Below, in pieces: positions 1 to 64,000 of a stretch of DNA of 64,000 nt; position 1 is the stretch's first letter; every line of letters starts with the position of its first letter. A program made the position numbers and the translations under genes. The stretch covers positions 124,001 to 188,000 of the forward strand of contig NZ_QGGO01000006.1 of NCBI RefSeq assembly GCF_003148625.1, in the 5' to 3' direction. Under the pieces are notes generated by a model. It ran no database searches and was not told the origin of the DNA. It worked only from the letters and a program-made list of their open reading frames with translations. This DNA comes from Arcicella aurantiaca (GTDB lineage: Bacteria; Bacteroidota; Bacteroidia; Cytophagales; Spirosomataceae).

Positions 1-2226
1 GTTTCTGTTGCTCAAGAAGTTGCAATCATTCCCAAACCCGTATCTATTACTTTAAATCAGGAGAAATTTAGCTTAAACTCATCTACCACAATTCAACAAA
101 CTTCAATTCATTTAAAGGGAAATGCACAATTTTTAAAAGAAGCTCTCAACGGAATAACTAAATTTAATTTTGCGGTTTCTACCAATTCGACGCACAATTT
201 CATTGTCTTAAAAATTGACTCTACAAAAGTTTCGCCCAAAGAAGGCTATCAATTAAATATTACAAAAAAATCAATTGAGGTCATTGGACATGATGAAGCA
301 GGTGTTTTTTACGGAATACAATCGTTAATTCAACTTGTTTATGATGCTCAAAGTAATCATTATCAATTACTTGGTTGTCAGATAAATGATTATCCAAGAT
401 TCTCCTACCGAGGTTTACATTTGGATGTAGGTCGAAATTTCTTTCCAATTTCATTTCTCAAAAAATACATTGATTTACTCTCATTTTATAAAATCAATAC
501 TTTTCATTGGCATTTAACTGACGACCAAGGCTGGCGAATTGAAATCAAAAAATATCCCCTTCTTCAAAGTATTTCTGCATACAGAGACGAAACCATTATT
601 GGGCATAAAAAAGATTCTCCGCACCGTTTTGATGGCAAGAAATATGGTGGATTTTATACACAAGAAGAGGTAAAGGATTTAGTAAAATATGCTTCAAAAA
701 AGTATGTAACCATCATTCCAGAAATTGAAATGCCGGGTCATGCACAAGCAGCATTAGCGGCGTATCCACATTTGGGATGCGTTGGAGCTACGTATAAATC
801 TGCCACATTTTGGGGCGTTTTTGAAGACGTTTTTTGTGCAGGAAACGACAGTACCTTTACTTTTTTGCAGGGAGTTTTAGATGAAGTTGTTCAACTTTTT
901 CCTTCCAAATACATTCATATTGGTGGAGATGAATGTCCGAAAACTCGTTGGAAAGTTTGTCCGAAATGCCAAAAACGCATGAAAGATGAACATTTAGCGG
1001 ACGAACACGAATTACAAAGTTATTTTATCCAAAAAATGGAGAAATATTTAAACAGTAAAAATCGTGAAATTATTGGTTGGGACGAAATTTTGGAAGGCGG
1101 TTTGAGTCCAAAAGCAACTGTAATGAGTTGGCGAGGAGAAGCGGGTGGCATTGCAGCCGCCAAACAAAAACATGATGTAATTATGACGCCCGAAAGTCAC
1201 CTGTATTTAGATTATTATCAATCTCTTCGGGGTGATGAACCGACGGCTGCGGCAAGTTTTACGCCACTCTCAAAAGTTTACGGTTATGAACCCATCTCAG
1301 CGGAGTTACAATCGCAAAACGAAAAATATATAAAGGGAGTTCAAGCAAACGTCTGGACGGAATATATGCCAAATCCAAAACAAGTTGAATACATGGTTTT
1401 TCCTCGTGGAATCGCCTTATCAGAAATAGCATGGTCGCCAAAAAGTAGTCGTAATTATGATGATTTTTTGAGTCGATTACGTAATCATAGAAGCATTTTA
1501 CAAGATAAAAAAGTAAATTTCTTTGACCGATTTGAAGAATTAACTTACGATTTTTCAATGCAAAAAACGGGAGAAACCATTGTTCATTTTGCTACCACTT
1601 TACCAAATTCAAAAATTCATTACACCCTAAATGGACAAAATCCGACGATTCACGATAAAGTTTATGAAAAGCAAATTCGTATTTCAGAAAGTACAGTTTT
1701 AAAGGCACAAATTTTTCAGCAAAATAAACCTTATGGAAAAGTTTTTGAGCAAGCTTTTGAATATCACAAAGCAATAACCAAAAATGTTACCTTGAAAAAT
1801 CAAGCCAAAGCAGGGTACAATCCTACAACTCCTTTTGTTTTGGTGAACGGAATTACAGGAAATAGTCGCTACAATAATACGCAGTGGGTAGGTTTTAGCG
1901 GAGAAAATTTAGAAGCAATTATTGATTTGGAAAGTATTCAATCCGTTTCAGAAGTTGGCTTAAATATCTTGAAATATCATTGGCAAAGAATGTGGGAACC
2001 CAATTCCCTAAAATTCGCAGTATCGGAAGATGGAGTAAATTATCAGGAAGTATATCAAACCAGTAATTTCCCCGCCAATGGAATTAATCAAATCAGAGCA
2101 AAAATTTCTACAAAAAAAGCTCGATTTGTCAAAATTCAAGCGGAAAATAAAGGAATAATTCCTTCGGGTGAATATGGTGCAGGTGGAAAAGCTTGGCTAT
2201 TGGTTGATGAATTTTATGTAAAATAA
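1..2226 (+). CDS. Beta-N-acetylhexosaminidase, GH20 (5' end cut by window)
   Basis: The reading frame is open from base 1, so the start and most of the signal peptide lie outside the window; the first visible residues (VSVAQ) look like the end of a signal peptide. About the first 130 residues form the GH20b-type domain, followed by the GH20 barrel. The signature HIGGDECPKTRW (near base 920) carries the catalytic Asp-Glu pair. After the barrel come a chitobiase C-terminal-like segment (about bases 1560-1770) and a discoidin (F5/8 type C)-like beta-sandwich to the end. The expected role is removal of terminal GlcNAc or GalNAc from chitooligosaccharides or glycans in the periplasm or at the cell surface. 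The gene converges on the Nudix regulator gene and shares a terminator with it. The family call is firm; the exact substrate is not. Confidence 0.93.
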   Translation, partial: VSVAQEVAIIPKPVSITLNQEKFSLNSSTTIQQTSIHLKGNAQFLKEALNGITKFNFAVSTNSTHNFIVLKIDSTKVSPKEGYQLNITKKSIEVIGHDEAGVFYGIQSLIQLVYDAQSNHYQLLGCQINDYPRFSYRGLHLDVGRNFFPISFLKKYIDLLSFYKINTFHWHLTDDQGWRIEIKKYPLLQSISAYRDETIIGHKKDSPHRFDGKKYGGFYTQEEVKDLVKYASKKYVTIIPEIEMPGHAQAALAAYPHLGCVGATYKSATFWGVFEDVFCAGNDSTFTFLQGVLDEVVQLFPSKYIHIGGDECPKTRWKVCPKCQKRMKDEHLADEHELQSYFIQKMEKYLNSKNREIIGWDEILEGGLSPKATVMSWRGEAGGIAAAKQKHDVIMTPESHLYLDYYQSLRGDEPTAAASFTPLSKVYGYEPISAELQSQNEKYIKGVQANVWTEYMPNPKQVEYMVFPRGIALSEIAWSPKSSRNYDDFLSRLRNHRSILQDKKVNFFDRFEELTYDFSMQKTGETIVHFATTLPNSKIHYTLNGQNPTIHDKVYEKQIRISESTVLKAQIFQQNKPYGKVFEQAFEYHKAITKNVTLKNQAKAGYNPTTPFVLVNGITGNSRYNNTQWVGFSGENLEAIIDLESIQSVSEVGLNILKYHWQRMWEPNSLKFAVSEDGVNYQEVYQTSNFPANGINQIRAKISTKKARFVKIQAENKGIIPSGEYGAGGKAWLLVDEFYVK

Positions 2227-2233
2227 GCAAGTC

Positions 2234-2273
2234 AAAAAAGCGGGAGAAGCTATTCAGTTTCTCCCGCTTTTTT
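2234..2273. terminator. Bidirectional terminator between GH20 and Nudix genes
   Basis: A-run, 9-bp GC-rich arm (gcgggagaa), 9-base loop, matching arm, T-run. It works in both directions and overlaps the last codons of the convergent Nudix gene. Confidence 0.8.
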
Positions 2274-2990
2274 AAATCTATACAAAAACGGAGCTTTATT
2301 GGCGGCACCCGTAAATTTCTTTTCAAGACGGTCTAAGACGTTCAAATCCAACATTTTCTTCTGAAAATTATTACGTGCAAAAGGCTTATCATAAACCGCT
2401 TCGTACAACTCTTGAACTTCCCGCATCGTAAAAGTTTCTGGCAATAAATTAAAACCAATCAGCTTTTCATCTAAATTTTGTCTGAGCGTTTCCAAAGCAA
2501 AACCAACCATTTCATTATGGTCCATTATCAGTTTTGGCAATTCTTTGATATTATACCAATCAATCGACTCATCAAAATCTGTGCATTGCGGATGAACTTT
2601 ATTTATATCTACAAGAGCATAATATCCAATTGAAATAAACCTTTTGGTGAGCCAATAGAGGTTTTCATCATCAAAAAAACCTTTTTTAATAATCTCATCC
2701 TTCACACAATTCAAGCCTTCAAAAATTTCCTTATTTATTCTATTAGGCTCCCCAAAAACACGGAACTGCTCTAAATATATATCTCTAATGCCTGTTCGTT
2801 CTTCTAAAATACGCAAAGCCGCTTGGTCAATGCCTTCTTCCTGCAAAATAAAACCTCCCGGTAAAGCCCAAAGGTTTTCCATCAAATCCAACTTCGGAAC
2901 AAGAACTTTTAATGCTCCATCCTTATATCCCAAAATTACACAATCAATAGAAAACTGATGAATAAAGTTATGTTCGTCAAATAATTTCAT
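2250..2990 (-). CDS. Nudix-family transcriptional regulator (NrtR/AraR-like)
   Basis: 246 residues. An N-terminal Nudix domain (about 10-150) is followed by a winged-helix-like C-terminal domain (about 165-235, including LPETFTMREVQELYEAV). The Nudix box reads GGFILQEEGIDQAALRILEE: the Glu usually following the central Arg is Ile, so hydrolase activity is doubtful. Degenerate Nudix boxes with a C-terminal winged helix are typical of NrtR-family repressors; in Bacteroides a member (BtAraR) controls arabinose genes. It is divergent from the SDR/MFS pair, and a perfect inverted repeat lies in the shared promoter region, so I infer that it controls those genes in response to a sugar-related ligand. 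Its last codons fall inside a terminator hairpin. Confidence 0.82.
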   Translation of the reverse strand: MKLFDEHNFIHQFSIDCVILGYKDGALKVLVPKLDLMENLWALPGGFILQEEGIDQAALRILEERTGIRDIYLEQFRVFGEPNRINKEIFEGLNCVKDEIIKKGFFDDENLYWLTKRFISIGYYALVDINKVHPQCTDFDESIDWYNIKELPKLIMDHNEMVGFALETLRQNLDEKLIGFNLLPETFTMREVQELYEAVYDKPFARNNFQKKMLDLNVLDRLEKKFTGAANKAPFLYRFKKAGETE

Positions 2991-3084
2991 TTAGATGTTT
3001 TTTAAACTTACAAAGTTAGTTTATATCCTTAAATACTACCGTTTGTAAAATATCACTATTCAAAGATATAGTAAAATTAAAAAT

Positions 3085-3129
3085 ATTGTCTAAAAAATAG
3101 ACAATAAATTAAAAATGTTTTTACATTTG
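3085..3129 (+). promoter_or_regulatory. Candidate Nudix-regulator operator and SDR promoter
   Basis: Bases 3085-3105 are a perfect inverted repeat, ATTGTCTA-N5-TAGACAAT. At 3122-3129 a TACATTTG matches the Bacteroidota -7 consensus TAnnTTTG, 22 bases before the SDR start codon. The palindrome sits where the -33 element would be, which suits repression. The assignment to the adjacent Nudix regulator is inferred from position. Confidence 0.6.
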
Positions 3130-3151
3130 TTGAATAAATTGAAAAGAATAT

Positions 3152-3922
3152 ATGAATGATAAAAATTTAAAAGTAGCAGTTGTTACAGGTGCCGCACGTG
3201 GTATTGGTTTTGAAATAGCCCAAAGATTTCATTCAGAAGGTTATCATGCAATTATCATCGACAACGATTATACAACGATGGAGGATTGCCAAAACCGTTT
3301 GAAAGGTAAAAATGGTTATTCTTATTTTCTTTGTGATGTGTCGAACCCTGAGCAAGTAAAATCTACTTTTGAGAAAATTACAGAACAATTTCCAGCCATT
3401 CATGCACTTGTCAATAATGCAGGCATTGCCATTTTCAAACCTGCGGAAGAAGTTACTTTTGAAGATTGGACTGCCGTAATGAATGTCAATTTAAACGGAA
3501 CATTTCTTTGCAGTCAAGCCAGCTTATCGGCTTTAGTTTTAGGAAAAGGAAGCATTGTAAATATTGCCAGTATTTCGGGTGTGCGTGCAAGCACTTTACG
3601 CATTGCTTACGGAACAAGTAAGGCGGCAATTATGCACTTAACCAAACAACAAGCCGTAGAATATGGTAATAAAGGCGTGCGTGCCAATGCAGTTGCCCCC
3701 GGTCCAGTTGAGACAGAAATGGCAAAATTGGTACACTCAGCAGATATTAGAACATCTTATGCTGACGCCATTCCATTAGCTCGATACGGTTCTACTGAAG
3801 AAATATCTAACATGGTTTATTTCTTATGTAGCCCACAAGCAAGTTATATCAACGGACAAATTATTGCGGCAGACGGAGGTTTTGATGCAGCGGGAGTTGG
3901 TTTGCCAAGTTTACGAGTATAA
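3152..3922 (+). CDS. SDR-family NAD(P)-dependent oxidoreductase
   Basis: 256 residues, the usual classical SDR length. The cofactor motif VTGAARGIG is at residues 11-19, NNAG near 90, the catalytic Ser near 142 and YGTSK near 155; the C-terminal PGPVETEM segment is typical. It probably oxidises or reduces a hydroxyl of a sugar, polyol or acid sugar in the cytoplasm. The MFS gene follows 40 bases downstream, so the two are likely co-transcribed. A palindrome and TAnnTTTG promoter upstream point to control by the divergent Nudix regulator. The substrate cannot be read from the sequence. Confidence 0.88.
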   Translation: MNDKNLKVAVVTGAARGIGFEIAQRFHSEGYHAIIIDNDYTTMEDCQNRLKGKNGYSYFLCDVSNPEQVKSTFEKITEQFPAIHALVNNAGIAIFKPAEEVTFEDWTAVMNVNLNGTFLCSQASLSALVLGKGSIVNIASISGVRASTLRIAYGTSKAAIMHLTKQQAVEYGNKGVRANAVAPGPVETEMAKLVHSADIRTSYADAIPLARYGSTEEISNMVYFLCSPQASYINGQIIAADGGFDAAGVGLPSLRV

Positions 3923-3962
3923 AAAACACTCATTCAATCATTCATACAACCACTCATTTAAC

Positions 3963-5168
3963 GTGAAAAGACACATTTGGTTAGCCATTATCGCCTCTGC
4001 ATTGGGCTTTTTTGTTGATTTATACGACATTATTATTCTCAGTATTGTTCGCTCTAAAAGTCTTTTAGAAGTTGGTGTACCCGAATCGGAGTTACTAACC
4101 AAAGGTGTTACGCTCATTAATATTCAGATGGTCGGAATGTTGATTGGTGGATTTATTTGGGGAATTATTGGCGATAAAATGGGACGACTTTCAGTTCTTT
4201 TTGGGTCAATTGTTTTGTATTCATCTGCCACGTTTGCCAATGCCTATGCACCCAATTTTGAGATATATTTACTTTTGAGGTTTTTAGCGGGAGTTGGTTT
4301 AGCAGGAGAATTAGGAGCCGCCATTACACTCGTAACTGAACAAATGCCTCAAAAATATAGAGGAATTGGCCCTGCCTTAATTGGAGGTTGTGGAATGTTA
4401 GGAGCAATTTTCGGAGCATATATTGGCGGAAAATATTCATGGCAATTTACCTACCAATTAGGCGGTGGATTAGGTTTTGTGCTTTTATTGTTAAGACTTG
4501 GTGTGCTGGAATCTGGTTTATTCAACAATATGAAAGAAAAAACTTCCTCAAAAGGAGACTTGCGATTATTGTTCAAAAATAGAGATTACATTAAAAAATA
4601 TATTAGTATTTGTGTGTTAGGTTTTCCCGTTTGGTTTGTGAATGGCGTCGTGATGACTTTCACGCCCGAAATTGGTAAAGCTTGGGGCATGAATCCAATT
4701 CCTTCAGTATCAGCGGTTTTTACTTATTATTTTATTGGACTGACCTTCGGAGATTTGACGGGTGGATTTGTAAGTCAATACCTAAAAAGTAGAAAAAAAG
4801 CGATTCGTTTATATTTATCTCTTTACGCTGTCGGAGCGGTTGTTTTCTTTACCGTTGCCAATCAGTCATTAACCCTTTATTACGGATTATTACTGTTTTT
4901 AGGTTTTTGTGTAGGATATTCAATTGTATTGCTCACATTGGCAGCAGAACAGTATGGAACAAATATTCGGGCAACGGTAACAACATCCTCTTTAAATATT
5001 TTAAGAGCAACTGTTATTCCTCAAACTTTATTATTTGGAATGTTAGTACCGAGTTTAGGAGAACCCAAAGCGGCAATGGTTGTAGGCGTTTTAGCCATTT
5101 TAGTGGCTTTCTGGGGCTTGAGCAATTTGGAAGAAACCTTTGATAAGGATTTGAATTATACCGAATAA
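3963..5168 (+). CDS. MFS transporter (metabolite:H+ symporter-like)
   Basis: About 401 residues with 12 predicted hydrophobic segments. The loop 2-3 signature GDKMGRLSVLFGS is present. The open frame begins earlier (3864) but overlaps the SDR gene and encodes a hydrophilic His/Asn-rich stretch, so I chose GTG at 3963, giving MKRHIWLAIIASALGFFVDLYD, a normal first MFS helix. It is probably an inner-membrane symporter for the substrate of the SDR upstream, regulated with it by the Nudix protein. The ligand is unknown. Confidence 0.85.
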   Translation: MKRHIWLAIIASALGFFVDLYDIIILSIVRSKSLLEVGVPESELLTKGVTLINIQMVGMLIGGFIWGIIGDKMGRLSVLFGSIVLYSSATFANAYAPNFEIYLLLRFLAGVGLAGELGAAITLVTEQMPQKYRGIGPALIGGCGMLGAIFGAYIGGKYSWQFTYQLGGGLGFVLLLLRLGVLESGLFNNMKEKTSSKGDLRLLFKNRDYIKKYISICVLGFPVWFVNGVVMTFTPEIGKAWGMNPIPSVSAVFTYYFIGLTFGDLTGGFVSQYLKSRKKAIRLYLSLYAVGAVVFFTVANQSLTLYYGLLLFLGFCVGYSIVLLTLAAEQYGTNIRATVTTSSLNILRATVIPQTLLFGMLVPSLGEPKAAMVVGVLAILVAFWGLSNLEETFDKDLNYTE

Positions 5169-5229
5169 AGAAGCCTAATTATACTGTTTAATTAGTTATC
5201 TGGATAATTTTTATTCCAAAATCTTGTAG

Positions 5230-5309
5230 AACTTCCCGAAAGTAGAAAGAACTTTCGGGAAGTAGTCGAGAGGTTCACTTCCCGAAAGTAGAAAAAACTT
5301 TCGGGAAGT
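5230..5309. repeat. Two tandem palindromes ACTTCCCGAAAGT
   Basis: Hairpin 1 has arms at 5230-5243 and 5251-5263; hairpin 2 has arms at 5277-5289 and 5297-5309. The arm is ACTTCCCGAAAGT, with loops of about 7 bases. A third copy lies at 50345-50378. The hairpins lie between the MFS stop and the next gene and could serve as terminators, but they lack T-runs. Confidence 0.85.
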
Positions 5310-5390
5310 TGAAGAAACTTATTAAACACTGTACTAATATAATACAACTAAAATAATCTCAATTAACTTAACCTTCAATTTTGCAATTTC

Positions 5391-8300
5391 ATGAAAAACA
5401 AAAATTTCTTTAACTTAAAAATGCTCGTACAAGCACTTTTTATGTTAATCATCATCCACAACGTTTCCGCCCAAAGCAAAATCAATGTTTTGGTGTTTAG
5501 CAAGACTGCCGCTTTCCGACATCAATCAATTGGTGCAGGAAAAATTGCTCTTGAAAAATTGGCAAAAGAGAAAGGTTTTGGGGTGTCTTTTACAGAAGAT
5601 GCTTCACAATTTTCAGAATTAAACCTAAAGAAATTCAATACGGTCATCTTTTTGAATACAACAGGCGACATTTTGAACAATGAGCAACAAAACGCTTATG
5701 AACGTTACATTCAAGCGGGTGGTGGCTATGTTGGTATTCACGCAGCGACAGATACCGAATACGAATGGCCTTGGTATAATCAGTTGGCTGGTGCTTGGTT
5801 TTTAGACCATCCTTCTACGCCAAGTAATGTACAAAAAGGGAAGTTTTTTGTCACTCAGAAAAATGAATTTACGGCAGGAATGCCTGATACTTTTGAAAGA
5901 AGTGATGAATTTTATAGTTTCAAAAATATCTCTCCAAAAATTAATGTAGTGCTTAAAATTGATGAGAAAAGCTACATTGGTGGACATAATGGCGATAATC
6001 ACCCAATCAGTTGGTATCAAGAATTTGAAGGTGGACGTTCTTTTTATACCGCAATGGGACATACGGATGAGACTTTTGCTGAACCTCTTTTCTTAAATCA
6101 TCTTTGGGCTGGAATTAAATATACGACTGGTGGAGAGAATCCAAAACCGCTTGATTTCTCAAAAGCAAAACCAGAGGAAAATCGTTTTACAAAAGTAGTT
6201 TTAGAAGAAAAACTTGACGAACCCGTTGAATTAACTTTGTTAGATAAAGACCGTGTGCTTTTTATTCAACGTAAAGGGGAAGTAAGATTGTACAATACAA
6301 AAACGAAAACGCTTAAAACGATAACAAAACTGCCTGTAAGTTTAAAATACGTAAACAAAGAAGGAAAAGAATCAGTAGCTGAAGATGGACTTTTGGGTTT
6401 AAACAAAGACCCGAATTTTGCTCAAAATTCTTGGATTTATATGTATTATTCTTCTTTGAAAGGCTCGTACAACGTACTTTCAAGATTTACAATGAAAGGT
6501 GATGACATACTTTTAGATTCTGAAAAAGAAATGCTTAAAGTAGAAACGCAACGTGAAGAATGTTGCCATACAGGTGGTTCGATTGCATGGGATAAAGCAG
6601 GTAATTTATTCCTTTCAACGGGAGATAACACCAACCCTCATGCTTCAAACGGATATAGCCCAAGTGATGAACGTCCGGGAAGAAGTCCTTGGGATGCTCA
6701 AAAATCTTCGGCAAATACCAACGATTTACGTGGTAAAATCATTAGAATAAAACCTCAGGCTGACGGTACTTATACCATCCCAGAAGGAAACTTATTTCCA
6801 AAAGGTACTGACAACAAAACTCGTCCAGAAATTTTCACAATGGGACACCGTAACCCATACAGAATTTCAGTTGACCAAAAGAATGGTAAATTATATTGGG
6901 GAGATGTTGGACCAGATGCTTCAAAAGCAGACCCAAATCGTGGTGCAGCAGGTACTTGTGAGTTCGGACAAGCTCCAACGGCAGGAAATTATGGCTGGCC
7001 TCATTTTGTAGGAGACAACAAAGCGTATCACAAATTCAACTTTGAAACTAATCAGTCGGGTGATAAATGGGATTATTTAAAACCAATGAATACCTCACCA
7101 AACAACACAGGTTTAAGTTTATTACCACAGGCAAGAGCTGCCATGATTTGGTATGATTACGGAAATAGTCCAGAATTTCCATTATTAGGTGCAGGAGGTT
7201 GTAATCCAATGGCAGGACCAGTTTATGACAAAGCCGCTTTTGCCACTGCAAACAGAGCATTTCCGAAATATTATGATGGAAAATTCTTTGCTTATGAATG
7301 GATGCGTGGTTGGATTATGGCAGTAAGTTTTGATAAAGATGGCAATTATTCATCAATGGAGCGTTTTATGCCAAGCTACAAGTTTAGCAACCCAATGGAT
7401 ATGGAATTTGCTGACAATGGCGATTTATATATGCTTGAATACGGTAGTGGTTGGTTTACTGCTAATGACGATGCACGTTTAATTCGTATTGAGTACAATG
7501 GCGGAAACCGTAAACCACAAATTCAGGTGGCGGCTAACCAAATGGGTGGAGCAATTCCATTTAATTTAAAATTGAGTGCTAAAGGTACAAACGATGCTGA
7601 CGGAGATATTTTGAAATATACTTGGAAGATTACTTCTAAAAACGGTTTTGTAAAAATCTTCCCAACACAAGATGCCAATCTTTCTTTAACAAAAGCAGGC
7701 GTTTATAAAGCAACGCTTACAGTTGACGACGGTAAAGGTGGAATCAATACACAATCAATGGAAATTACGGCAGGAAACGAACCGCCAGTATTAAGCCTTG
7801 ATATGCCAAAAGCAAACAAAAGTTTTTATGTTGCCAATAAGTCTTTCGACTACGAAATCAAAGTAAAAGACAAAGAAGATGGTGAATTAAACAAAGGGAT
7901 TTCACCAGAAAACGTTGCCGTAAACATTGATTATTTAGCAGAAGGTTTTGATAAAAATATGATTGCAATGGGTCACCGTTCGGCTGATGCAAGTGCAGCG
8001 TATGCAACAGGTAAAAAATTAATTGAAGCAAGTGATTGTATGGCTTGCCACAAAAAAGACTCAAAGTCAATCGGGCCAGCTTATCGTGAAGTATCCACAA
8101 AATATAAAGGCGATGCCAAAGCATTAGAAACACTTACGAAAAAAGTAATTTCAGGCGGAAGTGGCGTTTGGGGAGAAACAGCAATGGCTGGTCACCCTCA
8201 ACTTTCAACGGCAGATGCTTCGGAAATGGTAAAATATATCTTGAATATTACCAACGAAAAACCGAAAGAGAAATCGTTACCTGTAAAAGGTTCATTTACG

Positions 8301-9182
8301 ACAAAAGCTCCTGCATCTGATAAAAACAAAGGCGTTTACATTGTGCGTGCCGCTTATGAAGACCAAGGTGCAAATGGTTTACCTGCCTTGAAATCAGAAC
8401 AAAGTTTTGTATTAAGAAACTCGAAAATTGACCCACACGGATTTGATGAATACGTGGACATCAACAAAATGGCTTTTGGTGGAAACAACTTAGCAATTCC
8501 TTCAAAATCTGGTGCTTACATGATTTTGAAACAAGTTGATTTAACAGGCGTTTCTGAAATTCAAGTAGGTGCAACTGCTCCAAAACCACAATTAAATGCA
8601 GCAGGCGGAACAATTGAAGCACGTTTGGGTAGTCCAACGGGGGCATTATTAGGACGTTCGGCATTTTTAGAACCTTCTGATAAAATGGATTTCACACCAA
8701 AAACAGTGGCTATTCCGCTTCAGTTACCCAATAATTTAAACGGAAAACCACAAGATGTTTGTATTGTATTCTCGAATCCGAAGGCAGATGCAGGTTCGTT
8801 GATGGTGGTAATGGGTTTTGATATAAAATTGTTGAATGTAAGCGATGCCGTTGAAGCTCCAAAAGTTGAACAAGTAAGCGGTGCAAATACAGATTTCTTT
8901 GCGGGAAAATGGACGACTACTTTTATCGGAACACCACAAGGCGATGCTGAACTTTTGTTAGAATTAAACAGAAATAACGGAGTTCTTGAAGGAACAATTA
9001 CTGCTAAAAATGATAGCAAGGCGGTTAAATTAGATAAGATTGAAGAAACATCGGATAAACTTACCCTACATTTCAAAATGGGAGGTTTCGATATAAATAC
9101 TACATTTGAGAAGGTTGATAACGATAATTTACAAGGTTCGTTAATGGGGATGTTTAAAACAAAAGCAGTTCGTATTAAATAA
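5391..9182 (+). CDS. Secreted ThuA / PQQ sugar dehydrogenase / PKD / cytochrome c / CBM6 fusion
   Basis: 1263 residues with a signal peptide ending near VSAQS (29). Domains in order: ThuA-like amidotransferase fold (about 31-245); six-bladed propeller of the glucose/sorbosone dehydrogenase family (about 260-690, with AEDGLLGL and GHRNPYRI); PKD domain (about 705-795); c-type cytochrome with haem motif CMACH at 883-887 and a candidate axial Met near 943; CBM6-like beta-sandwich (about 985-1140); and a C-terminal domain (about 1165-1263) that recurs as the next gene. It probably oxidises a sugar in the periplasm and passes electrons to the attached haem. ThuA/dehydrogenase/cytochrome combinations are common in this lineage. 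The substrate is unknown. Confidence 0.9.
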   Translation: MKNKNFFNLKMLVQALFMLIIIHNVSAQSKINVLVFSKTAAFRHQSIGAGKIALEKLAKEKGFGVSFTEDASQFSELNLKKFNTVIFLNTTGDILNNEQQNAYERYIQAGGGYVGIHAATDTEYEWPWYNQLAGAWFLDHPSTPSNVQKGKFFVTQKNEFTAGMPDTFERSDEFYSFKNISPKINVVLKIDEKSYIGGHNGDNHPISWYQEFEGGRSFYTAMGHTDETFAEPLFLNHLWAGIKYTTGGENPKPLDFSKAKPEENRFTKVVLEEKLDEPVELTLLDKDRVLFIQRKGEVRLYNTKTKTLKTITKLPVSLKYVNKEGKESVAEDGLLGLNKDPNFAQNSWIYMYYSSLKGSYNVLSRFTMKGDDILLDSEKEMLKVETQREECCHTGGSIAWDKAGNLFLSTGDNTNPHASNGYSPSDERPGRSPWDAQKSSANTNDLRGKIIRIKPQADGTYTIPEGNLFPKGTDNKTRPEIFTMGHRNPYRISVDQKNGKLYWGDVGPDASKADPNRGAAGTCEFGQAPTAGNYGWPHFVGDNKAYHKFNFETNQSGDKWDYLKPMNTSPNNTGLSLLPQARAAMIWYDYGNSPEFPLLGAGGCNPMAGPVYDKAAFATANRAFPKYYDGKFFAYEWMRGWIMAVSFDKDGNYSSMERFMPSYKFSNPMDMEFADNGDLYMLEYGSGWFTANDDARLIRIEYNGGNRKPQIQVAANQMGGAIPFNLKLSAKGTNDADGDILKYTWKITSKNGFVKIFPTQDANLSLTKAGVYKATLTVDDGKGGINTQSMEITAGNEPPVLSLDMPKANKSFYVANKSFDYEIKVKDKEDGELNKGISPENVAVNIDYLAEGFDKNMIAMGHRSADASAAYATGKKLIEASDCMACHKKDSKSIGPAYREVSTKYKGDAKALETLTKKVISGGSGVWGETAMAGHPQLSTADASEMVKYILNITNEKPKEKSLPVKGSFTTKAPASDKNKGVYIVRAAYEDQGANGLPALKSEQSFVLRNSKIDPHGFDEYVDINKMAFGGNNLAIPSKSGAYMILKQVDLTGVSEIQVGATAPKPQLNAAGGTIEARLGSPTGALLGRSAFLEPSDKMDFTPKTVAIPLQLPNNLNGKPQDVCIVFSNPKADAGSLMVVMGFDIKLLNVSDAVEAPKVEQVSGANTDFFAGKWTTTFIGTPQGDAELLLELNRNNGVLEGTITAKNDSKAVKLDKIEETSDKLTLHFKMGGFDINTTFEKVDNDNLQGSLMGMFKTKAVRIK

Positions 9183-9209
9183 GTGAAACCATAATTAAAC
9201 AATCGAAAA

Positions 9210-9590
9210 ATGAAAAAAGTAAGCATCATTCTAATTGCACTATTCTTCGGAATAGCCATGAACAGTTTTTCACAAACAACAGCACCTGCGACAGATTTCT
9301 TTGCGGGGAAATGGGAAATTTCTATTTTTGGAACGCCACAAGGTGACATCAAAATGGTTACTGAACTTGTTCGTAAAGAAGGAAAATTGACAGGAGAATT
9401 AAAAGACGCAACAGATTCTTCAAAACCTGTCATTCCAATTTCGGCAATTGAAGAGAAAAACGGAGAAATCGAAATTTCTTTTTCAGCATCGGGATATGAT
9501 TTAACATTGCCTTTGAAAAAAGAAGACGACGACAATCTGAAAGGTCAATTAATGAATATGTTTGATGCTAAAGCAAAAAGAGTAAAATAA
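9210..9590 (+). CDS. Small secreted protein, stand-alone copy of the upstream fusion's C-terminal domain
   Basis: 126 residues with a signal peptide cleaved near SFSQ (22). The mature part matches the last ~98 residues of the preceding 1263-residue protein closely: both have DFFAGKW, an F/I-GTPQGD stretch, a central EE, DDDNL or DNDNL, and end in AKRVK or AVRIK. It starts 27 bases after that gene and is probably co-transcribed. The domain looks like a small beta-barrel (lipocalin-like alternating strands), but I cannot assign a function; it may bind a hydrophobic or sugar ligand, or partner the dehydrogenase. Confidence 0.85.
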   Translation: MKKVSIILIALFFGIAMNSFSQTTAPATDFFAGKWEISIFGTPQGDIKMVTELVRKEGKLTGELKDATDSSKPVIPISAIEEKNGEIEISFSASGYDLTLPLKKEDDDNLKGQLMNMFDAKAKRVK

Positions 9591-9600
9591 TTAATTAAAA

Positions 9601-9630
9601 AGCAGGTGATTGGCTTCACCTGCTTTTTTT
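9601..9630. terminator. Terminator between small secreted protein and cupin genes
   Basis: Hairpin agcaggtga / tcacctgct followed by eight T. The genes on both sides converge here. Confidence 0.85.
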
Positions 9631-9948
9631 CTAAAATTTATAGTCTTCTCTCACTGGACTAAACACATCTAACAGTTTACAATCAGTTAATGCCTTCCCT
9701 CCATGCACAACATTGGGTGGAATTACGGCAACTAATCCATTCTCATAAATTTTGGTTTCATCGCCAATTGTTAACTCAAATTTGCCTTCAATAACGGTGG
9801 TAATTTGCTCATGAAAATGAGAATGAAGTGGTAAAGTTGCTCCTTCTTCAACATCCCAATAGCCCAAAGTAATTGTATCTGTGTGAATGAATTTGCCTAC
9901 AAAACCTTTCACTATTTCTTTTTCTGGTAAAGTTGTTATTTCAATCAT
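9631..9948 (-). CDS. Small cupin-fold protein
   Basis: 105 residues, a single cupin barrel. The metal-site motif is visible as HSHFHEQ (about 42-48) with the later PPNVVHGG supplying the last His. Such stand-alone cupins act as small metal enzymes or ligand sensors; the sequence does not show which. The gene is convergent with the gene at 9210 and divergent from the Crp-like regulator gene 138 bases away, which could control it. Confidence 0.82.
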   Translation of the reverse strand: MIEITTLPEKEIVKGFVGKFIHTDTITLGYWDVEEGATLPLHSHFHEQITTVIEGKFELTIGDETKIYENGLVAVIPPNVVHGGKALTDCKLLDVFSPVREDYKF

Positions 9949-10086
9949 TTTGTGTTTGTATGGAAAAACTTGTTCTTAATTTGTGAATTTAAGGGATTTA
10001 AAATTATCATTTTACCCAATCCACCATAATTTCCTATTAATTTAGGCTAATCAGACTTCTTGAATTAACCAAAATAGAAATAACGA

Positions 10087-10671
10087 ATGCAGGCAATATT
10101 TAACTATTTTCAAAAATATCTTCCCTTCAGTTTAGAAGAAAAAGAATTAATAGCATCAAAATTTACCCTTCGCAATATAAAACGCAAGCAAATGATATTG
10201 CAGGAAGGATTTGTGTGCAAACACTACTTTTTTGTAATGGAAGGTTGCTTTAAAATGTATGCCATTGATGAAAAGGGGAATCAACATAATCTGCAATTTG
10301 CCGCTGAAAATGACTGGATTGCAGACATTGGTAGTTTTCATTCCGAAAAACCAAGTAAATTATTTATCGAAGCCATTGAGCCATCCGTTATTTTGCAAAT
10401 CGAACAGCAAGATTTGTATTTTCTCTACCTCAATATCACAAAACTTAATATTATTTTCAAAGTAATTACTGAGCATAAATTCATTGAATTACAAAATAGA
10501 GTTTTGCAAAACATTAGCTCTACGGCTCAACAACGCTATTTGATTTTTTTGGAACAATATCCTCATTTGGCACAAAGATTACCGAATACACAAATTGCGT
10601 CGTATTTGGGAATAACGCCTGAATTTTTAAGTAAAATCAGAAAAGACTTATCTATGAAGCCCATTTCTTAA
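10087..10671 (+). CDS. Crp/Fnr-family transcriptional regulator
   Basis: 194 residues. An N-terminal cyclic-nucleotide-binding-like beta-roll (about 15-120) is followed by a dimer helix and a C-terminal HTH with recognition region TQIASYLGITPEFLSKIRKDL. No cysteine cluster for an Fe-S centre is present. This short Crp type is abundant in Bacteroidota and usually does not bind cAMP. It is divergent from the cupin gene. Confidence 0.88.
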   Translation: MQAIFNYFQKYLPFSLEEKELIASKFTLRNIKRKQMILQEGFVCKHYFFVMEGCFKMYAIDEKGNQHNLQFAAENDWIADIGSFHSEKPSKLFIEAIEPSVILQIEQQDLYFLYLNITKLNIIFKVITEHKFIELQNRVLQNISSTAQQRYLIFLEQYPHLAQRLPNTQIASYLGITPEFLSKIRKDLSMKPIS

Positions 10672-10738
10672 GATAGTTTAAGGGTAAGTGCTGGCTCATC
10701 GGCATAATTTTGTATTGTCAATTTTAACATAAAAGATA

Positions 10739-11482
10739 ATGCAAAAACTTAGAATAATTTTATTTTTAACCATAAGTACCATCACCACTTATGCTCAAAA
10801 ACTTACGCTCGGAAAGCAAACTTTCGAGCTTAACAATGTAACAGGCTCTATTATTGAATTTCAAGGCAAAAAAGTCTTGAAAATAGAACGAGATTTAAAA
10901 GCACTCCCTTTCGATGCTAACCGCTTGGAGGCTACGGTAGATGAACCCCACTTTGCCCGACTTGTTGGTTTAGACGACTTTGAGAATGGAACAATCGAAG
11001 TAAAAATGTATAGCCAAATACAAAACCCTTCTCCATATCCCCCAGCAGCAGGATTTATCGGTATTTTCTTTAGAGTTAATGAAAATAATACCGCTTTTGA
11101 GTCCATCTATCTTCGTCCGAAAGTAGGCAGAATTAATAATCAAATGGCGAGAAATCATGCGGTGCAGTATTTTTCTTATCCTCATGCCAAATTTGAAACA
11201 TTACGCAAAAACTACCCTGCTGGTTCTTATGAAGGCTCAGCTCCTGTTGCACTCAATGAGTGGATTACGATGCGAGTTGAAGTAAATGGCGAAACTGCCG
11301 AAATGTTTATCAACGACTTGAAATATTCCTCATTTGTGGTTGATAAAATGTTAGGTAAAACCCAAAAAGGTGGTATAGGATTGTACGTGGATATTGCCAC
11401 AATCGGCTATTTTAAAGATTTGAAAGTGACTAAAAAGGCATTGAAAGTGGAGAAGTCAGCAGAGAAAGTAAATGATATTTAA
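10739..11482 (+). CDS. Secreted concanavalin-A-like (LamG/DUF1080-type) protein
   Basis: 247 residues with an N-terminal signal peptide ending near TTYAQ (19). The rest is beta-rich and resembles the jelly-roll fold of DUF1080/LamG proteins: DFENGTIEVKM, GIFFRV, a central AFESIYLRP stretch and the typical ending GGIGLYVD...GYFKDLKVTK. It is probably a periplasmic or surface carbohydrate-binding or -cleaving protein. No catalytic residues can be named. It follows the Crp-like gene by 67 bases. Confidence 0.7.
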   Translation: MQKLRIILFLTISTITTYAQKLTLGKQTFELNNVTGSIIEFQGKKVLKIERDLKALPFDANRLEATVDEPHFARLVGLDDFENGTIEVKMYSQIQNPSPYPPAAGFIGIFFRVNENNTAFESIYLRPKVGRINNQMARNHAVQYFSYPHAKFETLRKNYPAGSYEGSAPVALNEWITMRVEVNGETAEMFINDLKYSSFVVDKMLGKTQKGGIGLYVDIATIGYFKDLKVTKKALKVEKSAEKVNDI

Positions 11483-11508
11483 GTTTGAGGGTTTTCTTAT
11501 TATTTTAT

Positions 11509-11670
11509 TAGACTTCCTGCGAAAGTGTTTTATGATTGAAAAATGGTATATTTTCGAGTGAAAATAGCAGGAATTTTGAAAGCATAGCAGAGCTACGGTT
11601 GAAAAATTTTCGCTATTTGTAGCCGAAAAGATGTTGTTTTACGACTTAAAACACTTTCGCAGGAAGTCTA
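11509..11670. repeat. Palindromic element, long form (arms TAGACTTCCTGCGAAAGTG)
   Basis: Terminal arms of about 23 bp, beginning TAGACTTCCTGCGAAAGTG, flank about 110 bp of inner sequence. The same arms form a compact 53-bp perfect palindrome at 36518-36570, and a half copy sits at 45330-45365. Confidence 0.85.
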
Positions 11671-11769
11671 TTGTTTAACGAGCAAATTTAATTACGCTGA
11701 AGGAACTAATAATAAGAAAATCAACTTGTTAACTTGAACTATATTATCCAATTAAAAAACTCAAAAAAC

Positions 11770-12300
11770 ATGAAAAAGATTACTTTATTACTTGCAATGA
11801 TTTTTGCATTAGGAACATCTCAATCGGTGAAGGCTCAAGCCTCAATAGATGAAATGGTGAAAGAATGGGAAAGAGCAAGAACTTATACGAAGGAGTATTT
11901 AGACGCTATGCCTGAGGCAGGTTACGCCTTGAAACCAACGCCAGAAATGCGTTCTTTTGCTCAACAAATGTTGCACTTGACAGATGGAAACTATGGTTTC
12001 GCATCGGCAGCAACAGGCGAGAAAAGTCCAGTAGGAATGGGAGAATCTGAAAAAACGACGGATATTTCTAAGGCGAATGTAACTAAATTAGTATTGGCTG
12101 GCTATGATTTTGTAATTGAAGGAATTAAAAAAATGACTCCTGCTCAATTAAACGAAAATGTAAAACTTTTTGGACGTTTTGAAATGACAAAAGGAACGGC
12201 ATTAAATAAATGTTTTGAGCATCAAACTCACCACAGAGGACAAGGAACGGTTTATATTCGTTTGGCAGGTGCAAAACCACCACAAGAAAAATTATTCTAA
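11770..12300 (+). CDS. Secreted DinB-family protein
   Basis: About 176 residues starting at the ATG at 11770, which gives the clean signal peptide MKKITLLLAMIFALG ending near VKAQA; the longer frame adds only a polar leader. The mature part is a four-helix DinB-like bundle with candidate metal ligands in MLHLTDG and EHQTHHRGQ. DinB proteins are metal-dependent, often thiol transferases, but exported versions in Bacteroidota are uncharacterised. It ends at a strong bidirectional terminator. Confidence 0.85.
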   Translation: MKKITLLLAMIFALGTSQSVKAQASIDEMVKEWERARTYTKEYLDAMPEAGYALKPTPEMRSFAQQMLHLTDGNYGFASAATGEKSPVGMGESEKTTDISKANVTKLVLAGYDFVIEGIKKMTPAQLNENVKLFGRFEMTKGTALNKCFEHQTHHRGQGTVYIRLAGAKPPQEKLF

Positions 12301-12309
12301 GAGTGTATT

Positions 12310-12363
12310 TACCAAGAAAAAACCCCGAATGTTGAATAGAAACATTCGGGGTTTTTCTTGGTA
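12310..12363. terminator. Strong bidirectional terminator
   Basis: Long hairpin (arm core aaccccgaatgtt / aacattcggggtt) with an A-run before and a T-run after, between the convergent DinB and MFS genes. Confidence 0.9.
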
Positions 12364-12367
12364 AAAC

Positions 12368-13558
12368 TTATTGATTATTCTTTTCTAAAATAAAACGTCC
12401 AACCCGAAAGATAGTCAAACCCAAAACCGCACAACCTGCCATTACAGCGGTCATTGGGATGCTTGTTCCATTGCTTAAAAAACCGACCAAAGCAGCCGCT
12501 AAAGAGCCGATTCCCATTTGAATCGCCCCTAAAAGTGCCGATGCACTTCCTGCTTCCTTTGAAAATGGAACTAATGAAAGTGCCGAAGAATTGGGAAAAC
12601 TAAATCCTTGACAACATAAAAATATAAAAATCAATAAAATGGTCGTGTACAAATTAAGTCCGTCTATTACACTTCCCAAACATAACAATATTCCTACCAC
12701 CGTCTGAATAGTTAGAACGACTCTAACAATCTGTTCAGAACGATATTTTCTCAATGCTAAATTATTCAATTGACTGCTCAATATTAATCCGCCTGCTAAC
12801 AAGCCGAAAATCCAACCATATTGTTGTTCAGTAACTTTATAAATTTTCATGAATACAAATGGCGAGCCTGATAAATACGCATACACCCCACCCGATACCA
12901 TTGAACCCGCAAAAGCATACGTAAAAAACTGTGGATTCTTGAAAATATTAAAGAATGTTGGAATAATATGTTGCGGTTTCAGCGAGATACTTTGGTCTGC
13001 TTGTTTACTTTCTGCTAATCTAAAAATTACAGCAAAAAATAATAAAAATCCCATGCCCGCTTGCAACCAAAATACTGAGTGCCAACCCATTGCCGTAATC
13101 ATATAACTACCCACAGTAGGAGCAATAATAGGCGAAACACCCAAAATCAATATCAAGGTTGAAAATATTTTGGCACTTTCTTCCACAGGAAAACTGTCTC
13201 TAACAATTGCTCTTGGAGCAACCATTCCTACACAACCACCCAAGGCTTGTAAAAAGCGTAAAGCAATCAACATCTCAATTGAGGTGGCTAATGCACAACC
13301 CACCGAAGCTAAAAAATAAATGACTAAGCCAATAATTAGGGGAGTTTTCCGACCAAAACGGTCGAGTAAGGGGCCATAAATAAGTTGTCCAACGGAAATT
13401 CCTATGAAAAAACTTGACAAGGAATAAGAAACATCATCAACAGTTACGTTTAAATCAGTAGCAATACTCGGAAATCCAGATAAATAAGTATCAATCGAAA
13501 AGGGTCCGATTGCTGATAATAAACCTAAGATTAAAATTAAAATAGTACGATTGTTCAT
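12368..13558 (-). CDS. Bcr/CflA-family multidrug exporter (MFS)
   Basis: 396 residues with 12 hydrophobic segments. Family features: SIDTYLSGFPSIA in helix 1, YGPLLDRFGRKTPLI in the 2-3 loop, LRFLQALGGCVGMVAPRAIVRD in helices 4-5, and the NSSALSLVPF motif in the second half. It is an inner-membrane drug:H+ antiporter of the Bcr/CflA type. It is not obviously linked in function to its neighbours. Confidence 0.9.
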   Translation of the reverse strand: MNNRTILILILGLLSAIGPFSIDTYLSGFPSIATDLNVTVDDVSYSLSSFFIGISVGQLIYGPLLDRFGRKTPLIIGLVIYFLASVGCALATSIEMLIALRFLQALGGCVGMVAPRAIVRDSFPVEESAKIFSTLILILGVSPIIAPTVGSYMITAMGWHSVFWLQAGMGFLLFFAVIFRLAESKQADQSISLKPQHIIPTFFNIFKNPQFFTYAFAGSMVSGGVYAYLSGSPFVFMKIYKVTEQQYGWIFGLLAGGLILSSQLNNLALRKYRSEQIVRVVLTIQTVVGILLCLGSVIDGLNLYTTILLIFIFLCCQGFSFPNSSALSLVPFSKEAGSASALLGAIQMGIGSLAAALVGFLSNGTSIPMTAVMAGCAVLGLTIFRVGRFILEKNNQ

Positions 13559-13706
13559 ATAATATGTAATTGAGGTACAAATTTACCTCTAAATCTATTA
13601 ATATCCACTGTTATGAATATTCTCAAACCTGAAAGATTTGCCTTTAAACATAAATTCGTAAATATGATTAAATTATCAACCATACTTACGAATTTCAATC
13701 AATGCT

Positions 13707-14735
<1,029 letters not shown>

Positions 14736-14802
14736 TTACACAACAAAATTGATAATTTCCTATTAAATTCAACAACGAAAAAGAAATAATATATTACGAA
14801 AA

Positions 14803-15702
14803 TCAAACATTTCTAAATTTAGTCGGACTTACTTCTACATACTTTTTAAAGAAATTATTAAAGTGGGTAACTTCAGTAAAACCTAAGGCAAAGGCAATTT
14901 CTGCAACGTTCCATTTACTGTACCTAAGCAAAACTTTGGCTTCTTGCAAAAGCCTTTCGGCAATGAGTTGCGTAGTCGTTTTCAGGGTCGTTTCTTTTAC
15001 GGCTCTGTTCAAATGATTGACATGAATATTTAACTGGTCGGCAAAATCAGAAGCAGAGCGTAAATTTATTTTGGGGTGATTTTCTTCTATCGGAAATTGA
15101 CGCTCTAAAAGTTCTAAAAATAGGGTTGCAATACGTTGAGAAGCATTTATCTGTATTTTTTCATGCTCTGATGCGGGTTGCATCTTCATCGCAAAATGAA
15201 TTAACTCAAAAACTAAATTTCTCAAAACATCATACTTGAATGCATAATCAGACTTTAATTCATCATTCATTTTTTGATAAATGACCCGAACTTGTTCTGC
15301 CTGTTCATCCGTAAGTTCAAAAACTCGATTTCCATTGGGTTGAAATACTGAATATTGACTTAAATCGCCAAAATTCAGAAAGAAATTACGATTAAAAATA
15401 CAGTAAATACCGTCCTCAATTAACTCCAACTGCCCACATTTATATGGAATTTGGGGATTTGAGAAAAATAATGCCTGCTTATTAATGGTAACAACCCTGT
15501 CGGCATAAGCCATTTCAAGATTGCCAACGACAAACATAATTTTAAAAAAATCACGTCTTTTATAGGGCAAAGGTTTTGTTTTGCCAACTTCGTATTTTTC
15601 GTGTGTGAAAACATTAAAATGCCCTATCTCGTTACGAATATTTTCAGGCATCCAATCAAGTTTCCTTTTATAAAAATCCTCTAAAGATTCTATATTTTCC
15701 AT
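14803..15702 (-). CDS. AraC-family transcriptional regulator (paralogue A)
   Basis: 299 residues: an N-terminal cupin-like sensor domain (about 40-150) and a C-terminal double-HTH AraC domain (about 195-298) ending in ALGFTEVTHFNNFFKKYVEVSPTKFR. It is closely similar along its length to the regulator at 42369-43265 (shared SLEDFY/TLEDLY start, GHFN, IPYK, LFLELLERQFPIE, HVNHLNRA, LIAERLLQEAK). It probably activates the downstream aldo/keto reductase gene in response to a reactive carbonyl or similar signal (inference). Confidence 0.9.
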   Translation of the reverse strand: MENIESLEDFYKRKLDWMPENIRNEIGHFNVFTHEKYEVGKTKPLPYKRRDFFKIMFVVGNLEMAYADRVVTINKQALFFSNPQIPYKCGQLELIEDGIYCIFNRNFFLNFGDLSQYSVFQPNGNRVFELTDEQAEQVRVIYQKMNDELKSDYAFKYDVLRNLVFELIHFAMKMQPASEHEKIQINASQRIATLFLELLERQFPIEENHPKINLRSASDFADQLNIHVNHLNRAVKETTLKTTTQLIAERLLQEAKVLLRYSKWNVAEIAFALGFTEVTHFNNFFKKYVEVSPTKFRNV

Positions 15703-15736
15703 AGTACTATTATTACAAAATTCAAACTATCAACAA

Positions 15737-16501
15737 TTAAAACGAATAAGTCATACTTATATTCCAAACAAAATCTTCACTTGGAATAGTTGAGTCAATT
15801 TTTTTATTCATTATTGATGAAAGACTTATCGGAAAGTTTCTTTTGGCTAAACTAAAAGTAGAGGTAACGTAGTAGCCTTCTTTGTCGTCCATTTGCAAAT
15901 AGTAAAGCTGCGGAGCTATCTTAAATGTGACATCATTGCTAATCTTAATATTTGACAATGAGGCACTTAATGCAACAAAATTAGTATTTTTAGTGGCATC
16001 GGCTAAGCCACGTGAATACAAATAATAAATTCCGACATTCACATTTTGGGAGATTTTATACGTAGGGGTCAATTCAGCAGCCCAAAAACGGCGAACAGTT
16101 ATTAAGTCTTTGGTAACACCGTTGACTGTTCCGACTGTACTTGAAAATACGGTGGACGGGTGAGCTCCAATGCCCATTTTAAACTTTTCTGATTGGACTA
16201 ATTTATACCTAAACCAAAAAATAAATGACCAAGGTTTCACATCTTCGATAGCAAAACGAAATTGTGGCTCAAAACTAAATTTGTTTTTTGCAACGACTAA
16301 ATCAAAAATTGTGGCAGGCTTACCCAACATGAAGGTCGGAATGACCGAAATGCCATTGTTTGTAGCAGTTATTGCCCCATGTACACTAATTTTTGAATGC
16401 AAACTATCTGCATTTTGGGAAAAAGAAAGGAAGGGGAAAATAATTAGAAGAGATAAAAAAAGTAATTTTCTTGATTGTTTTTGAGATTTTAAAGAATTCA
16501 T
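15737..16501 (-). CDS. Probable outer-membrane beta-barrel protein
   Basis: 254 residues with a signal peptide ending near LSFSQ (29). The mature part has alternating amphipathic strands and ends in a C-terminal aromatic strand (MTYSF), as outer-membrane barrels do. No named family is recognised. It lies 34 bases upstream of the AraC gene on the same strand, so the two may be co-transcribed. Confidence 0.62.
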   Translation of the reverse strand: MNSLKSQKQSRKLLFLSLLIIFPFLSFSQNADSLHSKISVHGAITATNNGISVIPTFMLGKPATIFDLVVAKNKFSFEPQFRFAIEDVKPWSFIFWFRYKLVQSEKFKMGIGAHPSTVFSSTVGTVNGVTKDLITVRRFWAAELTPTYKISQNVNVGIYYLYSRGLADATKNTNFVALSASLSNIKISNDVTFKIAPQLYYLQMDDKEGYYVTSTFSLAKRNFPISLSSIMNKKIDSTIPSEDFVWNISMTYSF

Positions 16502-16636
16502 CTGATTGTTTAATATTCTAATACCAAACTACAAAATTCTTTACAAAAACTCTGAAAAAACAACATTATTCAAACGAAATGTTACGAAATTCAAACAATT
16601 GATTATTTGATATTTGTAAGGTGTAGAATGTAAAAA

Positions 16637-16676
16637 GGGCAGTTTTTATCAATTTTAATGATAAAAAACTGCCCTT
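16637..16676 (-). terminator. Terminator of the RND efflux operon
   Basis: Hairpin gggcagtttttatc / gataaaaaactgccc just beyond the stop of the RND pump gene. Confidence 0.85.
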
Positions 16677-16685
16677 AAAACTCAA

Positions 16686-19600
16686 TTAAGCTGTTTTCTT
16701 GCCAAATCTTGAAACTCTATTTTTCAAAGATTCAATGATATAATACATACAAGGCACTAACAATAAGGTAAGAAACATTGAACTTGTCAATCCACCGATA
16801 ATTACCCACGCCATCCCATTTTTTACTTCTGCTCCTGACCCTGATGCCAAGGCAATTGGTAACATACCCGTAATCATGGCGATGGTTGTCATTAAAATTG
16901 GACGTAAACGTTCTTTGCCCGCTTCAACTAATGCCTCTTTTACAGACAATCCCTGTTCTTTTAAGTGATTAGTAAAGTCAACAATTAAAATACCATTTTT
17001 GGCAACTAAACCCAACAACATAATCAACCCAACAATGGCGAAAATGGTTAAGGATTCCATCGTCAATGCCAAGGCTAACAATGCCCCAATTAAAGCAACT
17101 GGAATTGAAAAAAGTACCACAAAAGGATAAACTACGCTTTCGTAAAGTGCCACCATAATTAAGTAAACCAATAAAATACCTAACAACATGGCTAATCCTA
17201 AACTACCGAAAGCATCTTTTTGACGTTGTGCTTCTCCTTGATAATCAATGATTACCCCTTCTGGAATTTTGAGTTTTGAAACCTCTTTCTGAATATCAGC
17301 CACAATTGTTCCCGTTGGACGACCAACTGCTGATGCTGTTACTTTAATCGAGTTCATTCTATCCGAACGTTCCAAAACTGATTGACCGACAATTTCTGAA
17401 ACTGTTGCCACATCTTTCAATTTTATAATTGCTCCACGACTATTTCTAAGCGTTAATTCTCTTACATTTTCAATGGAACGCTTATCTGATTTTTCCAAAG
17501 AAATATTTATCGGATACTCCTCCCCTGCCTGTTTAAATTTCGATTGGTCGTTTCCTCTAAATGCCAACTGAATCGCCCCTCCTACTTCTGGAATACTCAA
17601 ACCTGCATTACCAATTTTATCACGGTCAAGTTGAATCGCAATTTCTGTCTTTAAATTTTTTGTACTAAATTCTACGTAATCCGTTCCCGGAGTTTTCTTC
17701 ACAATCGCTTTAATTTGATTTGCCACTTCTTGAATCATCTGCATATCAACTCCTTTTACCGCTACTTGAATCGGAGCTTCACTCCCACCCGTCAACGAAA
17801 CTGGACGAATTACCACTTTTACTCCCGCAATTTTATTGATTTCATCTCTGATTGCGGTACTAAAAGCGTCTGTTGAAACTTTACGTTGCTCTTTGGCTAC
17901 CAATGTTACCGAAATTTCCGAAATATTGGTATTGGCACTTCCTGTACTTACTGCTCCCGTTTGCGTTCCTACGTTCGCAAAAACCTTTGCAACTTCTGGC
18001 TTTTTCAATAGTAATTCTTCGACCTGTTTTGTTACTAAATTGGTTTGTGCCAACGGTGTTTGTGGAGCCATATCAAGCTGAATGGCAAACTCGCCACGGT
18101 CGCCCGAACCTGCAAATGACGAACCAATAAAACCTGTTGCCAATAAAGAAACCGAACCGATAAACATCGCAACGATGGCGATTAAAACCCATCTTTTATG
18201 CCCCAACGACCAAGTCAATAATTTGCCATATTCTTGTTGAACTTTATCCAAGAATTTCTCGAATCCTAAGTTTATTTTTCCCCATAAATTATTGTTGCTC
18301 AATACTTCAACTTTCCCCCATCTTGAAGCCAAAAGTGGCGTTAAAGTAAATGAAACAAACAAACTCATTAAGGTTGAAAATACAACAACCAATGAAAATT
18401 CACGAAGAATATTTCCAATTAAACCACCACTCATTGATAATGGTAAAAATACCACAACGTCCACTAAGGTAATGGCAATGGCAGTAAATCCGATTTCTTG
18501 ACGACCTTCAATGGCTGCTTCAACCTTATTTTTACCCATTTCGAGGTAACGATAGATATTTTCCAAAACTACAATACTATCATCCACCAAAATACCTACA
18601 ACCAATGAAAGCCCCATCAATGTCATCAAATTGAGTGAAAATCCGAAAACATACATCAAAATAAAAGTCGGAATCATGGCTGATGGAATTGCCACCAAAA
18701 CAAATAACGAACTTCTAAAACTGTGCAAGAAAAACAACATTACTGCTCCCACGATGATAATTGCCAAGAATAAATCGTGCATAACGGCATCGGCTGAAGC
18801 TAATGTGTAAATTGATTGGTCAGCCGCAATATCATAAGAAAAGTTTTTAGAAGCATAAGCAACTTGAATTTGCTTCAATTTGTCTTTTACAGATTTACTT
18901 ACATTTACGGCATTGGCATCGGCTTGCTTTACAATTTCAATACCAATTCCTGCCTTTCCATTATTACGGTTTAAAGTTTTAGTTTCAGTTTGTCCGTCGG
19001 TAATAATCGCAAGGTCTTTCAATAACACTCTACTTCCATCTGCATTCTGACGAATAATCAAATTTCTAAGTTGTTCAACCTTTACTAATTTGGCATCTAA
19101 ACGAATAGAAGTTCTACTATTATTACTCAAAACACTTCCCGCAGGATACGAACTATTACTATTGGCAATCGTTTGATTTACTTGTGCCGACGAAATATTG
19201 TAAGCCTGCAACTTGTCATTGTCTAAATCAACCTGAATTTCACGCTCATTTCCACCAATCAAACGCACTGTACCCACACCTGCAACGTTTGACAAAACAG
19301 GTTTTATTTTTTGCTCAATCAAATCGTAAAGTTGTGGTTCAGACATATTGGCTGACGCACTGATTCTCAAAACAGGAATTTCATCAGTATTAAAACGATT
19401 GACCACTGGGTCGTTGGCATCGTCGGGCAAAGTTGATTTAATTTGATTAATTTTTCTCTCCGCATCTCTTTGTGCATCAAGTGTATTGATTCCAGATTTT
19501 AACTGAATCGTAACTAAAGAAAGTCCTTCTGACGATGACGAAGAAATCTTATCAATTCCTTCAATCGCAGAAACGGCTTCTTCAATGGGTTTGGTAATAG

Positions 19601-19784
19601 TATTCTGAATTTCATCTGAAGATGCTCCACGATACGTAGTTTGTACAATGATTACATTTGCTTCAAATTTTGGTAAAAGGTTATAATTCAACTGTTTATA
19701 ACTCACAAAACCAAACAAAATCAGCGTAACGAAAATTACTGAAATGAGTAATGGTCGTTTTATAGATATTTCGGTAATTGACAT
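16686..19784 (-). CDS. RND-family efflux pump, inner-membrane subunit (AcrB/MexB-like)
   Basis: 1032 residues, the normal HAE1 length. N-terminal MSITEISIKRPLLISVIFV forms helix 1; two large periplasmic loops follow helices 1 and 7; the paired Asp of the proton relay appears in helix 4 as GILVDDSIVVLEN (about 400-412); the C-terminal half shows FAIVGLIMLLGLVAKNGILIVDF. It exports drugs or lipophilic compounds using the proton gradient, with the adaptor and TolC-like genes upstream. It is the last gene of the marR-tolC-hlyD-rnd operon. Confidence 0.95.
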   Translation of the reverse strand: MSITEISIKRPLLISVIFVTLILFGFVSYKQLNYNLLPKFEANVIIVQTTYRGASSDEIQNTITKPIEEAVSAIEGIDKISSSSSEGLSLVTIQLKSGINTLDAQRDAERKINQIKSTLPDDANDPVVNRFNTDEIPVLRISASANMSEPQLYDLIEQKIKPVLSNVAGVGTVRLIGGNEREIQVDLDNDKLQAYNISSAQVNQTIANSNSSYPAGSVLSNNSRTSIRLDAKLVKVEQLRNLIIRQNADGSRVLLKDLAIITDGQTETKTLNRNNGKAGIGIEIVKQADANAVNVSKSVKDKLKQIQVAYASKNFSYDIAADQSIYTLASADAVMHDLFLAIIIVGAVMLFFLHSFRSSLFVLVAIPSAMIPTFILMYVFGFSLNLMTLMGLSLVVGILVDDSIVVLENIYRYLEMGKNKVEAAIEGRQEIGFTAIAITLVDVVVFLPLSMSGGLIGNILREFSLVVVFSTLMSLFVSFTLTPLLASRWGKVEVLSNNNLWGKINLGFEKFLDKVQQEYGKLLTWSLGHKRWVLIAIVAMFIGSVSLLATGFIGSSFAGSGDRGEFAIQLDMAPQTPLAQTNLVTKQVEELLLKKPEVAKVFANVGTQTGAVSTGSANTNISEISVTLVAKEQRKVSTDAFSTAIRDEINKIAGVKVVIRPVSLTGGSEAPIQVAVKGVDMQMIQEVANQIKAIVKKTPGTDYVEFSTKNLKTEIAIQLDRDKIGNAGLSIPEVGGAIQLAFRGNDQSKFKQAGEEYPINISLEKSDKRSIENVRELTLRNSRGAIIKLKDVATVSEIVGQSVLERSDRMNSIKVTASAVGRPTGTIVADIQKEVSKLKIPEGVIIDYQGEAQRQKDAFGSLGLAMLLGILLVYLIMVALYESVVYPFVVLFSIPVALIGALLALALTMESLTIFAIVGLIMLLGLVAKNGILIVDFTNHLKEQGLSVKEALVEAGKERLRPILMTTIAMITGMLPIALASGSGAEVKNGMAWVIIGGLTSSMFLTLLLVPCMYYIIESLKNRVSRFGKKTA

Positions 19785-19902
19785 ATTGATATTGGTTAAT
19801 TGGTGATTAGTTACTGGTTGATTTGTACTGTTAACAGATTAATCTACTGGGTAATGAAAACATTTTTTCACTCTTGTAAAACCAATTTCCAGTAACTAAT
19901 AA

Positions 19903-20952
19903 CTATTTCGTTTTACTAATTTTACTTCCGTCAGTCAAGTTGATTTGTCCGCTTGTTACTACCTCTTGTCCTGCTTGTAATCCAGAAATAACTTCAATAT
20001 TCTCCCCTATTTCACGACCAACTGTTAATTTTTGAATCTTAGCAACATTTCCATCAACCACATACACATAAGGATTTTTTGTTCCTTCGACTAAAGCCAA
20101 TTTTGGAATTTGTAAGACACTCGTTTTTCTTCCCAAATCAAAGCCAACCATCACATAAGTACCTGCACGTAATTGATTGGTATTTAATTGTAATTCAACT
20201 CGATAGTTGTGATTTTCGTCACCTTTTGGTGAGATAAATCTGACATGACCAACAAAGTTTTTACTCGGAAAAACATCTGAATTAATTGAAGCTACCTGCC
20301 CTAACTTTAATTGATATACGTCTTTTTCATTCACAAAAACGACTGCTTTTAAATGTACATCGTCCACAACGGTAGCAATAACAGTTCCTGGACTTGCAAA
20401 TTCACCTGCCATCAATTTTCGAGAAGTAACAATTCCACTGATTGGTGAGATAATATTTCCGTCTGTAATTTGTTGTTTTACTTGCTCAATCTGAATTCTG
20501 GTATTTTCAACATCGTATTTTGAGTTAGTTACGCTCAATTCCGTACCTGCATTTCCTTTAAATAATTCGGTATTTCTTTGTAAATCTTTTTCTAATTTAG
20601 AAAGTGTTAACTCATTGGCTTTTAAATTGATAAGTTTCAATTTTGAATCTAAATGTCCAACAACCTGACCTTTAGCAACCCTTGAGCCAACCTCAATGCC
20701 AAGTTTTTCAATTTTCCCTTGAATCCCAATGGCAATGGTTGCTTCATTGTTCAATTCCAAATTGGCAGGTAATGATACTTTCCCATCAAAAAGTTGATAT
20801 TCTGCTTTAGTAGTTGCAACTGCCACAGGAATAATCGAACGGTCAACAACAACTTTATTGGCTTCAATTTTTTTCTTATTTTTTGCAAGGGTAAATCCAA
20901 TAAAACCGCCCACTGCAAGAACTGATAATATGATTATGAATGTCTTTTTCAT
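19903..20952 (-). CDS. Membrane fusion protein of RND efflux system (HlyD-like)
   Basis: 349 residues. An N-terminal membrane anchor (about 5-24) is followed by lipoyl-like halves (IGIQGKIEKLGIEVGSRVAKG and ISPISGIVTSRKLMAGEF) separated by a coiled-coil hairpin (about 115-170), then a beta-barrel and membrane-proximal domain (GLQAGQEVVTSGQINLTDG). It links the RND pump to the outer-membrane channel. It lies 12 bases after the TolC-like gene. Confidence 0.93.
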   Translation of the reverse strand: MKKTFIIILSVLAVGGFIGFTLAKNKKKIEANKVVVDRSIIPVAVATTKAEYQLFDGKVSLPANLELNNEATIAIGIQGKIEKLGIEVGSRVAKGQVVGHLDSKLKLINLKANELTLSKLEKDLQRNTELFKGNAGTELSVTNSKYDVENTRIQIEQVKQQITDGNIISPISGIVTSRKLMAGEFASPGTVIATVVDDVHLKAVVFVNEKDVYQLKLGQVASINSDVFPSKNFVGHVRFISPKGDENHNYRVELQLNTNQLRAGTYVMVGFDLGRKTSVLQIPKLALVEGTKNPYVYVVDGNVAKIQKLTVGREIGENIEVISGLQAGQEVVTSGQINLTDGSKISKTK

Positions 20953-20964
20953 TGATATAAATGA

Positions 20965-22296
20965 TTAGAATTGACTGATATAGCTTTTTAAATTCCCTTT
21001 TGATTTTTCAAATTCGAGTGTTGAACTCAAAACATTTATCAAAGAAGTGATATAATTACTTTGTGCCTCTTTATATGAATAGTCGGCATTTAATAAATCT
21101 GAAAGTGTGGAAACTCCTTTCTGATATTCTAAAGTGCTACTTTCTAAAACCTCCTTAGCAAAACTTAAATTTTCACGATTGATACCTAAATCTGATTGCG
21201 ATTTTTGTAACTGAGAATTTGAATTTCTAAAAGCCAAATTCAAATTATTGTCGGTCAATTTTAAGTTCGTTTTAGCACTTAACAAACTCAATTCCGACTG
21301 CTTCAATTGGCTATTTTTGCGGTATCCACTAAAAATTGGAATATTTGCTTTTAAACCAATCGTCGAGAAATCTACCCAATTTGAAAAAGCCGTTCCTAAA
21401 TCATTTCCAAAACTCATTACCCCATAACGTGCGTACATAGAAACTGTGGGCATAAAAGCCGCCTGTTTACGTTTTACGTCAAATTCTTGCAACAAAATAT
21501 TATTCGTTTGAATTTTATGGTCTAAAATATTACTTGCTTCAAAAACTGATTCCTGTGCAATATTCACCAACGATTCATAATTTGTCATTGGCAAAATAAC
21601 GATTTCCTCATTTAGTGGCATTCCAATGGCATTTTTCAAACGATTCAAGGCTACTTGTTTGTTGGTTTGCAAAATTGATTTTTGAGAAACAATATTGTTT
21701 AAACTCGACTGCGTTCTATCAACATCTGTTTTTTTGATAACGCCTTTCTCAAATCTCAACTTCAAAATCCCTAATAATTCTTTGTATTTTTTCTCGTTTT
21801 CAAGTGTAATTTTTTCTTGTTCCAAATACACCAAAACTTGAAAATAGGCATTAACGGTATTGTAAATCACCACATCTTGGTTTTGCTCTTTCTTCAATAA
21901 CGAAAGTTGATTATTTGGTTCGGCAGCTTTTATACCTACCAACATCGACTTGTCATAAATCACTTGGTCAACTTGTGCCGTGATGTTGGTATTGTACTGA
22001 TTACCAAACTGTACTCTGATTTCGTTAGGACTAAACGCACCCGCTGGAATGACAGAAACTTGTCTCTTTAAATTATCGTCAAAAGTTACATTTGTTGATA
22101 CTTGTGGTAAATAGCCCGCCAATGCTTCGGTTGATTTTTGCTTGGCAGAAGCAATTTCATTATCATATAAAGAATGACTCACATGATTTTTGAGTGCATA
22201 ATCCACACATTCTTTTAACGATACCGTTTGCTGACCGTGAATATCAAAGCCAAAAACCGCTAATATCAGATAAAAGATTACTTTATTCTTTTTCAT
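20965..22296 (-). CDS. TolC-family outer-membrane efflux protein
   Basis: 443 residues with a signal peptide ending near DIHGQQ (22). Two repeats of the outer-membrane efflux protein family are visible, each rich in long coiled-coil helices, with the QLSLLKKEQN and YQKGVSTLSDLLNADYSY segments typical of the family. It is the channel subunit of the tripartite pump. A perfect MarR-type palindrome lies 37 bases before its start. Confidence 0.93.
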   Translation of the reverse strand: MKKNKVIFYLILAVFGFDIHGQQTVSLKECVDYALKNHVSHSLYDNEIASAKQKSTEALAGYLPQVSTNVTFDDNLKRQVSVIPAGAFSPNEIRVQFGNQYNTNITAQVDQVIYDKSMLVGIKAAEPNNQLSLLKKEQNQDVVIYNTVNAYFQVLVYLEQEKITLENEKKYKELLGILKLRFEKGVIKKTDVDRTQSSLNNIVSQKSILQTNKQVALNRLKNAIGMPLNEEIVILPMTNYESLVNIAQESVFEASNILDHKIQTNNILLQEFDVKRKQAAFMPTVSMYARYGVMSFGNDLGTAFSNWVDFSTIGLKANIPIFSGYRKNSQLKQSELSLLSAKTNLKLTDNNLNLAFRNSNSQLQKSQSDLGINRENLSFAKEVLESSTLEYQKGVSTLSDLLNADYSYKEAQSNYITSLINVLSSTLEFEKSKGNLKSYISQF

Positions 22297-22332
22297 AAAT
22301 TATAGTTGATTATAATATTATTGACAATTGAC

Positions 22333-22353
22333 ATAGTTGATTTTATCAACTAT
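22333..22353. promoter_or_regulatory. Candidate MarR operator before the tolC-like gene
   Basis: Perfect inverted repeat ATAGTTGAT-TTT-ATCAACTAT between the marR stop and the tolC-like start. A related site lies upstream of marR. Confidence 0.65.
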
Positions 22354-22368
22354 TAATTCAAAAAAAAA

Positions 22369-22800
22369 CTACTTCTCAGCGTTTTCTTTCATTTTACTTA
22401 ATACTTTCTTAAAAGTTGTCAGTTCATCATCTGATATTCCTTGCAAATTTTTCACCATTAAATTAGCAATAACGGTTTCACATTTTTGGAGAAGTTCAGT
22501 TCCTGCTTCTGTAATAACAATGTGTTTTTTACGACGGTCAACGGCATCATTTACTCTCACTACATAACCCGATTTCTCTAATTGGTCAACATGACGCATA
22601 ATGGCGGATTTATCTTTTTGCATAATTTCAGCTAAATCCGACTGTATTGATTCTTCCTGAGAAGTTAAAATTCTGAGTAAATAATGCTGCTCAGGCGAAA
22701 GATTTAATCCTTGATTTTCAAACTCTTTTCCTGACTGCTTGAACAATGCCCTAATGGTACTTCCAAATAAGAATTGTAATGAATTTGTGTTTATTTCCAT
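22369..22800 (-). CDS. MarR-family transcriptional regulator
   Basis: 143 residues, normal for MarR. The winged helix includes LSPEQHYLLRIL, QSDLAEIMQKDKSAIMRHVDQLEKSGYVVRV and the wing DAVDRRKKHIVIT. It is the first gene of the efflux operon and most likely represses it; TAGTTGA/TCAAC-type inverted repeats before marR and before the tolC-like gene fit two operators. Confidence 0.92.
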   Translation of the reverse strand: MEINTNSLQFLFGSTIRALFKQSGKEFENQGLNLSPEQHYLLRILTSQEESIQSDLAEIMQKDKSAIMRHVDQLEKSGYVVRVNDAVDRRKKHIVITEAGTELLQKCETVIANLMVKNLQGISDDELTTFKKVLSKMKENAEK

Positions 22801-22842
22801 TTTAAAACAAATTGTTGACTTTCAAAATAGTTGATATAAAAT

Positions 22843-22863
22843 ATAGTTGACAAAATCAACAAT
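22843..22863. promoter_or_regulatory. Candidate MarR operator upstream of marR
   Basis: ATAGTTGA-N5-TCAACAAT, seven of eight arm bases matching, the same half-site as the perfect palindrome at 22333-22353. Further half-sites (TTGTTGAC, TAGTTGAT) lie at about 22812-22834. Confidence 0.6.
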
Positions 22864-22896
22864 TCAAAATTACTACTAATTTTGAATAAAACAAAA

Positions 22897-22935
22897 AAGT
22901 GTCATATAATTTTTGCAAAAATTATATGACACTTT
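22897..22935 (-). terminator. Terminator of the parAB operon
   Basis: Perfect hairpin aaagtgtcatataattttt with a 1-2 base loop, downstream of the ParB stop; palindromic and usable in both directions. Confidence 0.8.
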
Positions 22936-22980
22936 CAAAATCCTGAAAACTAAAAAAATAGTTTGGCAAACGTTTTCTAT

Positions 22981-23955
22981 TTACTCCCCTCCTATTATGC
23001 CAAATTTTGTTGCTTCAAACACCGAAATTGTGTCGGAGAAATTATTATCAATAATTGTTTCTTCGGGTAAATTTCTGAGTATTTTCCAAATGGATTCCAA
23101 TTCATTTTTAACCAAAAAACTTCCCTTTACACTAATCGTCAATTCAGAATCATCTGCATTTTTTATACTTTCTCTAAATTTTCTTGCCAAATCGCTCGAC
23201 TCAACTTTTTTGCTCTCCCTTATTCCGTCTGTTAGCTGATATAATTCTTCAATACTTGTGATTGGGCTTTCAGTTGAACTTTTAGCCAATTTTTGAATTG
23301 CTTTTTTATCAACTTTTGTTTTTCCTGTTAAAACCTGTGCTTTCAAAGCGGGAGACATTTTTTCTAATCCTTCCGCAAAAACGGCATCACGTTTTATCGT
23401 CGCAGGACTTACATTAAATTCTTCTGCCAATTTTTGAGCCGTGTTTTCCAAACCACTTTCTTCAATTGACTTTCCTGTTCTGATTCCGCCTTGACCTGTT
23501 TTTAATCTTTGATATTTTAACCCTCTAAAATATGAAATCTGTTCAGAAGTCATATTTCTACGTCCAATCTGAAAATCAATCATGAAGTTTTTCACTTCTT
23601 CAATCGATTGAAAAGTCATCAAATCTATCTGAAAATCTACATTATTTCTTTTGCAGATTTCATAACGGTGATGCCCGTCAAATAAAATAAATACGGGTTC
23701 GTTTGGGTTTTCGGCATCATTATAAACTATTCCTTTAGTTGTATCCCAAACTAATATTGGCGTGCGACAACCACTCAAAATAATACTTTCTTCTAACGAA
23801 CGATATTCGTCGTCATTCAATGGCGGTATAAAACTTTTGAGTTCTGGTAATATCGTAAGGTTATTTTTTACGTTTTCAGAACTAATCAATTTGTTATTTT
23901 TAAGCGTATTAGCAGTATTTACGGCTAATTGTTTCTTGAAATCTATCCCTTTCAT
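22981..23955 (-). CDS. parB: ParB-family partition protein
   Basis: 324 residues. The N-terminal ParB/Srx-like nuclease fold (about 40-140) carries the FDGHHRYEICKRNN motif, a variant of the ParB GERR/box II region. An HTH follows (about 165-215: AQKLAEEFNVSPATIKRDAVFAEGL). It lies five bases after ParA, a standard parAB operon. It probably binds the palindromic 25-bp repeats at 25.0 and 27.3 kb as the centromere and works with ParA to segregate the replicon. Confidence 0.88.
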   Translation of the reverse strand: MKGIDFKKQLAVNTANTLKNNKLISSENVKNNLTILPELKSFIPPLNDDEYRSLEESIILSGCRTPILVWDTTKGIVYNDAENPNEPVFILFDGHHRYEICKRNNVDFQIDLMTFQSIEEVKNFMIDFQIGRRNMTSEQISYFRGLKYQRLKTGQGGIRTGKSIEESGLENTAQKLAEEFNVSPATIKRDAVFAEGLEKMSPALKAQVLTGKTKVDKKAIQKLAKSSTESPITSIEELYQLTDGIRESKKVESSDLARKFRESIKNADDSELTISVKGSFLVKNELESIWKILRNLPEETIIDNNFSDTISVFEATKFGIIGGE

Positions 23956-23960
23956 TTTTC

Positions 23961-24938
23961 CTATTTATTAACCACTTGTAAATATTCAATGTATTCATCG
24001 CAAAAATCTTTGTAACATTTATACGCTTCAGAATTACTACTTAAAGTTCCCAAAGTAGCTTGCAATGCCTGAGACTTTTGGAAGTCAATCAGATGCCTAA
24101 TTTCGGTATCAAACACTCTAAATTCATTACCTATGCTACTTCTTACGGCATCTTTAAAACCATCGTGAACGGTATTTTTTTTCACCATTGTAAACACAAT
24201 TCCATCCAACATCAAATCACGATTAGTATGTCTTTTCACTTCACTGATTCTGTTTAATAATGAATTTAAACCTTTTAATGAAGATGATTCTGGTAACATC
24301 GTAATCAATGTTGAATTTGAAGCATTCAAAGCAGAAACGGTCAATTTGCTCAAACTTGGAGGGCAATCAATTAAAATATAATCATAAGCTTCTAAAAGAG
24401 GTTCTATTTTGTGTTTCAAACGGACATCACCGCCAACTTTCGACAGTAAATCTACCTCTGTTTCTGCCAAAGAAATATCCGACGGAGCTAACCAAAGATT
24501 ATTTAGAATTTCGATAACAGGCAAATCTAAATCTGAAAATAGACAATCTGCCACTTGAACTTCTGGACTTTCAACGCCTAAAATTTGTGATAAATTCCCT
24601 TGTGGGTCAAAGTCAATTAAGAGAACTTTAAATCCTTTTGAAACCAATGTTTCTCCCAAACAAGCCGTTGTAGTGGTTTTTCCAACGCCTCCTTTATGAT
24701 TAACAACCGAAATCACTCGGGCGTGTTGATACAAAAACTCGTTGTATCCATATTTTTTTAAGATAGGTTCAAGTTTCAATAAATCTTCTTCGCTCAATTT
24801 CCGAGAGCCATTCGAATTGAAAACTAAATCTAATTTTCGCTTCGGAAGTCCCGCTTCATCATTTACACCATTTACGTTCAAAGAAGGATTATGACGTAAA
24901 AAATTGGTAATTTTTTCTAATGTAAGATTAGTCTTCAT
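23961..24938 (-). CDS. parA: ParA-family partition ATPase
   Basis: 325 residues. An N-terminal extension (about 1-75) with a possible HTH precedes the deviant Walker A motif VVNHKGGVGKTTTTACLGE; Walker A' LLIDFDPQGNLSQ and Walker B DYILIDCPPSL follow. The extension suggests a type Ia-like ParA that also represses its own operon (inference). Candidate parS repeats begin 67 bases upstream of its start. Confidence 0.93.
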   Translation of the reverse strand: MKTNLTLEKITNFLRHNPSLNVNGVNDEAGLPKRKLDLVFNSNGSRKLSEEDLLKLEPILKKYGYNEFLYQHARVISVVNHKGGVGKTTTTACLGETLVSKGFKVLLIDFDPQGNLSQILGVESPEVQVADCLFSDLDLPVIEILNNLWLAPSDISLAETEVDLLSKVGGDVRLKHKIEPLLEAYDYILIDCPPSLSKLTVSALNASNSTLITMLPESSSLKGLNSLLNRISEVKRHTNRDLMLDGIVFTMVKKNTVHDGFKDAVRSSIGNEFRVFDTEIRHLIDFQKSQALQATLGTLSSNSEAYKCYKDFCDEYIEYLQVVNK

Positions 24939-25004
24939 TAATTTTCAGGTAAATACAGTTTTTAAAAATTTATATTTTGTGTTGTTATGCTTTATTTAGT
25001 TTTG

Positions 25005-25131
25005 TCCAAAGTATCACAATGAGCTTTTGGTTTTTCTATCCAAAGTATCACAATGAGCTTTTGGTTTTTCTCTCCAAAGTATCATAATGAGCTTTTGGTT
25101 TTTTGTCCAAAGTATCACAATGAGCTTTTGG
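25005..25131. repeat. Four 26-bp direct repeats, candidate parS/ParA operator
   Basis: Copies start at 25005, 25039, 25073 and 25106 (period 34, 34, 33). Each contains the symmetric pattern CCAAA-N3-TCA-N3-TGA-N3-TTTGG; copy 3 has one internal change. A fifth identical copy lies at 27321-27346. The location just upstream of parA, the regular spacing and the dyad symmetry suit ParB-binding centromere sites. Confidence 0.75.
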
Positions 25132-25169
25132 AGTCGGAACAATAAGTGGTTTGTCACAAGACTAACGAT

Positions 25170-25341
25170 AGACCACTGATGAAACGGATTATACAGATTT
25201 TCGCAGATTCTTCTTTATTTTACGGAAGTATGTACTTAATGTCGCAAAACCTCACCCGTGCGACATTAAGTTATACTTCTATTATTTTATCTGACTATGT
25301 GTCCCAGTGTAAATCTGTAAAATCAGTGCAATCCGTGGTCT
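25170..25341. repeat. Nested inverted-repeat element between parS region and rep gene
   Basis: Outer arms (gaccactgatgaaacggatt / aatccgtggtc region, imperfect) enclose an inner hairpin with arms near gaagtatgtacttaatgtcgc (25224-25245) and gcgacattaagttatacttc (25260-25279). It resembles the dispersed palindromic repeats of Cytophagales and may also terminate the rep transcript. Confidence 0.65.
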
Positions 25342-25363
25342 AAATTTGTCCGTTTGGAATAAA

Positions 25364-26761
25364 TCATTGAGCTTTCCAATCACCGCTTCGTTGTTGCAAA
25401 ATCCTAACTTGAAATTTATTCCAAAACCATTCTTGAAAGATATTTTCTTTCGATTTCTGTTCAGTTTCTAACAATTTTATTCCAACAGAACTATTTAATG
25501 ACTCTTCATTTACCGAACCATCATTAAACATGAATAAGTTATTAAAAAGCTTTTCAGAATAAGTTGCTCTTAATTCATCTACTTTTTTATGATAAAGAAC
25601 TTTCTCACAATTAATTGCCAAGTTTTGGAGGTAAATAACAAACCAGTTCGCAAATTCACCATTCCAATAAAAGTTAATTTGTTTAGATGTGTATTTAGGC
25701 TCTTCTTTGACAGGTGTCTCAATTTTACTAACGGGTTCGGCTACATTACCAGTGATTTCAGGATTTTGCAAAGACCAAACTACAAATCCCATCGGATTAT
25801 GAATTTTCTTGCCTTCGCTTATTTGTTTATTGGTCTTTTTAATTTGAGCCAAAACGGTTTCAAATCCGTAAACATTTCTCCATTGCTCAACCACTGTTTT
25901 TGAAACTCCTTCCCAGCGTTGGGTTAACGTAAGTAATTGGGAAATTTCTTGGTCGGTGTCTTCTACAATCGTCGAAGCAACTTCTGGTAAGTATAACAAA
26001 TTTCCCGAATCTTGCTTTTCCCGATTAGGAATAATCCAAAATACTAAACCTGTTACCGCCCGACCTGATTTAACTTCATCAAAAGTGAATTTAATATCCG
26101 TAAATTTTTCTAAATCTTCCTGAGCCTTGACAATTACTCGCTGTTTGAAATTGCCGTACAAGGGATATTTATCTACGACATCTAACATTTCTTTTAATTC
26201 TTGAACCTTCAATGTCCGCTTTCCAATGGTTTCGTATTGCTTCAAAAGTTCATAAATACGAATTGAAAAAGAACTTTGGAGCTTCAAAATATTACGAACA
26301 TCATACATCAAAAATTGACTTTGAAGTTGTAGGAGGTAGGGCTTCATGTCGGGGTGGAAGGAAATATCTAAATATTTCGCTGTTTTTTCTTCCACAAAAC
26401 TCTTTACACCCGTAGCAATATGGGTAAAAAGCTCCATTTTTCCATCTGGTGTATCCATCAAAACCCGTATTTCACGCCTACCCAAACGTTCTGCACCTTG
26501 TTTCAAAAACTTGTACGAATGTCCATCTTCTTGTAATTCAAAATCTTGGATTACTTCATGCAGGTAAATTCGATATACTTTAAAGTCTTCATCGTCACGA
26601 TGAATTTTCATGAGCATTTTTGTAAAAACACGCATTTCCCAAATATCAAAGCGGTATTTTCCTTCAACAAGTCTATTCGCTTTTCTGATTAGTTTAACTA
26701 CATCAGTATCTTTTTTTATGGTTTGATTATTATCTAATTTATCTTTTTTGAGCTTTTTCAT
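25364..26761 (-). CDS. Plasmid replication initiator, Rep_3/RepB family
   Basis: 465 residues. The N-terminal ~250 residues show the two winged-helix domains of Rep_3 initiators: VKLIRKANRLVEGKYRFDIWEMRVF, SFSIRIYELLKQYETIGKRTLKVQELKEMLDV and FTDIKFTFDEVKSGRAVTGLVFWI. The C-terminal ~200 residues are a less conserved extension. Initiators of this type bind iterons; iteron-like repeats lie directly upstream (26.79-26.91 kb). With parAB next to it, this is strong evidence that the DNA is or was an autonomous replicon. Confidence 0.9.
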   Translation of the reverse strand: MKKLKKDKLDNNQTIKKDTDVVKLIRKANRLVEGKYRFDIWEMRVFTKMLMKIHRDDEDFKVYRIYLHEVIQDFELQEDGHSYKFLKQGAERLGRREIRVLMDTPDGKMELFTHIATGVKSFVEEKTAKYLDISFHPDMKPYLLQLQSQFLMYDVRNILKLQSSFSIRIYELLKQYETIGKRTLKVQELKEMLDVVDKYPLYGNFKQRVIVKAQEDLEKFTDIKFTFDEVKSGRAVTGLVFWIIPNREKQDSGNLLYLPEVASTIVEDTDQEISQLLTLTQRWEGVSKTVVEQWRNVYGFETVLAQIKKTNKQISEGKKIHNPMGFVVWSLQNPEITGNVAEPVSKIETPVKEEPKYTSKQINFYWNGEFANWFVIYLQNLAINCEKVLYHKKVDELRATYSEKLFNNLFMFNDGSVNEESLNSSVGIKLLETEQKSKENIFQEWFWNKFQVRILQQRSGDWKAQ

Positions 26762-26790
26762 ATTATAGAGGCTAACAAAAAAATGTTTTT

Positions 26791-26912
26791 GGGAATTTTG
26801 TTATAATTAGAGTCAAATTAGGCTATTTTTTGGTAAATATGTTATAATAATTAGGTAAAATTGTTATAGTTCACGGTAATTTTGTTATACTTATAGGTAA
26901 TTTTGTTATATT
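26791..26912. repeat. Iteron array upstream of the rep gene (candidate origin)
   Basis: Five repeats with the core GGTAATTTTGTTATA; the GTTATA hexamers start at 26800, 26841, 26863, 26884 and 26905, giving 21-22 bp steps and one double step of 41. Helical-turn spacing next to a Rep_3 gene is the usual iteron arrangement. Confidence 0.78.
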
Positions 26913-27121
26913 TAGAGCTATAACTTATTGATTTTGAACACGTTATGACCTCCGAAAATACATAAAACAATAATTAAAAAGAAAAACAACAAACACAATT
27001 AAAAAAAAATGACTTGAGATGTGATTCTTTTATTTTATTATTATTACAAATGGTTTTAATTGATTGTCAGAGGGCTTTTTTGAAAAATATAATGCTGGTA
27101 ATATTAAAATCTAAAATCCAA

Positions 27122-27208
27122 GTATAACATTTTTACCAAAATTATTATATGGATTTTTGTTATACTTATCTTGAAATGGGAATAACGTTTTTTGGTAAAA
27201 ATGTTATA
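27122..27208. repeat. Further iteron-like boxes in both orientations
   Basis: GTATAACATTTTTACC at 27122-27137 is the reverse of GGTAAAAATGTTATA at 27194-27208; a GGATTTTTGTTATAC box lies between at 27151-27165. The stretch 26762-27654 holds no convincing gene and appears to be the origin region. Confidence 0.65.
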
Positions 27209-27241
27209 TTTCGTATTGTTGGGTGTGTGTTAAATAGATAT

Positions 27242-27310
27242 GATTCGGATTTGTATCAAATTTACTAAAATAAATTTATTTAACAACTTGTTTTGATACA
27301 AATTTGAATC
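27242..27310. repeat. Long interrupted dyad in the origin region
   Basis: Arms at 27242-27260 and 27292-27310, 17 of 19 bases paired, core ATTTGTATCAAA / TTTGATACAAAT, 31-base AT-rich spacer. It sits 10 bases before the isolated fifth parS-like copy. Confidence 0.7.
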
Positions 27311-27320
27311 TTTTTAAGTA

Positions 27321-27346
27321 TCCAAAGTATCACAATGAGCTTTTGG
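27321..27346. repeat. Fifth, isolated copy of the parS-like repeat
   Basis: Identical to the units at 25005 and 25039 (CCAAA-N3-TCA-N3-TGA-N3-TTTGG). It lies on the far side of the rep gene, about 2.2 kb from the cluster of four. Confidence 0.75.
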
Positions 27347-27581
27347 TTGAATAAATACAGTAAATAAATAAAGGTAAAGCTCGATGGGGAACAAAATGGC
27401 ATAGAAATATCTTATTAAAAATGCTTTTGAAACCCTTGTAGTTGATGAAAAAGGAGGAAAAATGTTATATTTTAAAATAGGAGTATGCTTTTAGAAATAT
27501 AATTATAAATATTTGAACTTATAATTATCTGTTTCTAATAAATGTAAAATAATGCTCGAAGTGAAAGCCATAAAACTACGA

Positions 27582-27625
27582 AGTATAACATTTTTACCAA
27601 AAAAGCGTCGGTAAATTTGGTATAA
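27582..27625. repeat. Distal iteron-like boxes
   Basis: GTATAACATTTTTACC at 27583-27598 in reverse orientation, followed by GGTAAATTTGGTATAAT at about 27610. They extend the iteron-like motif to the edge of the next small frame; another loose box (GGAAAAATGTTATAT) is near 27457-27470. Confidence 0.5.
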
Positions 27626-27654
27626 TAGATAAATGAAATCGTGATGATAAAAAT

Positions 27655-27948
27655 TTAGAATAAACTTAACTGACCTAATATTTTTGTTTGGGCTTTGAGG
27701 TAAGGTTTACGTTTTTCGGATTCAATTAGTTTTACGTCAATTCTAAAAACTGTTCCGAGTGTCATTTGCTGACGTTGAGCTTTAGAACAACTTACACACA
27801 ATTGAGGTACATCTTGTCCCTCAGTAGGGCGGACACGAATCTTTTTACGACGATTATCGTAGTAAGTTTGTAGGCTAATATTTGGGAAGACTCTTGACAA
27901 GCGTATTTTTTTTCTTGTAATAAATTTACAATTATTCCACCATAACAC
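27655..27948 (-). CDS. Hypothetical small basic protein next to the origin
   Basis: Up to 97 residues from a GTG at 27948; the start is uncertain because no early in-frame ATG exists (TTG near residue 18 is possible). It is rich in Lys and Arg, has a CVSC pair (possible half zinc site) and ends in GQLSLF. I recognise no family. It lies between the origin repeats and an NmrA gene, and its 5' end touches a terminator. It could be a small replicon-associated DNA-binding protein or a chance frame. Confidence 0.4.
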   Translation of the reverse strand: MLWWNNCKFITRKKIRLSRVFPNISLQTYYDNRRKKIRVRPTEGQDVPQLCVSCSKAQRQQMTLGTVFRIDVKLIESEKRKPYLKAQTKILGQLSLF

Positions 27949-27950
27949 AA

Positions 27951-27982
27951 AATCAGCCCTTCAATTTATTGAAAGGCTGATT
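27951..27982 (-). terminator. Terminator of the NmrA-family gene
   Basis: Hairpin aatcagcccttcaat / attgaaaggctgatt (one mismatch) 24 bases after the stop of the gene at 28007. Confidence 0.7.
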
Positions 27983-28006
27983 GTTGATAAATACTTTGAA
28001 GAAGAT

Positions 28007-28885
28007 TTATTTAGAGCTATAAACTTGTTTTAAAAAGTCGCTAACAGAAACAGGTTTTTTGCCAGTCAAAGATTCAAGCGTATTACTGGTTTTGTCAAAT
28101 TCATTTTGCTTAAATGCTTCAGCGAAACCTGCAAACATTCCAACGTATTCCATCGGTACACCTGCTGAAGAAAGCGTTTCAATATAAACTTCTTGAGTAG
28201 GAGAGACGTAGTTGATGGTTTTGCCCAAAATTTCACTTAAAATGTCTGCTATTTCTTGAAAAGTAACCGTTTGCTCAGTGTTGAAATCATACGACTTATT
28301 TTCGTGTCCTTCGCTTGTTAAGATGGCAACAGAAGCCTCAGCCATATCTTGACGAAGGGCAAATGAAACCTTACCATCGCCAGCAGGGAAGAAAACTGTA
28401 CCCGTTTCCAAAACTTGCTCTCCTAAAAACATAGGTACAATGTCTGTATAAATACTATTTTGCAAGAATGTATAAGTAATTCCCGCTTCTTTAATCCATT
28501 GTTCGGTTTTTAAATGAGATTCTGCAATAAAGGCAATTGGAGAATCTGGCGTTTCGTTTTTACGTTGAAAACTTGTATAAATAATGTGCTTTACGCCTGC
28601 TTTTTTGGCGGCATTTATGACATTTTGGTGTTGTTGAAGACGATTTTGAATGTCATTACTTGACACAAAATATAATTTATCAATTCCTGCAAAAGCAGAT
28701 ACAAGTGAATTTTCATCGTTATAGTCGCCAATACGAATTTCTACGCCTTGTTCATTTAAGTGTTCAACTTTTGAAGCTTCTCTTGCCAAAACTGCAAGGT
28801 CAGATTTTTGTGTTTTGTTAATTAATAATTCAATTACAGCTTTGCCTAATTGTCCTGTTACGCCAGTTACTAATATCTTACTCAT
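28007..28885 (-). CDS. NmrA-like SDR, QorB-type NAD(P)-binding oxidoreductase
   Basis: 292 residues. The atypical SDR dinucleotide motif VTGVTGQLGKAVIELL opens the protein; GIDKLYFVSSND, KHIIYTSFQRK and the NSIYTDI stretch match NmrA/QorB proteins (NAD(P)H:quinone reductase type). It is divergent from an HxlR regulator, a very common pairing that responds to quinones, aldehydes or disulfide stress. Palindromes in the 160-bp gap are candidate HxlR sites. Confidence 0.9.
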   Translation of the reverse strand: MSKILVTGVTGQLGKAVIELLINKTQKSDLAVLAREASKVEHLNEQGVEIRIGDYNDENSLVSAFAGIDKLYFVSSNDIQNRLQQHQNVINAAKKAGVKHIIYTSFQRKNETPDSPIAFIAESHLKTEQWIKEAGITYTFLQNSIYTDIVPMFLGEQVLETGTVFFPAGDGKVSFALRQDMAEASVAILTSEGHENKSYDFNTEQTVTFQEIADILSEILGKTINYVSPTQEVYIETLSSAGVPMEYVGMFAGFAEAFKQNEFDKTSNTLESLTGKKPVSVSDFLKQVYSSK

Positions 28886-28920
28886 GATTTTCTAAATTTA
28901 AAATTGTTAAAATTTTCTTG

Positions 28921-29022
28921 CATACTAAAAGTTAGTTGCTTACTTTTAGTATGCAAATATTCTTAAAGTTTAGCATAATAAACAAGAAGGCACTGTAAAG
29001 TGTAAAACTTACTTTTAAGTAA
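28921..29022. promoter_or_regulatory. Candidate HxlR operators between NmrA and HxlR genes
   Basis: A perfect 12-bp inverted repeat, CATACTAAAAGT-N9-ACTTTTAGTATG, spans 28921-28953. A second palindrome, TTACTT-TT-AAGTAA, lies at 29009-29022. Both share the core TTACTTTTA, which would give one site near each promoter. Confidence 0.6.
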
Positions 29023-29045
29023 CTAATGTTGAAAATCAAATTGTT

Positions 29046-29423
29046 ATGAAAGAAAATATTTTAGAAAAAAATAATTGGAACGTTAAAAACTGCCCTGTTA
29101 GAAATGTATTAGATAGATTTGGAGATAAATGGTCTATCCTTATTATTATGGTTTTGGGGGAAAGAGAGCGAATGCGATTTAATGAATTGAATAAAGAAAT
29201 TCATGATATTTCGCAAAAAATGCTGACCGTTACTTTACGGACATTGGAGGCTGATGGTTTAGTAAAAAGAACGGTATATCCAGAAGTTCCGCCGAGAGTT
29301 GAATATGAAATTACAGATTTGGGAAGAAGTTTAGTGCCGTATATCAATAGTTTAGCGGCATGGGCAAATGTAAATATCAAAGAAATTCAAGAATCGAGAG
29401 AAAGGTACGGAGTTACGATTTAG
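29046..29423 (+). CDS. HxlR-family transcriptional regulator
   Basis: 125 residues. Winged-helix MarR-like fold with the family signature NCPVRNVLDRFGDKWSILII (Cys about 17 is the conserved redox-sensing cysteine of many HxlR/YodB proteins), RFNELNKEIHDISQKMLTVTLRTLE and the wing PPRVEYEIT. It likely represses the divergent NmrA-family gene until a reactive electrophile modifies the cysteine (family knowledge plus inference). Confidence 0.93.
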   Translation: MKENILEKNNWNVKNCPVRNVLDRFGDKWSILIIMVLGERERMRFNELNKEIHDISQKMLTVTLRTLEADGLVKRTVYPEVPPRVEYEITDLGRSLVPYINSLAAWANVNIKEIQESRERYGVTI

Positions 29424-29444
29424 AAACCATATTGCCATTAAAAC

Positions 29445-29487
29445 AGAAATTGAAGCTTTTGGATTAAACCATAGAGCTTCAATTTCT
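29445..29487. terminator. Bidirectional terminator between HxlR and DUF1080 genes
   Basis: Arms agaaattgaagct / agcttcaatttct with a 17-base loop between convergent genes, followed by a T-rich stretch. Confidence 0.7.
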
Positions 29488-29507
29488 ATTCTATTTTTGC
29501 GTATTTC

Positions 29508-30353
29508 TTAAAATTTACAAGAACTGTTATCTGCTTTCACAAAGTAGCTTTTATAGTTTTTAGCTTTTTTGTTCATACAACCTTTTAAATTCAGCAACTG
29601 AACTCCTTTAAACTCAACAGGATGGCTTTCACTTTGTAAGGAAATTGTACCAGAAGTTAAAGGCTGCCCATCTGGTTTCATAGCTGGGTCAAATCCGCTG
29701 ACCACTCCACCACCGATGACAGGCTTTGTATAAGTCATCACCAATTCACCGTTAATATAATGACGAATTAAAGAATCTCCCAAAACTTCAACTTCCGCAT
29801 GAACCCATTGGTCGCCATCATAAGTTTTTGAGGTAGAATTAATGCAATGTCTGGTATCAAATTTATTTTCATACGTCACATTAGTACCCGGAGTACACAA
29901 ATTACAAGTGGTTCGAGGTTTTTGGTCATTTTTTCCACCGAGCAATTGAACTTCTATCGAAATAGGAAAATCTTGGTCTTTGCCCATTGTTTTGGCAGGT
30001 TGACCATGAATCATAATTCCACTATTTCGCCAAGCCCAGTCTTCGCCACCTTTTGCTTGTTCTCCCACAAAACGATAATCGAGGGCAATTCGGTAATACG
30101 AGTATGAATTTTTGTAGAATAAATGTCCGTATCTGAAATTAAAATTATCGTAAGCATCATAATTCACCACAATTTTTTTGTCTTTTACACTAAAGGTTTT
30201 ACCAAAATTATCGTTTAAATCATATCCTCGAATCTTAATTTCCCACCCATCCAGATTTTTACCATTAAATAACGGCTTCCAATCTTTCGAGGAAATTTTG
30301 CTTTGGGCAAAGACATTGATAGTGATTAAAAAGAAAAATAGAATCTTTTTCAT
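29508..30353 (-). CDS. DUF1080 secreted protein (3-keto-disaccharide hydrolase-like)
   Basis: 281 residues with a signal peptide ending near NVFAQ (16). The DUF1080 jelly-roll starts at DWKPLFNGKNLDGWEIKI and includes the typical GEDWAWRNSGIMIHGQ, PISIEVQLLGG, EVEVLGDSLIRHYINGELV and SGTISLQSESHPVEFKGVQLLNL. A short Cys-bounded tail (GCMNKKAKNY...NSSC) follows, like the GCxDxxAxNY...DDGSC repeats of Bacteroidota surface proteins. Family members cleave 3-keto-glycosides in the periplasm. It stands alone, convergent with the HxlR gene. Confidence 0.88.
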   Translation of the reverse strand: MKKILFFFLITINVFAQSKISSKDWKPLFNGKNLDGWEIKIRGYDLNDNFGKTFSVKDKKIVVNYDAYDNFNFRYGHLFYKNSYSYYRIALDYRFVGEQAKGGEDWAWRNSGIMIHGQPAKTMGKDQDFPISIEVQLLGGKNDQKPRTTCNLCTPGTNVTYENKFDTRHCINSTSKTYDGDQWVHAEVEVLGDSLIRHYINGELVMTYTKPVIGGGVVSGFDPAMKPDGQPLTSGTISLQSESHPVEFKGVQLLNLKGCMNKKAKNYKSYFVKADNSSCKF

Positions 30354-30667
30354 GATTGATTTCTTGTGTTTTAATAGTAAGCGTGAAAATTTTTGAGGTA
30401 AAGTCTAAACAAAAAGGTTTGTTATAAATTGAAGTATAACAATTTTACAATGATAACCAATTTTGTTATTTTTCTTGTCCTAAGTCACACGCAAATTTAC
30501 ATCAAACCAAATTTACATTAGGATATTATTAGAATGATAGGAGGGAAGTCGTTGAAGATAACTTTCATGAATCTCTATGAGTATCTTTGTTGGGGGATAA
30601 ATTATTAAATTATGACAATTTAGAAACGGGCTTCACGGAATATCAACAAGACTTTAATATTTATAAA

Positions 30668-31822
30668 ATGAAAATAACAAGATTGTTTAAAGAATTTGCA
30701 GAAAGTGAAAAAGCTGGAGGACTGACTTTAATTGGTTGCACAGTAATTTCCATGATAATAGCTAATACTTTTTATGGAAATGAATACACACATTTTTGGC
30801 ATTCTGCTTTGGGCAATCAAAGCGTAGAATATTGGATAAACGATGGTTTAATGACCATATTCTTTCTGCTGATTGGACTCGAATTAGAGCGAGAAATTTA
30901 CATTGGAGAACTTTCTAAAATTAAAGACGCCCTTTTGCCAATTTTTGGAGCAATAGGAGGAATGCTAATTCCCGCTACTATTTATATGTACATAAATCAT
31001 GGCACAAATTTTCAAAATGGGGCAGGCATACCTATGGCAACAGATATTGCTTTTGCCTTGGGTGTGCTTTCATTATTAGGCAATAAAGTTCCGACTTCAT
31101 TAAAAGTATTTTTGACGGCTTTGGCAGTAATTGATGATTTGGGAGCAATTTTGGTGATTGCCATATTTTATACTAAAACGATTATTTGGATGAATCTCCT
31201 GATTGCATCAGGAATATTTTTAGGCTTGATTGTACTCAACAGATTGAAAATAAGGAACTTAATTCCTTATATGGTAGGAGGTTTTGCCATGTGGTATTTT
31301 ATGTTGCATTCGGGTGTTCATGCAACTATTACGGGTGTTTTATTGGCTTTTGCCGTTCCTTTTGGCAATGGTGATGAAAAGTCAAGCTCATATATTTTAC
31401 AGCATTACCTTCATAAACCTGTGGCATTTTTGATTTTACCATTATTTGCATTAGCGAATACTGCTATTGAAGTAAATATAAGTTTTCAAGAAATTATAAC
31501 TCAAAAATATGGAATTGGTATATTGTTGGGACTCGTCGTTGGAAAACCTTTAGGAATTATCGCTCTAACTTTTGTGGCGGTAAAATTGAAGATTTGTAAA
31601 CTTCCAAGCGACTTAAATTGGAAAATGATAGTAGGAGCGGGGTGTTTGGGAGGAATTGGTTTTACGATGTCAATATTTATTACTTTGCTTGCTTTTGATG
31701 AATTTGAGTTACAAAATAATTCTAAAATAGTGATTTTAGTTGCTTCTGTGATAGCCGCAATCATCGGGTTTGTTTATCTTTTATTCGCTTCAAAAACGTC
31801 TCGAAGAAAATTGAGTGTTTAG
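30668..31822 (+). CDS. nhaA: Na+/H+ antiporter NhaA
   Basis: 384 residues from the ATG at 30668 (MKITRLFKEFAESEKAGG), the usual NhaA start; the longer frame adds a polar leader without support. 11-12 hydrophobic segments. Key acidic residues are visible: ATDIAFALG (Asp133 equivalent) and AVIDDLGAIL (Asp163/164 equivalents). It expels Na+ or Li+ in exchange for protons at the inner membrane. It is not clearly linked to its neighbours. Confidence 0.95.
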   Translation: MKITRLFKEFAESEKAGGLTLIGCTVISMIIANTFYGNEYTHFWHSALGNQSVEYWINDGLMTIFFLLIGLELEREIYIGELSKIKDALLPIFGAIGGMLIPATIYMYINHGTNFQNGAGIPMATDIAFALGVLSLLGNKVPTSLKVFLTALAVIDDLGAILVIAIFYTKTIIWMNLLIASGIFLGLIVLNRLKIRNLIPYMVGGFAMWYFMLHSGVHATITGVLLAFAVPFGNGDEKSSSYILQHYLHKPVAFLILPLFALANTAIEVNISFQEIITQKYGIGILLGLVVGKPLGIIALTFVAVKLKICKLPSDLNWKMIVGAGCLGGIGFTMSIFITLLAFDEFELQNNSKIVILVASVIAAIIGFVYLLFASKTSRRKLSV

Positions 31823-31870
31823 AATAATTAGGTGTTGGATTTTAAACTTTTCTGCAAAATATTATACTAA

Positions 31871-31958
31871 TTTTAAAGATTTGATGCGTACTTAACGGAA
31901 GTCGTCGTTCAAAATGACGACTTCCGTTGATACTCAGGTACGTAATACATTTTTTAAA
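31871..31958. repeat. MITE-like palindromic element, short form
   Basis: Arms AACGGAAGTCGTC (31894-31906) and GACGACTTCCGTT (31916-31928) with flanking conserved ends. Both flanks match, in inverted orientation, the ends of the ~350-bp element at 44676-45030, so this looks like an internally deleted copy. Confidence 0.8.
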
Positions 31959-31978
31959 TCCCAATTATTGGGATTCGA

Positions 31979-33142
31979 TTAGCTATTTGTTTGAATAAAC
32001 TGTTCTTCCGAAATTTTATTCTGTTTTTGCTTATTTCTTCGTCCCCACCAAATGTAAAATCCTGTAAGGGGTAAACTTGCTGAAATTAGACTTACACAAA
32101 AAGCTAATAATTTCCCTGCAAACCCAAAAATCGCTCCAATGTGAACATCATAATTCAATCTAATTGTTTTGTCGGCGAGTTTTGCGTCTTTGAATCTTCC
32201 GTAAATATGATTGACAGATAATTCTTTGAGGGAATATTGGTCGAAATAACGATAATCAATTTTCCATAGTGTTCCAATTTCCGAATTTGTATTGATGGCA
32301 ATTGATGCCGAATCAGAATCTGGAATATGCACTTCAATGGCATCAATATTCGGGTCTTCAGATTTCACTTTTTGCCAAGCTCTATCAATATTTGGCGAAT
32401 TTTCGGTGTAGGTCTTTTTTAAAGTTGTATCAGAAATAGCTTCTGTAAAAACAGTTGATTTTTCACCTCCTAAACGCCAATAAACCGAATTGGCAAACCA
32501 TTGAAAACCCCAAACTAAACCCGTAAGTGCAATAATTACCACAACCCAAGAAGCGTAAAATCCTAAAACATTGTGCAAATCATAGTTTTTACGTTTCCAT
32601 TGCGTATTTGGTTTCCATTTAAACTGAAATCGTTGTTTGGAAGCAGCTTTGTTTTTAGGCCACCACAAAATTATTCCAGAGATTAAAAGTAAAACAAAAA
32701 TAAGTGTGGCAGAAGCTACAATTGGTTGCCCAATAGTTGGCGGAAGCCATAGATAATAATGCCCAACAAGGATAATTCTGAAGAAATCGGTATCCATATC
32801 CTTGACCTCCAATACTTCAGCAGTATAAGGATTGAAATAAATGATATTGTAATATTCGGGGTCAATACCATAAAAAATCGCTTCTACGCTTCGTCCTTTT
32901 CCTGCATAATTTACAGCGTGTAAGTGTTTTTTTGGATAGATTTTTTTGGCTTTCAACTCAAAAACTGAAGGTGGTAACTGAGCTTTATTTTGGGTTTCAA
33001 CAAATAAATATGGCTTAGTTAGTTCTTCAATCTCAGTTTTAAAAGCATACAAACAGCCCGTAATGCTGACGATAAACACCACTAACCCAGACGAAAGTCC
33101 GAGCCAGAGGTGTAGTTGATGAGTAATTTTTTTAAAAGTCAT
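31979..33142 (-). CDS. PepSY-associated transmembrane protein (iron uptake type)
   Basis: 387 residues with four hydrophobic segments (about 12-35, 145-165, 195-215, 345-370). The start MTFKKITHQLHLWLGLSSGLVVFIVSITGCLYAF, the HNVLGFYASWVVVIIALTGLVWGF segment and the end SASLPLTGFYIWWGRR are diagnostic. His residues in the membrane segments suggest haem binding and reductase function. It lies six bases after the siderophore receptor gene, so it probably reduces or strips iron from imported siderophore. Confidence 0.9.
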   Translation of the reverse strand: MTFKKITHQLHLWLGLSSGLVVFIVSITGCLYAFKTEIEELTKPYLFVETQNKAQLPPSVFELKAKKIYPKKHLHAVNYAGKGRSVEAIFYGIDPEYYNIIYFNPYTAEVLEVKDMDTDFFRIILVGHYYLWLPPTIGQPIVASATLIFVLLLISGIILWWPKNKAASKQRFQFKWKPNTQWKRKNYDLHNVLGFYASWVVVIIALTGLVWGFQWFANSVYWRLGGEKSTVFTEAISDTTLKKTYTENSPNIDRAWQKVKSEDPNIDAIEVHIPDSDSASIAINTNSEIGTLWKIDYRYFDQYSLKELSVNHIYGRFKDAKLADKTIRLNYDVHIGAIFGFAGKLLAFCVSLISASLPLTGFYIWWGRRNKQKQNKISEEQFIQTNS

Positions 33143-33148
33143 CTTGAA

Positions 33149-35488
33149 TTAAAACTTATAGTTAATACTCAATCGAGAATTACGCATCGCTTCAACTTGC
33201 GAATAATAATATTTGCTCCAAGTGTAATATGAACCACCCGTAATTAAATAAGTATTGAATAAATTATTTACGTTTAGAGCCACGCCAAATTTGCCAAATT
33301 GGTAAGACATCGCAGCGTCAAAGCGAGTATAATTTGGCATAGTTGCATCAACCGTTTTGTCGTAAGCACCGTACCAATTGCTTCTACCTGCACTATGTTG
33401 TACACCAAATGAGATACCCAAGCCTTCCATCGCACCTGATTGAAAACGGTATTTTAACCAAGTATTAAAAATATATTTATCAGTTCCTGACACTTGGCGA
33501 CTAACCTGAGAACCATCTGTATCTTTGGTCACTTTTGCATCTGTTACAGCATAATTCATCGTTAAGTCTAAACCAGGAAGAATTTGTCCTCTTACATCAA
33601 ATTCAATTCCTTGCGTTTGAGTTTGCCCTAACTGAATTGAAAAATATTGATGATTTGGGTCTTCAGTCAGAACATTGTTTTTGGTAATTTTATAAGCCGC
33701 AACTGATGCGTTCCAACGTCCGTTCAACCATTCTCTTTTAATACCAATTTCTTTGTTGTCACCAATAATTGGGTCAAATTTCTTTCCTTCAAAAGTTCCG
33801 CCTGCTTGTGGAATAAACGCTTCGTCATAAACCGCATAAACACTTGTATTTTTATCTACCGAATAACTTAATCCTACTCTTGGCGTAAATTTCTCAGCTT
33901 TTACAGTGCCAGAATATGGGTCTGCGTCATTGGTTGTGGTAAATCTTCCTGCCAAAGTGAAGCGTAATTTATCATTCAAAACTCTAATTTCGTCTTGTGC
34001 ATATAACGCCGTATAGCTATTATTGTAATGAATACCACGTTCTCTAATGTCTAAACTTCTATCAAAAACAGGGTATTTACTGGCAGAAACTTGTCCATAA
34101 ACAGGTTTATAAACATTTAAGTCTCCAATGATACCGCCTTGGTTCCAATCGTGATAATAATCTTTATTTCCCATATCCAAGCCCACCAAAATACGATGTT
34201 TCAAAGCTCCAGTTTCAACATCTCCATTTACAAAAAACTGCCCTACTTTTGTTTGTCCTAAAATATCCCAAATAGAGGTCGTTCTTTTTAAAGTATCACC
34301 GCTAAAACCAGATGCCCACAAACTTTGTCCAACTTGGTCATAATTCAAATATGCTAATTGACCTGTAAATTTCCAATTGGCATTAATACTGTGTGAAAGT
34401 GTCACGAATAATGATTGGTCTTTGATAGTGGTTGGTTTTAGATTTCCTTCCAACATGGTAAAATTGTATGGTAAATCACTAATACCTTTTGCCGAGAAAG
34501 CATAAGCCGACCCAATTGGCGACATTTCAACACCTTGATACGTGTATTCTGCTGTTAATGACGTATTTGGGTTGATTTGATATTTAATCACAGGAGCAAT
34601 TGATACACGATTGTTATACTCAAATTCTCGGTGAGAACCCTTCATTTGTCCCATTACGTTCAAACGATACAGAATTTTACCATCTTTACTTAGTTTCCCG
34701 TCAAAATCTGCCGTAGTGCGATACGTTCCAAAACTACCGACAGTCATACCCACTTCAGCTTTAGAAATTCCCGTAGGTTTTTTGGTTACAACGTTATAAA
34801 ATCCACTTGGTTCGCCGCTTGCAAGCATGAAACCCGCAGGTCCTTTTACAATTTCGATTCGCTCAACCATACTCATGTCTTCTGTGAGTGGACCCCAAAC
34901 TTCAGTTACATTCATACCATTTCTAAATGCAGCGATTCTTGAACCACGCATCACAATTCGGGCATAAGTTTCCCAATGTTCTGAACGAGCAGCACCACTG
35001 ACATTTCTCGTAACCCCTTCCGACATATCAAAAATTTGTTGGTCTTTAAGTGCTTGAGAAGTAACCACTTGGATATTTTGTGGGATTTCCAAAAGTGGAG
35101 TTTTTAGACGTAATGAAATCGAAGGATAATCGGTAACATATTTACTTGGATTACTCGAAACCAACACTTCTTGTAATTGTGTGGCATTGGCTTCTAATGT
35201 AAAATCAAGACTTTGTGTTTCGTTGGCTTTGATAGTAACTTTTTTTGTTTCAGATTTTAACCCTACAAAACTCACAAGAATATTATAAGTGCCAGATTTT
35301 AAATTGTTTATCTGATAATTTCCTTCAATATCAGCTACTGTTCCTTTGTTTGTTCCTTTGAGGCTTACACTTACAAATTCAGCAGGTTTACCATCTGATG
35401 TAACTACTTTTCCTTTGAGTATCGCATTTTGAGCGAATACTCCCCAACTCATTAAAAACAGAATGCCTGTAAAAATCGCCTTGTTCAT
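33149..35488 (-). CDS. TonB-dependent siderophore receptor
   Basis: About 779 residues starting at the ATG at 35488 (MNKAIFTGILFLMSWGVFAQ, a good signal peptide); the longer frame has a polar leader. Domains: carboxypeptidase-regulatory beta-sandwich (about 22-100), plug (about 120-225, with PLLEIPQNIQVV typical of FhuA/FpvA-type receptors and VERIEIVKGPAGF), and a 22-strand barrel ending RLSINYKF. It is an outer-membrane importer for ferric siderophores, in an operon with the PepSY protein. Confidence 0.95.
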   Translation of the reverse strand: MNKAIFTGILFLMSWGVFAQNAILKGKVVTSDGKPAEFVSVSLKGTNKGTVADIEGNYQINNLKSGTYNILVSFVGLKSETKKVTIKANETQSLDFTLEANATQLQEVLVSSNPSKYVTDYPSISLRLKTPLLEIPQNIQVVTSQALKDQQIFDMSEGVTRNVSGAARSEHWETYARIVMRGSRIAAFRNGMNVTEVWGPLTEDMSMVERIEIVKGPAGFMLASGEPSGFYNVVTKKPTGISKAEVGMTVGSFGTYRTTADFDGKLSKDGKILYRLNVMGQMKGSHREFEYNNRVSIAPVIKYQINPNTSLTAEYTYQGVEMSPIGSAYAFSAKGISDLPYNFTMLEGNLKPTTIKDQSLFVTLSHSINANWKFTGQLAYLNYDQVGQSLWASGFSGDTLKRTTSIWDILGQTKVGQFFVNGDVETGALKHRILVGLDMGNKDYYHDWNQGGIIGDLNVYKPVYGQVSASKYPVFDRSLDIRERGIHYNNSYTALYAQDEIRVLNDKLRFTLAGRFTTTNDADPYSGTVKAEKFTPRVGLSYSVDKNTSVYAVYDEAFIPQAGGTFEGKKFDPIIGDNKEIGIKREWLNGRWNASVAAYKITKNNVLTEDPNHQYFSIQLGQTQTQGIEFDVRGQILPGLDLTMNYAVTDAKVTKDTDGSQVSRQVSGTDKYIFNTWLKYRFQSGAMEGLGISFGVQHSAGRSNWYGAYDKTVDATMPNYTRFDAAMSYQFGKFGVALNVNNLFNTYLITGGSYYTWSKYYYSQVEAMRNSRLSINYKF

Positions 35489-35565
35489 TATTTTTTTGTT
35501 AGATGAAAATATTGTTTTAAAATTTATAGGCACAAAGTTTATATTAATTTAGACTTATTCCAAAT

Positions 35566-35610
35566 AAAAAACTGAATTATTTAGATTTGTTCTAAATAAT
35601 TCAGTTTTTT
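35566..35610. terminator. Terminator hairpin upstream of the siderophore receptor
   Basis: A-run, arm ctgaatta..., short loop, matching arm and T-run. It would end transcripts from the gene at 35754 before the receptor operon. Confidence 0.7.
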
Positions 35611-35753
35611 ATTCTATTAGTACAATATTTGGAGATGATTTATTGTGAAAAAGATAAATGAAATACAGTGAGGAAAAAGCGTAAAAACTTCGTTTGAATA
35701 TTGGCAAGGCATTGTAGTCTTTTATAACAAACTAATTTTTAACCAAAACTTTT

Positions 35754-36398
35754 CTAAGCTGCAACCTGATAATGAATTGAATATGGAATATTATGAGCGG
35801 CACTAAAAACAGCTCCCAACATTTCAGAAGGTGAAAAGGGTTTGGTAAAATGCTCATCAATAGAATGATAAATGACTCTTCCTTTTTTGTCAATTACATA
35901 AGTTGCTGGTATAGGAACATCCTCCGTAATGCCAGCTATTCTATCCCAAACGGCATTTTCTTCTGAATATGTACCTAATTGTTTGGCAATCTGATTAGTT
36001 GGGTCAGCAATTAAAGTGAATGGTAAATTGAAATATCGAGCCATTTGCGTAACTTCTTGATGTCCCGCTTGCACAATTACGAGTAAATTTCCACCTAAAC
36101 TCGAAATCTCTTGATAACACTCACTCAAAGTATTCAGATGATTCAAACCATATTGATTCCAACCTTCTGATAAAAAGCTGATTGTCAAAGGTTTGTTTCC
36201 TTGTATTTTTTTCAATGAAGGAGTTTTATCAAGCGTTTCGAGGTTGATTTTACAAATTTGTTTTGTTTGATTGAAAATCAAATTATTAATAACAGCTCCA
36301 ACCTTTATTGGATTGAACTGTAAGTTTTTTCCTTTAAAAATAGTAATTGGAAGAATTCTGTCCCAATTGAGTGTAAAGATGTTATTGTAAGGATTCAT
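35754..36398 (-). CDS. Peroxiredoxin-fold protein without the catalytic cysteine
   Basis: 214 residues. The thioredoxin/AhpC-like fold is clear from the strand PLTISFLSEGWNQYGLNHLNTL, the central FTLIADPTNQIAKQLGTY and the cis-Pro segment DVPIPATYVIDKKGRVIYH. In this redoxin group the active site normally reads GGWCPYC; here it is EGWNQYG, so both cysteines are absent. Only two other cysteines remain (about 48 and 92), neither in an active-site position. A redox enzyme function is therefore unlikely; a binding or sensor role is possible. A 20-bp motif upstream is shared with the gene at 36630. Confidence 0.75.
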   Translation of the reverse strand: MNPYNNIFTLNWDRILPITIFKGKNLQFNPIKVGAVINNLIFNQTKQICKINLETLDKTPSLKKIQGNKPLTISFLSEGWNQYGLNHLNTLSECYQEISSLGGNLLVIVQAGHQEVTQMARYFNLPFTLIADPTNQIAKQLGTYSEENAVWDRIAGITEDVPIPATYVIDKKGRVIYHSIDEHFTKPFSPSEMLGAVFSAAHNIPYSIHYQVAA

Positions 36399-36421
36399 TT
36401 TAAATATATTTTGGATAATAA

Positions 36422-36441
36422 TCTATGGATTATATAGACTA
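36422..36441. promoter_or_regulatory. Shared operator candidate TCTATGGA-type, copy 1
   Basis: TCTATGGATTATATAGACTA, 23 bases before the start codon of the redoxin-fold gene. 18 of 20 bases match 39344-39363, upstream of the TonB receptor gene at 36630. The half-sites TCTAT/ATAGA are inverted. Confidence 0.55.
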
Positions 36442-36517
36442 TTTAGGTTTGAAAAAATGGATTAAGTACATTGACGATTTAAGATTGCAATAGATTTGAT
36501 TACCAATAATTTATGAA

Positions 36518-36570
36518 TAGACTTCCTGCGAAAGTGTTTTACGACTTAAAACACTTTCGCAGGAAGTCTA
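36518..36570. repeat. 53-bp perfect palindrome (24-bp arms, 5-bp loop)
   Basis: Compact copy of the TAGACTTCCTGCGAAAGTG family; see 11509-11670 (long form) and 45330-45365 (half copy). It lies between the receptor stop (36630) and the redoxin-fold gene's promoter region. Confidence 0.9.
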
Positions 36571-36629
36571 ATAGTAAAAGGTACTTTATGTTGTCTCAAT
36601 GCCTACTTATATTAAACGATATTGCATCC

Positions 36630-39197
36630 TTAAAATGTAAATCTCAACGTAGTTCCGTAAGTAGCAGGGTCACCCAAAACCGCAGCGTAATGTCCTGCAT
36701 TGCCCGCAGCAGGTAATAGTTGTTCAAAATAGTTTTTATCTAAAATATTTCTACCCCAAAGTAAGATTGAAACCCCATTTGAAGCTCTAAAACCAACTCG
36801 TCCGTTCAATAATGCGTAACCCTCAATATTTAAGAATTGTGATGGCGAAGCACTTGACGAGAATGACGAACGATAATATGAATCAAGAGCAATGAAATAA
36901 TTTCCTTTTAAATTTAATAGTTTTCCTGCATTGCTATATTCCCCACCAATTGAACCAGCCCATTTGGAAATTCCCGGTAAATCTCCACCCGAAATATCTT
37001 TAAATGCTGACGTTCCGCCTGTTTCTTCCAATGGTACTGGGGCATTTGTGAATGAAACATATTTTCCATCGGTATAAGAAACCGCTGCATTGAAAGTTAA
37101 GTGATTGGTTGCACGAATATTTCCATCTACTTCAACTCCTCTAACTCTTACTTTTTCGGCATTTGCCAAATATCCTCTGTTAACGCCCACTTCAGCAGTT
37201 TGAACTTGTGTTTGATAATCTTTGATGTCTGTGTTGTAAATAGTGACATTCAACATTGATTGTGGCGTTGGACGAGTTTTAATACCGATTTCAGTATGTG
37301 TTACAAACTCAGGATTTACCCTTGCCAATTCAATTAAAGTAACACCATTGGCAGTTGGTAAACCACCCAAATTCACCCCAACGGGTTTGTAACTATTTGA
37401 GTAAGTTGCAAATGCGTTGAAAGCTTTGCTCGCTTTATACGCTAAAGTAACTTGTCCAGAAAAATTGTTTTCGTTTACACTAAAATTAAACGCCTGATTG
37501 CTGTAAACTCCATTTTTTAGAGCGATAAGTGCTGGGTCTGTTGTTTGTAATCCACCGTAAGTTTCACGTTTGTAGTCCACATCTTTTTTATCATAGTTAA
37601 AACGCAAACCGGGCAATAAGTGTAATTTATCGGTAATAGTCCAATCAACTTGTGTGAAAATGGCTGCTCCCAATGTTTTCAATCTTGACGTTGTTTTTGT
37701 GCCAAACCCATCAAATAAACCTGTTGTTTTCCATAAAGCCGAAGTTGAACTTTGCGAAAATCTCCATTGAGCCGAACCAGATTCTTCTGTTTGTACAGGG
37801 TCAGAAGTTAGTAATTGGTCAATCAAGAATACTCCCAAAACACCACTTAACTTTTCCGAAAACTGCCCTGCATAGCGGATTTCTTGCGTCCATTGATCAT
37901 GTCTTGAATTTCCTTGTGATTTTGTAAGTACAGGTAAACCGATGAAATCTCTATCATTTGAAGGGTCCCAAATCCAATAACGCCATGCCGTTGTAGAAGT
38001 CAATGTACCTTTTCCGATTTTAGCATCAACGTTAATAGAAGCTCCACCAAAATCGTTATTCACTCTCCAAGGTGAATCCGCATCTGTGATTCTGTCGAAG
38101 GGATTTGTGGTTGGTAATTTATAGCCCAAGTCAGCAATAATAGCATCGAACTGACGATAAGCGGCTCTTTTGGTGGTAACTACCCCTGCCACTACGGTAG
38201 CATTGCCATCAGGTCTTTGTCGTGCATTATCTCCTGCAAAAGTAATATTTACATTCTCAGAAGGCGTGTATAAAAGTTGGGTTCTAATGCCTAAGTTATT
38301 TAAAGAATTAGTGGGTTTTAAGGTAGTGGTATTGAAAATAGTACCATCTCGTTGAGTACCAGAAAATGAAACTCGTGCCGCTAATTTTTTGCTCAAAGGC
38401 CCTGTGATAGAAGCTTTTGCTTGGATATAGTTCAAATTTCCGTAGCTTGTCTCAAAACTTGCCCCTGTGGTAAAACTTGGAGTTCTTGTAGTAATATTGA
38501 ATGCTCCCGCAGTGGTATTTTTCCCGAAAAGAGTTCCTTGTGGTCCACGTAAAACTTCAATTCTGTCAATATCCACAAAGTCAACCGCTGTTGCTGCTGG
38601 TCTTGCATAATAAACGCCGTCAACATAAAAGCCAACTCCGGGGTCGATACCGTCGTTAGTTAGTCCAAAAGATGAGCCTAAACCTCTGATATTCAAAGTT
38701 GTATTTCTACCATTTGAAGAATATAGTTGCACAGAAGGGATTAATTCTTTCAAGCGATTGGGGTTGAATGCTCCCGCATCTTCAGCGGTAAAGCCACGAA
38801 TTACAGAAATCGGAATCGGAATTTCTTGGACAGATTCTTGTCTTCTTCGAGAAGTAACAACCACATCTGAAAGTTGATTAGTGTTTTCTTCGAGTTGAAT
38901 TTCAACTTTTCCATTGTTGATTAGAATTTCTTTTTTCAGATAACCAACATAAGAAACAATCAAAGTAAAAGGTAGTTTTTGTCCAGTTATTAGTGAGAAT
39001 TCGCCGTTGGCGTCGGTTGTTGCTCCGTTGGTTGTTCCTTTAATCGAAACAGTTGCCCCGATTAATAGTTCGTTAGTTTTGGCATCTGTTACCTTTCCCC
39101 AAACGGTGGCATTAATGATTGGTTTATCTTGTGCGGATAGAAAAAATGGCAGTAAAACTGCGATTGTAAGAATAGAGCGTTTTAAAAATTGTTTCAT
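36630..39197 (-). CDS. TonB-dependent receptor
   Basis: 855 residues with a signal peptide ending near FFLSAQ (22). A carboxypeptidase-regulatory domain (about 30-115, VWGKVTDAKTNELLIGATVSIKG) precedes the plug (about 120-235, VVVTSRRRQESVQEIPIPISVI and IEVLRGPQGTLFGKNTTAGAFN) and the barrel, which ends TYGTTLRFTF. The RGPQGTLFGKNT plug motif is typical of receptors for iron complexes or other small ligands rather than SusC. No SusD partner is adjacent. It shares a putative operator with the redoxin-fold gene downstream. Confidence 0.94.
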   Translation of the reverse strand: MKQFLKRSILTIAVLLPFFLSAQDKPIINATVWGKVTDAKTNELLIGATVSIKGTTNGATTDANGEFSLITGQKLPFTLIVSYVGYLKKEILINNGKVEIQLEENTNQLSDVVVTSRRRQESVQEIPIPISVIRGFTAEDAGAFNPNRLKELIPSVQLYSSNGRNTTLNIRGLGSSFGLTNDGIDPGVGFYVDGVYYARPAATAVDFVDIDRIEVLRGPQGTLFGKNTTAGAFNITTRTPSFTTGASFETSYGNLNYIQAKASITGPLSKKLAARVSFSGTQRDGTIFNTTTLKPTNSLNNLGIRTQLLYTPSENVNITFAGDNARQRPDGNATVVAGVVTTKRAAYRQFDAIIADLGYKLPTTNPFDRITDADSPWRVNNDFGGASINVDAKIGKGTLTSTTAWRYWIWDPSNDRDFIGLPVLTKSQGNSRHDQWTQEIRYAGQFSEKLSGVLGVFLIDQLLTSDPVQTEESGSAQWRFSQSSTSALWKTTGLFDGFGTKTTSRLKTLGAAIFTQVDWTITDKLHLLPGLRFNYDKKDVDYKRETYGGLQTTDPALIALKNGVYSNQAFNFSVNENNFSGQVTLAYKASKAFNAFATYSNSYKPVGVNLGGLPTANGVTLIELARVNPEFVTHTEIGIKTRPTPQSMLNVTIYNTDIKDYQTQVQTAEVGVNRGYLANAEKVRVRGVEVDGNIRATNHLTFNAAVSYTDGKYVSFTNAPVPLEETGGTSAFKDISGGDLPGISKWAGSIGGEYSNAGKLLNLKGNYFIALDSYYRSSFSSSASPSQFLNIEGYALLNGRVGFRASNGVSILLWGRNILDKNYFEQLLPAAGNAGHYAAVLGDPATYGTTLRFTF

Positions 39198-39343
39198 TTT
39201 AAGGATTTTTTGGTTTAAAATATTTATCCGATAGATTTTATAGATTTAAAGATATTAACAATAAAAAATTTCGGGTGTGTGATGATTGTTTGTATTACTC
39301 ATTACTGAGATTTGTGTTTGGCAAAACTAATAAAACTATTTAA

Positions 39344-39363
39344 TCTATGGACTTTATAGACTA
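39344..39363. promoter_or_regulatory. Shared operator candidate TCTATGGA-type, copy 2
   Basis: TCTATGGACTTTATAGACTA, 147 bases upstream of the TonB receptor start. A weaker relative (CGATAGATTTTATAGATTT) lies nearer the gene at 39229-39247. The matching copy is at 36422-36441. Confidence 0.55.
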
Positions 39364-39478
39364 AAAATATTTGCATATTCTTTGAAAAATCAAGGAGATT
39401 CTTTCAAAAGTATAAAAATGCTAATGAATTGAGGGAGATTTGAAGCGTAATGAATTAGGTTTTTAGGGGTGGATTCAA

Positions 39479-40183
39479 TTATTCATTTGGAAATTGACCT
39501 GAAAAATATCCTGCAAATTTCCACATTTCTTTGATGTCGTCTCCCAAAACGGCATAGGGAGCGTAACGTTCATTGTTAGATTTTAACACAACTAAGTTTT
39601 TTTCTTGTAGATAATTGTAAATTCTTTTCAAGACAATTCCTTCATCTTTGGTAACGACAATGCAGACGGTTCCGTTTTTAATATTCCACCAATCTTCCAC
39701 ATATTCTGCAAAAACTAATGAACCTTCCTTTAAGGGTAACATTGAATCGCCTTGAATGGGAAACACTCGATATTTTTTATCTTTTGGCAAAAATGGAACT
39801 TGAAAAACAGGAAGCTTTTCGATAAACTCCAAATCTCCAAAACCCGCAACATAACCAGCAATCGCTTTTAAAGGAACAAACTCTATATTGTTTTCATTTT
39901 GCGTATTTACTGTTGTTGCCAATACTCGAAAATTATTAGCAGTATTTTCAATAGGTTGAGAAGGTTCTTTCGATAAATCTTTGGTTAATAAATCACCAAT
40001 ATTTACGCCATAATAATTTGCCAACTTGATAAGGTCAGCATATTTGGGTTCTGCCCTGCCACTTTCATAAGAAGCTAAGGTTGGCTTTTTGATGTTGATT
40101 TCCTCAGAAAACTTCTCCTGAGACATTTTATTGGGTAAAGCTCTTCGTAAATATTGTAAGTTGCTGCTGAAAAAAGTGTTCAT
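39479..40183 (-). CDS. XRE-family regulator with S24 (LexA-like) peptidase domain
   Basis: About 234 residues starting at the ATG at 40183 (MNTFFSSNLQYLRRALPNKMSQ). The N-terminal HTH (about 8-62) is of Cro/CI type (ISQ-like MSQEKFSEEINIKKPTLASYESGRAEP). The S24 domain follows with a candidate cleavage dipeptide Ala-Gly in KAIAGYVAGF, the catalytic Ser in QGDSMLPL and Lys in VLKRIY. Architecture and residues are those of self-cleaving phage-type or SOS-like repressors; Bacteroidota often use such proteins instead of LexA. Its targets are unknown. Confidence 0.87.
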   Translation of the reverse strand: MNTFFSSNLQYLRRALPNKMSQEKFSEEINIKKPTLASYESGRAEPKYADLIKLANYYGVNIGDLLTKDLSKEPSQPIENTANNFRVLATTVNTQNENNIEFVPLKAIAGYVAGFGDLEFIEKLPVFQVPFLPKDKKYRVFPIQGDSMLPLKEGSLVFAEYVEDWWNIKNGTVCIVVTKDEGIVLKRIYNYLQEKNLVVLKSNNERYAPYAVLGDDIKEMWKFAGYFSGQFPNE

Positions 40184-40342
40184 CGATTTAGGGCTTTTGA
40201 ATAAAAAATGAATATTTTTTTGCTTTTCATTTTCTAACAAAAATACATATTTTACTTAAATGATACAAATTGTATTTTTGTTTTATTGGCAAGACCTAAA
40301 ATCTTCAGAAATCTATTTTTGAATCAAAAGTTAAATGGATTT

Positions 40343-41236
40343 TTAAACCACACTTAGTCTGAATTCATTTGGCGTTAAGCCAACTTCTTTTTTAAACAAT
40401 CGGCTGAAATAGGGCGGATTCTCAAAACCTAATTGGTAGGCAGTTTCTGCAATGGTTTTATCACTGCTGAGTAACAAGTTTTTGGCTTCGTCAATCAAAT
40501 AAATATGAATATGTTCTAAGGCTGTTTTGCCCGTTTCTTGTTTCAATAAATCGCTTAAATATCGAGCTGACAAATTTAATTCTCCCGCAATGGCATTGAC
40601 ACTTGGTAAGCCGTGAAGTTTTGTTTTGCCTGATTCAAAATACTCAGAAATTGTTTTATGGAATTTTGAAATCATATTGCCCGAAAGGCTATTCCGATTA
40701 ATAAATTGTCGCTTGTAAAACCTTTGAGCGTATTTTAGAATAGAATCTATGTGCGTCAAAATTATGTCTTTGCTAAATTCGTCTTGATTGTTCCTATATT
40801 CAAGTCCGATTTTCTCATACAATTCCCAAATAATTTGTTCTTCGGCAGGCGATAAATGCAACGCTTCGTTGATTTCGTATTCAAAAAAGCCATATTTTTT
40901 AATTTCCTCATGTTGCAAATGTCCCAAAAGGTAATCTTCATGAATAAAAATGATAAACCCTTTTTCTTCCAACTCCACATTGCTGATTTCAATAACTTGT
41001 CGAGGTTTTACAAAAGACATAGAACCATTATCGTGGTCGTACCGAGTTTTGCCATACATAAACGTACCCGATTTCATTTTTTTGAGTGAAATCATGTAAA
41101 AGTCGGTCGTAAATTTTTGCTTTCCCCACGTACACATCGTCAATTCCTTGCAAGTCAATAAACTAAGCATTGGATGTTCTGGCAAAGGATAACCATTGTC
41201 TTGGTGCAAAGCGGTGATAGTTTTATAATGGTTCAT
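40343..41236 (-). CDS. AraC-family transcriptional regulator
   Basis: About 297 residues from the ATG at 41236 (MNHYKTITALHQDNGYPLPEHP); the longer frame would begin inside a terminator hairpin. An N-terminal cupin-like sensor (about 25-150) and C-terminal double HTH (about 195-295, AYQLGFENPPYFSRLFKKEVGLTPNEFR) are clear. It belongs to a different AraC subgroup from the two paralogues at 14803 and 42369. It lies downstream of the SDR gene but is separated from it by a terminator, so it probably has its own promoter. Confidence 0.88.
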   Translation of the reverse strand: MNHYKTITALHQDNGYPLPEHPMLSLLTCKELTMCTWGKQKFTTDFYMISLKKMKSGTFMYGKTRYDHDNGSMSFVKPRQVIEISNVELEEKGFIIFIHEDYLLGHLQHEEIKKYGFFEYEINEALHLSPAEEQIIWELYEKIGLEYRNNQDEFSKDIILTHIDSILKYAQRFYKRQFINRNSLSGNMISKFHKTISEYFESGKTKLHGLPSVNAIAGELNLSARYLSDLLKQETGKTALEHIHIYLIDEAKNLLLSSDKTIAETAYQLGFENPPYFSRLFKKEVGLTPNEFRLSVV

Positions 41237-41278
41237 GGTATTGAAAATTGGATGCGAATTTTCTAATGGATGAGTTTT

Positions 41279-41320
41279 CAAAAAGCGATATGATTTCTAA
41301 GGTTACCATATCGCTTTTTG
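41279..41320. terminator. Terminator between SDR and AraC genes
   Basis: Hairpin caaaaagcgatatg / catatcgctttttg, 30 bases after the SDR stop. Confidence 0.8.
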
Positions 41321-41349
41321 AGAACATTAGTTTATGATTCTTTGTTCAC

Positions 41350-42168
41350 TTATTTACCGTGAGCTTTTACGCTAACTTCTTGCCAAGCCTCCCAAGTTGC
41401 CAAACGTTGTTCATAAGTTGCTTTGATGGCGGGATAGCCAATTTTACCCAACAATAATCTGAATGGAGGTTCTGGCGAATCAATGAAAGTTAGTAACGCT
41501 TCAGTTGTGGCTGCGGGTATTCCATAATGGTCTGGATTATAGGCATTTCTGAAAGCAGTTTTTAGATTGTCATAAGCCTCAATCGACTGTGATTGTGCCG
41601 ATGATGCACCCGCCCAGTCGGTTTCGTAACCATTGGGTTCAATTAATGAAACCTTAATACCAAATTCTTTTACTTCGCTTGCTAAAGTTTCGGTAAGTCC
41701 TTCAACCGCAAATTTTGAAGCATTATAAAGACCCAAAGTAGGGAAAGTAATATGTCCCAAAACACTCGAAACCTGAATGATATGACCACTTTTTTGTTCA
41801 CGCATAAAAGGAAGAACTGCTTGCGTTACCCATAACAAACCAAAGAAATTTACTTCCATTTGTTTACGAGCTTCTTCTTCTGAAGCCTCTTCGACTGCTC
41901 CAAACAGACCGTATCCTGCATTATTGATGAGAATATCAATTTTCCCGAAATGTGCATGAGCTTTTGCAACGGCTTCAAATGATTGCTCACGATTGGTTAC
42001 ATCTAATTGAAGTGGCAAAACCTGACTGCCAAATTCACTCACTAAATCATCTAAATCTGATAAGTTGCGGGCAGTTGCGACTACTTTATCGCCACGTTCT
42101 AATAATGCTTTTGCCCAAATTTTCCCGAATCCACGAGAAGCTCCTGTAATTAAAATTGTCTTTGACAT
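41350..42168 (-). CDS. SDR-family oxidoreductase
   Basis: 272 residues, classical SDR. Cofactor motif TGASRGFGKIWAKALLERGD at 7-26, NNAG near 87, Ser about 139 and YNASK near 152. The long C-terminal segment (DNLKTAFRNAYNPDHYG) is common in DltE/YkvO-like SDRs. Its substrate is unknown. It is divergent from the AraC gene at 42369, with a 200-bp gap that probably holds both promoters. Confidence 0.9.
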   Translation of the reverse strand: MSKTILITGASRGFGKIWAKALLERGDKVVATARNLSDLDDLVSEFGSQVLPLQLDVTNREQSFEAVAKAHAHFGKIDILINNAGYGLFGAVEEASEEEARKQMEVNFFGLLWVTQAVLPFMREQKSGHIIQVSSVLGHITFPTLGLYNASKFAVEGLTETLASEVKEFGIKVSLIEPNGYETDWAGASSAQSQSIEAYDNLKTAFRNAYNPDHYGIPAATTEALLTFIDSPEPPFRLLLGKIGYPAIKATYEQRLATWEAWQEVSVKAHGK

Positions 42169-42368
42169 CTTCTTTTTTGTTTAATTTGATGTTGCAAAAT
42201 TACAGTGGCTCAATGCCCCAAGTCTTATACAAAATTCGGAAGATATGATACATTTTTACGAAAAGGGCTATTGGGTAATATTATTTGAATGAAATTTTTT
42301 CATTTGCTTACTTTTCATTTGATATAATTAAATACAATTATCTTTGTTTGATTTTTATTACTTTCAAC

Positions 42369-43265
42369 ATGGATAAGATACATACTTTAGAAGACCTTTA
42401 TCGTCATAAATTAGACTTTGTTCCTGATTCTCTTAAAAAAGACATTGGGCATTTTAATATTTTTAAGGTAGAAGATTTCGTTGGCACATCAGGAAAACCT
42501 GTACCGTATAGTCGTAAGGATTATTACAAAATTTCTTTGGTAGTTGGTACAAATCGTTATCATTATGCCGATAAAACGATTGAGATAAAACAAGCAGGAA
42601 TATCATTTGCCAACCCAATGATTCCTTATAAATTGGAAAGAGTAGGAGAGGGGCAGTCGGGGTTCTTTTGTGTGTTTACGGAGGAATTTCTCAATCAAAT
42701 TCCTAACATTAAAGAATATCCTATTTTTAAAACAGGGTGTTTCCCAATTTATGAATTGGATGAGGAAACATTGTTAGAATTTCAACATATTTTCAATCAA
42801 ATGATTAAGGAACTAAATGTTGATTATGCCTACAAATACGACCTTTTGAGGGCTTTGGTGCAACAAATAGTTCATAAAACGATTCGACTTATTCCCAACG
42901 AATCTCTCCAAGAAAAAAGTCATACTGCCAATGATAGAATAACCTCATTATTTGTAGAATTACTTGAAAGACAGTTCCCGATTGAGTCATCTCTGCAACA
43001 AATGAAACTCAGAATTCCGATGGAATTTGCCACACATCTTTCCGTTCATATAAATCATTTGAATAGAGCCTTAAAAAATGTAACAGGCAAAACCACGAGT
43101 CAATTAATTGCAGAGCGAATTTTACAAGAAGCCAAAACTTTATTAAAACACACTGATTGGAATATTGCCGAAATTGGCTATTGTTTAGGCTTTGAAGACC
43201 CATCACATTTTACCTCATTTTTTAGACGTTCGGTACAAACTACGCCAAAAGTTTTTAGAGGATAG
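42369..43265 (+). CDS. AraC-family transcriptional regulator (paralogue B)
   Basis: 298 residues from the ATG at 42369 (MDKIHTLEDLYRHKLDFVPDS), which aligns with the start of its paralogue at 14803-15702; the longer frame is hydrophobic and unsupported. Cupin-like sensor (about 40-150) and C-terminal AraC HTH (about 195-297, CLGFEDPSHFTSFFRRSVQTTPKVFR). It is divergent from an SDR gene and upstream of an aldo/keto reductase gene on the same strand, so it probably controls one or both. Confidence 0.9.
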   Translation: MDKIHTLEDLYRHKLDFVPDSLKKDIGHFNIFKVEDFVGTSGKPVPYSRKDYYKISLVVGTNRYHYADKTIEIKQAGISFANPMIPYKLERVGEGQSGFFCVFTEEFLNQIPNIKEYPIFKTGCFPIYELDEETLLEFQHIFNQMIKELNVDYAYKYDLLRALVQQIVHKTIRLIPNESLQEKSHTANDRITSLFVELLERQFPIESSLQQMKLRIPMEFATHLSVHINHLNRALKNVTGKTTSQLIAERILQEAKTLLKHTDWNIAEIGYCLGFEDPSHFTSFFRRSVQTTPKVFRG

Positions 43266-43393
43266 TAATTCTTTAATTGTTTGATTTTTTATAGTTTCTG
43301 TTTCTTATAAGCTACTCTTTGTTTTATTTATTTACCGAATTTTGCATCAGTTTTAAACATTATTCATACAACATTTAATAAATAGTAAACCAA

Positions 43394-44413
43394 ATGAAAT
43401 ATAATTATGTAGGTGAAACAGGGCTTTTGGTTTCAGAGCTTTGTTTGGGAACAATGACTTTTGGAGGACAAGATGCAGGAATATGGAGTAATATCGGAAA
43501 TTTACAACAACAAGAAGTAAACCAACTGATTAAAGCTGCCATTGATGCAGGAATCAATTTTATTGATACTGCCAATGTTTATTCTTATGGTCAATCAGAG
43601 CAGTTATTGGGACAATCATTAATAGACTTACAAATTCCAAGAGATGAAGTGGTGATTGCGACAAAAGTTTTGGGAAGAATGGACGAAAATCCGAACAGTA
43701 CAGGACTTTCTCGTTATCATATTTTCAATTCGGTAGAGGCAAGTTTAAAGCGTTTGCAAATGGATTATGTAGATATTTTGTATGTTCATGGTGTTGACCC
43801 AAGAACGTCGGTTGAACAAATTGTCCGTTCGTTAAATGATATTGTCAATACAGGAAAAGTGCGTTACGTAGCGATTTGTAATTGGCCTGCTTGGATGGTT
43901 GTGGAAGCCCAAAACATTGCAAAATATAACGGTTGGCATAAATTTATCGGTTTGCAATATTATTATTCAGCCGTGAGCCGTGATATTGAACATGAACTTG
44001 TACCAATGGCGGCACATCACAAATTGTCAATTTTCCCTTGGAGTCCACTTGCAGGAGGTTTTTTGAGTGGCAAATACACTCGTGAGCAATCAGTTTCGGG
44101 TTCAAGAAGAGATAATTTTGATTTTCCGCCAATCAATAAAGAAAAAGGGTATGATTTGGTCGATGTGATGACAGAAATTGCAACGGCTCACCAAGCGACA
44201 GTCGCCCAAGTAGCTTTGGCATGGGTCAGACATCAAGCAAGTGTAACCAGCACCATTATTGGAGCAAAAACGATTACACAATTGAACGATAATTTAGCCT
44301 CTATTAAAATTGAATTATCAGCGGAAGATTTAAAGAAAATTGACGAAGTAAGCCCTTTGCCACTTCAATATCCTGGTTGGATGGTTGCAAGACAGAATGT
44401 TTATAGAAATTAA
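43394..44413 (+). CDS. Aldo/keto reductase
   Basis: 339 residues. Catalytic tetrad: Asp and Tyr in IDTANVYSYGQSEQ, Lys in IATKVLG, His in LYVHGVD. The C-terminal NADPH-site TIIGAKTITQLNDNLASI is present. The sequence resembles the YajO/IolS-like or general aldo/keto reductase group and differs from the paralogue at 13707. It is 129 bases downstream of the AraC gene and probably regulated by it. Confidence 0.92.
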   Translation: MKYNYVGETGLLVSELCLGTMTFGGQDAGIWSNIGNLQQQEVNQLIKAAIDAGINFIDTANVYSYGQSEQLLGQSLIDLQIPRDEVVIATKVLGRMDENPNSTGLSRYHIFNSVEASLKRLQMDYVDILYVHGVDPRTSVEQIVRSLNDIVNTGKVRYVAICNWPAWMVVEAQNIAKYNGWHKFIGLQYYYSAVSRDIEHELVPMAAHHKLSIFPWSPLAGGFLSGKYTREQSVSGSRRDNFDFPPINKEKGYDLVDVMTEIATAHQATVAQVALAWVRHQASVTSTIIGAKTITQLNDNLASIKIELSAEDLKKIDEVSPLPLQYPGWMVARQNVYRN

Positions 44414-44675
44414 TGTTTTGTTCTATTCAAAAAGTGAAGTTGTTTAAAATACGGAACTAATGCTATTTGGGCAATTAAAAAAAGAGGGGAATTTGGACAT
44501 TTACTATTCAGCTCCCTTTCCTGAACGTTGAATTTGTCCCATTTATTTAGCGTGCCAATGTAGAATTAAGCAGGAGTTGTGATTAGGAATTGATAGTTTT
44601 ATGTGTTTGATTATCAATGGTTTGTGTGAAAATTGTATGTTCAGTCCGCCAACGTTTCTGCATTAATAATACTCA

Positions 44676-45030
44676 TTTAAAAAAGGGATTGCGTATCTGA
44701 GATTCAACGGAAGTCGTCGTTTTGAATGCTACGGTTTATACACAAATTTATAGAATAAAAAAGCCGTAGGCTTGACCGATTTTGGTGGGTTTTAACCCAC
44801 CAAAAAAGGGAATGACCATTTTTTGAGTTCCGTAGGAACGAGGCATTTAAAAGGGGGCGAGCCTATTGCTCTAAAATGGCTTTTCGCATCATTTTCGATG
44901 AGTTAAAACCCACCGCTACAAAATTTAACCGAGCCTATGGCTCTAAATCGATATTCAAATACTTGTGTATAAACCGTAGTGTTTTGAACGACGACTTCCG
45001 TAAAGTACGCATCAAATTCTTTAAAATTGA
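44676..45030. repeat. MITE-like palindromic element, long form
   Basis: Terminal arms of about 45 bp (left from 44705: caacggaagtcgtcgtttt...acggtttatacacaa; right to 45002, its reverse complement with few changes) enclose about 200 bp. The inner part has its own small palindromes (gtgggttttaacccac, gagttccgtaggaac). No transposase is present. The short element at 31871-31958 has the same ends. The gap 44414-45376 contains this element, the hairpin at 45067 and the half palindrome at 45330; I see no gene in it. Confidence 0.8.
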
Positions 45031-45066
45031 TATAAATATAGAATCGAAAAAAATTATTGCGTAGCA

Positions 45067-45100
45067 ACGGCAGTTGTACTTTAAAAGTGCGACTGCCGTA
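45067..45100. repeat. Hairpin related to the MITE-like ends
   Basis: Imperfect arms ggcagttgtacttt / aaagtgcgactgcc; the sequence after it (ccgtaaagtacg) repeats the right end of the 44676-45030 element. Confidence 0.6.
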
Positions 45101-45329
45101 AAGTACGTCCTTGATTATTAAAATCGTAATTTGGTGGAAAATCTCTCAAATATCAATATTGAACTTCGTTTTGGTAATTATAAAAATTATCTCATAAAGC
45201 CGTTGGTAAAGTTGATTCCAGACTTTGCGACTTAAAGGGGATAATTCAGCTACTTTTAAACCTTTGAAAAATAAGGTTTTGAATGGTTGAATCTCAGAAA
45301 TGAAAGCACACATTTACAGAGAATCATCT

Positions 45330-45365
45330 GTTTTACGACTTAAAACACTTTCGCTGGAAGTCTAT
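45330..45365. repeat. Half copy of the TAGACTTCC palindrome family
   Basis: Contains loop and right arm (gttttacgacttaaaacac...ggaagtcta) with one change (cgctgg for cgcagg). The left arm is missing. Confidence 0.8.
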
Positions 45366-45376
45366 TATTAAAAATA

Positions 45377-48133
45377 TTACTCAACCACCTCAAATAAATA
45401 TTCCCCTGACCCAATATTCAATAGGGTTTTATCCTCTTGAAAATTCGATTTTTTTACGATTTCGCCATTCACTAAAACCTTTGATTTTGTAGTAGTTGGC
45501 AAATAAATTGTTGCTGTTGTATTGGCAGGAATTTCTACTTTAAGTGAAAAATGGTCGCCTTTTTTTGTCCAATCGCTCACAATTTTTCCGTAGGGAGATA
45601 GATAATTTGCTTTGGCAAATGTTACATCACCAACCACTTGCGGTTTAATAATAATTTTCTTGAAAGCCGTTGCACTTTCATCTTGCTTGATACCTGCTAA
45701 ACCACTGTAAAACCACTCCATAATGTGTCCGAGCATAAAATGGTTGTTTGAAACCGTGGGTAATGCCTGCCAAGATTCTGTTAAAGCGGTTGCTCCTTGT
45801 GCAATTTGATAACCATAGCCAGCCACATCAGAGCGGTTGTTCATCTCAAAAATTACGTCAGACCTACCTTCATCTTCTAACACTCTCAACACGTAACGGT
45901 AGCCAATATCACCAGCCGTGAGAGCATTATTCCGACTTTTAATATCTTTAATGAGATTTTCAAGAACGTCTTTTTTGTGTGTTGGCTCAACCAAATTCAT
46001 GTAAATAGCCATTGCATTTGCCGTTTGGCTACCCGTTGCATAATGTTTTGTTTCTTTATTGAAAAAGGTTTCATTAAACGATTTTTTGACCTCCATTGCT
46101 AAAATTCTGTAAGATTCAGCTTCTGTTTTTTTATGTAAAAGAAGGGCAATCTTTTCCATAATTTGTAAATCGTAATAATAAATTGCTGTGCCTGTTACGC
46201 CCATTGGAGTTAATTGTGAAACTCCGGGTCTATTGGGCCCAAGGTCAAACCAATCGCCTAAACCTTGTGATAGAATATTTTTTTGAGCTTTTGTTCCTAA
46301 ATAATCAATGTACTTTTTCATCATCGGATAGGCATCTTCCAATATTTGGGTTTCTCCGTACCATTGATACAAATACCAAGGCACGATAATGCTACTGCTT
46401 CCCCATTCGGGTGAATCTCTGAACATTCCGTTGCCATAATCAAACTTCACATATTCGGGTGAAATTTCGGGAATTAGTCCGTTTGGTAATTGCGAATAAT
46501 TCATATCCGAAACGGATTTTTTGAACAAATTTTGAACGTCATACCCAAACCGAACAGAAGCCCCAACTAAGTGGAGTTCTTCTAACCAACCCAATTTTTC
46601 TCGGTGCGGACAATCAGTAAAAACCGAAACCATATTACTTTTTATTGCCCAATCAATCAGCGTATTTGTTTTATTAAAAAGCTCATTTGAACAAGTAAAA
46701 TCGCCAATTGTTTCGGCTGAATTTCGAGTGTGTAATCCTTTGATTGATAATAGATTAGGTTTGCTTTTAAGATTTGAATTATCATTAAAAACTGCTCCTT
46801 TAACTTGTAAATATCTGAAGCCGTAATAAGTGAATTTTGGAGTCCATTCTTCAATGCCATTTCCTCTTAAAATATAAGTGAAAAAGTATGGACTTCCAGA
46901 CGCTTTTTGATTTGTAGAACCGTCTGCATTTAATAATTCGGCAGGATAAATTTTAACAGAATCACCTTTATTTCCTTGAACTTTGATATTGATAATTCCA
47001 GAAAAATTTTGTCCCAAATCAAACACTAAATCGCCTGATGAAAGCGTATTTTGTTTGGTAGGACTAAACGTTTCCATGACTTTTAATGGTGCTGCCATTT
47101 GCGAATTTAGCTTTGGAACACCATCGACCACAAGGGCATTTTTCCATGTTTTATCATCGAAATTGGGCGAATTCCAATCAGTTTGTTCTAAATTGGCATT
47201 GTAGTCTTCACCTCCATAAATACTTGAAAATGTGGTAGGACTTGGAGCAGTTTTCCACGAAGTATCACTTAAAATATCCTCTGAAGAACCATCTTTATAC
47301 TGAATTTTTAAACGGCAAATCATTTTGGGATAACCATATTGAACTTTAAGTTTCCGATAACGCCCTTTCACCGCAGGAATATAATAAAACCCGTTTCCAA
47401 GCATTACACCCAAGGTATTTTTGCCTTTTTGTAGCTCTTTTGTTAAATCAAAACTTACATAAAGTGCTTGTTTGTCATATTTTGTCCAACCTGCATCTAA
47501 AAAATGGTCGCCTACTTTTTTACCATTTAAACTCAACTCAAAATGCCCTAAACCGCTGATAAACATGGTAGCTTTTTCAATCGTTTTTTTTGTTAAAAAG
47601 TCTTTGCGAAACATTGGTAAGATATTGTTATACAGATGTTTATCTTTAATGTTGTCGTTTGGTAAAGCATTAATCAAAGAGTCTTCTAATTTTTCAAAAG
47701 CAATCCACGAAGCACCTTTCCAATCCTCTTTTTTTAACAAGCCCATTTGCCATTGATTGACTTCACTCCAAGTGGATTCATGTTTTTGATTATCCCAAAT
47801 TTTTACTTTCCAATAATAGCTTTTTGTTGCTTCCAAAGGTTTTCCATAATAAGCAATTTGGATACTTCCGTCTGAAATTATCTTCCCAGAATCCCAATAA
47901 TTACCTTGATTTTTTTGTAATAAATTTGGAGAATCAGCTACTAAAATTTGATAAGCGGTTTGTAAAATATTACGTTGATTACTGAGAATTTGCCAACTTA
48001 ATTTTGGGCTTTTACTTTCAATGCCTGACGGATTTTTGAGGTATTCACAACGTAAATTACTAATCGCTAATTTTTGCGAAAATGAACTCCATGAAATGAG
48101 GGTACAAAGGAAAATGAGTAGTTTTTGTTTCAC
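45377..48133 (-). CDS. Alpha-L-rhamnosidase, GH78
   Basis: About 918 residues from GTG at 48133, giving the signal peptide MKQKLLIFLCTLISWSSFSQ; a TTG at 48160 overlapping the upstream stop by four bases is an alternative. Beta-sandwich domains: fibronectin-like (about 20-135, SWQILSNQRNILQTAYQILVADS), Bac_rhamnosid_N type (about 180-330), then the (alpha/alpha)6 catalytic domain with TDCPHREKLGWLEE and a C-terminal beta domain (PYGKIVSDWTKKGDHFSLKVEIPANTTATIYLP). It removes terminal L-rhamnose from plant glycans in the periplasm. It is the last gene of the carbohydrate cluster. Confidence 0.93.
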   Translation of the reverse strand: MKQKLLIFLCTLISWSSFSQKLAISNLRCEYLKNPSGIESKSPKLSWQILSNQRNILQTAYQILVADSPNLLQKNQGNYWDSGKIISDGSIQIAYYGKPLEATKSYYWKVKIWDNQKHESTWSEVNQWQMGLLKKEDWKGASWIAFEKLEDSLINALPNDNIKDKHLYNNILPMFRKDFLTKKTIEKATMFISGLGHFELSLNGKKVGDHFLDAGWTKYDKQALYVSFDLTKELQKGKNTLGVMLGNGFYYIPAVKGRYRKLKVQYGYPKMICRLKIQYKDGSSEDILSDTSWKTAPSPTTFSSIYGGEDYNANLEQTDWNSPNFDDKTWKNALVVDGVPKLNSQMAAPLKVMETFSPTKQNTLSSGDLVFDLGQNFSGIINIKVQGNKGDSVKIYPAELLNADGSTNQKASGSPYFFTYILRGNGIEEWTPKFTYYGFRYLQVKGAVFNDNSNLKSKPNLLSIKGLHTRNSAETIGDFTCSNELFNKTNTLIDWAIKSNMVSVFTDCPHREKLGWLEELHLVGASVRFGYDVQNLFKKSVSDMNYSQLPNGLIPEISPEYVKFDYGNGMFRDSPEWGSSSIIVPWYLYQWYGETQILEDAYPMMKKYIDYLGTKAQKNILSQGLGDWFDLGPNRPGVSQLTPMGVTGTAIYYYDLQIMEKIALLLHKKTEAESYRILAMEVKKSFNETFFNKETKHYATGSQTANAMAIYMNLVEPTHKKDVLENLIKDIKSRNNALTAGDIGYRYVLRVLEDEGRSDVIFEMNNRSDVAGYGYQIAQGATALTESWQALPTVSNNHFMLGHIMEWFYSGLAGIKQDESATAFKKIIIKPQVVGDVTFAKANYLSPYGKIVSDWTKKGDHFSLKVEIPANTTATIYLPTTTKSKVLVNGEIVKKSNFQEDKTLLNIGSGEYLFEVVE

Positions 48134-48156
48134 CGTGTGAAGATTTATTTTGAAAA

Positions 48157-49431
48157 TCAATTATTGGAATTTCCTTCTTTTACTTGTCGTTTTCGCCAGT
48201 AATTCGCTAAAATACTGCCACTTATATTCATCCACGGACTGAAAACTGCTGCTGCTAAACCAACAGTTCCTAATTTCCCCATGCTTCCTGCCAATCCGCT
48301 TGCCATTCCGCCGTTTTGTAAACCAACTTCAAATGCAATGGTTCTACTACTATTTTTGTCCATCCCGAACAAACGACTTAACCAATATCCAAAGAAATAT
48401 CCTGCGGCATTATGGATAACTGATGCTAAAAACAATAAAAAACCAACTTTCATAAGATTGTCTCGTCCTGCTGCGGTGGTAACGGTAGTAAAATAAATGA
48501 TACCAAACATGGAGATATAAGGCATGATTTTATCAATAATTGGGAATTTTTTATTGAGCCAATGATAGACAAATCCCGCCACGACTGCTCCTGCAATAAA
48601 ACCACTCAAAACAAAACTCTGTTTCAGTTCAAGGTTTTGAATAAGGTTAGAAAAAAAGACAACTACGCCAATCCAAATGGCAGAAAGAGCAACTACTTTT
48701 AAAGCTTTTTCATATTGTAATGCAGTTGAATTTTTAAGAAAATCGTGAAATAAAGCCGCTCCAATTGGTACTAACACAATTTTGATAATTTCCATCATCA
48801 TGTCCATAAAATTGATTTTTATGAGCGTGCCTGCCAAAGTTTGCATGAGCAGAGGCGTTAGAAATGGAGCAACCAACGTTGCCATTGCCGTCACAATTAC
48901 ACTTAAAACCAAATTGGCTTTTGCCAAATAAACCATTACATTACTTGCTAATCCACTACTACAACTCCCAATCAAAATTATTCCTGCTGCAATTTCTGGC
49001 TCGAAATTGAAAATTTTTGTTAATAAAAAACCCATGAGAGGCATTACGCTAAAATGACAAAATAGACCAATTAAAACTCCTTTTCCAGTAGTAGCTAAGC
49101 CCTTAAAATCATTGAGGCTCATGTGTGTACCCATGCCGAGCATCACCAACTGAATGATAACCAATATTAACGTTTTATCTCTAAGATTTACACCTCCCCA
49201 AGTAGTAAAAGCGTTCGGAAAAAGCATTCCTGCCACAACTGCTGTGATAATCCAAGTGGTGTATTGATAGCCTTTTAATGATTCAATAGCCGCAATGCCA
49301 AAAGCCAGAGTAAACGCAGTTCCCAAACCACCAAAACGGTATAGCAAGCTATTATTTTGTATGATACCCCAAAGTGTTACGATTAGTGCCAATACGCACA
49401 ATAGAAGACTTATTTGTTGAAGTTTTTTCAT
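48157..49431 (-). CDS. BASS-family (bile acid:Na+ symporter-like) transporter
   Basis: 424 residues, with about 12 hydrophobic segments. The SBF/BASS core runs from about residue 90 (MGTHMSLNDFKGL, GSCSSGLASNVMVYLAKAN, AFEVGLQNGGMASGLA), the last two being the helix-crossing Na+-site motifs. An N-terminal extension of two or three hydrophobic segments precedes it. It is an inner-membrane Na+-coupled importer, most likely for an organic or sugar acid, given the neighbouring RLP and kinase genes (inference). Confidence 0.9.
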   Translation of the reverse strand: MKKLQQISLLLCVLALIVTLWGIIQNNSLLYRFGGLGTAFTLAFGIAAIESLKGYQYTTWIITAVVAGMLFPNAFTTWGGVNLRDKTLILVIIQLVMLGMGTHMSLNDFKGLATTGKGVLIGLFCHFSVMPLMGFLLTKIFNFEPEIAAGIILIGSCSSGLASNVMVYLAKANLVLSVIVTAMATLVAPFLTPLLMQTLAGTLIKINFMDMMMEIIKIVLVPIGAALFHDFLKNSTALQYEKALKVVALSAIWIGVVVFFSNLIQNLELKQSFVLSGFIAGAVVAGFVYHWLNKKFPIIDKIMPYISMFGIIYFTTVTTAAGRDNLMKVGFLLFLASVIHNAAGYFFGYWLSRLFGMDKNSSRTIAFEVGLQNGGMASGLAGSMGKLGTVGLAAAVFSPWMNISGSILANYWRKRQVKEGNSNN

Positions 49432-49482
49432 GGGTTATTTTTCATTGTTAGTTGGAGCTAAGTATTAGAAATCAGTTATTGG

Positions 49483-49543
49483 GTAGTGGCGTATGGCATA
49501 CGCCAAAGTTGTGATAATGTTGGCGTATGCTATACGCCACTAC
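49483..49543. repeat. Nested inverted repeat (TGGCGTATG family)
   Basis: Outer arms at 49483-49505 and 49521-49543 pair at 22 of 23 bases; each arm is itself nearly palindromic (tggcgtatggcatacgcca). Confidence 0.85.
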
Positions 49544-49570
49544 TCAAAAAATATTTTTGAAGCGAAACCA

Positions 49571-50257
49571 TTACAAAATTGAAGCTAAATATTCCATTGC
49601 AATTGGCGGACTTGCCAATATTGGCACTTGCTTTTCGTCATCATTTAGCATATCAACAACTCTTGCCATGCTTGCTTGTGCCAACACAATTACATCAACT
49701 TTTTTAGATAATTCTTTTAAAGCATCGCCCACTTTTTGGTCGTGGGTAGCGGCATCTCCACTCATTAAAGCCTCAAAAGCACCTTCACAAAGCACGGCGG
49801 TTAAAGCTATATTTTTATTAGCTACTTTGGCACGTCTTTCTACTAAATCGGAAGTTGGGGCTAAGGTAGTTTGTAGAGTTGCAATAACGCCAATTCGGTT
49901 GCCAATTTGCACGGCTTTATCTGCCATTGGTTGGTCAACTCTTAAAACAGGAATATCTTGCAAACTTGCGGCAATTTCAACGGCTGGTCCAATGGAAGAA
50001 CAAGTGTACAGAACATAATCTGCCCCAGCTTCTTTGGCTGATTCTGCATAATTAACAACTCTCGCCGAAGTAGATTTGGTAAGTTCGCCACAAGCAATCG
50101 TATTTTTGATAAGGCTATCATCTACAATATTGAAAGTTTTTAGATGGGGTAAATATTTGGCACATAATTCTGCAAAAAGAGGTACAAGCGTGGCTGAGGT
50201 ATGAATAAGTCCTAATGTTTTTGGCTTCACTGCGTTATTTTCGTTTGAATTTGACAT
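49571..50257 (-). CDS. Asp/Glu racemase-family protein with one catalytic cysteine
   Basis: 228 residues, two-domain Asp/Glu/hydantoin racemase fold. The first catalytic position is kept as LYTCSSIGPA (Cys about 86). The second, normally in an LGCxxM motif, reads VLAQASMARV, so the second Cys is missing. Two-Cys members racemise by two-base chemistry; one-Cys members such as arylmalonate decarboxylase do other reactions, so this is more likely a decarboxylase or isomerase. It lies between the DUF1537 kinase and the BASS transporter genes on the same strand. Confidence 0.85.
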   Translation of the reverse strand: MSNSNENNAVKPKTLGLIHTSATLVPLFAELCAKYLPHLKTFNIVDDSLIKNTIACGELTKSTSARVVNYAESAKEAGADYVLYTCSSIGPAVEIAASLQDIPVLRVDQPMADKAVQIGNRIGVIATLQTTLAPTSDLVERRAKVANKNIALTAVLCEGAFEALMSGDAATHDQKVGDALKELSKKVDVIVLAQASMARVVDMLNDDEKQVPILASPPIAMEYLASIL

Positions 50258-50344
50258 ATCTATATTTTTAAATTTTTATTATGTTAGCACACAGTTAAGT
50301 AAATAGTTTTCAAATAATTCTTAGCTAAAAATGTTTGATTGAGG

Positions 50345-50378
50345 AACTTCCCGAAAGTTCTAAAACTTTCGGGAAGTT
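50345..50378. repeat. Third copy of the ACTTCCCGAAAGT palindrome
   Basis: Arms aacttcccgaaagt / actttcgggaagtt, 6-base loop, in the gap between the kinase stop (50403) and the racemase-family start. Same family as 5230-5309. Confidence 0.85.
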
Positions 50379-50402
50379 AAAACGACTTACTTAACAGTGT
50401 AG

Positions 50403-51689
50403 TTAGACAAAAAGTGTAAAGTAATTTTCGCCTCCTACTTGCCCACCTTTAAAGTTTACTTCCAAGCCATCTATCGAAGGATTATCAGAATGAGCTTTGC
50501 ATAATGGAGCCCCTTTTACCAATGGGGCAATCATTTCTACGGATTTTATTTGCATAGCTCTTGCGGCATAACTGCTTGTATCTCCGCCCGCTACAACTAC
50601 TCGTTTTATATGACAATGTACGACGGCATATTTGGCAATTAATCCTAAGGCATTTCCCAAAATTTCAGAAGGTAAATTGTCCGTCTTTTTATAGCCTGTA
50701 TGAACAATTATTTTGTTTGATGTCTCGAACCTTTTTCTTAACTCTTCAAATATTGTTTCATCTAAACAATTACGTTTGCTAATTGCCAAAGCGTCAATAA
50801 CTATTTCATCAAAACCATGCTGTTTAGCATATTGTATCTGATTGGCACTTATGGGTGAACAACTCCCTGAAACAACCAATAATTTTTCGGAAGGCTCAAT
50901 TGCTTTCCATTCTTTTTGAGGTTGTAAAAGATTGGTTTCGTTCCAAAAATTGCCCAAAGCCATTTCTACTCCTGAGCCACCAACTGAAAATAGTGGAGAA
51001 TTTTCTGATGCCATTTGCTCCATAAATGCCCCAATTTTTGGCATTTGTTCATCGTAAAGAGCATCTATCAGTAATACTTTTTCATCATCTATTTTATCCG
51101 ACCAGTTTTCTAATGATTTTTGCATTTGAACAAAATCAATCAATCCAATTTTCTGTGTTGTTTGTTTGGATAAATGGATACGTAAATCACTTTCTGACGA
51201 AGGCGTTACGGGGTGTTTGCTCATGGAAGGGTGACGGTCTAAACGATATACATTGCCTTGACTTCCAATACCCATTTGAGCAAATAAATTTCCAAAAACG
51301 CAATACCGACCCAGTGCAGGTGTGCCACCGATTACAGGAATTTTCGGGTTTTGAAAAACAGCTAAACCGCAATCTATTGCCTTGCCGATACTACCAATAT
51401 GTTCAGCGGAATCAAACGTTGAGCATACTTTATAATGAATGTGTTTGGGTTTGAAGGGTTTTATTGCCGTGAATGCTTCCATCAAAACTTCCTCCATCTC
51501 TTCTGGGGGCAATGCTCTTGTTTTACCTGCTATTCCGAAAGCATCTAAATTCGGAAATTGCTTTAAAACGTCATCGGTTGGCGGTTCTATAAATAGCATA
51601 CTTTTAGCTCCAGCCATAGTAACAAATTCCAGAGCATCGGTCGAGCCTGTAAAATCATCGCCATAAAATGCTAAAAGTATTTTTTTCAT
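50403..51689 (-). CDS. DUF1537-family four-carbon (or branched) acid-sugar kinase
   Basis: 428 residues, full length. The N-terminal domain opens with LLAFYGDDFTGSTDALEFV, which carries the substrate-binding Asp pair; the C-terminal nucleotide domain has VVSGSCSPISANQIQYA and the Gly-rich VVAGGDTSSYAARAM. Characterised members phosphorylate 3-oxo-tetronates (OtnK), threonate (DtnK) or 3-oxo-isoapionate (OiaK). Pairing with a RuBisCO-like gene upstream favours the OiaK-like role, because there the RLP acts on the phosphorylated product. The substrate is not proved. Confidence 0.9.
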   Translation of the reverse strand: MKKILLAFYGDDFTGSTDALEFVTMAGAKSMLFIEPPTDDVLKQFPNLDAFGIAGKTRALPPEEMEEVLMEAFTAIKPFKPKHIHYKVCSTFDSAEHIGSIGKAIDCGLAVFQNPKIPVIGGTPALGRYCVFGNLFAQMGIGSQGNVYRLDRHPSMSKHPVTPSSESDLRIHLSKQTTQKIGLIDFVQMQKSLENWSDKIDDEKVLLIDALYDEQMPKIGAFMEQMASENSPLFSVGGSGVEMALGNFWNETNLLQPQKEWKAIEPSEKLLVVSGSCSPISANQIQYAKQHGFDEIVIDALAISKRNCLDETIFEELRKRFETSNKIIVHTGYKKTDNLPSEILGNALGLIAKYAVVHCHIKRVVVAGGDTSSYAARAMQIKSVEMIAPLVKGAPLCKAHSDNPSIDGLEVNFKGGQVGGENYFTLFV

Positions 51690-51740
51690 GTTGTTATTTT
51701 TTAAGATGGTATTTAAGACTCGAATACTTGTTGGCAGAAA

Positions 51741-51828
51741 ACCTCACCCCCAGCCCCTCTCCAAAAGAGAGGGGAGAAAATGGGGCTAATACTCCCCTCT
51801 CTTTTGGAGAGGGGGCGGGGGTGAGGTT
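51741..51828. repeat. Inverted repeat CCTCACCCC...CTCTCCAAAAGAGAG, copy 1
   Basis: Arms cctcacccccagcccctctc / gagagggggcgggggtgagg enclose two short CTCTCCAAAAGAGAG hairpins. Same family as 53127-53215. The repeat lies in the 171-bp gap between the kinase and RLP genes. Confidence 0.85.
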
Positions 51829-51860
51829 TTAAAATCTGCGTCATCTGCGTGCCAAATAAA

Positions 51861-53102
51861 TCATTTTCCAAATTTTTCGGCAGCTTTATCAAATTCGACA
51901 TATTGGCTTCTTGCTTCTTCCAAGGTCAAACCATCAACGGTTGCTTTCCATGCTTGTTGTAAGGCAGTAACTCCCGAAGCTGCACCCATCGGATGAGCCA
52001 TTATTCCGCCACCTGCCATATATAATAAATCTGTGGTTTGGGTTCTTCGATACGTTTCAAAAGCTTGTCCTCCCCATTGTCCAGACGACACAACGGGCAA
52101 GATATTTTTATGCTGATAAAATGGCGTTTTCAGAGATTCAATCGAGTTTACTACGCTATCGTCTGTTTCCCAAAACTTGTTCTGAATACCATTTACGTGT
52201 AATTGGTCAACGCCCGCCAAACGCCAAATTTTTTGATAAGCTTTAAAATCAATACCCAATAATGGGTGACGAGTCATCATTCCCCAACCATTTCTATGGG
52301 CGTGAATTGCCAATGCTCCATTGTCGCAAATCTTTTTGGTAGCCGATAAGCCAACGCTATTTATGCTAATCATGGCACAAGTTCCGCCAGCATTTACTAT
52401 TTTTTCATAGCGGTCTTGCATCTCATCAACTTCGCCTGTAATGTTGAAAGCGTACATGATTTTTTTGCCTGTTTTATCAGCACAATCATTGACAACTTTC
52501 ATCACCGCATTCAATCTATTTTCAAAAGATGAATTGGCAGCCGAACCCATCAATTCATCATCTTTTACAAAATCAATTCCTGCTTCTGCCAATGTTTTTA
52601 CAATCTCCGCCGTTTGTTCTGGACTCATGCCAATTGACGGCTTTATGATTGTGCCAATCAACGGTCGGTCGTACACATTGGTTAATTTTCTACAACCTTC
52701 AATGCCAAATTTTGCCCCCGAATAATGATTTCCATAACTTTCTGGAAGGTCAATGTCCATCAATTTCAAGCCTGTAAATTGAGTAATTTCATACAAATTA
52801 CCTTGAAGCGTAGAAATCATTACAGGGAGATTAAACCCGAAATTTTCAATACTCCAACTCACTTTTACAATAGCTCTGTGGTATTTGCCATCTTTGCTAT
52901 TCGCCCCAGGAATGGCAGGTTCAGTAACGGTTTCCAGATGCTCAATACTTTCAACTCTTGCGGCAAATCGTTGCTTTAATTCTTCTGTTTCATTGGGGAC
53001 TGCCACAAAAGTTCCTGATGATTGTTCGCCTGCTAAAACTGCGGCAGCTTTGGCTACTTCAAAAGGTGTTTCTATATAATATGTTGCTGTAATTCTTTCC
53101 AT
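51861..53102 (-). CDS. RuBisCO-like protein (large-subunit family, acid-sugar catabolism)
   Basis: About 413 residues from the ATG at 53102 (MERITATYYIETPFEVAKAA). The frame stays open upstream through a palindromic repeat, which adds about 40 spurious residues. N-terminal RuBisCO domain (about 1-125), then the barrel. Retained residues: Lys in GTIIKPSIGMSP, the carbamate/metal triad in DFVKDDE, His-Arg in IHAHRNG, His in QLHVNG, VSSGQWGG and MAGGGIMAHP. It should therefore bind Mg2+ and be active, unlike degenerate form IV members. Known relatives next to DUF1537 kinases are OiaC (decarboxylase) and OiaX (transcarboxylase/hydrolase) acting on 3-oxo-isoapionate 4-phosphate. Confidence 0.9.
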   Translation of the reverse strand: MERITATYYIETPFEVAKAAAVLAGEQSSGTFVAVPNETEELKQRFAARVESIEHLETVTEPAIPGANSKDGKYHRAIVKVSWSIENFGFNLPVMISTLQGNLYEITQFTGLKLMDIDLPESYGNHYSGAKFGIEGCRKLTNVYDRPLIGTIIKPSIGMSPEQTAEIVKTLAEAGIDFVKDDELMGSAANSSFENRLNAVMKVVNDCADKTGKKIMYAFNITGEVDEMQDRYEKIVNAGGTCAMISINSVGLSATKKICDNGALAIHAHRNGWGMMTRHPLLGIDFKAYQKIWRLAGVDQLHVNGIQNKFWETDDSVVNSIESLKTPFYQHKNILPVVSSGQWGGQAFETYRRTQTTDLLYMAGGGIMAHPMGAASGVTALQQAWKATVDGLTLEEARSQYVEFDKAAEKFGK

Positions 53103-53126
53103 TTTCATTTTAAAAATAGCCTGTAA

Positions 53127-53215
53127 AACCTCACCCCGACCCCTCTCCAAAAGAGAGGGAAGATTACTCGGACGAATGCTCCCCTCTCTTTTGGAGAGGG
53201 GGCGGGGGTGAGGTT
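53127..53215. repeat. Inverted repeat CCTCACCCC...CTCTCCAAAAGAGAG, copy 2
   Basis: Same architecture as 51741-51828. It sits directly before the RLP start and reads through in frame as PHPRPLSKREGS, so automatic start calls may be too long. Confidence 0.85.
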
Positions 53216-53240
53216 GGTAGCACAAATTTGTTCCTAAAAA

Positions 53241-55430
53241 TTATTTAATTGTCTCATATTCAACCATATATTCTTTCCCTTTTTCAACGGTCAATTCATA
53301 GTTTTTAGGCGAAATTTCTTTCACAATTCCTTGCTTACAACTTGGCTTTATGGCACTTTTAAAACGTAAAGTACCTGTTCCTGAATCTGCTCCTGAAACG
53401 GTAATTTTCTTATCTGAAACCGTTAATTTTACGTCACCTTTTGGTGTTGGCACTGAACCTTCCATCCATTTTAAACCGCCTAATTGTGGTTCAATTAAAT
53501 AGGTTTCATAAGCAGGTGAAAGCGGTTTTACTCCTAAATAATATTTTCCTAAAAGATAAATTGGACTTGCCCCCCAAGCGTGGCAAAGGCTTTTTCCAAA
53601 TTCACGACCGTACATTCCGTAATGTTCTGAGCCTTTTTTTGTTGGATTATATTCTTCCCAAAAAGAAGTTGCCCCCAAATTCAACATTCCGCCCCAATAG
53701 TCTTTCATTTCTTTCAAAACGTAACTTTGTTCGCCCAATGCACAAAGTGCCTCCAATTCATAAAAACGCATATATGGCGTAGTGATTTTCTGAATTTTAT
53801 CATTCAAAAGCACATTGTTTTTGATTTCTTGCTTTTTCGATTCATCTAAATAATTGAAGAAAATAGCAAACATATTGGCATAACGAGTTACGTTTTCCGT
53901 TTGCTTTCCGTCCACTTGGCTATGCACAAATGCGTGTTTTTCATTGTTCCAATAATTGGCAAAAAACTTAGTTTTTAGCTCTGAACCAATGTTTTTATAT
54001 TTTTCTGCCCCTTGTGAATCGTTAGCGATATTGGCACACAAAGCCATTGTTTCTAAACTCCTCGTCAATAATAATTGCTCGAAACTTACTTCACCTTTTT
54101 TGCTCAAACCTTCTGCCCAGTCGATAAAAATCCAGTCGCCCGCCAAACCTTCCATCATGCCATTTTTATTTCTTCTACCTAAACAATATTCCATCAAAGT
54201 TTGCATTCGTGGATATAATTGTTTGATAAATTCTTTGTCACCTGTATGTTGATAATAGTCGTAAATGCCTAAAAACCAATAGAATGTATAATCCATAATG
54301 GTATTGATGTGACTCGTCACAGGGTCTTTTCCTCGAAGTGCAAGCAAAGTACGTTTTACCGTTGGAGCATCGAAAAATAGGTAATAATTCATCAAATAAC
54401 TTTGGTAAGCATCACCTGACCAAATCCAACGGTCACGTTTGATTCCGTCAATAAAAAACTCACGAGTATTGAGATGAAAAGTATATTTGGCAACGTCATA
54501 AATCTTATTAATTTGGTCATCAGAACATTTGAAATTTCCTCTTTCTGTCACAGGCAAATATTCATAAAGCATTGACAATGAATCTACTGAAACCGAACCA
54601 TCATAAACCACATTCACGTAACGAAAGGCTTTTGTTAAATCCATGATAGAATCTTTCTTTTGGATTTGGTTGATTTCCAAATTGTCCAACGTTTCACAGT
54701 GTTCCGCTGAGAGGGCTTCTTCTTTTGATTCTCCGTAATAAATGGTCAAATTTCCTTTTCCTTTCAAGCCTTTTAATTTGATAAAACCGAACGTTTCTTT
54801 GCCAAAATCAACTAATATTGATTTCGCATTTCGTTCCGTTTTTACAGCAAATTGTTCTTTGGTTGCCAAGGCGAATTTTGAAGGTGGAGTTAGTGGAGAA
54901 TTGAAATTCCACGAACCTGCTTTTAACCAAGTTGTACCCGATTGGTCTGACGCTTTTCCTGTTTCATCAATCCATTCTTTATCTTCAAAAGTTACCAACC
55001 AAGTGGAATCGGAAACGATAGTTTTTCCTTTCACGAAAATTGAGGGAACTCTATCTTGGCAGAAAACTTTTAAGTTGATTCGGTGTTTTCCCGCAGGAAC
55101 GGTAATTTTTTTAGGATAGCCAGCAAATGCTTTTCCGTCAATTTTTACATTATACTGCCCTTCTACAAAAATCTCAACTTCCTCTGGTGAAGATAAATTG
55201 AAGTCTTTATGAAAATCCATGAGGTTATAATGGCTATCCAATTTCCAGAATGGAGGTAAAAACGAACCTCTTTCCGTTCTTCTATTTTGCATTTTATTGC
55301 CTAACCAAACTTCATAATCACCTGGATACCAAATCCATGTAGCTTGTTGTGCAAATGTTGGCAATGAAAGTAAAAAGAACAAAAACGCCGACAGCATTTT
55401 TGTCAAGGAAGAAAACTTTTGTGTTGACAT
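53241..55430 (-). CDS. GH78-like alpha-L-rhamnosidase
   Basis: About 729 residues from the ATG at 55430 (MSTQKFSSLTKM...), giving a signal peptide ending near PTFAQQ; the longer frame reads through a palindrome. N-terminal beta-sandwich domains (about 35-300) precede an (alpha/alpha)6 catalytic domain with DGIKRDRWIWSGDAYQSYL and DWIFIDWAEG, then GEQSYVLKEMKDYWGGMLNLGATSFWEEYNP and a C-terminal beta domain. It is divergent from the GH78 enzyme at 45377 and probably has a different rhamnosyl linkage specificity. Confidence 0.87.
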   Translation of the reverse strand: MSTQKFSSLTKMLSAFLFFLLSLPTFAQQATWIWYPGDYEVWLGNKMQNRRTERGSFLPPFWKLDSHYNLMDFHKDFNLSSPEEVEIFVEGQYNVKIDGKAFAGYPKKITVPAGKHRINLKVFCQDRVPSIFVKGKTIVSDSTWLVTFEDKEWIDETGKASDQSGTTWLKAGSWNFNSPLTPPSKFALATKEQFAVKTERNAKSILVDFGKETFGFIKLKGLKGKGNLTIYYGESKEEALSAEHCETLDNLEINQIQKKDSIMDLTKAFRYVNVVYDGSVSVDSLSMLYEYLPVTERGNFKCSDDQINKIYDVAKYTFHLNTREFFIDGIKRDRWIWSGDAYQSYLMNYYLFFDAPTVKRTLLALRGKDPVTSHINTIMDYTFYWFLGIYDYYQHTGDKEFIKQLYPRMQTLMEYCLGRRNKNGMMEGLAGDWIFIDWAEGLSKKGEVSFEQLLLTRSLETMALCANIANDSQGAEKYKNIGSELKTKFFANYWNNEKHAFVHSQVDGKQTENVTRYANMFAIFFNYLDESKKQEIKNNVLLNDKIQKITTPYMRFYELEALCALGEQSYVLKEMKDYWGGMLNLGATSFWEEYNPTKKGSEHYGMYGREFGKSLCHAWGASPIYLLGKYYLGVKPLSPAYETYLIEPQLGGLKWMEGSVPTPKGDVKLTVSDKKITVSGADSGTGTLRFKSAIKPSCKQGIVKEISPKNYELTVEKGKEYMVEYETIK

Positions 55431-55447
55431 TGTTTTTGATTTTATGC

Positions 55448-55514
55448 GTAACACAGACTTCAGTCTGTAATTTTTATTATTAATGTTAGTTTTACAGACT
55501 GAAGTCTGTGTTAC
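55448..55514. repeat. Perfect 23-bp inverted repeat, CAGACTTCAGTCTG family
   Basis: Arms GTAACACAGACTTCAGTCTG... (55448-55470) and its exact complement (55492-55514). Each arm contains a small palindrome. Three tandem units of the same sequence lie at 57104-57190. The SSS gene's stop is at its right edge. Confidence 0.9.
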
Positions 55515-55515
55515 A

Positions 55516-57099
55516 TTACCCAAAATATAAATATAAACTCACCATCACGAGTGCTAAGGAAATCCATAGAATCCATACTCGGTGAGTAGGTTTAATTCTC
55601 TCAGAAATTTCTTGTTCGGTCATTTCATAAATAGTTGGGTTGGTGTCAAATAATGATATTAGAATAGCAACCACAAACAAAAAGGCAAAAATGTAAAAAG
55701 ATAAAAGCATATAATGAGGCCAAATTGGGTATTTATCAGGCGTAAAAACCCATAAATACAAGATGCCAACACCTAAACTAAATGCTGAACCGAATGATAA
55801 AATTCCGTTTACGGCATTGCGAGTTGTGCGTTTCCAAAAGACAGTTAGCAGAAATACCACCGATAATGGTGGTGCAATGAACCCTAAAACCGATTGAAAA
55901 ACATCAAAAAGATTTAAGCCTTTAATGTTATCAATTGCCAACGCCATCATTATGGCAAACAAACAACCCGCCACAACCGACATCCGACCAACTTTAATGA
56001 GTTCTTTATTGGTAGCATTTGGATTTATCTTTTGTGCATATACGTCCATTGTGAAAACGGTACTCAAAGAATTTAACGAAGAGCCAATTGTGCCAACCAA
56101 AACCGCAATCAAAACAACAATTACAAGCCCATTCATTCCCGCAGGAAACAGATTTGTAACCATCGTCATATATGCTTCCGAAGGGTCTTTTAAATTTGGG
56201 AAAAGAATAAAACAAATAACGCCTGTTAGAATAAAAAGCGGAAGCGAAAGTATTTTTAACCAACCGATAAAATTTACGCCCATTTGCCCTTGTTCCAAAT
56301 TTTTAGCCCCTAAAACCGATTGCACCATTGCTTGGTCGGTACAAAAAAAGGCAATAGCCGAAACAGGATAACCCAATAAAATGGCTTGCCAAGGGTATTT
56401 TGTATCATTGGAAGGATGAATTAGCGACCAATAATTACTCGGAACACTATTGTACATCGCTGAAATTCCGCCTACTTTTATCAAGCCCAAAATGGTTAAA
56501 GTCAGCGAAACACCAATCAATAAAATCATTTGAAAAACATTTACTTTGGCAATAGCTTTTAGTCCACCCGCAAAGGCAAATATTCCTGCAAAAAGCACCA
56601 AAACAATAACAGATTGCCACATTGGAACACCTAAAATTTGTCTAACTAAAAACCCGCCCGCAAATAAACCCAATGATAACCAAGAGATTAATATTTTAAC
56701 AAGGGCATACCAAGCTAAAATATTTTGTGTTGATTTTCCGTAACGTTTGCCCATAAATTCGGGCATGGTAGAAACCTTTGCCGCTAAATATTTGGGAGCA
56801 AAAACAATGGCAAGCAAGAATAAAAATACAAATGCGTACCACTCAAAATTAACGGCAACAATGCCTGTGCTATACCCAATACTGGCAAAAGCCAAAAGCA
56901 TAGAAGGTCCAACATTTGTTCCCCACATATTGAAGCCGATACTCGCCCAACCAAGGGATTTATTGGCTAAAAAAAGCGTTTCATCGTCTGTGGTTTTATT
57001 AGAAAAACTGGCTCTGTAACCGATGATTATTAAAATTGCCAAATAGGCAATCACAATAATGTAATCTAATGTGGTTAAGCGTTCAACGATATTGGTCAT
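55516..57099 (-). CDS. Sodium:solute symporter (SSS family)
   Basis: 527 residues, about 14 hydrophobic segments. Typical features are LTTLDYIIVIAYLAILIIIG at the start, the GWASIGFNMWGTNVGPSMLLAFASIGY loop, the broken helix GLKAIAKVNVFQMI, the late-helix GTIGSSLNSLSTVFTMDVY and GLNLFDVFQSVLGFIAPPLSVVFLL. It is an inner-membrane Na+ symporter, probably for a sugar or uronic acid released by the cluster's glycosidases. Confidence 0.93.
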   Translation of the reverse strand: MTNIVERLTTLDYIIVIAYLAILIIIGYRASFSNKTTDDETLFLANKSLGWASIGFNMWGTNVGPSMLLAFASIGYSTGIVAVNFEWYAFVFLFLLAIVFAPKYLAAKVSTMPEFMGKRYGKSTQNILAWYALVKILISWLSLGLFAGGFLVRQILGVPMWQSVIVLVLFAGIFAFAGGLKAIAKVNVFQMILLIGVSLTLTILGLIKVGGISAMYNSVPSNYWSLIHPSNDTKYPWQAILLGYPVSAIAFFCTDQAMVQSVLGAKNLEQGQMGVNFIGWLKILSLPLFILTGVICFILFPNLKDPSEAYMTMVTNLFPAGMNGLVIVVLIAVLVGTIGSSLNSLSTVFTMDVYAQKINPNATNKELIKVGRMSVVAGCLFAIMMALAIDNIKGLNLFDVFQSVLGFIAPPLSVVFLLTVFWKRTTRNAVNGILSFGSAFSLGVGILYLWVFTPDKYPIWPHYMLLSFYIFAFLFVVAILISLFDTNPTIYEMTEQEISERIKPTHRVWILWISLALVMVSLYLYFG

Positions 57100-57103
57100 G
57101 TTA

Positions 57104-57190
57104 GTAACACAGACTTCAGTCTGTATGAAATTGTAACACAGACTTCAGTCTGTATGAAATTGTAACACAGACTTTAGTCTGTAAAATTGT
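57104..57190. repeat. Three tandem 29-bp units, CAGACTTCAGTCTG family
   Basis: Unit starts at 57104, 57133 and 57162: gtaacacagacttcagtctg plus tatgaaatt; the third has ttt for ttc. A related hairpin (caggctaaagcctt) follows at 57209. They fill the gap between GH2 and SSS genes. Confidence 0.9.
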
Positions 57191-57224
57191 TTATTATTAG
57201 GTTACGTACAGGCTAAAGCCTTTG

Positions 57225-59993
57225 TTACTTACCTGTAAAATCAAAATATAGCACTAATTCAATAGCACGTTTAGGCTCTTTTTCGTAATCATAAAAAATG
57301 TGTTTCATGCTCATAGGCCCTGTATTTTCAACACGATTTGTCTTTGAGCCAATCCCTGCAATTCCTTGCATAAATGAAATATCGCCACTTGGAAAATTAA
57401 GCACATAATTTTGATAAGGGTCGGTTTTGAAAGCAGGCGTAAAGAGTCGGAAGAAGACATCTTCGTTTTCCGTAACAACGGTAAAATCTTGACTTTTTGT
57501 TAGAAATTTACACCAATACATATTGGAGTGGTAGCCCTTAAATTCAGGATAAACGAATGGGATTTCGCCTGTTTCGGTAGTATTATAATCCTTTTTCCAA
57601 ACGCCAAATTGATTCCCTTTCATGCGGTTTTTCCAAACTCGATAAGGTCCATTTCCCATATATTCCACACCTTTAATTTCGTTTTCTGGAAATGAAAAGT
57701 TTACGCCAAAAAAGGTCGTCAAATAAGCCGCAGGGAAATAATTAACTTTCATTTTTACCCAACCCGAAGGATAAATAGTCCATTGAAGCGTATTGTAAGC
57801 ACTTTTTCTATCAAAAGTTGATTCGATAATGATATTCCCATTTTCTGTTTTATGCGTAAAATTTTGAAAGTTTGTAGCTCCTTCTTGAACAATTGGTCCA
57901 TTGTTGAACGGAATAAAACCTTTTGCGTTTTTCACCCCTTGCAATAATCCCGTTTTCTTATTGAATAGAATGGTCAAATCTTTGCTTTGAACTTCAAAAA
58001 GAGAATCTTTTTCAACGATTTGTACAGGTTTTTCGCCCGTTGTTTTTACCATTGATTTTGCAATGTTTTGTGGAAGTACAATTTTAAAACTCCAAGTGAA
58101 AATCTCTTTCTTGAAAGCGTCAAAAGCCGTTAGATACAAGACACTATATTGTTGCCAATCTTGCGGTAATGTGATAGAAATTTGCCCTTTTTCAAGTGGT
58201 TTTAGATTTGGAGCAATAGCAGTTCCTGTTTTTTCAATCTTGTTTGAAGTGGTTAAATCCTTCAATTTCCAAGTGAATGAGCAGTTTTTGAGATTGGTGA
58301 AATGATAACGATTTTCAATATTTAATTTACCGTCAAAAGCAGAAGTGATTTCTTTGGCTTCCATTTTTATTGGACTCCAAACTTCTTTTATCGTAAAATA
58401 ACTGCCTTCTTTTTCTCGATAAGGCCCAACAATTCCATCAGCCGCACGATTACCGTCGGTGTCTAAAATCCCATTTTTATCAGTTCTGACAACTCCTTGG
58501 TCAACAAAATCCCATAAAAAACCGCCTGCTGAAAGGGGTGTTACCCACATTTTTTCCCAATAATCTTCTAAACCTGCTCCGTGTCCGCCGTCGTACATTC
58601 CATGCAGAAATTCGGTAGGCATTACAATATGATGACCGTTGTCATAATTCCCAATTCCATAATTATAATCACGATAATGCTGGGTGTCAAAACCGCCAAA
58701 ATCTTCCCATGCGTGTATTACAGGGCGTTTTTGTATATCTTCTTGTGGAAAAATTGGGTCAAGTTCATAATTGTGTCCACCTTCATTTCCGTTAATCCAA
58801 AAGATTACAGAAGGGTGGTTTTCATCGTGAACCATCAATTCTTTCAATAATTTTGTTCCTGTTTTTGTATCATAATTGCCGTGCCAACCTGCCAATTCGT
58901 CAAAAACAAAAATCCCTAAGGAATCGCAAACTGTTAAAAAATGGTCGTCGGGTGGATAGTGCGACATTCTTACGGCATTCATGTTCATGTCTTTCATCAA
59001 ACCAACGTCTAATAAACTGATGCTTTTACTCAATGTTCGCCCTGAATTTGCCCAAAAAGAATGACGATTTACACCTTTAAATTTCACTTTTACGCCATTC
59101 ACATATACACCGTCACGTTGGCGAACTTCCACTGTTCGGAAGCCAATTTGTTGAGTAATAATGTGTTGAACTTTTCCTTTTTCGATAAAGCTAACCACCA
59201 ATTTATAAAGATTTGGGGTTTCAGAAGTCCAGAGATTAATGGCAGGATAATTATTTTCTATGCTGATTGTATTTTGTCCCGCTAAAATATTGGCTTTGAT
59301 AGCTTGCCCTACTTTTCGCCCATCAATGGTGTGTAATTGAGCATTAATTACGGCATTTTCAGACGACGGATTTACGAAAATATTGGCTTTAAGATTTCCA
59401 CTTGCATCAGCATTAATTGCTACTCTTTTGATGTGTTCTTGCGGAAGAGCTTCCAAAAATACAGGTCGGAAAATACCTCCAAAAATCCAGAAATCACCTT
59501 TGCGTTCTGCCTCATTAACCGACTGATTTTCAGAGTGCTTACTTACAGAAACTTCAAGCGTATTGTTGCCTTCTACTAATAATTTAGAAATATCATATTT
59601 GAAAGCATAATACGAACCTTGATGTTTTTCACCTGCTAATTGACCGTTAATTTTCACTTCGGTATCAGTCATAACTCCCTCAAAAACAAGGTTTATTACT
59701 TTGCCTTTCCATGTTTTAGGAACTTGAAAAACGTGTTTGTACAATCCTTTTTCTTTTCCACGAGAACTATCTTTGGCAAAACCATAATTGTACTTGCCAA
59801 AACCTTGCATTTCCCAATTAGAAGGTACAGGAATGGTAGTCCATTTTCCCGAATTTCGTCCTGCGGTACAGAAGAAATCCCAGTTGACGGTATGGTCATT
59901 TCCAGTTCCTGACAAATACATTTTCTGAGTTTCTTGTGCAGAAAGTATTTGAGGAAAAACTATGAAGAATAGTAGGTGAAAAAGGTATTTCAT
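57225..59993 (-). CDS. GH2-family glycosidase (beta-galactosidase/beta-glucuronidase-like)
   Basis: About 922 residues from the ATG at 59993 (MKYLFHLLFFIVFPQILSAQ, signal peptide); the longer frame overlaps the esterase gene. Sugar-binding jelly-roll (about 40-190), Ig-like domain (about 200-300), TIM barrel (about 300-600) with GVNRHSFWANSGRTLS, the acid/base Glu in WINGNEGG and the nucleophile Glu in MPTEFLHGMYDG, then C-terminal beta-sandwiches. It removes a beta-linked galactosyl, glucuronosyl or related residue, or an alpha-L-arabinopyranosyl, from a plant glycan in the periplasm. Confidence 0.9.
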   Translation of the reverse strand: MKYLFHLLFFIVFPQILSAQETQKMYLSGTGNDHTVNWDFFCTAGRNSGKWTTIPVPSNWEMQGFGKYNYGFAKDSSRGKEKGLYKHVFQVPKTWKGKVINLVFEGVMTDTEVKINGQLAGEKHQGSYYAFKYDISKLLVEGNNTLEVSVSKHSENQSVNEAERKGDFWIFGGIFRPVFLEALPQEHIKRVAINADASGNLKANIFVNPSSENAVINAQLHTIDGRKVGQAIKANILAGQNTISIENNYPAINLWTSETPNLYKLVVSFIEKGKVQHIITQQIGFRTVEVRQRDGVYVNGVKVKFKGVNRHSFWANSGRTLSKSISLLDVGLMKDMNMNAVRMSHYPPDDHFLTVCDSLGIFVFDELAGWHGNYDTKTGTKLLKELMVHDENHPSVIFWINGNEGGHNYELDPIFPQEDIQKRPVIHAWEDFGGFDTQHYRDYNYGIGNYDNGHHIVMPTEFLHGMYDGGHGAGLEDYWEKMWVTPLSAGGFLWDFVDQGVVRTDKNGILDTDGNRAADGIVGPYREKEGSYFTIKEVWSPIKMEAKEITSAFDGKLNIENRYHFTNLKNCSFTWKLKDLTTSNKIEKTGTAIAPNLKPLEKGQISITLPQDWQQYSVLYLTAFDAFKKEIFTWSFKIVLPQNIAKSMVKTTGEKPVQIVEKDSLFEVQSKDLTILFNKKTGLLQGVKNAKGFIPFNNGPIVQEGATNFQNFTHKTENGNIIIESTFDRKSAYNTLQWTIYPSGWVKMKVNYFPAAYLTTFFGVNFSFPENEIKGVEYMGNGPYRVWKNRMKGNQFGVWKKDYNTTETGEIPFVYPEFKGYHSNMYWCKFLTKSQDFTVVTENEDVFFRLFTPAFKTDPYQNYVLNFPSGDISFMQGIAGIGSKTNRVENTGPMSMKHIFYDYEKEPKRAIELVLYFDFTGK

Positions 59994-60000
59994 AATGATT

Positions 60001-61416
60001 TTATTTCGTTCTAAAAGGTCTTGCAGGAAGTCCAGCCTGATTAAATAAGTTAGGTTTTGCCGTTTCGTCCCATGCAAATCGTACTGATTTTGGTTTACTT
60101 ATATTTGGAGCAGTAACAACAACAGAGTTTCCTTCAATTTGAGCATTTGCCTTTACAAAATGCCCATCATTTGCTGCTAATTCAAAAAAAGTTAAGGCTT
60201 TTCCGTCTTTACTAAGCAAACCATTTTCAGCATTTTTGAAGGTGATAATTGCTTTATCCCCGTCAATTTTAATTTTCTCAAATTCGGGACCTTGGGCGAT
60301 AATTCCTTTTTTATCGTAGTCATTTTTTAAAGCCAAGAGAGCCAATCTTTTGCCAATTTCCCATTTATAAGAAGGGTGTAATTCGGTCAGAGAATCAATC
60401 AAATCGGTGGTGGTTACATAGTCAGTTTTAGACAAAATTTTGCTCACATTGGCTTGTGCTTCCCAAAAAGTAGGAAGGGTTTTATTATCTAAAATGACCT
60501 TTCCTTTCGATGAAGAATATAAATATGGAACAATTTGAACGTAATAAAATGGCATCTTTTCATCGTGCCAAGCATTTCGCCAACTCTTAATTAAGGTTTC
60601 TAATTTGTGTGTATATTGAGTAGAATCTTTCAAAAAACAGTTGCTTTCGCCTTGATACCACAGAAAACCACGCATGGCTAATTTTTCCAATGGACGAATC
60701 ATCGGATTATAAAATTTAGCGGGTTCGCCATCTACCTTTTGATTTTTATAGTATGCTGATTCAGCAAAGGCTTCTTCTGAAATCCAAGGCTCAATTCTAC
60801 TTCCCGGAATTGCCGAAGAAATCATTCCGATTGGAACGTCCGTTTGTAGATTAATTTCTTTTGCAAAAAAATACCCAACTGCCGAAAACGAACGCAGTGC
60901 TGAATCTTTGGCAATACTCCAACCTCGATGCAAAGAATCTGGTTTTACCAGCTCTTTACGGTTTACCAAAAAGATTCTGATATTTGGGTTTTTAGCGAAT
61001 TGTAGTTCATCCACAGGATTTTGTCCTTCTACATTTGGACGTGTAACTTTGCTATTTTTTCGCATGGTATATTCCATGTTTGATTGCCCTGAACATAGCC
61101 ATACTTCACCCACTAAAATATTCTGTAATTTGATAGTGTTTTTTCCAGTAATAACCATCTCAGATGGTTTATTTGAGGTTTTTAGTGCTTTTAAGGTTAC
61201 ACTCCAATTGCCATCTGAATCGGTTTTTGTGGTTTTATTTTGACCTGCAAATTGTACCGATACTTGTTCTCCGACGGAAGCCTTCCCCCAAATTTGGACA
61301 GGTTTATTTCTTTGTAAAACCATATTATGCCCTAAAACTCTTGGAAGAATTATTTGAGCATTGAGGTTTATATTCGTTAAAAATATACTTAAAAATATGA
61401 GTGTTAATTGCTTCAT
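60001..61416 (-). CDS. Sialate O-acetylesterase-type carbohydrate esterase (SGNH)
   Basis: 471 residues with a signal peptide ending near NLNAQ (21). SASA/SGNH motifs: nucleophile Ser in CSGQSNMEYTM, IPGSRIEPW, WYQGESNCF and the catalytic His in LTELHPSYKWEIGKRLA. In plant-glycan clusters these enzymes remove acetyl groups from pectin, xylan or side chains. It lies seven bases upstream of the GH2 start, so the two are co-transcribed. Confidence 0.91.
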   Translation of the reverse strand: MKQLTLIFLSIFLTNINLNAQIILPRVLGHNMVLQRNKPVQIWGKASVGEQVSVQFAGQNKTTKTDSDGNWSVTLKALKTSNKPSEMVITGKNTIKLQNILVGEVWLCSGQSNMEYTMRKNSKVTRPNVEGQNPVDELQFAKNPNIRIFLVNRKELVKPDSLHRGWSIAKDSALRSFSAVGYFFAKEINLQTDVPIGMISSAIPGSRIEPWISEEAFAESAYYKNQKVDGEPAKFYNPMIRPLEKLAMRGFLWYQGESNCFLKDSTQYTHKLETLIKSWRNAWHDEKMPFYYVQIVPYLYSSSKGKVILDNKTLPTFWEAQANVSKILSKTDYVTTTDLIDSLTELHPSYKWEIGKRLALLALKNDYDKKGIIAQGPEFEKIKIDGDKAIITFKNAENGLLSKDGKALTFFELAANDGHFVKANAQIEGNSVVVTAPNISKPKSVRFAWDETAKPNLFNQAGLPARPFRTK

Positions 61417-61492
61417 TGTTGGCGTTTAGGTATGACAAGTTTCTCACCTGTCAGCGGAGTTACTCATTTATTTTGACAGGTTAAAACCTGTG

Positions 61493-62401
61493 CTACTGTT
61501 GGAGTAATGTATTTAAAACCTTCTTTTTTACCTTGAAAATTGTTCCGTGTTTATGTCCTTCTGGCACAGAAATCTCTTTTGAAATGTCTGTAAATGTTTT
61601 GAAGTCAGTAGTTTTCATGGCTTCGTAGGTTTTTTCTCGATAGGTATCATAATAAATCAACCATTCATTCCCAACTTTCACTACGGCAGGTCCTTCTGTA
61701 AAATTTTTAGTAAAAGGAGCGGAAACATCTTTATATTCACCCGTAACAGTATTGCTAAATGCTACTTTAATATTTCTGTTGGGGCGAGTATTGTCTTTTA
61801 AAACCAATACAAAATCATCTTCTTTTCGCTTTACAATTACGGCATCAATCACACTGAATTTTGGGTCGATGAATAGTTTTGTGGGAGTAAATGTTTTAAA
61901 ATCAGATGTTTGTGTGAAATACATTCGATGATTGTTATTTTCATCTTCAATGCCTTTCTCAAAACGATTTGGAATACACGATGCCCAAATGATAGTGAAT
62001 TGTTTGGTAGATTTATCGAAAAATAACTCAGGAGCCCAGACATTTATAGTTGTTGGTTCATGTTTCATGACGGGTAAAAATTGTTGTTCCGACCAATGAA
62101 TTAAATCCTTTGAATTGGCATAACCAAACCCTAAATCGCCACGCCAACTGCTTGTCCAAACCAAGTGAAAAGTGCCGTCTTCTCCTTGCACAATGGATGG
62201 GTCACGCATTACTTTTTGATTGCCGATGTTCGGTTTTAGTAAAGTCTTATTCAAATCTTTCCAATGATACGCATCTTCGGAATACAACATTCTTAAACCT
62301 TCATTGGCAGGTTCATGAAAGGACGTAAATAAATAGACATCTTTTGAACAAGCCGTTGCGAAAATTGAAAGGAATATTAGATAAATGAGGTTCTTTTTCA
62401 T
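61493..62401 (-). CDS. GH43-like secreted glycosidase (five-bladed propeller)
   Basis: 302 residues. The N-terminus MKKNLIYLIFLSIFATACS suggests a lipoprotein signal with Cys about 18. Five-bladed propeller of the GH43/GH62 type: base Asp in VMRDPSIVQGEDG, WAPELFFD, pKa-modulating Asp in VIDAVIVK and general acid Glu in TEGPAVVKVG. It is probably an arabinofuranosidase, xylosidase or galactosidase on the cell surface. A repeat (cacctgt/gacaggt hairpins, 61437-61490) separates it from the esterase gene. Confidence 0.8.
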   Translation of the reverse strand: MKKNLIYLIFLSIFATACSKDVYLFTSFHEPANEGLRMLYSEDAYHWKDLNKTLLKPNIGNQKVMRDPSIVQGEDGTFHLVWTSSWRGDLGFGYANSKDLIHWSEQQFLPVMKHEPTTINVWAPELFFDKSTKQFTIIWASCIPNRFEKGIEDENNNHRMYFTQTSDFKTFTPTKLFIDPKFSVIDAVIVKRKEDDFVLVLKDNTRPNRNIKVAFSNTVTGEYKDVSAPFTKNFTEGPAVVKVGNEWLIYYDTYREKTYEAMKTTDFKTFTDISKEISVPEGHKHGTIFKVKKKVLNTLLQQ

Positions 62402-62523
62402 AGAAAGATTGACAGGTTTTGTCCAAAGTATTAGGTACTAAGTATTAAGACTAAATACAACATATTTTCACTAATTTTCTTAATACTTAATACATTGGAC
62501 TTAATACATTACATACTTTCAAA

Positions 62524-64000
62524 CTAATTAATTTTAGTAGCTTTAAAAGATTTTAGGTAAAAAATAGCTTCTGGGTCTTGTTCTCCTGCATTTGCTACAT
62601 CAAAATTTTGGTCGGTTGGCGTGTCTGCATTCGGATAACGACGCACTTCCCCTGTTCTAAACACCACTTTTTTGAAACTTGCCACAGGAGCAAAAAACAA
62701 TTTTGTTCCCTTTTTCTGACCATTCACATACACATCATACATCCGTTTATTTCGGTCGAGTTCAATACGGAAATCATACTTTTTATTAGGTTCATAATTT
62801 TGAATTCCTGAGTTTCTATAACCCACTTTTGCTTTTATTAGACTGTCTGAATCAATGATTAATCTGACTGCGGGTGTGCCTTTTTCATCTTGAAATTCAA
62901 TGTTCAAAATGCCTTTATTGGTTTGTGCAGGAATGATAGAAAACTCAATGTCAATTTTCTTAGCATTGGGAATTACTCGCTCTGCTTTTGCGTAATCAAA
63001 TTTGTCTTTATCTCTTAAAGTCAAGGCTTTTGAGCCATCGGGAGCATTTTCTATCTTAACAGAAGCCCACAACGGACTATAAATATTCCAAAGATTTAGG
63101 GCATTTTCTTGGGGCATCTTGGCGAAATCCTCCGAAACATTTTCAGTAACATCAGCCGTGACAGGTACTGGAATTTTTGCTACCCAAATATCTTCTTTAT
63201 TCATGCTGTAAGTTACCCAGAGATTTTTATCAGAGGGTGTGCCGTTCCCTTCCTCAATTCCTCTGACATATTGTGGCCCATAAGATTTAAAATTACCTCC
63301 GTAACGCATCGTTGTAATTTCACCATTTACAAGTAATAAGTTATTGTAATCCAAGCCGTTATCACTCGTAGAAATTGCCAAAGGCCAACGAAATTCCGAA
63401 GGATTATAAACCGTTGCATAACGTCCATCAGATAGTTTTTGACCCCAAATTTTAGCATTACTATTCACAAAACCAGGGGCTCTCAACGGATTATATTGCC
63501 AAGTTTTGCCTTCATCTTTACTGATAGAAGTCAAAGCGTGTTTCCATAATCCAACCACATTTTTATTGGGTAAATGATAATAGCTAAAAGCCTTCAATTC
63601 TTTTTTCAGTGGAATTAAAGCATCATCTCGGTCGGCTTCTTCAACCCATTGTTGCATCATTAATGGTGTTCCTAAAAGTTCATCACAAGCCTCTACGAAT
63701 CCTTTGTCTTTGGCGGTTGTATAAAATGGATATGCCGATTTAGTTTTGTCCCAAGAAGTATTATTTCTGATAAAATAAATTTCTCCAAACTTGCCATCGG
63801 GTAAAATTTCACGAACCACTCGCCCAATTCCCTTTCCGTCGTTTGGGTCATCTTTGGCGTCTAAGGCAATTCCATAATAAGCCAAAACTAATAAGCGGTT
63901 TTTCTTAGAGACAAAAAAGCCCATTCGCTGGTGCATTACGGCAAATAAGTCTTTGGCAACAGCATTTTGTCCTTCTTTTTTCCAACCATCTGGAATTTTA
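62524..64000 (-). CDS. Sialidase-fold (BNR-type) secreted hydrolase, 5' end cut by window
   Basis: The frame stays open to base 64000, so the N-terminus is missing; about 492 residues are visible. The first ~260 are a six-bladed propeller with Asp-box-like turns (SISKDEGKTWQYN, LAISTSDNGLDYNN) and the segment SMNKEDIWVAKIPVPV seen in Bacteroidota glycan-cluster enzymes. The last ~190 form a concanavalin-A-like beta-sandwich (AERVIPNAKKIDIEFSI, KKYDFRIELDRNKRMYDVYVNG). The propeller could be a sialidase, Kdo/Dha-type hydrolase or rhamnosyl-uronate-acting enzyme; the sequence cannot decide. Confidence 0.72.
   Translation of the reverse strand, partial: KIPDGWKKEGQNAVAKDLFAVMHQRMGFFVSKKNRLLVLAYYGIALDAKDDPNDGKGIGRVVREILPDGKFGEIYFIRNNTSWDKTKSAYPFYTTAKDKGFVEACDELLGTPLMMQQWVEEADRDDALIPLKKELKAFSYYHLPNKNVVGLWKHALTSISKDEGKTWQYNPLRAPGFVNSNAKIWGQKLSDGRYATVYNPSEFRWPLAISTSDNGLDYNNLLLVNGEITTMRYGGNFKSYGPQYVRGIEEGNGTPSDKNLWVTYSMNKEDIWVAKIPVPVTADVTENVSEDFAKMPQENALNLWNIYSPLWASVKIENAPDGSKALTLRDKDKFDYAKAERVIPNAKKIDIEFSIIPAQTNKGILNIEFQDEKGTPAVRLIIDSDSLIKAKVGYRNSGIQNYEPNKKYDFRIELDRNKRMYDVYVNGQKKGTKLFFAPVASFKKVVFRTGEVRRYPNADTPTDQNFDVANAGEQDPEAIFYLKSFKATKIN

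What the first reader, a model, noticed from the sequence alone, without database searches (positions are those of the whole stretch)
45377..64000. Plant-glycan cluster coupled to a RuBisCO-like/DUF1537 acid-sugar pathway
Eleven genes run in one direction. Secreted rhamnosidases, GH2, GH43-like, sialidase-fold and SASA esterase enzymes are interleaved with a RuBisCO-like protein, a DUF1537 kinase, an Asp/Glu-racemase-family protein and SSS and BASS transporters. Known precedent is D-apiose/D-apionate catabolism (OiaK plus OiaC or OiaX), and apiose occurs beside rhamnose in rhamnogalacturonan II. A combined rhamnose/apiose-glycan pathway on one plasmid-like replicon, with an extra single-Cys racemase-family enzyme, would be new. 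The oxidation step to the acid sugar is not in the window.
Basis: partly seen in the sequence, partly recalled or inferred. Interest (0 to 1): 0.78.

Follow-up and report, generated by a model that had tools for sequence, protein, structure and literature searches.

The report
Likely aceric acid breakdown gene cluster
A plasmid-like bacterial gene cluster for digesting the most complex plant pectin carries a four-gene set, built around a RuBisCO relative, that most likely breaks down aceric acid, a rare plant sugar whose fate in bacteria seems undescribed.

Summary
The gene list is right; the apiose reading is probably not. Past base 64000 the cluster goes on as a complete polysaccharide-utilisation locus with an aceric acid hydrolase (NF049879, 1164 bits, cut-off 950) and a BT_1020-like propeller, both rhamnogalacturonan-II (RG-II) enzymes. 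RLP, DUF1537 kinase, racemase-family protein (RAC) and BASS transporter form a core conserved in four phyla. Its RLPs form a clade apart from those beside putative apionate genes. The aceric acid hydrolase is the glycosidase most often near the core (28 of 58 loci; next 11) and directly precedes the RLP in 18. A putative apionate oxidoisomerase is absent from 43 of 43 window-clade genomes, present in 7 of 9 others. This genome has a separate apiosidase/transketolase operon on the same circular-looking 264-kb contig. Aceric acid's ketose 1-phosphate would be the known OiaX substrate plus one methyl group. Proposed: BASS uptake; isomerisation, perhaps by RAC, which keeps one of two catalytic cysteines; kinase; RLP decarboxylation to a 5-deoxypentulose 1-phosphate; aldolase to DHAP and acetaldehyde. 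All activities are inferred. Whole-genome co-occurrence cannot separate aceric acid from other RG-II sugars; operon position and chemistry do.

The parts
45377..48160 (-). GH78 alpha-L-rhamnosidase
   Evidence: PF17389 309.6 bits
48157..49431 (-). BASS-type transporter, last gene of the conserved core; proposed importer of the acid sugar
   Evidence: PF01758 107.4 bits; BASS in 51 of 58 window-clade loci
49571..50257 (-). RAC: Asp/Glu-racemase-superfamily protein, Cys86 kept, second catalytic Cys replaced by Gln194; proposed aceric acid aldose-ketose isomerase
50403..51689 (-). DUF1537 acid-sugar kinase, nearest to OiaK; proposed C1 kinase
   Evidence: OiaK NF042436 381.5 bits, cut-off 700
51861..53105 (-). 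RuBisCO-like protein, nearest to OiaX; proposed decarboxylase (the ORF opens at 53225)
   Evidence: PF00016 220.8 bits; OiaX NF042437 502 bits, cut-off 700; clade
53241..55523 (-). GH78-like protein with Bacteroidetes N-terminal domain
   Evidence: PF21209 297.6 bits
55516..57099 (-). SSS sodium:solute symporter
   Evidence: PF00474 163.6 bits
57225..60077 (-). GH2, nearest to exo-beta-galactosidase BT4156
   Evidence: NF049891 974.1 bits, cut-off 1700
60001..61416 (-). SASA carbohydrate esterase
   Evidence: PF03629 82.2 bits
61493..62401 (-). GH43-like, BT_3657-like
   Evidence: PF04616 38.0 bits; PF22847 35.9 bits
62524..64000 (-). BT_1020-like beta-propeller protein (continues to 64434); next upstream, outside the window at 64450-66621, is the GH127 aceric acid hydrolase
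   Evidence: PF24067 415.5 bits; PDB 5mqr 595.7 bits; GH127: NF049879 1164.1 bits, PDB 5mqo 818.6 bits

Best explanation
The cluster is part of a rhamnogalacturonan-II side-chain locus, and its RLP-kinase-RAC-BASS core is a catabolic pathway for L-aceric acid (3-C-carboxy-5-deoxy-L-xylose). SusC/SusD import RG-II fragments; GH2, GH78, GH43 and BT_1020-like enzymes trim them; the GH127 releases aceric acid; the BASS protein carries the acid into the cytoplasm. There the aldose is isomerised to its 2-ketose (RAC is the best candidate), the DUF1537 kinase phosphorylates C1, and the RLP decarboxylates the beta-keto acid CH2OP-CO-C(OH)(COOH)-CHOH-CH3 to a 5-deoxypentulose 1-phosphate. A class II aldolase, probably the rhamnulose-1-phosphate aldolase encoded elsewhere in the genome, splits that to DHAP and acetaldehyde. 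Shown: gene families, locus, RLP clade, linkage, separate apiose operon. Inferred: every substrate and reaction.
For: Complete PUL with an aceric acid hydrolase over the curated cut-off. RLP tree: a branch with 100% SH-aLRT support separates 62 window-clade rows from 18 others, the clade with putative ApnO/ApnL genes. Aceric acid hydrolase within the held flank in 28 of 58 window-clade loci, in four phyla, and 0 of 16 others; directly upstream of the RLP in 18; next glycosidase (GH106) 11 of 58. Genome level: 39 of 39 window-clade genomes have it at 888 bits or more (36 over the cut-off of 950), 7 of 7 others at 508 or less (46 of 80 loci tested). Samples not chosen by RLP: 8 of 8 RAC-bearing against 12 of 387 other genomes of the phylum; 4 of 4 against 12 of 237 in the order. 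Putative apionate oxidoisomerase in 0 of 43 window-clade genomes against 7 of 9. Apiose operon elsewhere on the same contig and directly beside the core in L074 and L084. Clade-specific residues Q101 and Q301 lie two residues from the invariant N103 and H303. RhaD aldolase/dehydrogenase over the cut-off in 32 of 37 genomes of both clades, this one included. Chemistry: the proposed substrate is the OiaX substrate plus one methyl group (OiaX reaction: PMC6302742 passage; structures recalled).
Against: Twelve of 16 (order) and 12 of 20 (phylum) genomes with the hydrolase over the cut-off lack the RLP or RAC; around the hydrolase in 10 of those 12 order genomes no core gene was seen. The BT_1020-like propeller has nearly the same genome distribution (21 of 395, including all 8 core genomes), so genome co-occurrence marks RG-II use in general; only local linkage points to aceric acid. 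In 20 of 44 loci with both flanks the hydrolase is not within 10 kb, and in the three order relatives G196, G231 and G072 it lies 148 kb or 65 kb away or on another contig. In 18 of 43 window-clade genomes the apiose-type isomerase was not found, so a separate apiose route is not shown in all. RAC also lies near RLPs of the other clade in two Acidobacteriota loci, L103 and L105. No activity has been measured.
Confidence: 0.72

Rival explanations
1. The core degrades apiose by the apionate route (OiaK/OiaX).
For: RLP and kinase are nearest to OiaX and OiaK among NCBIfam models; apiose is also an RG-II sugar; in 18 of 43 window-clade genomes the apiose-type isomerase was not found.
Against: Putative ApnO in 0 of 43 window-clade genomes (the ApnO label is from context and memory); RLP and kinase below the OiaX/OiaK cut-offs (though 0 of 41 sampled genomes of either clade pass OiaX); a separate apiosidase/AptA/AptB/AplK operon in this genome; AptB homologues beside the core in L052, L061, L064, L070, L074, L078, L079, L084, six of them with AptA too.
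Confidence: 0.1
2. The core degrades another RG-II acid such as Dha (3-deoxy-lyxo-heptulosarate), with the RLP acting on a beta-keto intermediate.
For: A BT_1020-like gene lies in this cluster, and one is found in all 8 core-bearing genomes of the phylum sample.
Against: BT_1020-like gene within the flank in 3 of 58 window-clade loci against 28 for the aceric acid hydrolase; Dha has no branched carboxyl (recalled), so the match to OiaX chemistry is lost.
Confidence: 0.08
3. A branch within the best explanation: the core degrades aceric acid, but RAC is not the isomerase. A general sugar isomerase makes the ketose, and RAC epimerises or otherwise processes a later intermediate.
For: Members of this family classically act next to a carboxylate, not on aldoses (recalled). 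Arylmalonate decarboxylase and an E. coli L-Asp/Glu-specific racemase appear in the fold lists; that these too use one Cys is recalled.
Against: No other isomerase is in the conserved core; the next most frequent neighbours are glycosidases, an oxidoreductase and transporters, though many neighbours were left unnamed. A lone thiol base suits a 1,2-proton shift better than racemisation, which normally needs two bases (general knowledge).
Confidence: 0.35

Closest known systems
D-apionate pathway with OiaK and OiaX (Carter et al. 2018; not held, recalled; summarised in a passage of PMC6302742)
   Same: DUF1537 kinase plus RLP acting on a branched beta-keto acid; nearest NCBIfam models
   Different: No homologue of the putative oxidoisomerase; RAC and BASS instead; linked to aceric acid hydrolase; separate RLP clade; both proteins below the curated cut-offs
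Bacteroides thetaiotaomicron RG-II degradome (Ndeh et al. 2017; not held, recalled)
   Same: Aceric acid hydrolase and BT_1020-like enzyme, SusC/SusD loci
   Different: The present locus adds cytoplasmic catabolism of a released acid sugar; no such pathway showed in the literature listings seen
D-apiose transketolase pathway (apsI, aplK, aptA, aptB; Pectobacterium and E. coli, passages of PMC13001218)
   Same: Branched RG-II sugar; same contig here and beside the core in some loci
   Different: Unrelated enzymes; a separate operon in this genome
Asp/Glu racemase superfamily (1jfl, 2eq5, 3qvj; arylmalonate decarboxylase)
   Different: Second catalytic Cys replaced by an invariant Gln; in the phylum sample 7 of 7 others lie beside the kinase and BASS gene, as here

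Membership tests
OiaX, 3-oxo-isoapionate-4-phosphate decarboxylase | NCBIfam equivalog cut-off 700 bits | tested here: not met
   502 bits; 0 of 41 sampled genomes of either clade pass
OiaX, 3-oxo-isoapionate-4-phosphate decarboxylase | co-encoded apionate oxidoisomerase | tested here: inconclusive
   0 of 43 window-clade genomes with a homologue of the putative ApnO at E <= 1e-15, 7 of 9 others; no family model names this protein ApnO
OiaX, 3-oxo-isoapionate-4-phosphate decarboxylase | decarboxylates 3-oxo-isoapionate-4-phosphate | not testable with these tools
   needs an assay
OiaK, 3-oxo-isoapionate kinase | NCBIfam equivalog cut-off 700 bits | tested here: not met
   381.5 bits; a kinase of the other clade, L021, has 421.3
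RuBisCO-like protein superfamily | RuBisCO catalytic domain with the carbamate Lys / Asp / Glu motif | tested here: met
   PF00016 220.8 bits; K155, K181, D182, D183, E184 invariant; the residue roles are recalled
Aceric acid hydrolase (GH127, BT1003 type) | NF049879 cut-off 950 bits | tested here: met
   1164.1 bits
Aceric acid hydrolase (GH127, BT1003 type) | releases aceric acid from RG-II | not testable with these tools
   needs an assay
Asp/Glu racemase superfamily | fold | tested here: met
Asp/Glu racemase superfamily | two catalytic cysteines | tested here: not met
   Cys86 invariant, second position is Gln194
SusCD polysaccharide utilisation locus | SusC/SusD pair, here with ECF sigma and FecR regulators | tested here: met
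   SusC TIGR04056 809 bits over 368; SusD, FecR, sigma
D-apiose transketolase pathway | AptA, AptB, AplK, apiosidase and isomerase homologues in this genome | tested here: met
   met by a separate operon at contig 17-36 kb, not by the window cluster

The most novel reading that the evidence does not exclude
A complete four-gene pathway for aceric acid, in which a single-thiol member of the Asp/Glu racemase superfamily works as an aldose-ketose isomerase and a new RuBisCO-like clade decarboxylates the resulting 3-C-carboxy-pentulose 1-phosphate, carried with a separate apiose operon on one plasmid rich in RG-II enzymes.
Probability: 0.4. Interest if true: 0.85.

Novelty: new variant of a known kind. 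Interest (0 to 1): 0.72.

Why it matters
Bacteria are known to release aceric acid from RG-II (recalled; NCBIfam has a family for it), but nothing seen in the literature searches here says what becomes of it. This would give a first route, a new function for a RuBisCO-like protein whose substrate resembles RuBisCO's own carboxylated intermediate, and possibly a new reaction for the cofactor-free racemase superfamily. It also gives a genetic marker for organisms that can use this part of the most complex plant pectin, and it can be tested directly with three small purified proteins.

Tried and rejected
Apiose/apionate as the RLP substrate: rejected as the leading reading. OiaX cut-off as a clade test: useless, since neither clade passes. 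Classical RhaA as a common isomerase: over the cut-off in 5 of 26 genomes and not found here. Whole-genome co-occurrence as proof of aceric acid: weakened, since the BT_1020-like gene has nearly the same distribution. RAC sequence search in PDB: only weak hydantoin and glutamate racemase hits. Neighbourhoods of 10 of the 12 order genomes with the hydrolase but no RLP: no core gene in the 20 kb read around each, so no substitute pathway was identified. Literature: the listings (30 of 56 papers shown, 15 of 32; titles and abstract beginnings) showed no paper on aceric acid catabolism. Passages were read in PMC11739564, PMC12168206, PMC12282258, PMC6302742, PMC13001218 and PMC7939467; no paper was read whole. 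Carter 2018 and Ndeh 2017 are not held. The second structure job was not used. The names ApnO and ApsI for the 275-aa and the fucose-isomerase-like proteins come from gene context and memory; no family model gave them. The L095 ApnL label rests on 340 bits against a cut-off of 750. Rows dropped before counts: 6 of 80 loci without a clustered RLP ORF (L068, L088, L093, L094, L100, L107); L081 left out of the column comparison. For whole-genome searches I gave 46 of 80 loci, 34 of 80 plus 7 genomes, 30 of 80 plus 7 genomes, 25 of 80 plus the own genome, 46 of 80 plus 6 genomes, choosing mostly loci on longer contigs.
Full report
WHAT IS THERE. The eleven co-directional genes at 45377-64000 are real and carry the families named. 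The window is bases 124001-188000 of a 264,183-bp contig in a 5.93-Mb, 70-contig genome. The cluster does not end at 64000. In window coordinates it goes on with the rest of a BT_1020-like propeller protein (to 64434), a GH127 (64450-66621), a DUF5703 protein on the other strand, a GH35, a GH10, SusD, SusC, FecR and an ECF sigma factor ending at 80158. It is therefore a complete polysaccharide-utilisation locus. The GH127 scores 1164 bits with the NCBIfam equivalog 'aceric acid hydrolase' (cut-off 950), and its best PDB match is 5mqo at 818.6 bits, against 387.7 for the next. The propeller protein matches 5mqr at 595.7 bits. That 5mqo and 5mqr are the B. thetaiotaomicron RG-II enzymes BT_1003 and BT_1020 is recalled. 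Aceric acid is an RG-II sugar; the B. thetaiotaomicron GH2 BT_0993 cuts Gal-beta-1,2-aceric acid (passage of PMC11739564).

THE CONSERVED CORE. 74 gave a clustered RLP ORF. Of these, 58 fall in the window clade and 16 in the other; the other clade is thus only its nearest part. In the window clade, 48 of 58 loci show kinase, RAC and BASS. tblastn finds RAC in 4 more that ORF calling had missed; the 3 left are L098 (a 3.3-kb contig, not tested), L039 (its gene run is cut by the locus end) and the orphan RLP of L081. The usual order is RLP-KIN-RAC-BASS. In a sample of 395 Bacteroidota genomes RAC (E <= 1e-25) occurs in 8; in the 7 other than this one, kinase and BASS genes flank it. RAC thus looks dedicated to this core.

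TWO RLP CLADES. A tree of 80 RLPs (74 loci, the window and 5 order genomes) has a branch with 100% SH-aLRT support separating 62 rows (Bacteroidota, Verrucomicrobiota, Planctomycetota, Balneolota) from 18 rows. Of the 16 loci in the second group, 10 have a roughly 275-aa PGDH_C/KARI-like protein, read here as the apionate oxidoisomerase ApnO, and 5 an ApnL-like lactonase (one member scored: 340 bits, cut-off 750). The putative ApnO is found in 0 of 43 window-clade genomes and 7 of 9 others. Five columns separate the clades, L081 left out; Q101 and Q301 lie two residues from the invariant N103 and H303, which by motif match RuBisCO active-site residues (recalled). Neither clade passes the OiaX cut-off (0 of 41 genomes), so membership in OiaX is not claimed.

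LINK TO ACERIC ACID. The aceric acid hydrolase (at least 44% identical to the window's) lies in 28 of 58 window-clade loci, in four phyla, and in 0 of 16 others; with both flanks held, 24 of 44 and 0 of 11. It is directly upstream of the RLP, on the same strand, in 18. The next glycosidase, GH106, is in 11 of 58; DUF5703, a protein of unknown activity, in 10 to 12 depending on the label; the BT_1020-like gene in 3. At genome level I tested 46 of the 80 loci: 39 of 39 window-clade genomes score 888 bits or more (36 over the cut-off) and the 7 others at most 508. In samples not chosen by this gene: 4 of 4 against 12 of 237 order genomes and 8 of 8 against 12 of 387 phylum genomes; Fisher p 1.3e-5 and 9e-12, ignoring kinship, and some phylum genomes repeat genomes. 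The dependence is one-way: 12 of 16 and 12 of 20 genomes with the hydrolase over the cut-off lack the RLP or RAC, as expected if release can be useful without catabolism. Two results count against a simple story. In G196 and G231 the hydrolase lies 148 kb and 65 kb from the RLP, and in G072 on another contig. And the BT_1020-like gene is in 21 of 395 genomes, including all 20 hydrolase genomes over the cut-off and all 8 core genomes, so genome co-occurrence marks RG-II use in general. The specific link to aceric acid rests on operon position and on the chemistry.

APIOSE IS HANDLED ELSEWHERE IN THIS GENOME. On the same contig, at 17-36 kb, lie a regulator that looks DeoR-like (not scanned), a fucose-isomerase-like enzyme, AptA (49%) and AptB (38%) homologues, an apiosidase-like protein (PF13204 64.5 bits, cut-off 26.5), an ABC transporter with a DUF2291 protein and an AplK homologue (35%). 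The comparison set is the E. coli SE15 apiose cluster; strains carrying this cluster, though not SE15 itself in the passages seen, grew on apiose (PMC13001218). AptB homologues lie near the RLP core in eight loci, six of them with AptA; in L074 and L084 the apiose set runs straight into RAC-BASS-RLP-KIN. The isomerase was found in 25 of 43 window-clade genomes and 3 of 9 others, so the argument from a separate apiose route does not cover all genomes.

SETTING. The contig ends share 95 exact bases, as those of a circular contig would, and it carries a Rep3 initiator. It also has GH106, GH78, GH2, GH95 and GH28 genes and further SusC/SusD-like genes: it looks like a plasmid largely given to pectin and RG-II.

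VERDICT. The apiose reading is replaced by aceric acid catabolism (0.72). It is a new variant of RLP-based branched-sugar-acid catabolism, with possibly a new reaction for RAC. No paper on aceric acid catabolism showed in the listings (open-access library only, not all hits shown); subscription papers were not searchable.

Noticed in passing
contig C6:1-264183 of the window's genome; Rep3 at window 25364-26761: Contig ends share 95 exact bases and it carries a Rep3 initiator: probably a circular 264-kb plasmid rich in pectin/RG-II glycosidases.
   Followed up: partly
C6:54543-59037 (L138:9543-14037): A second DUF1537 kinase with a PdxA-family gene, a DapA-like gene (by look) and an iron alcohol dehydrogenase beside it: looks like another acid-sugar pathway, substrate unknown.
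   Followed up: no
L002:3833-6160; ten to twelve window-clade loci: DUF5703 protein (PF18961, no known activity) recurs near the RLP core and the aceric acid hydrolase; candidate unassigned RG-II enzyme.
   Followed up: no
C6:63073-64158; ten window-clade loci: A Gfo/Idh/MocA oxidoreductase (75% identical to the L033 one) is often in the same run as the RLP core; role unknown.
   Followed up: no
L081:10001-11275: Orphan, divergent RLP of the window clade with no kinase, RAC or BASS found nearby, in Aestuariibaculum marinum.
   Followed up: no
L103:8153-12519; L105:9995-14767: Acidobacteriota loci with RAC near RLPs of the other clade (L103 also with putative ApnO): perhaps one RLP serving two substrates.
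   Followed up: partly
L002:8167-9816: A GH10 with a stretch weakly like DUF642 (23.3 bits, under the cut-off of 27) sits in this otherwise RG-II-like locus, where no xylan is expected.
   Followed up: no
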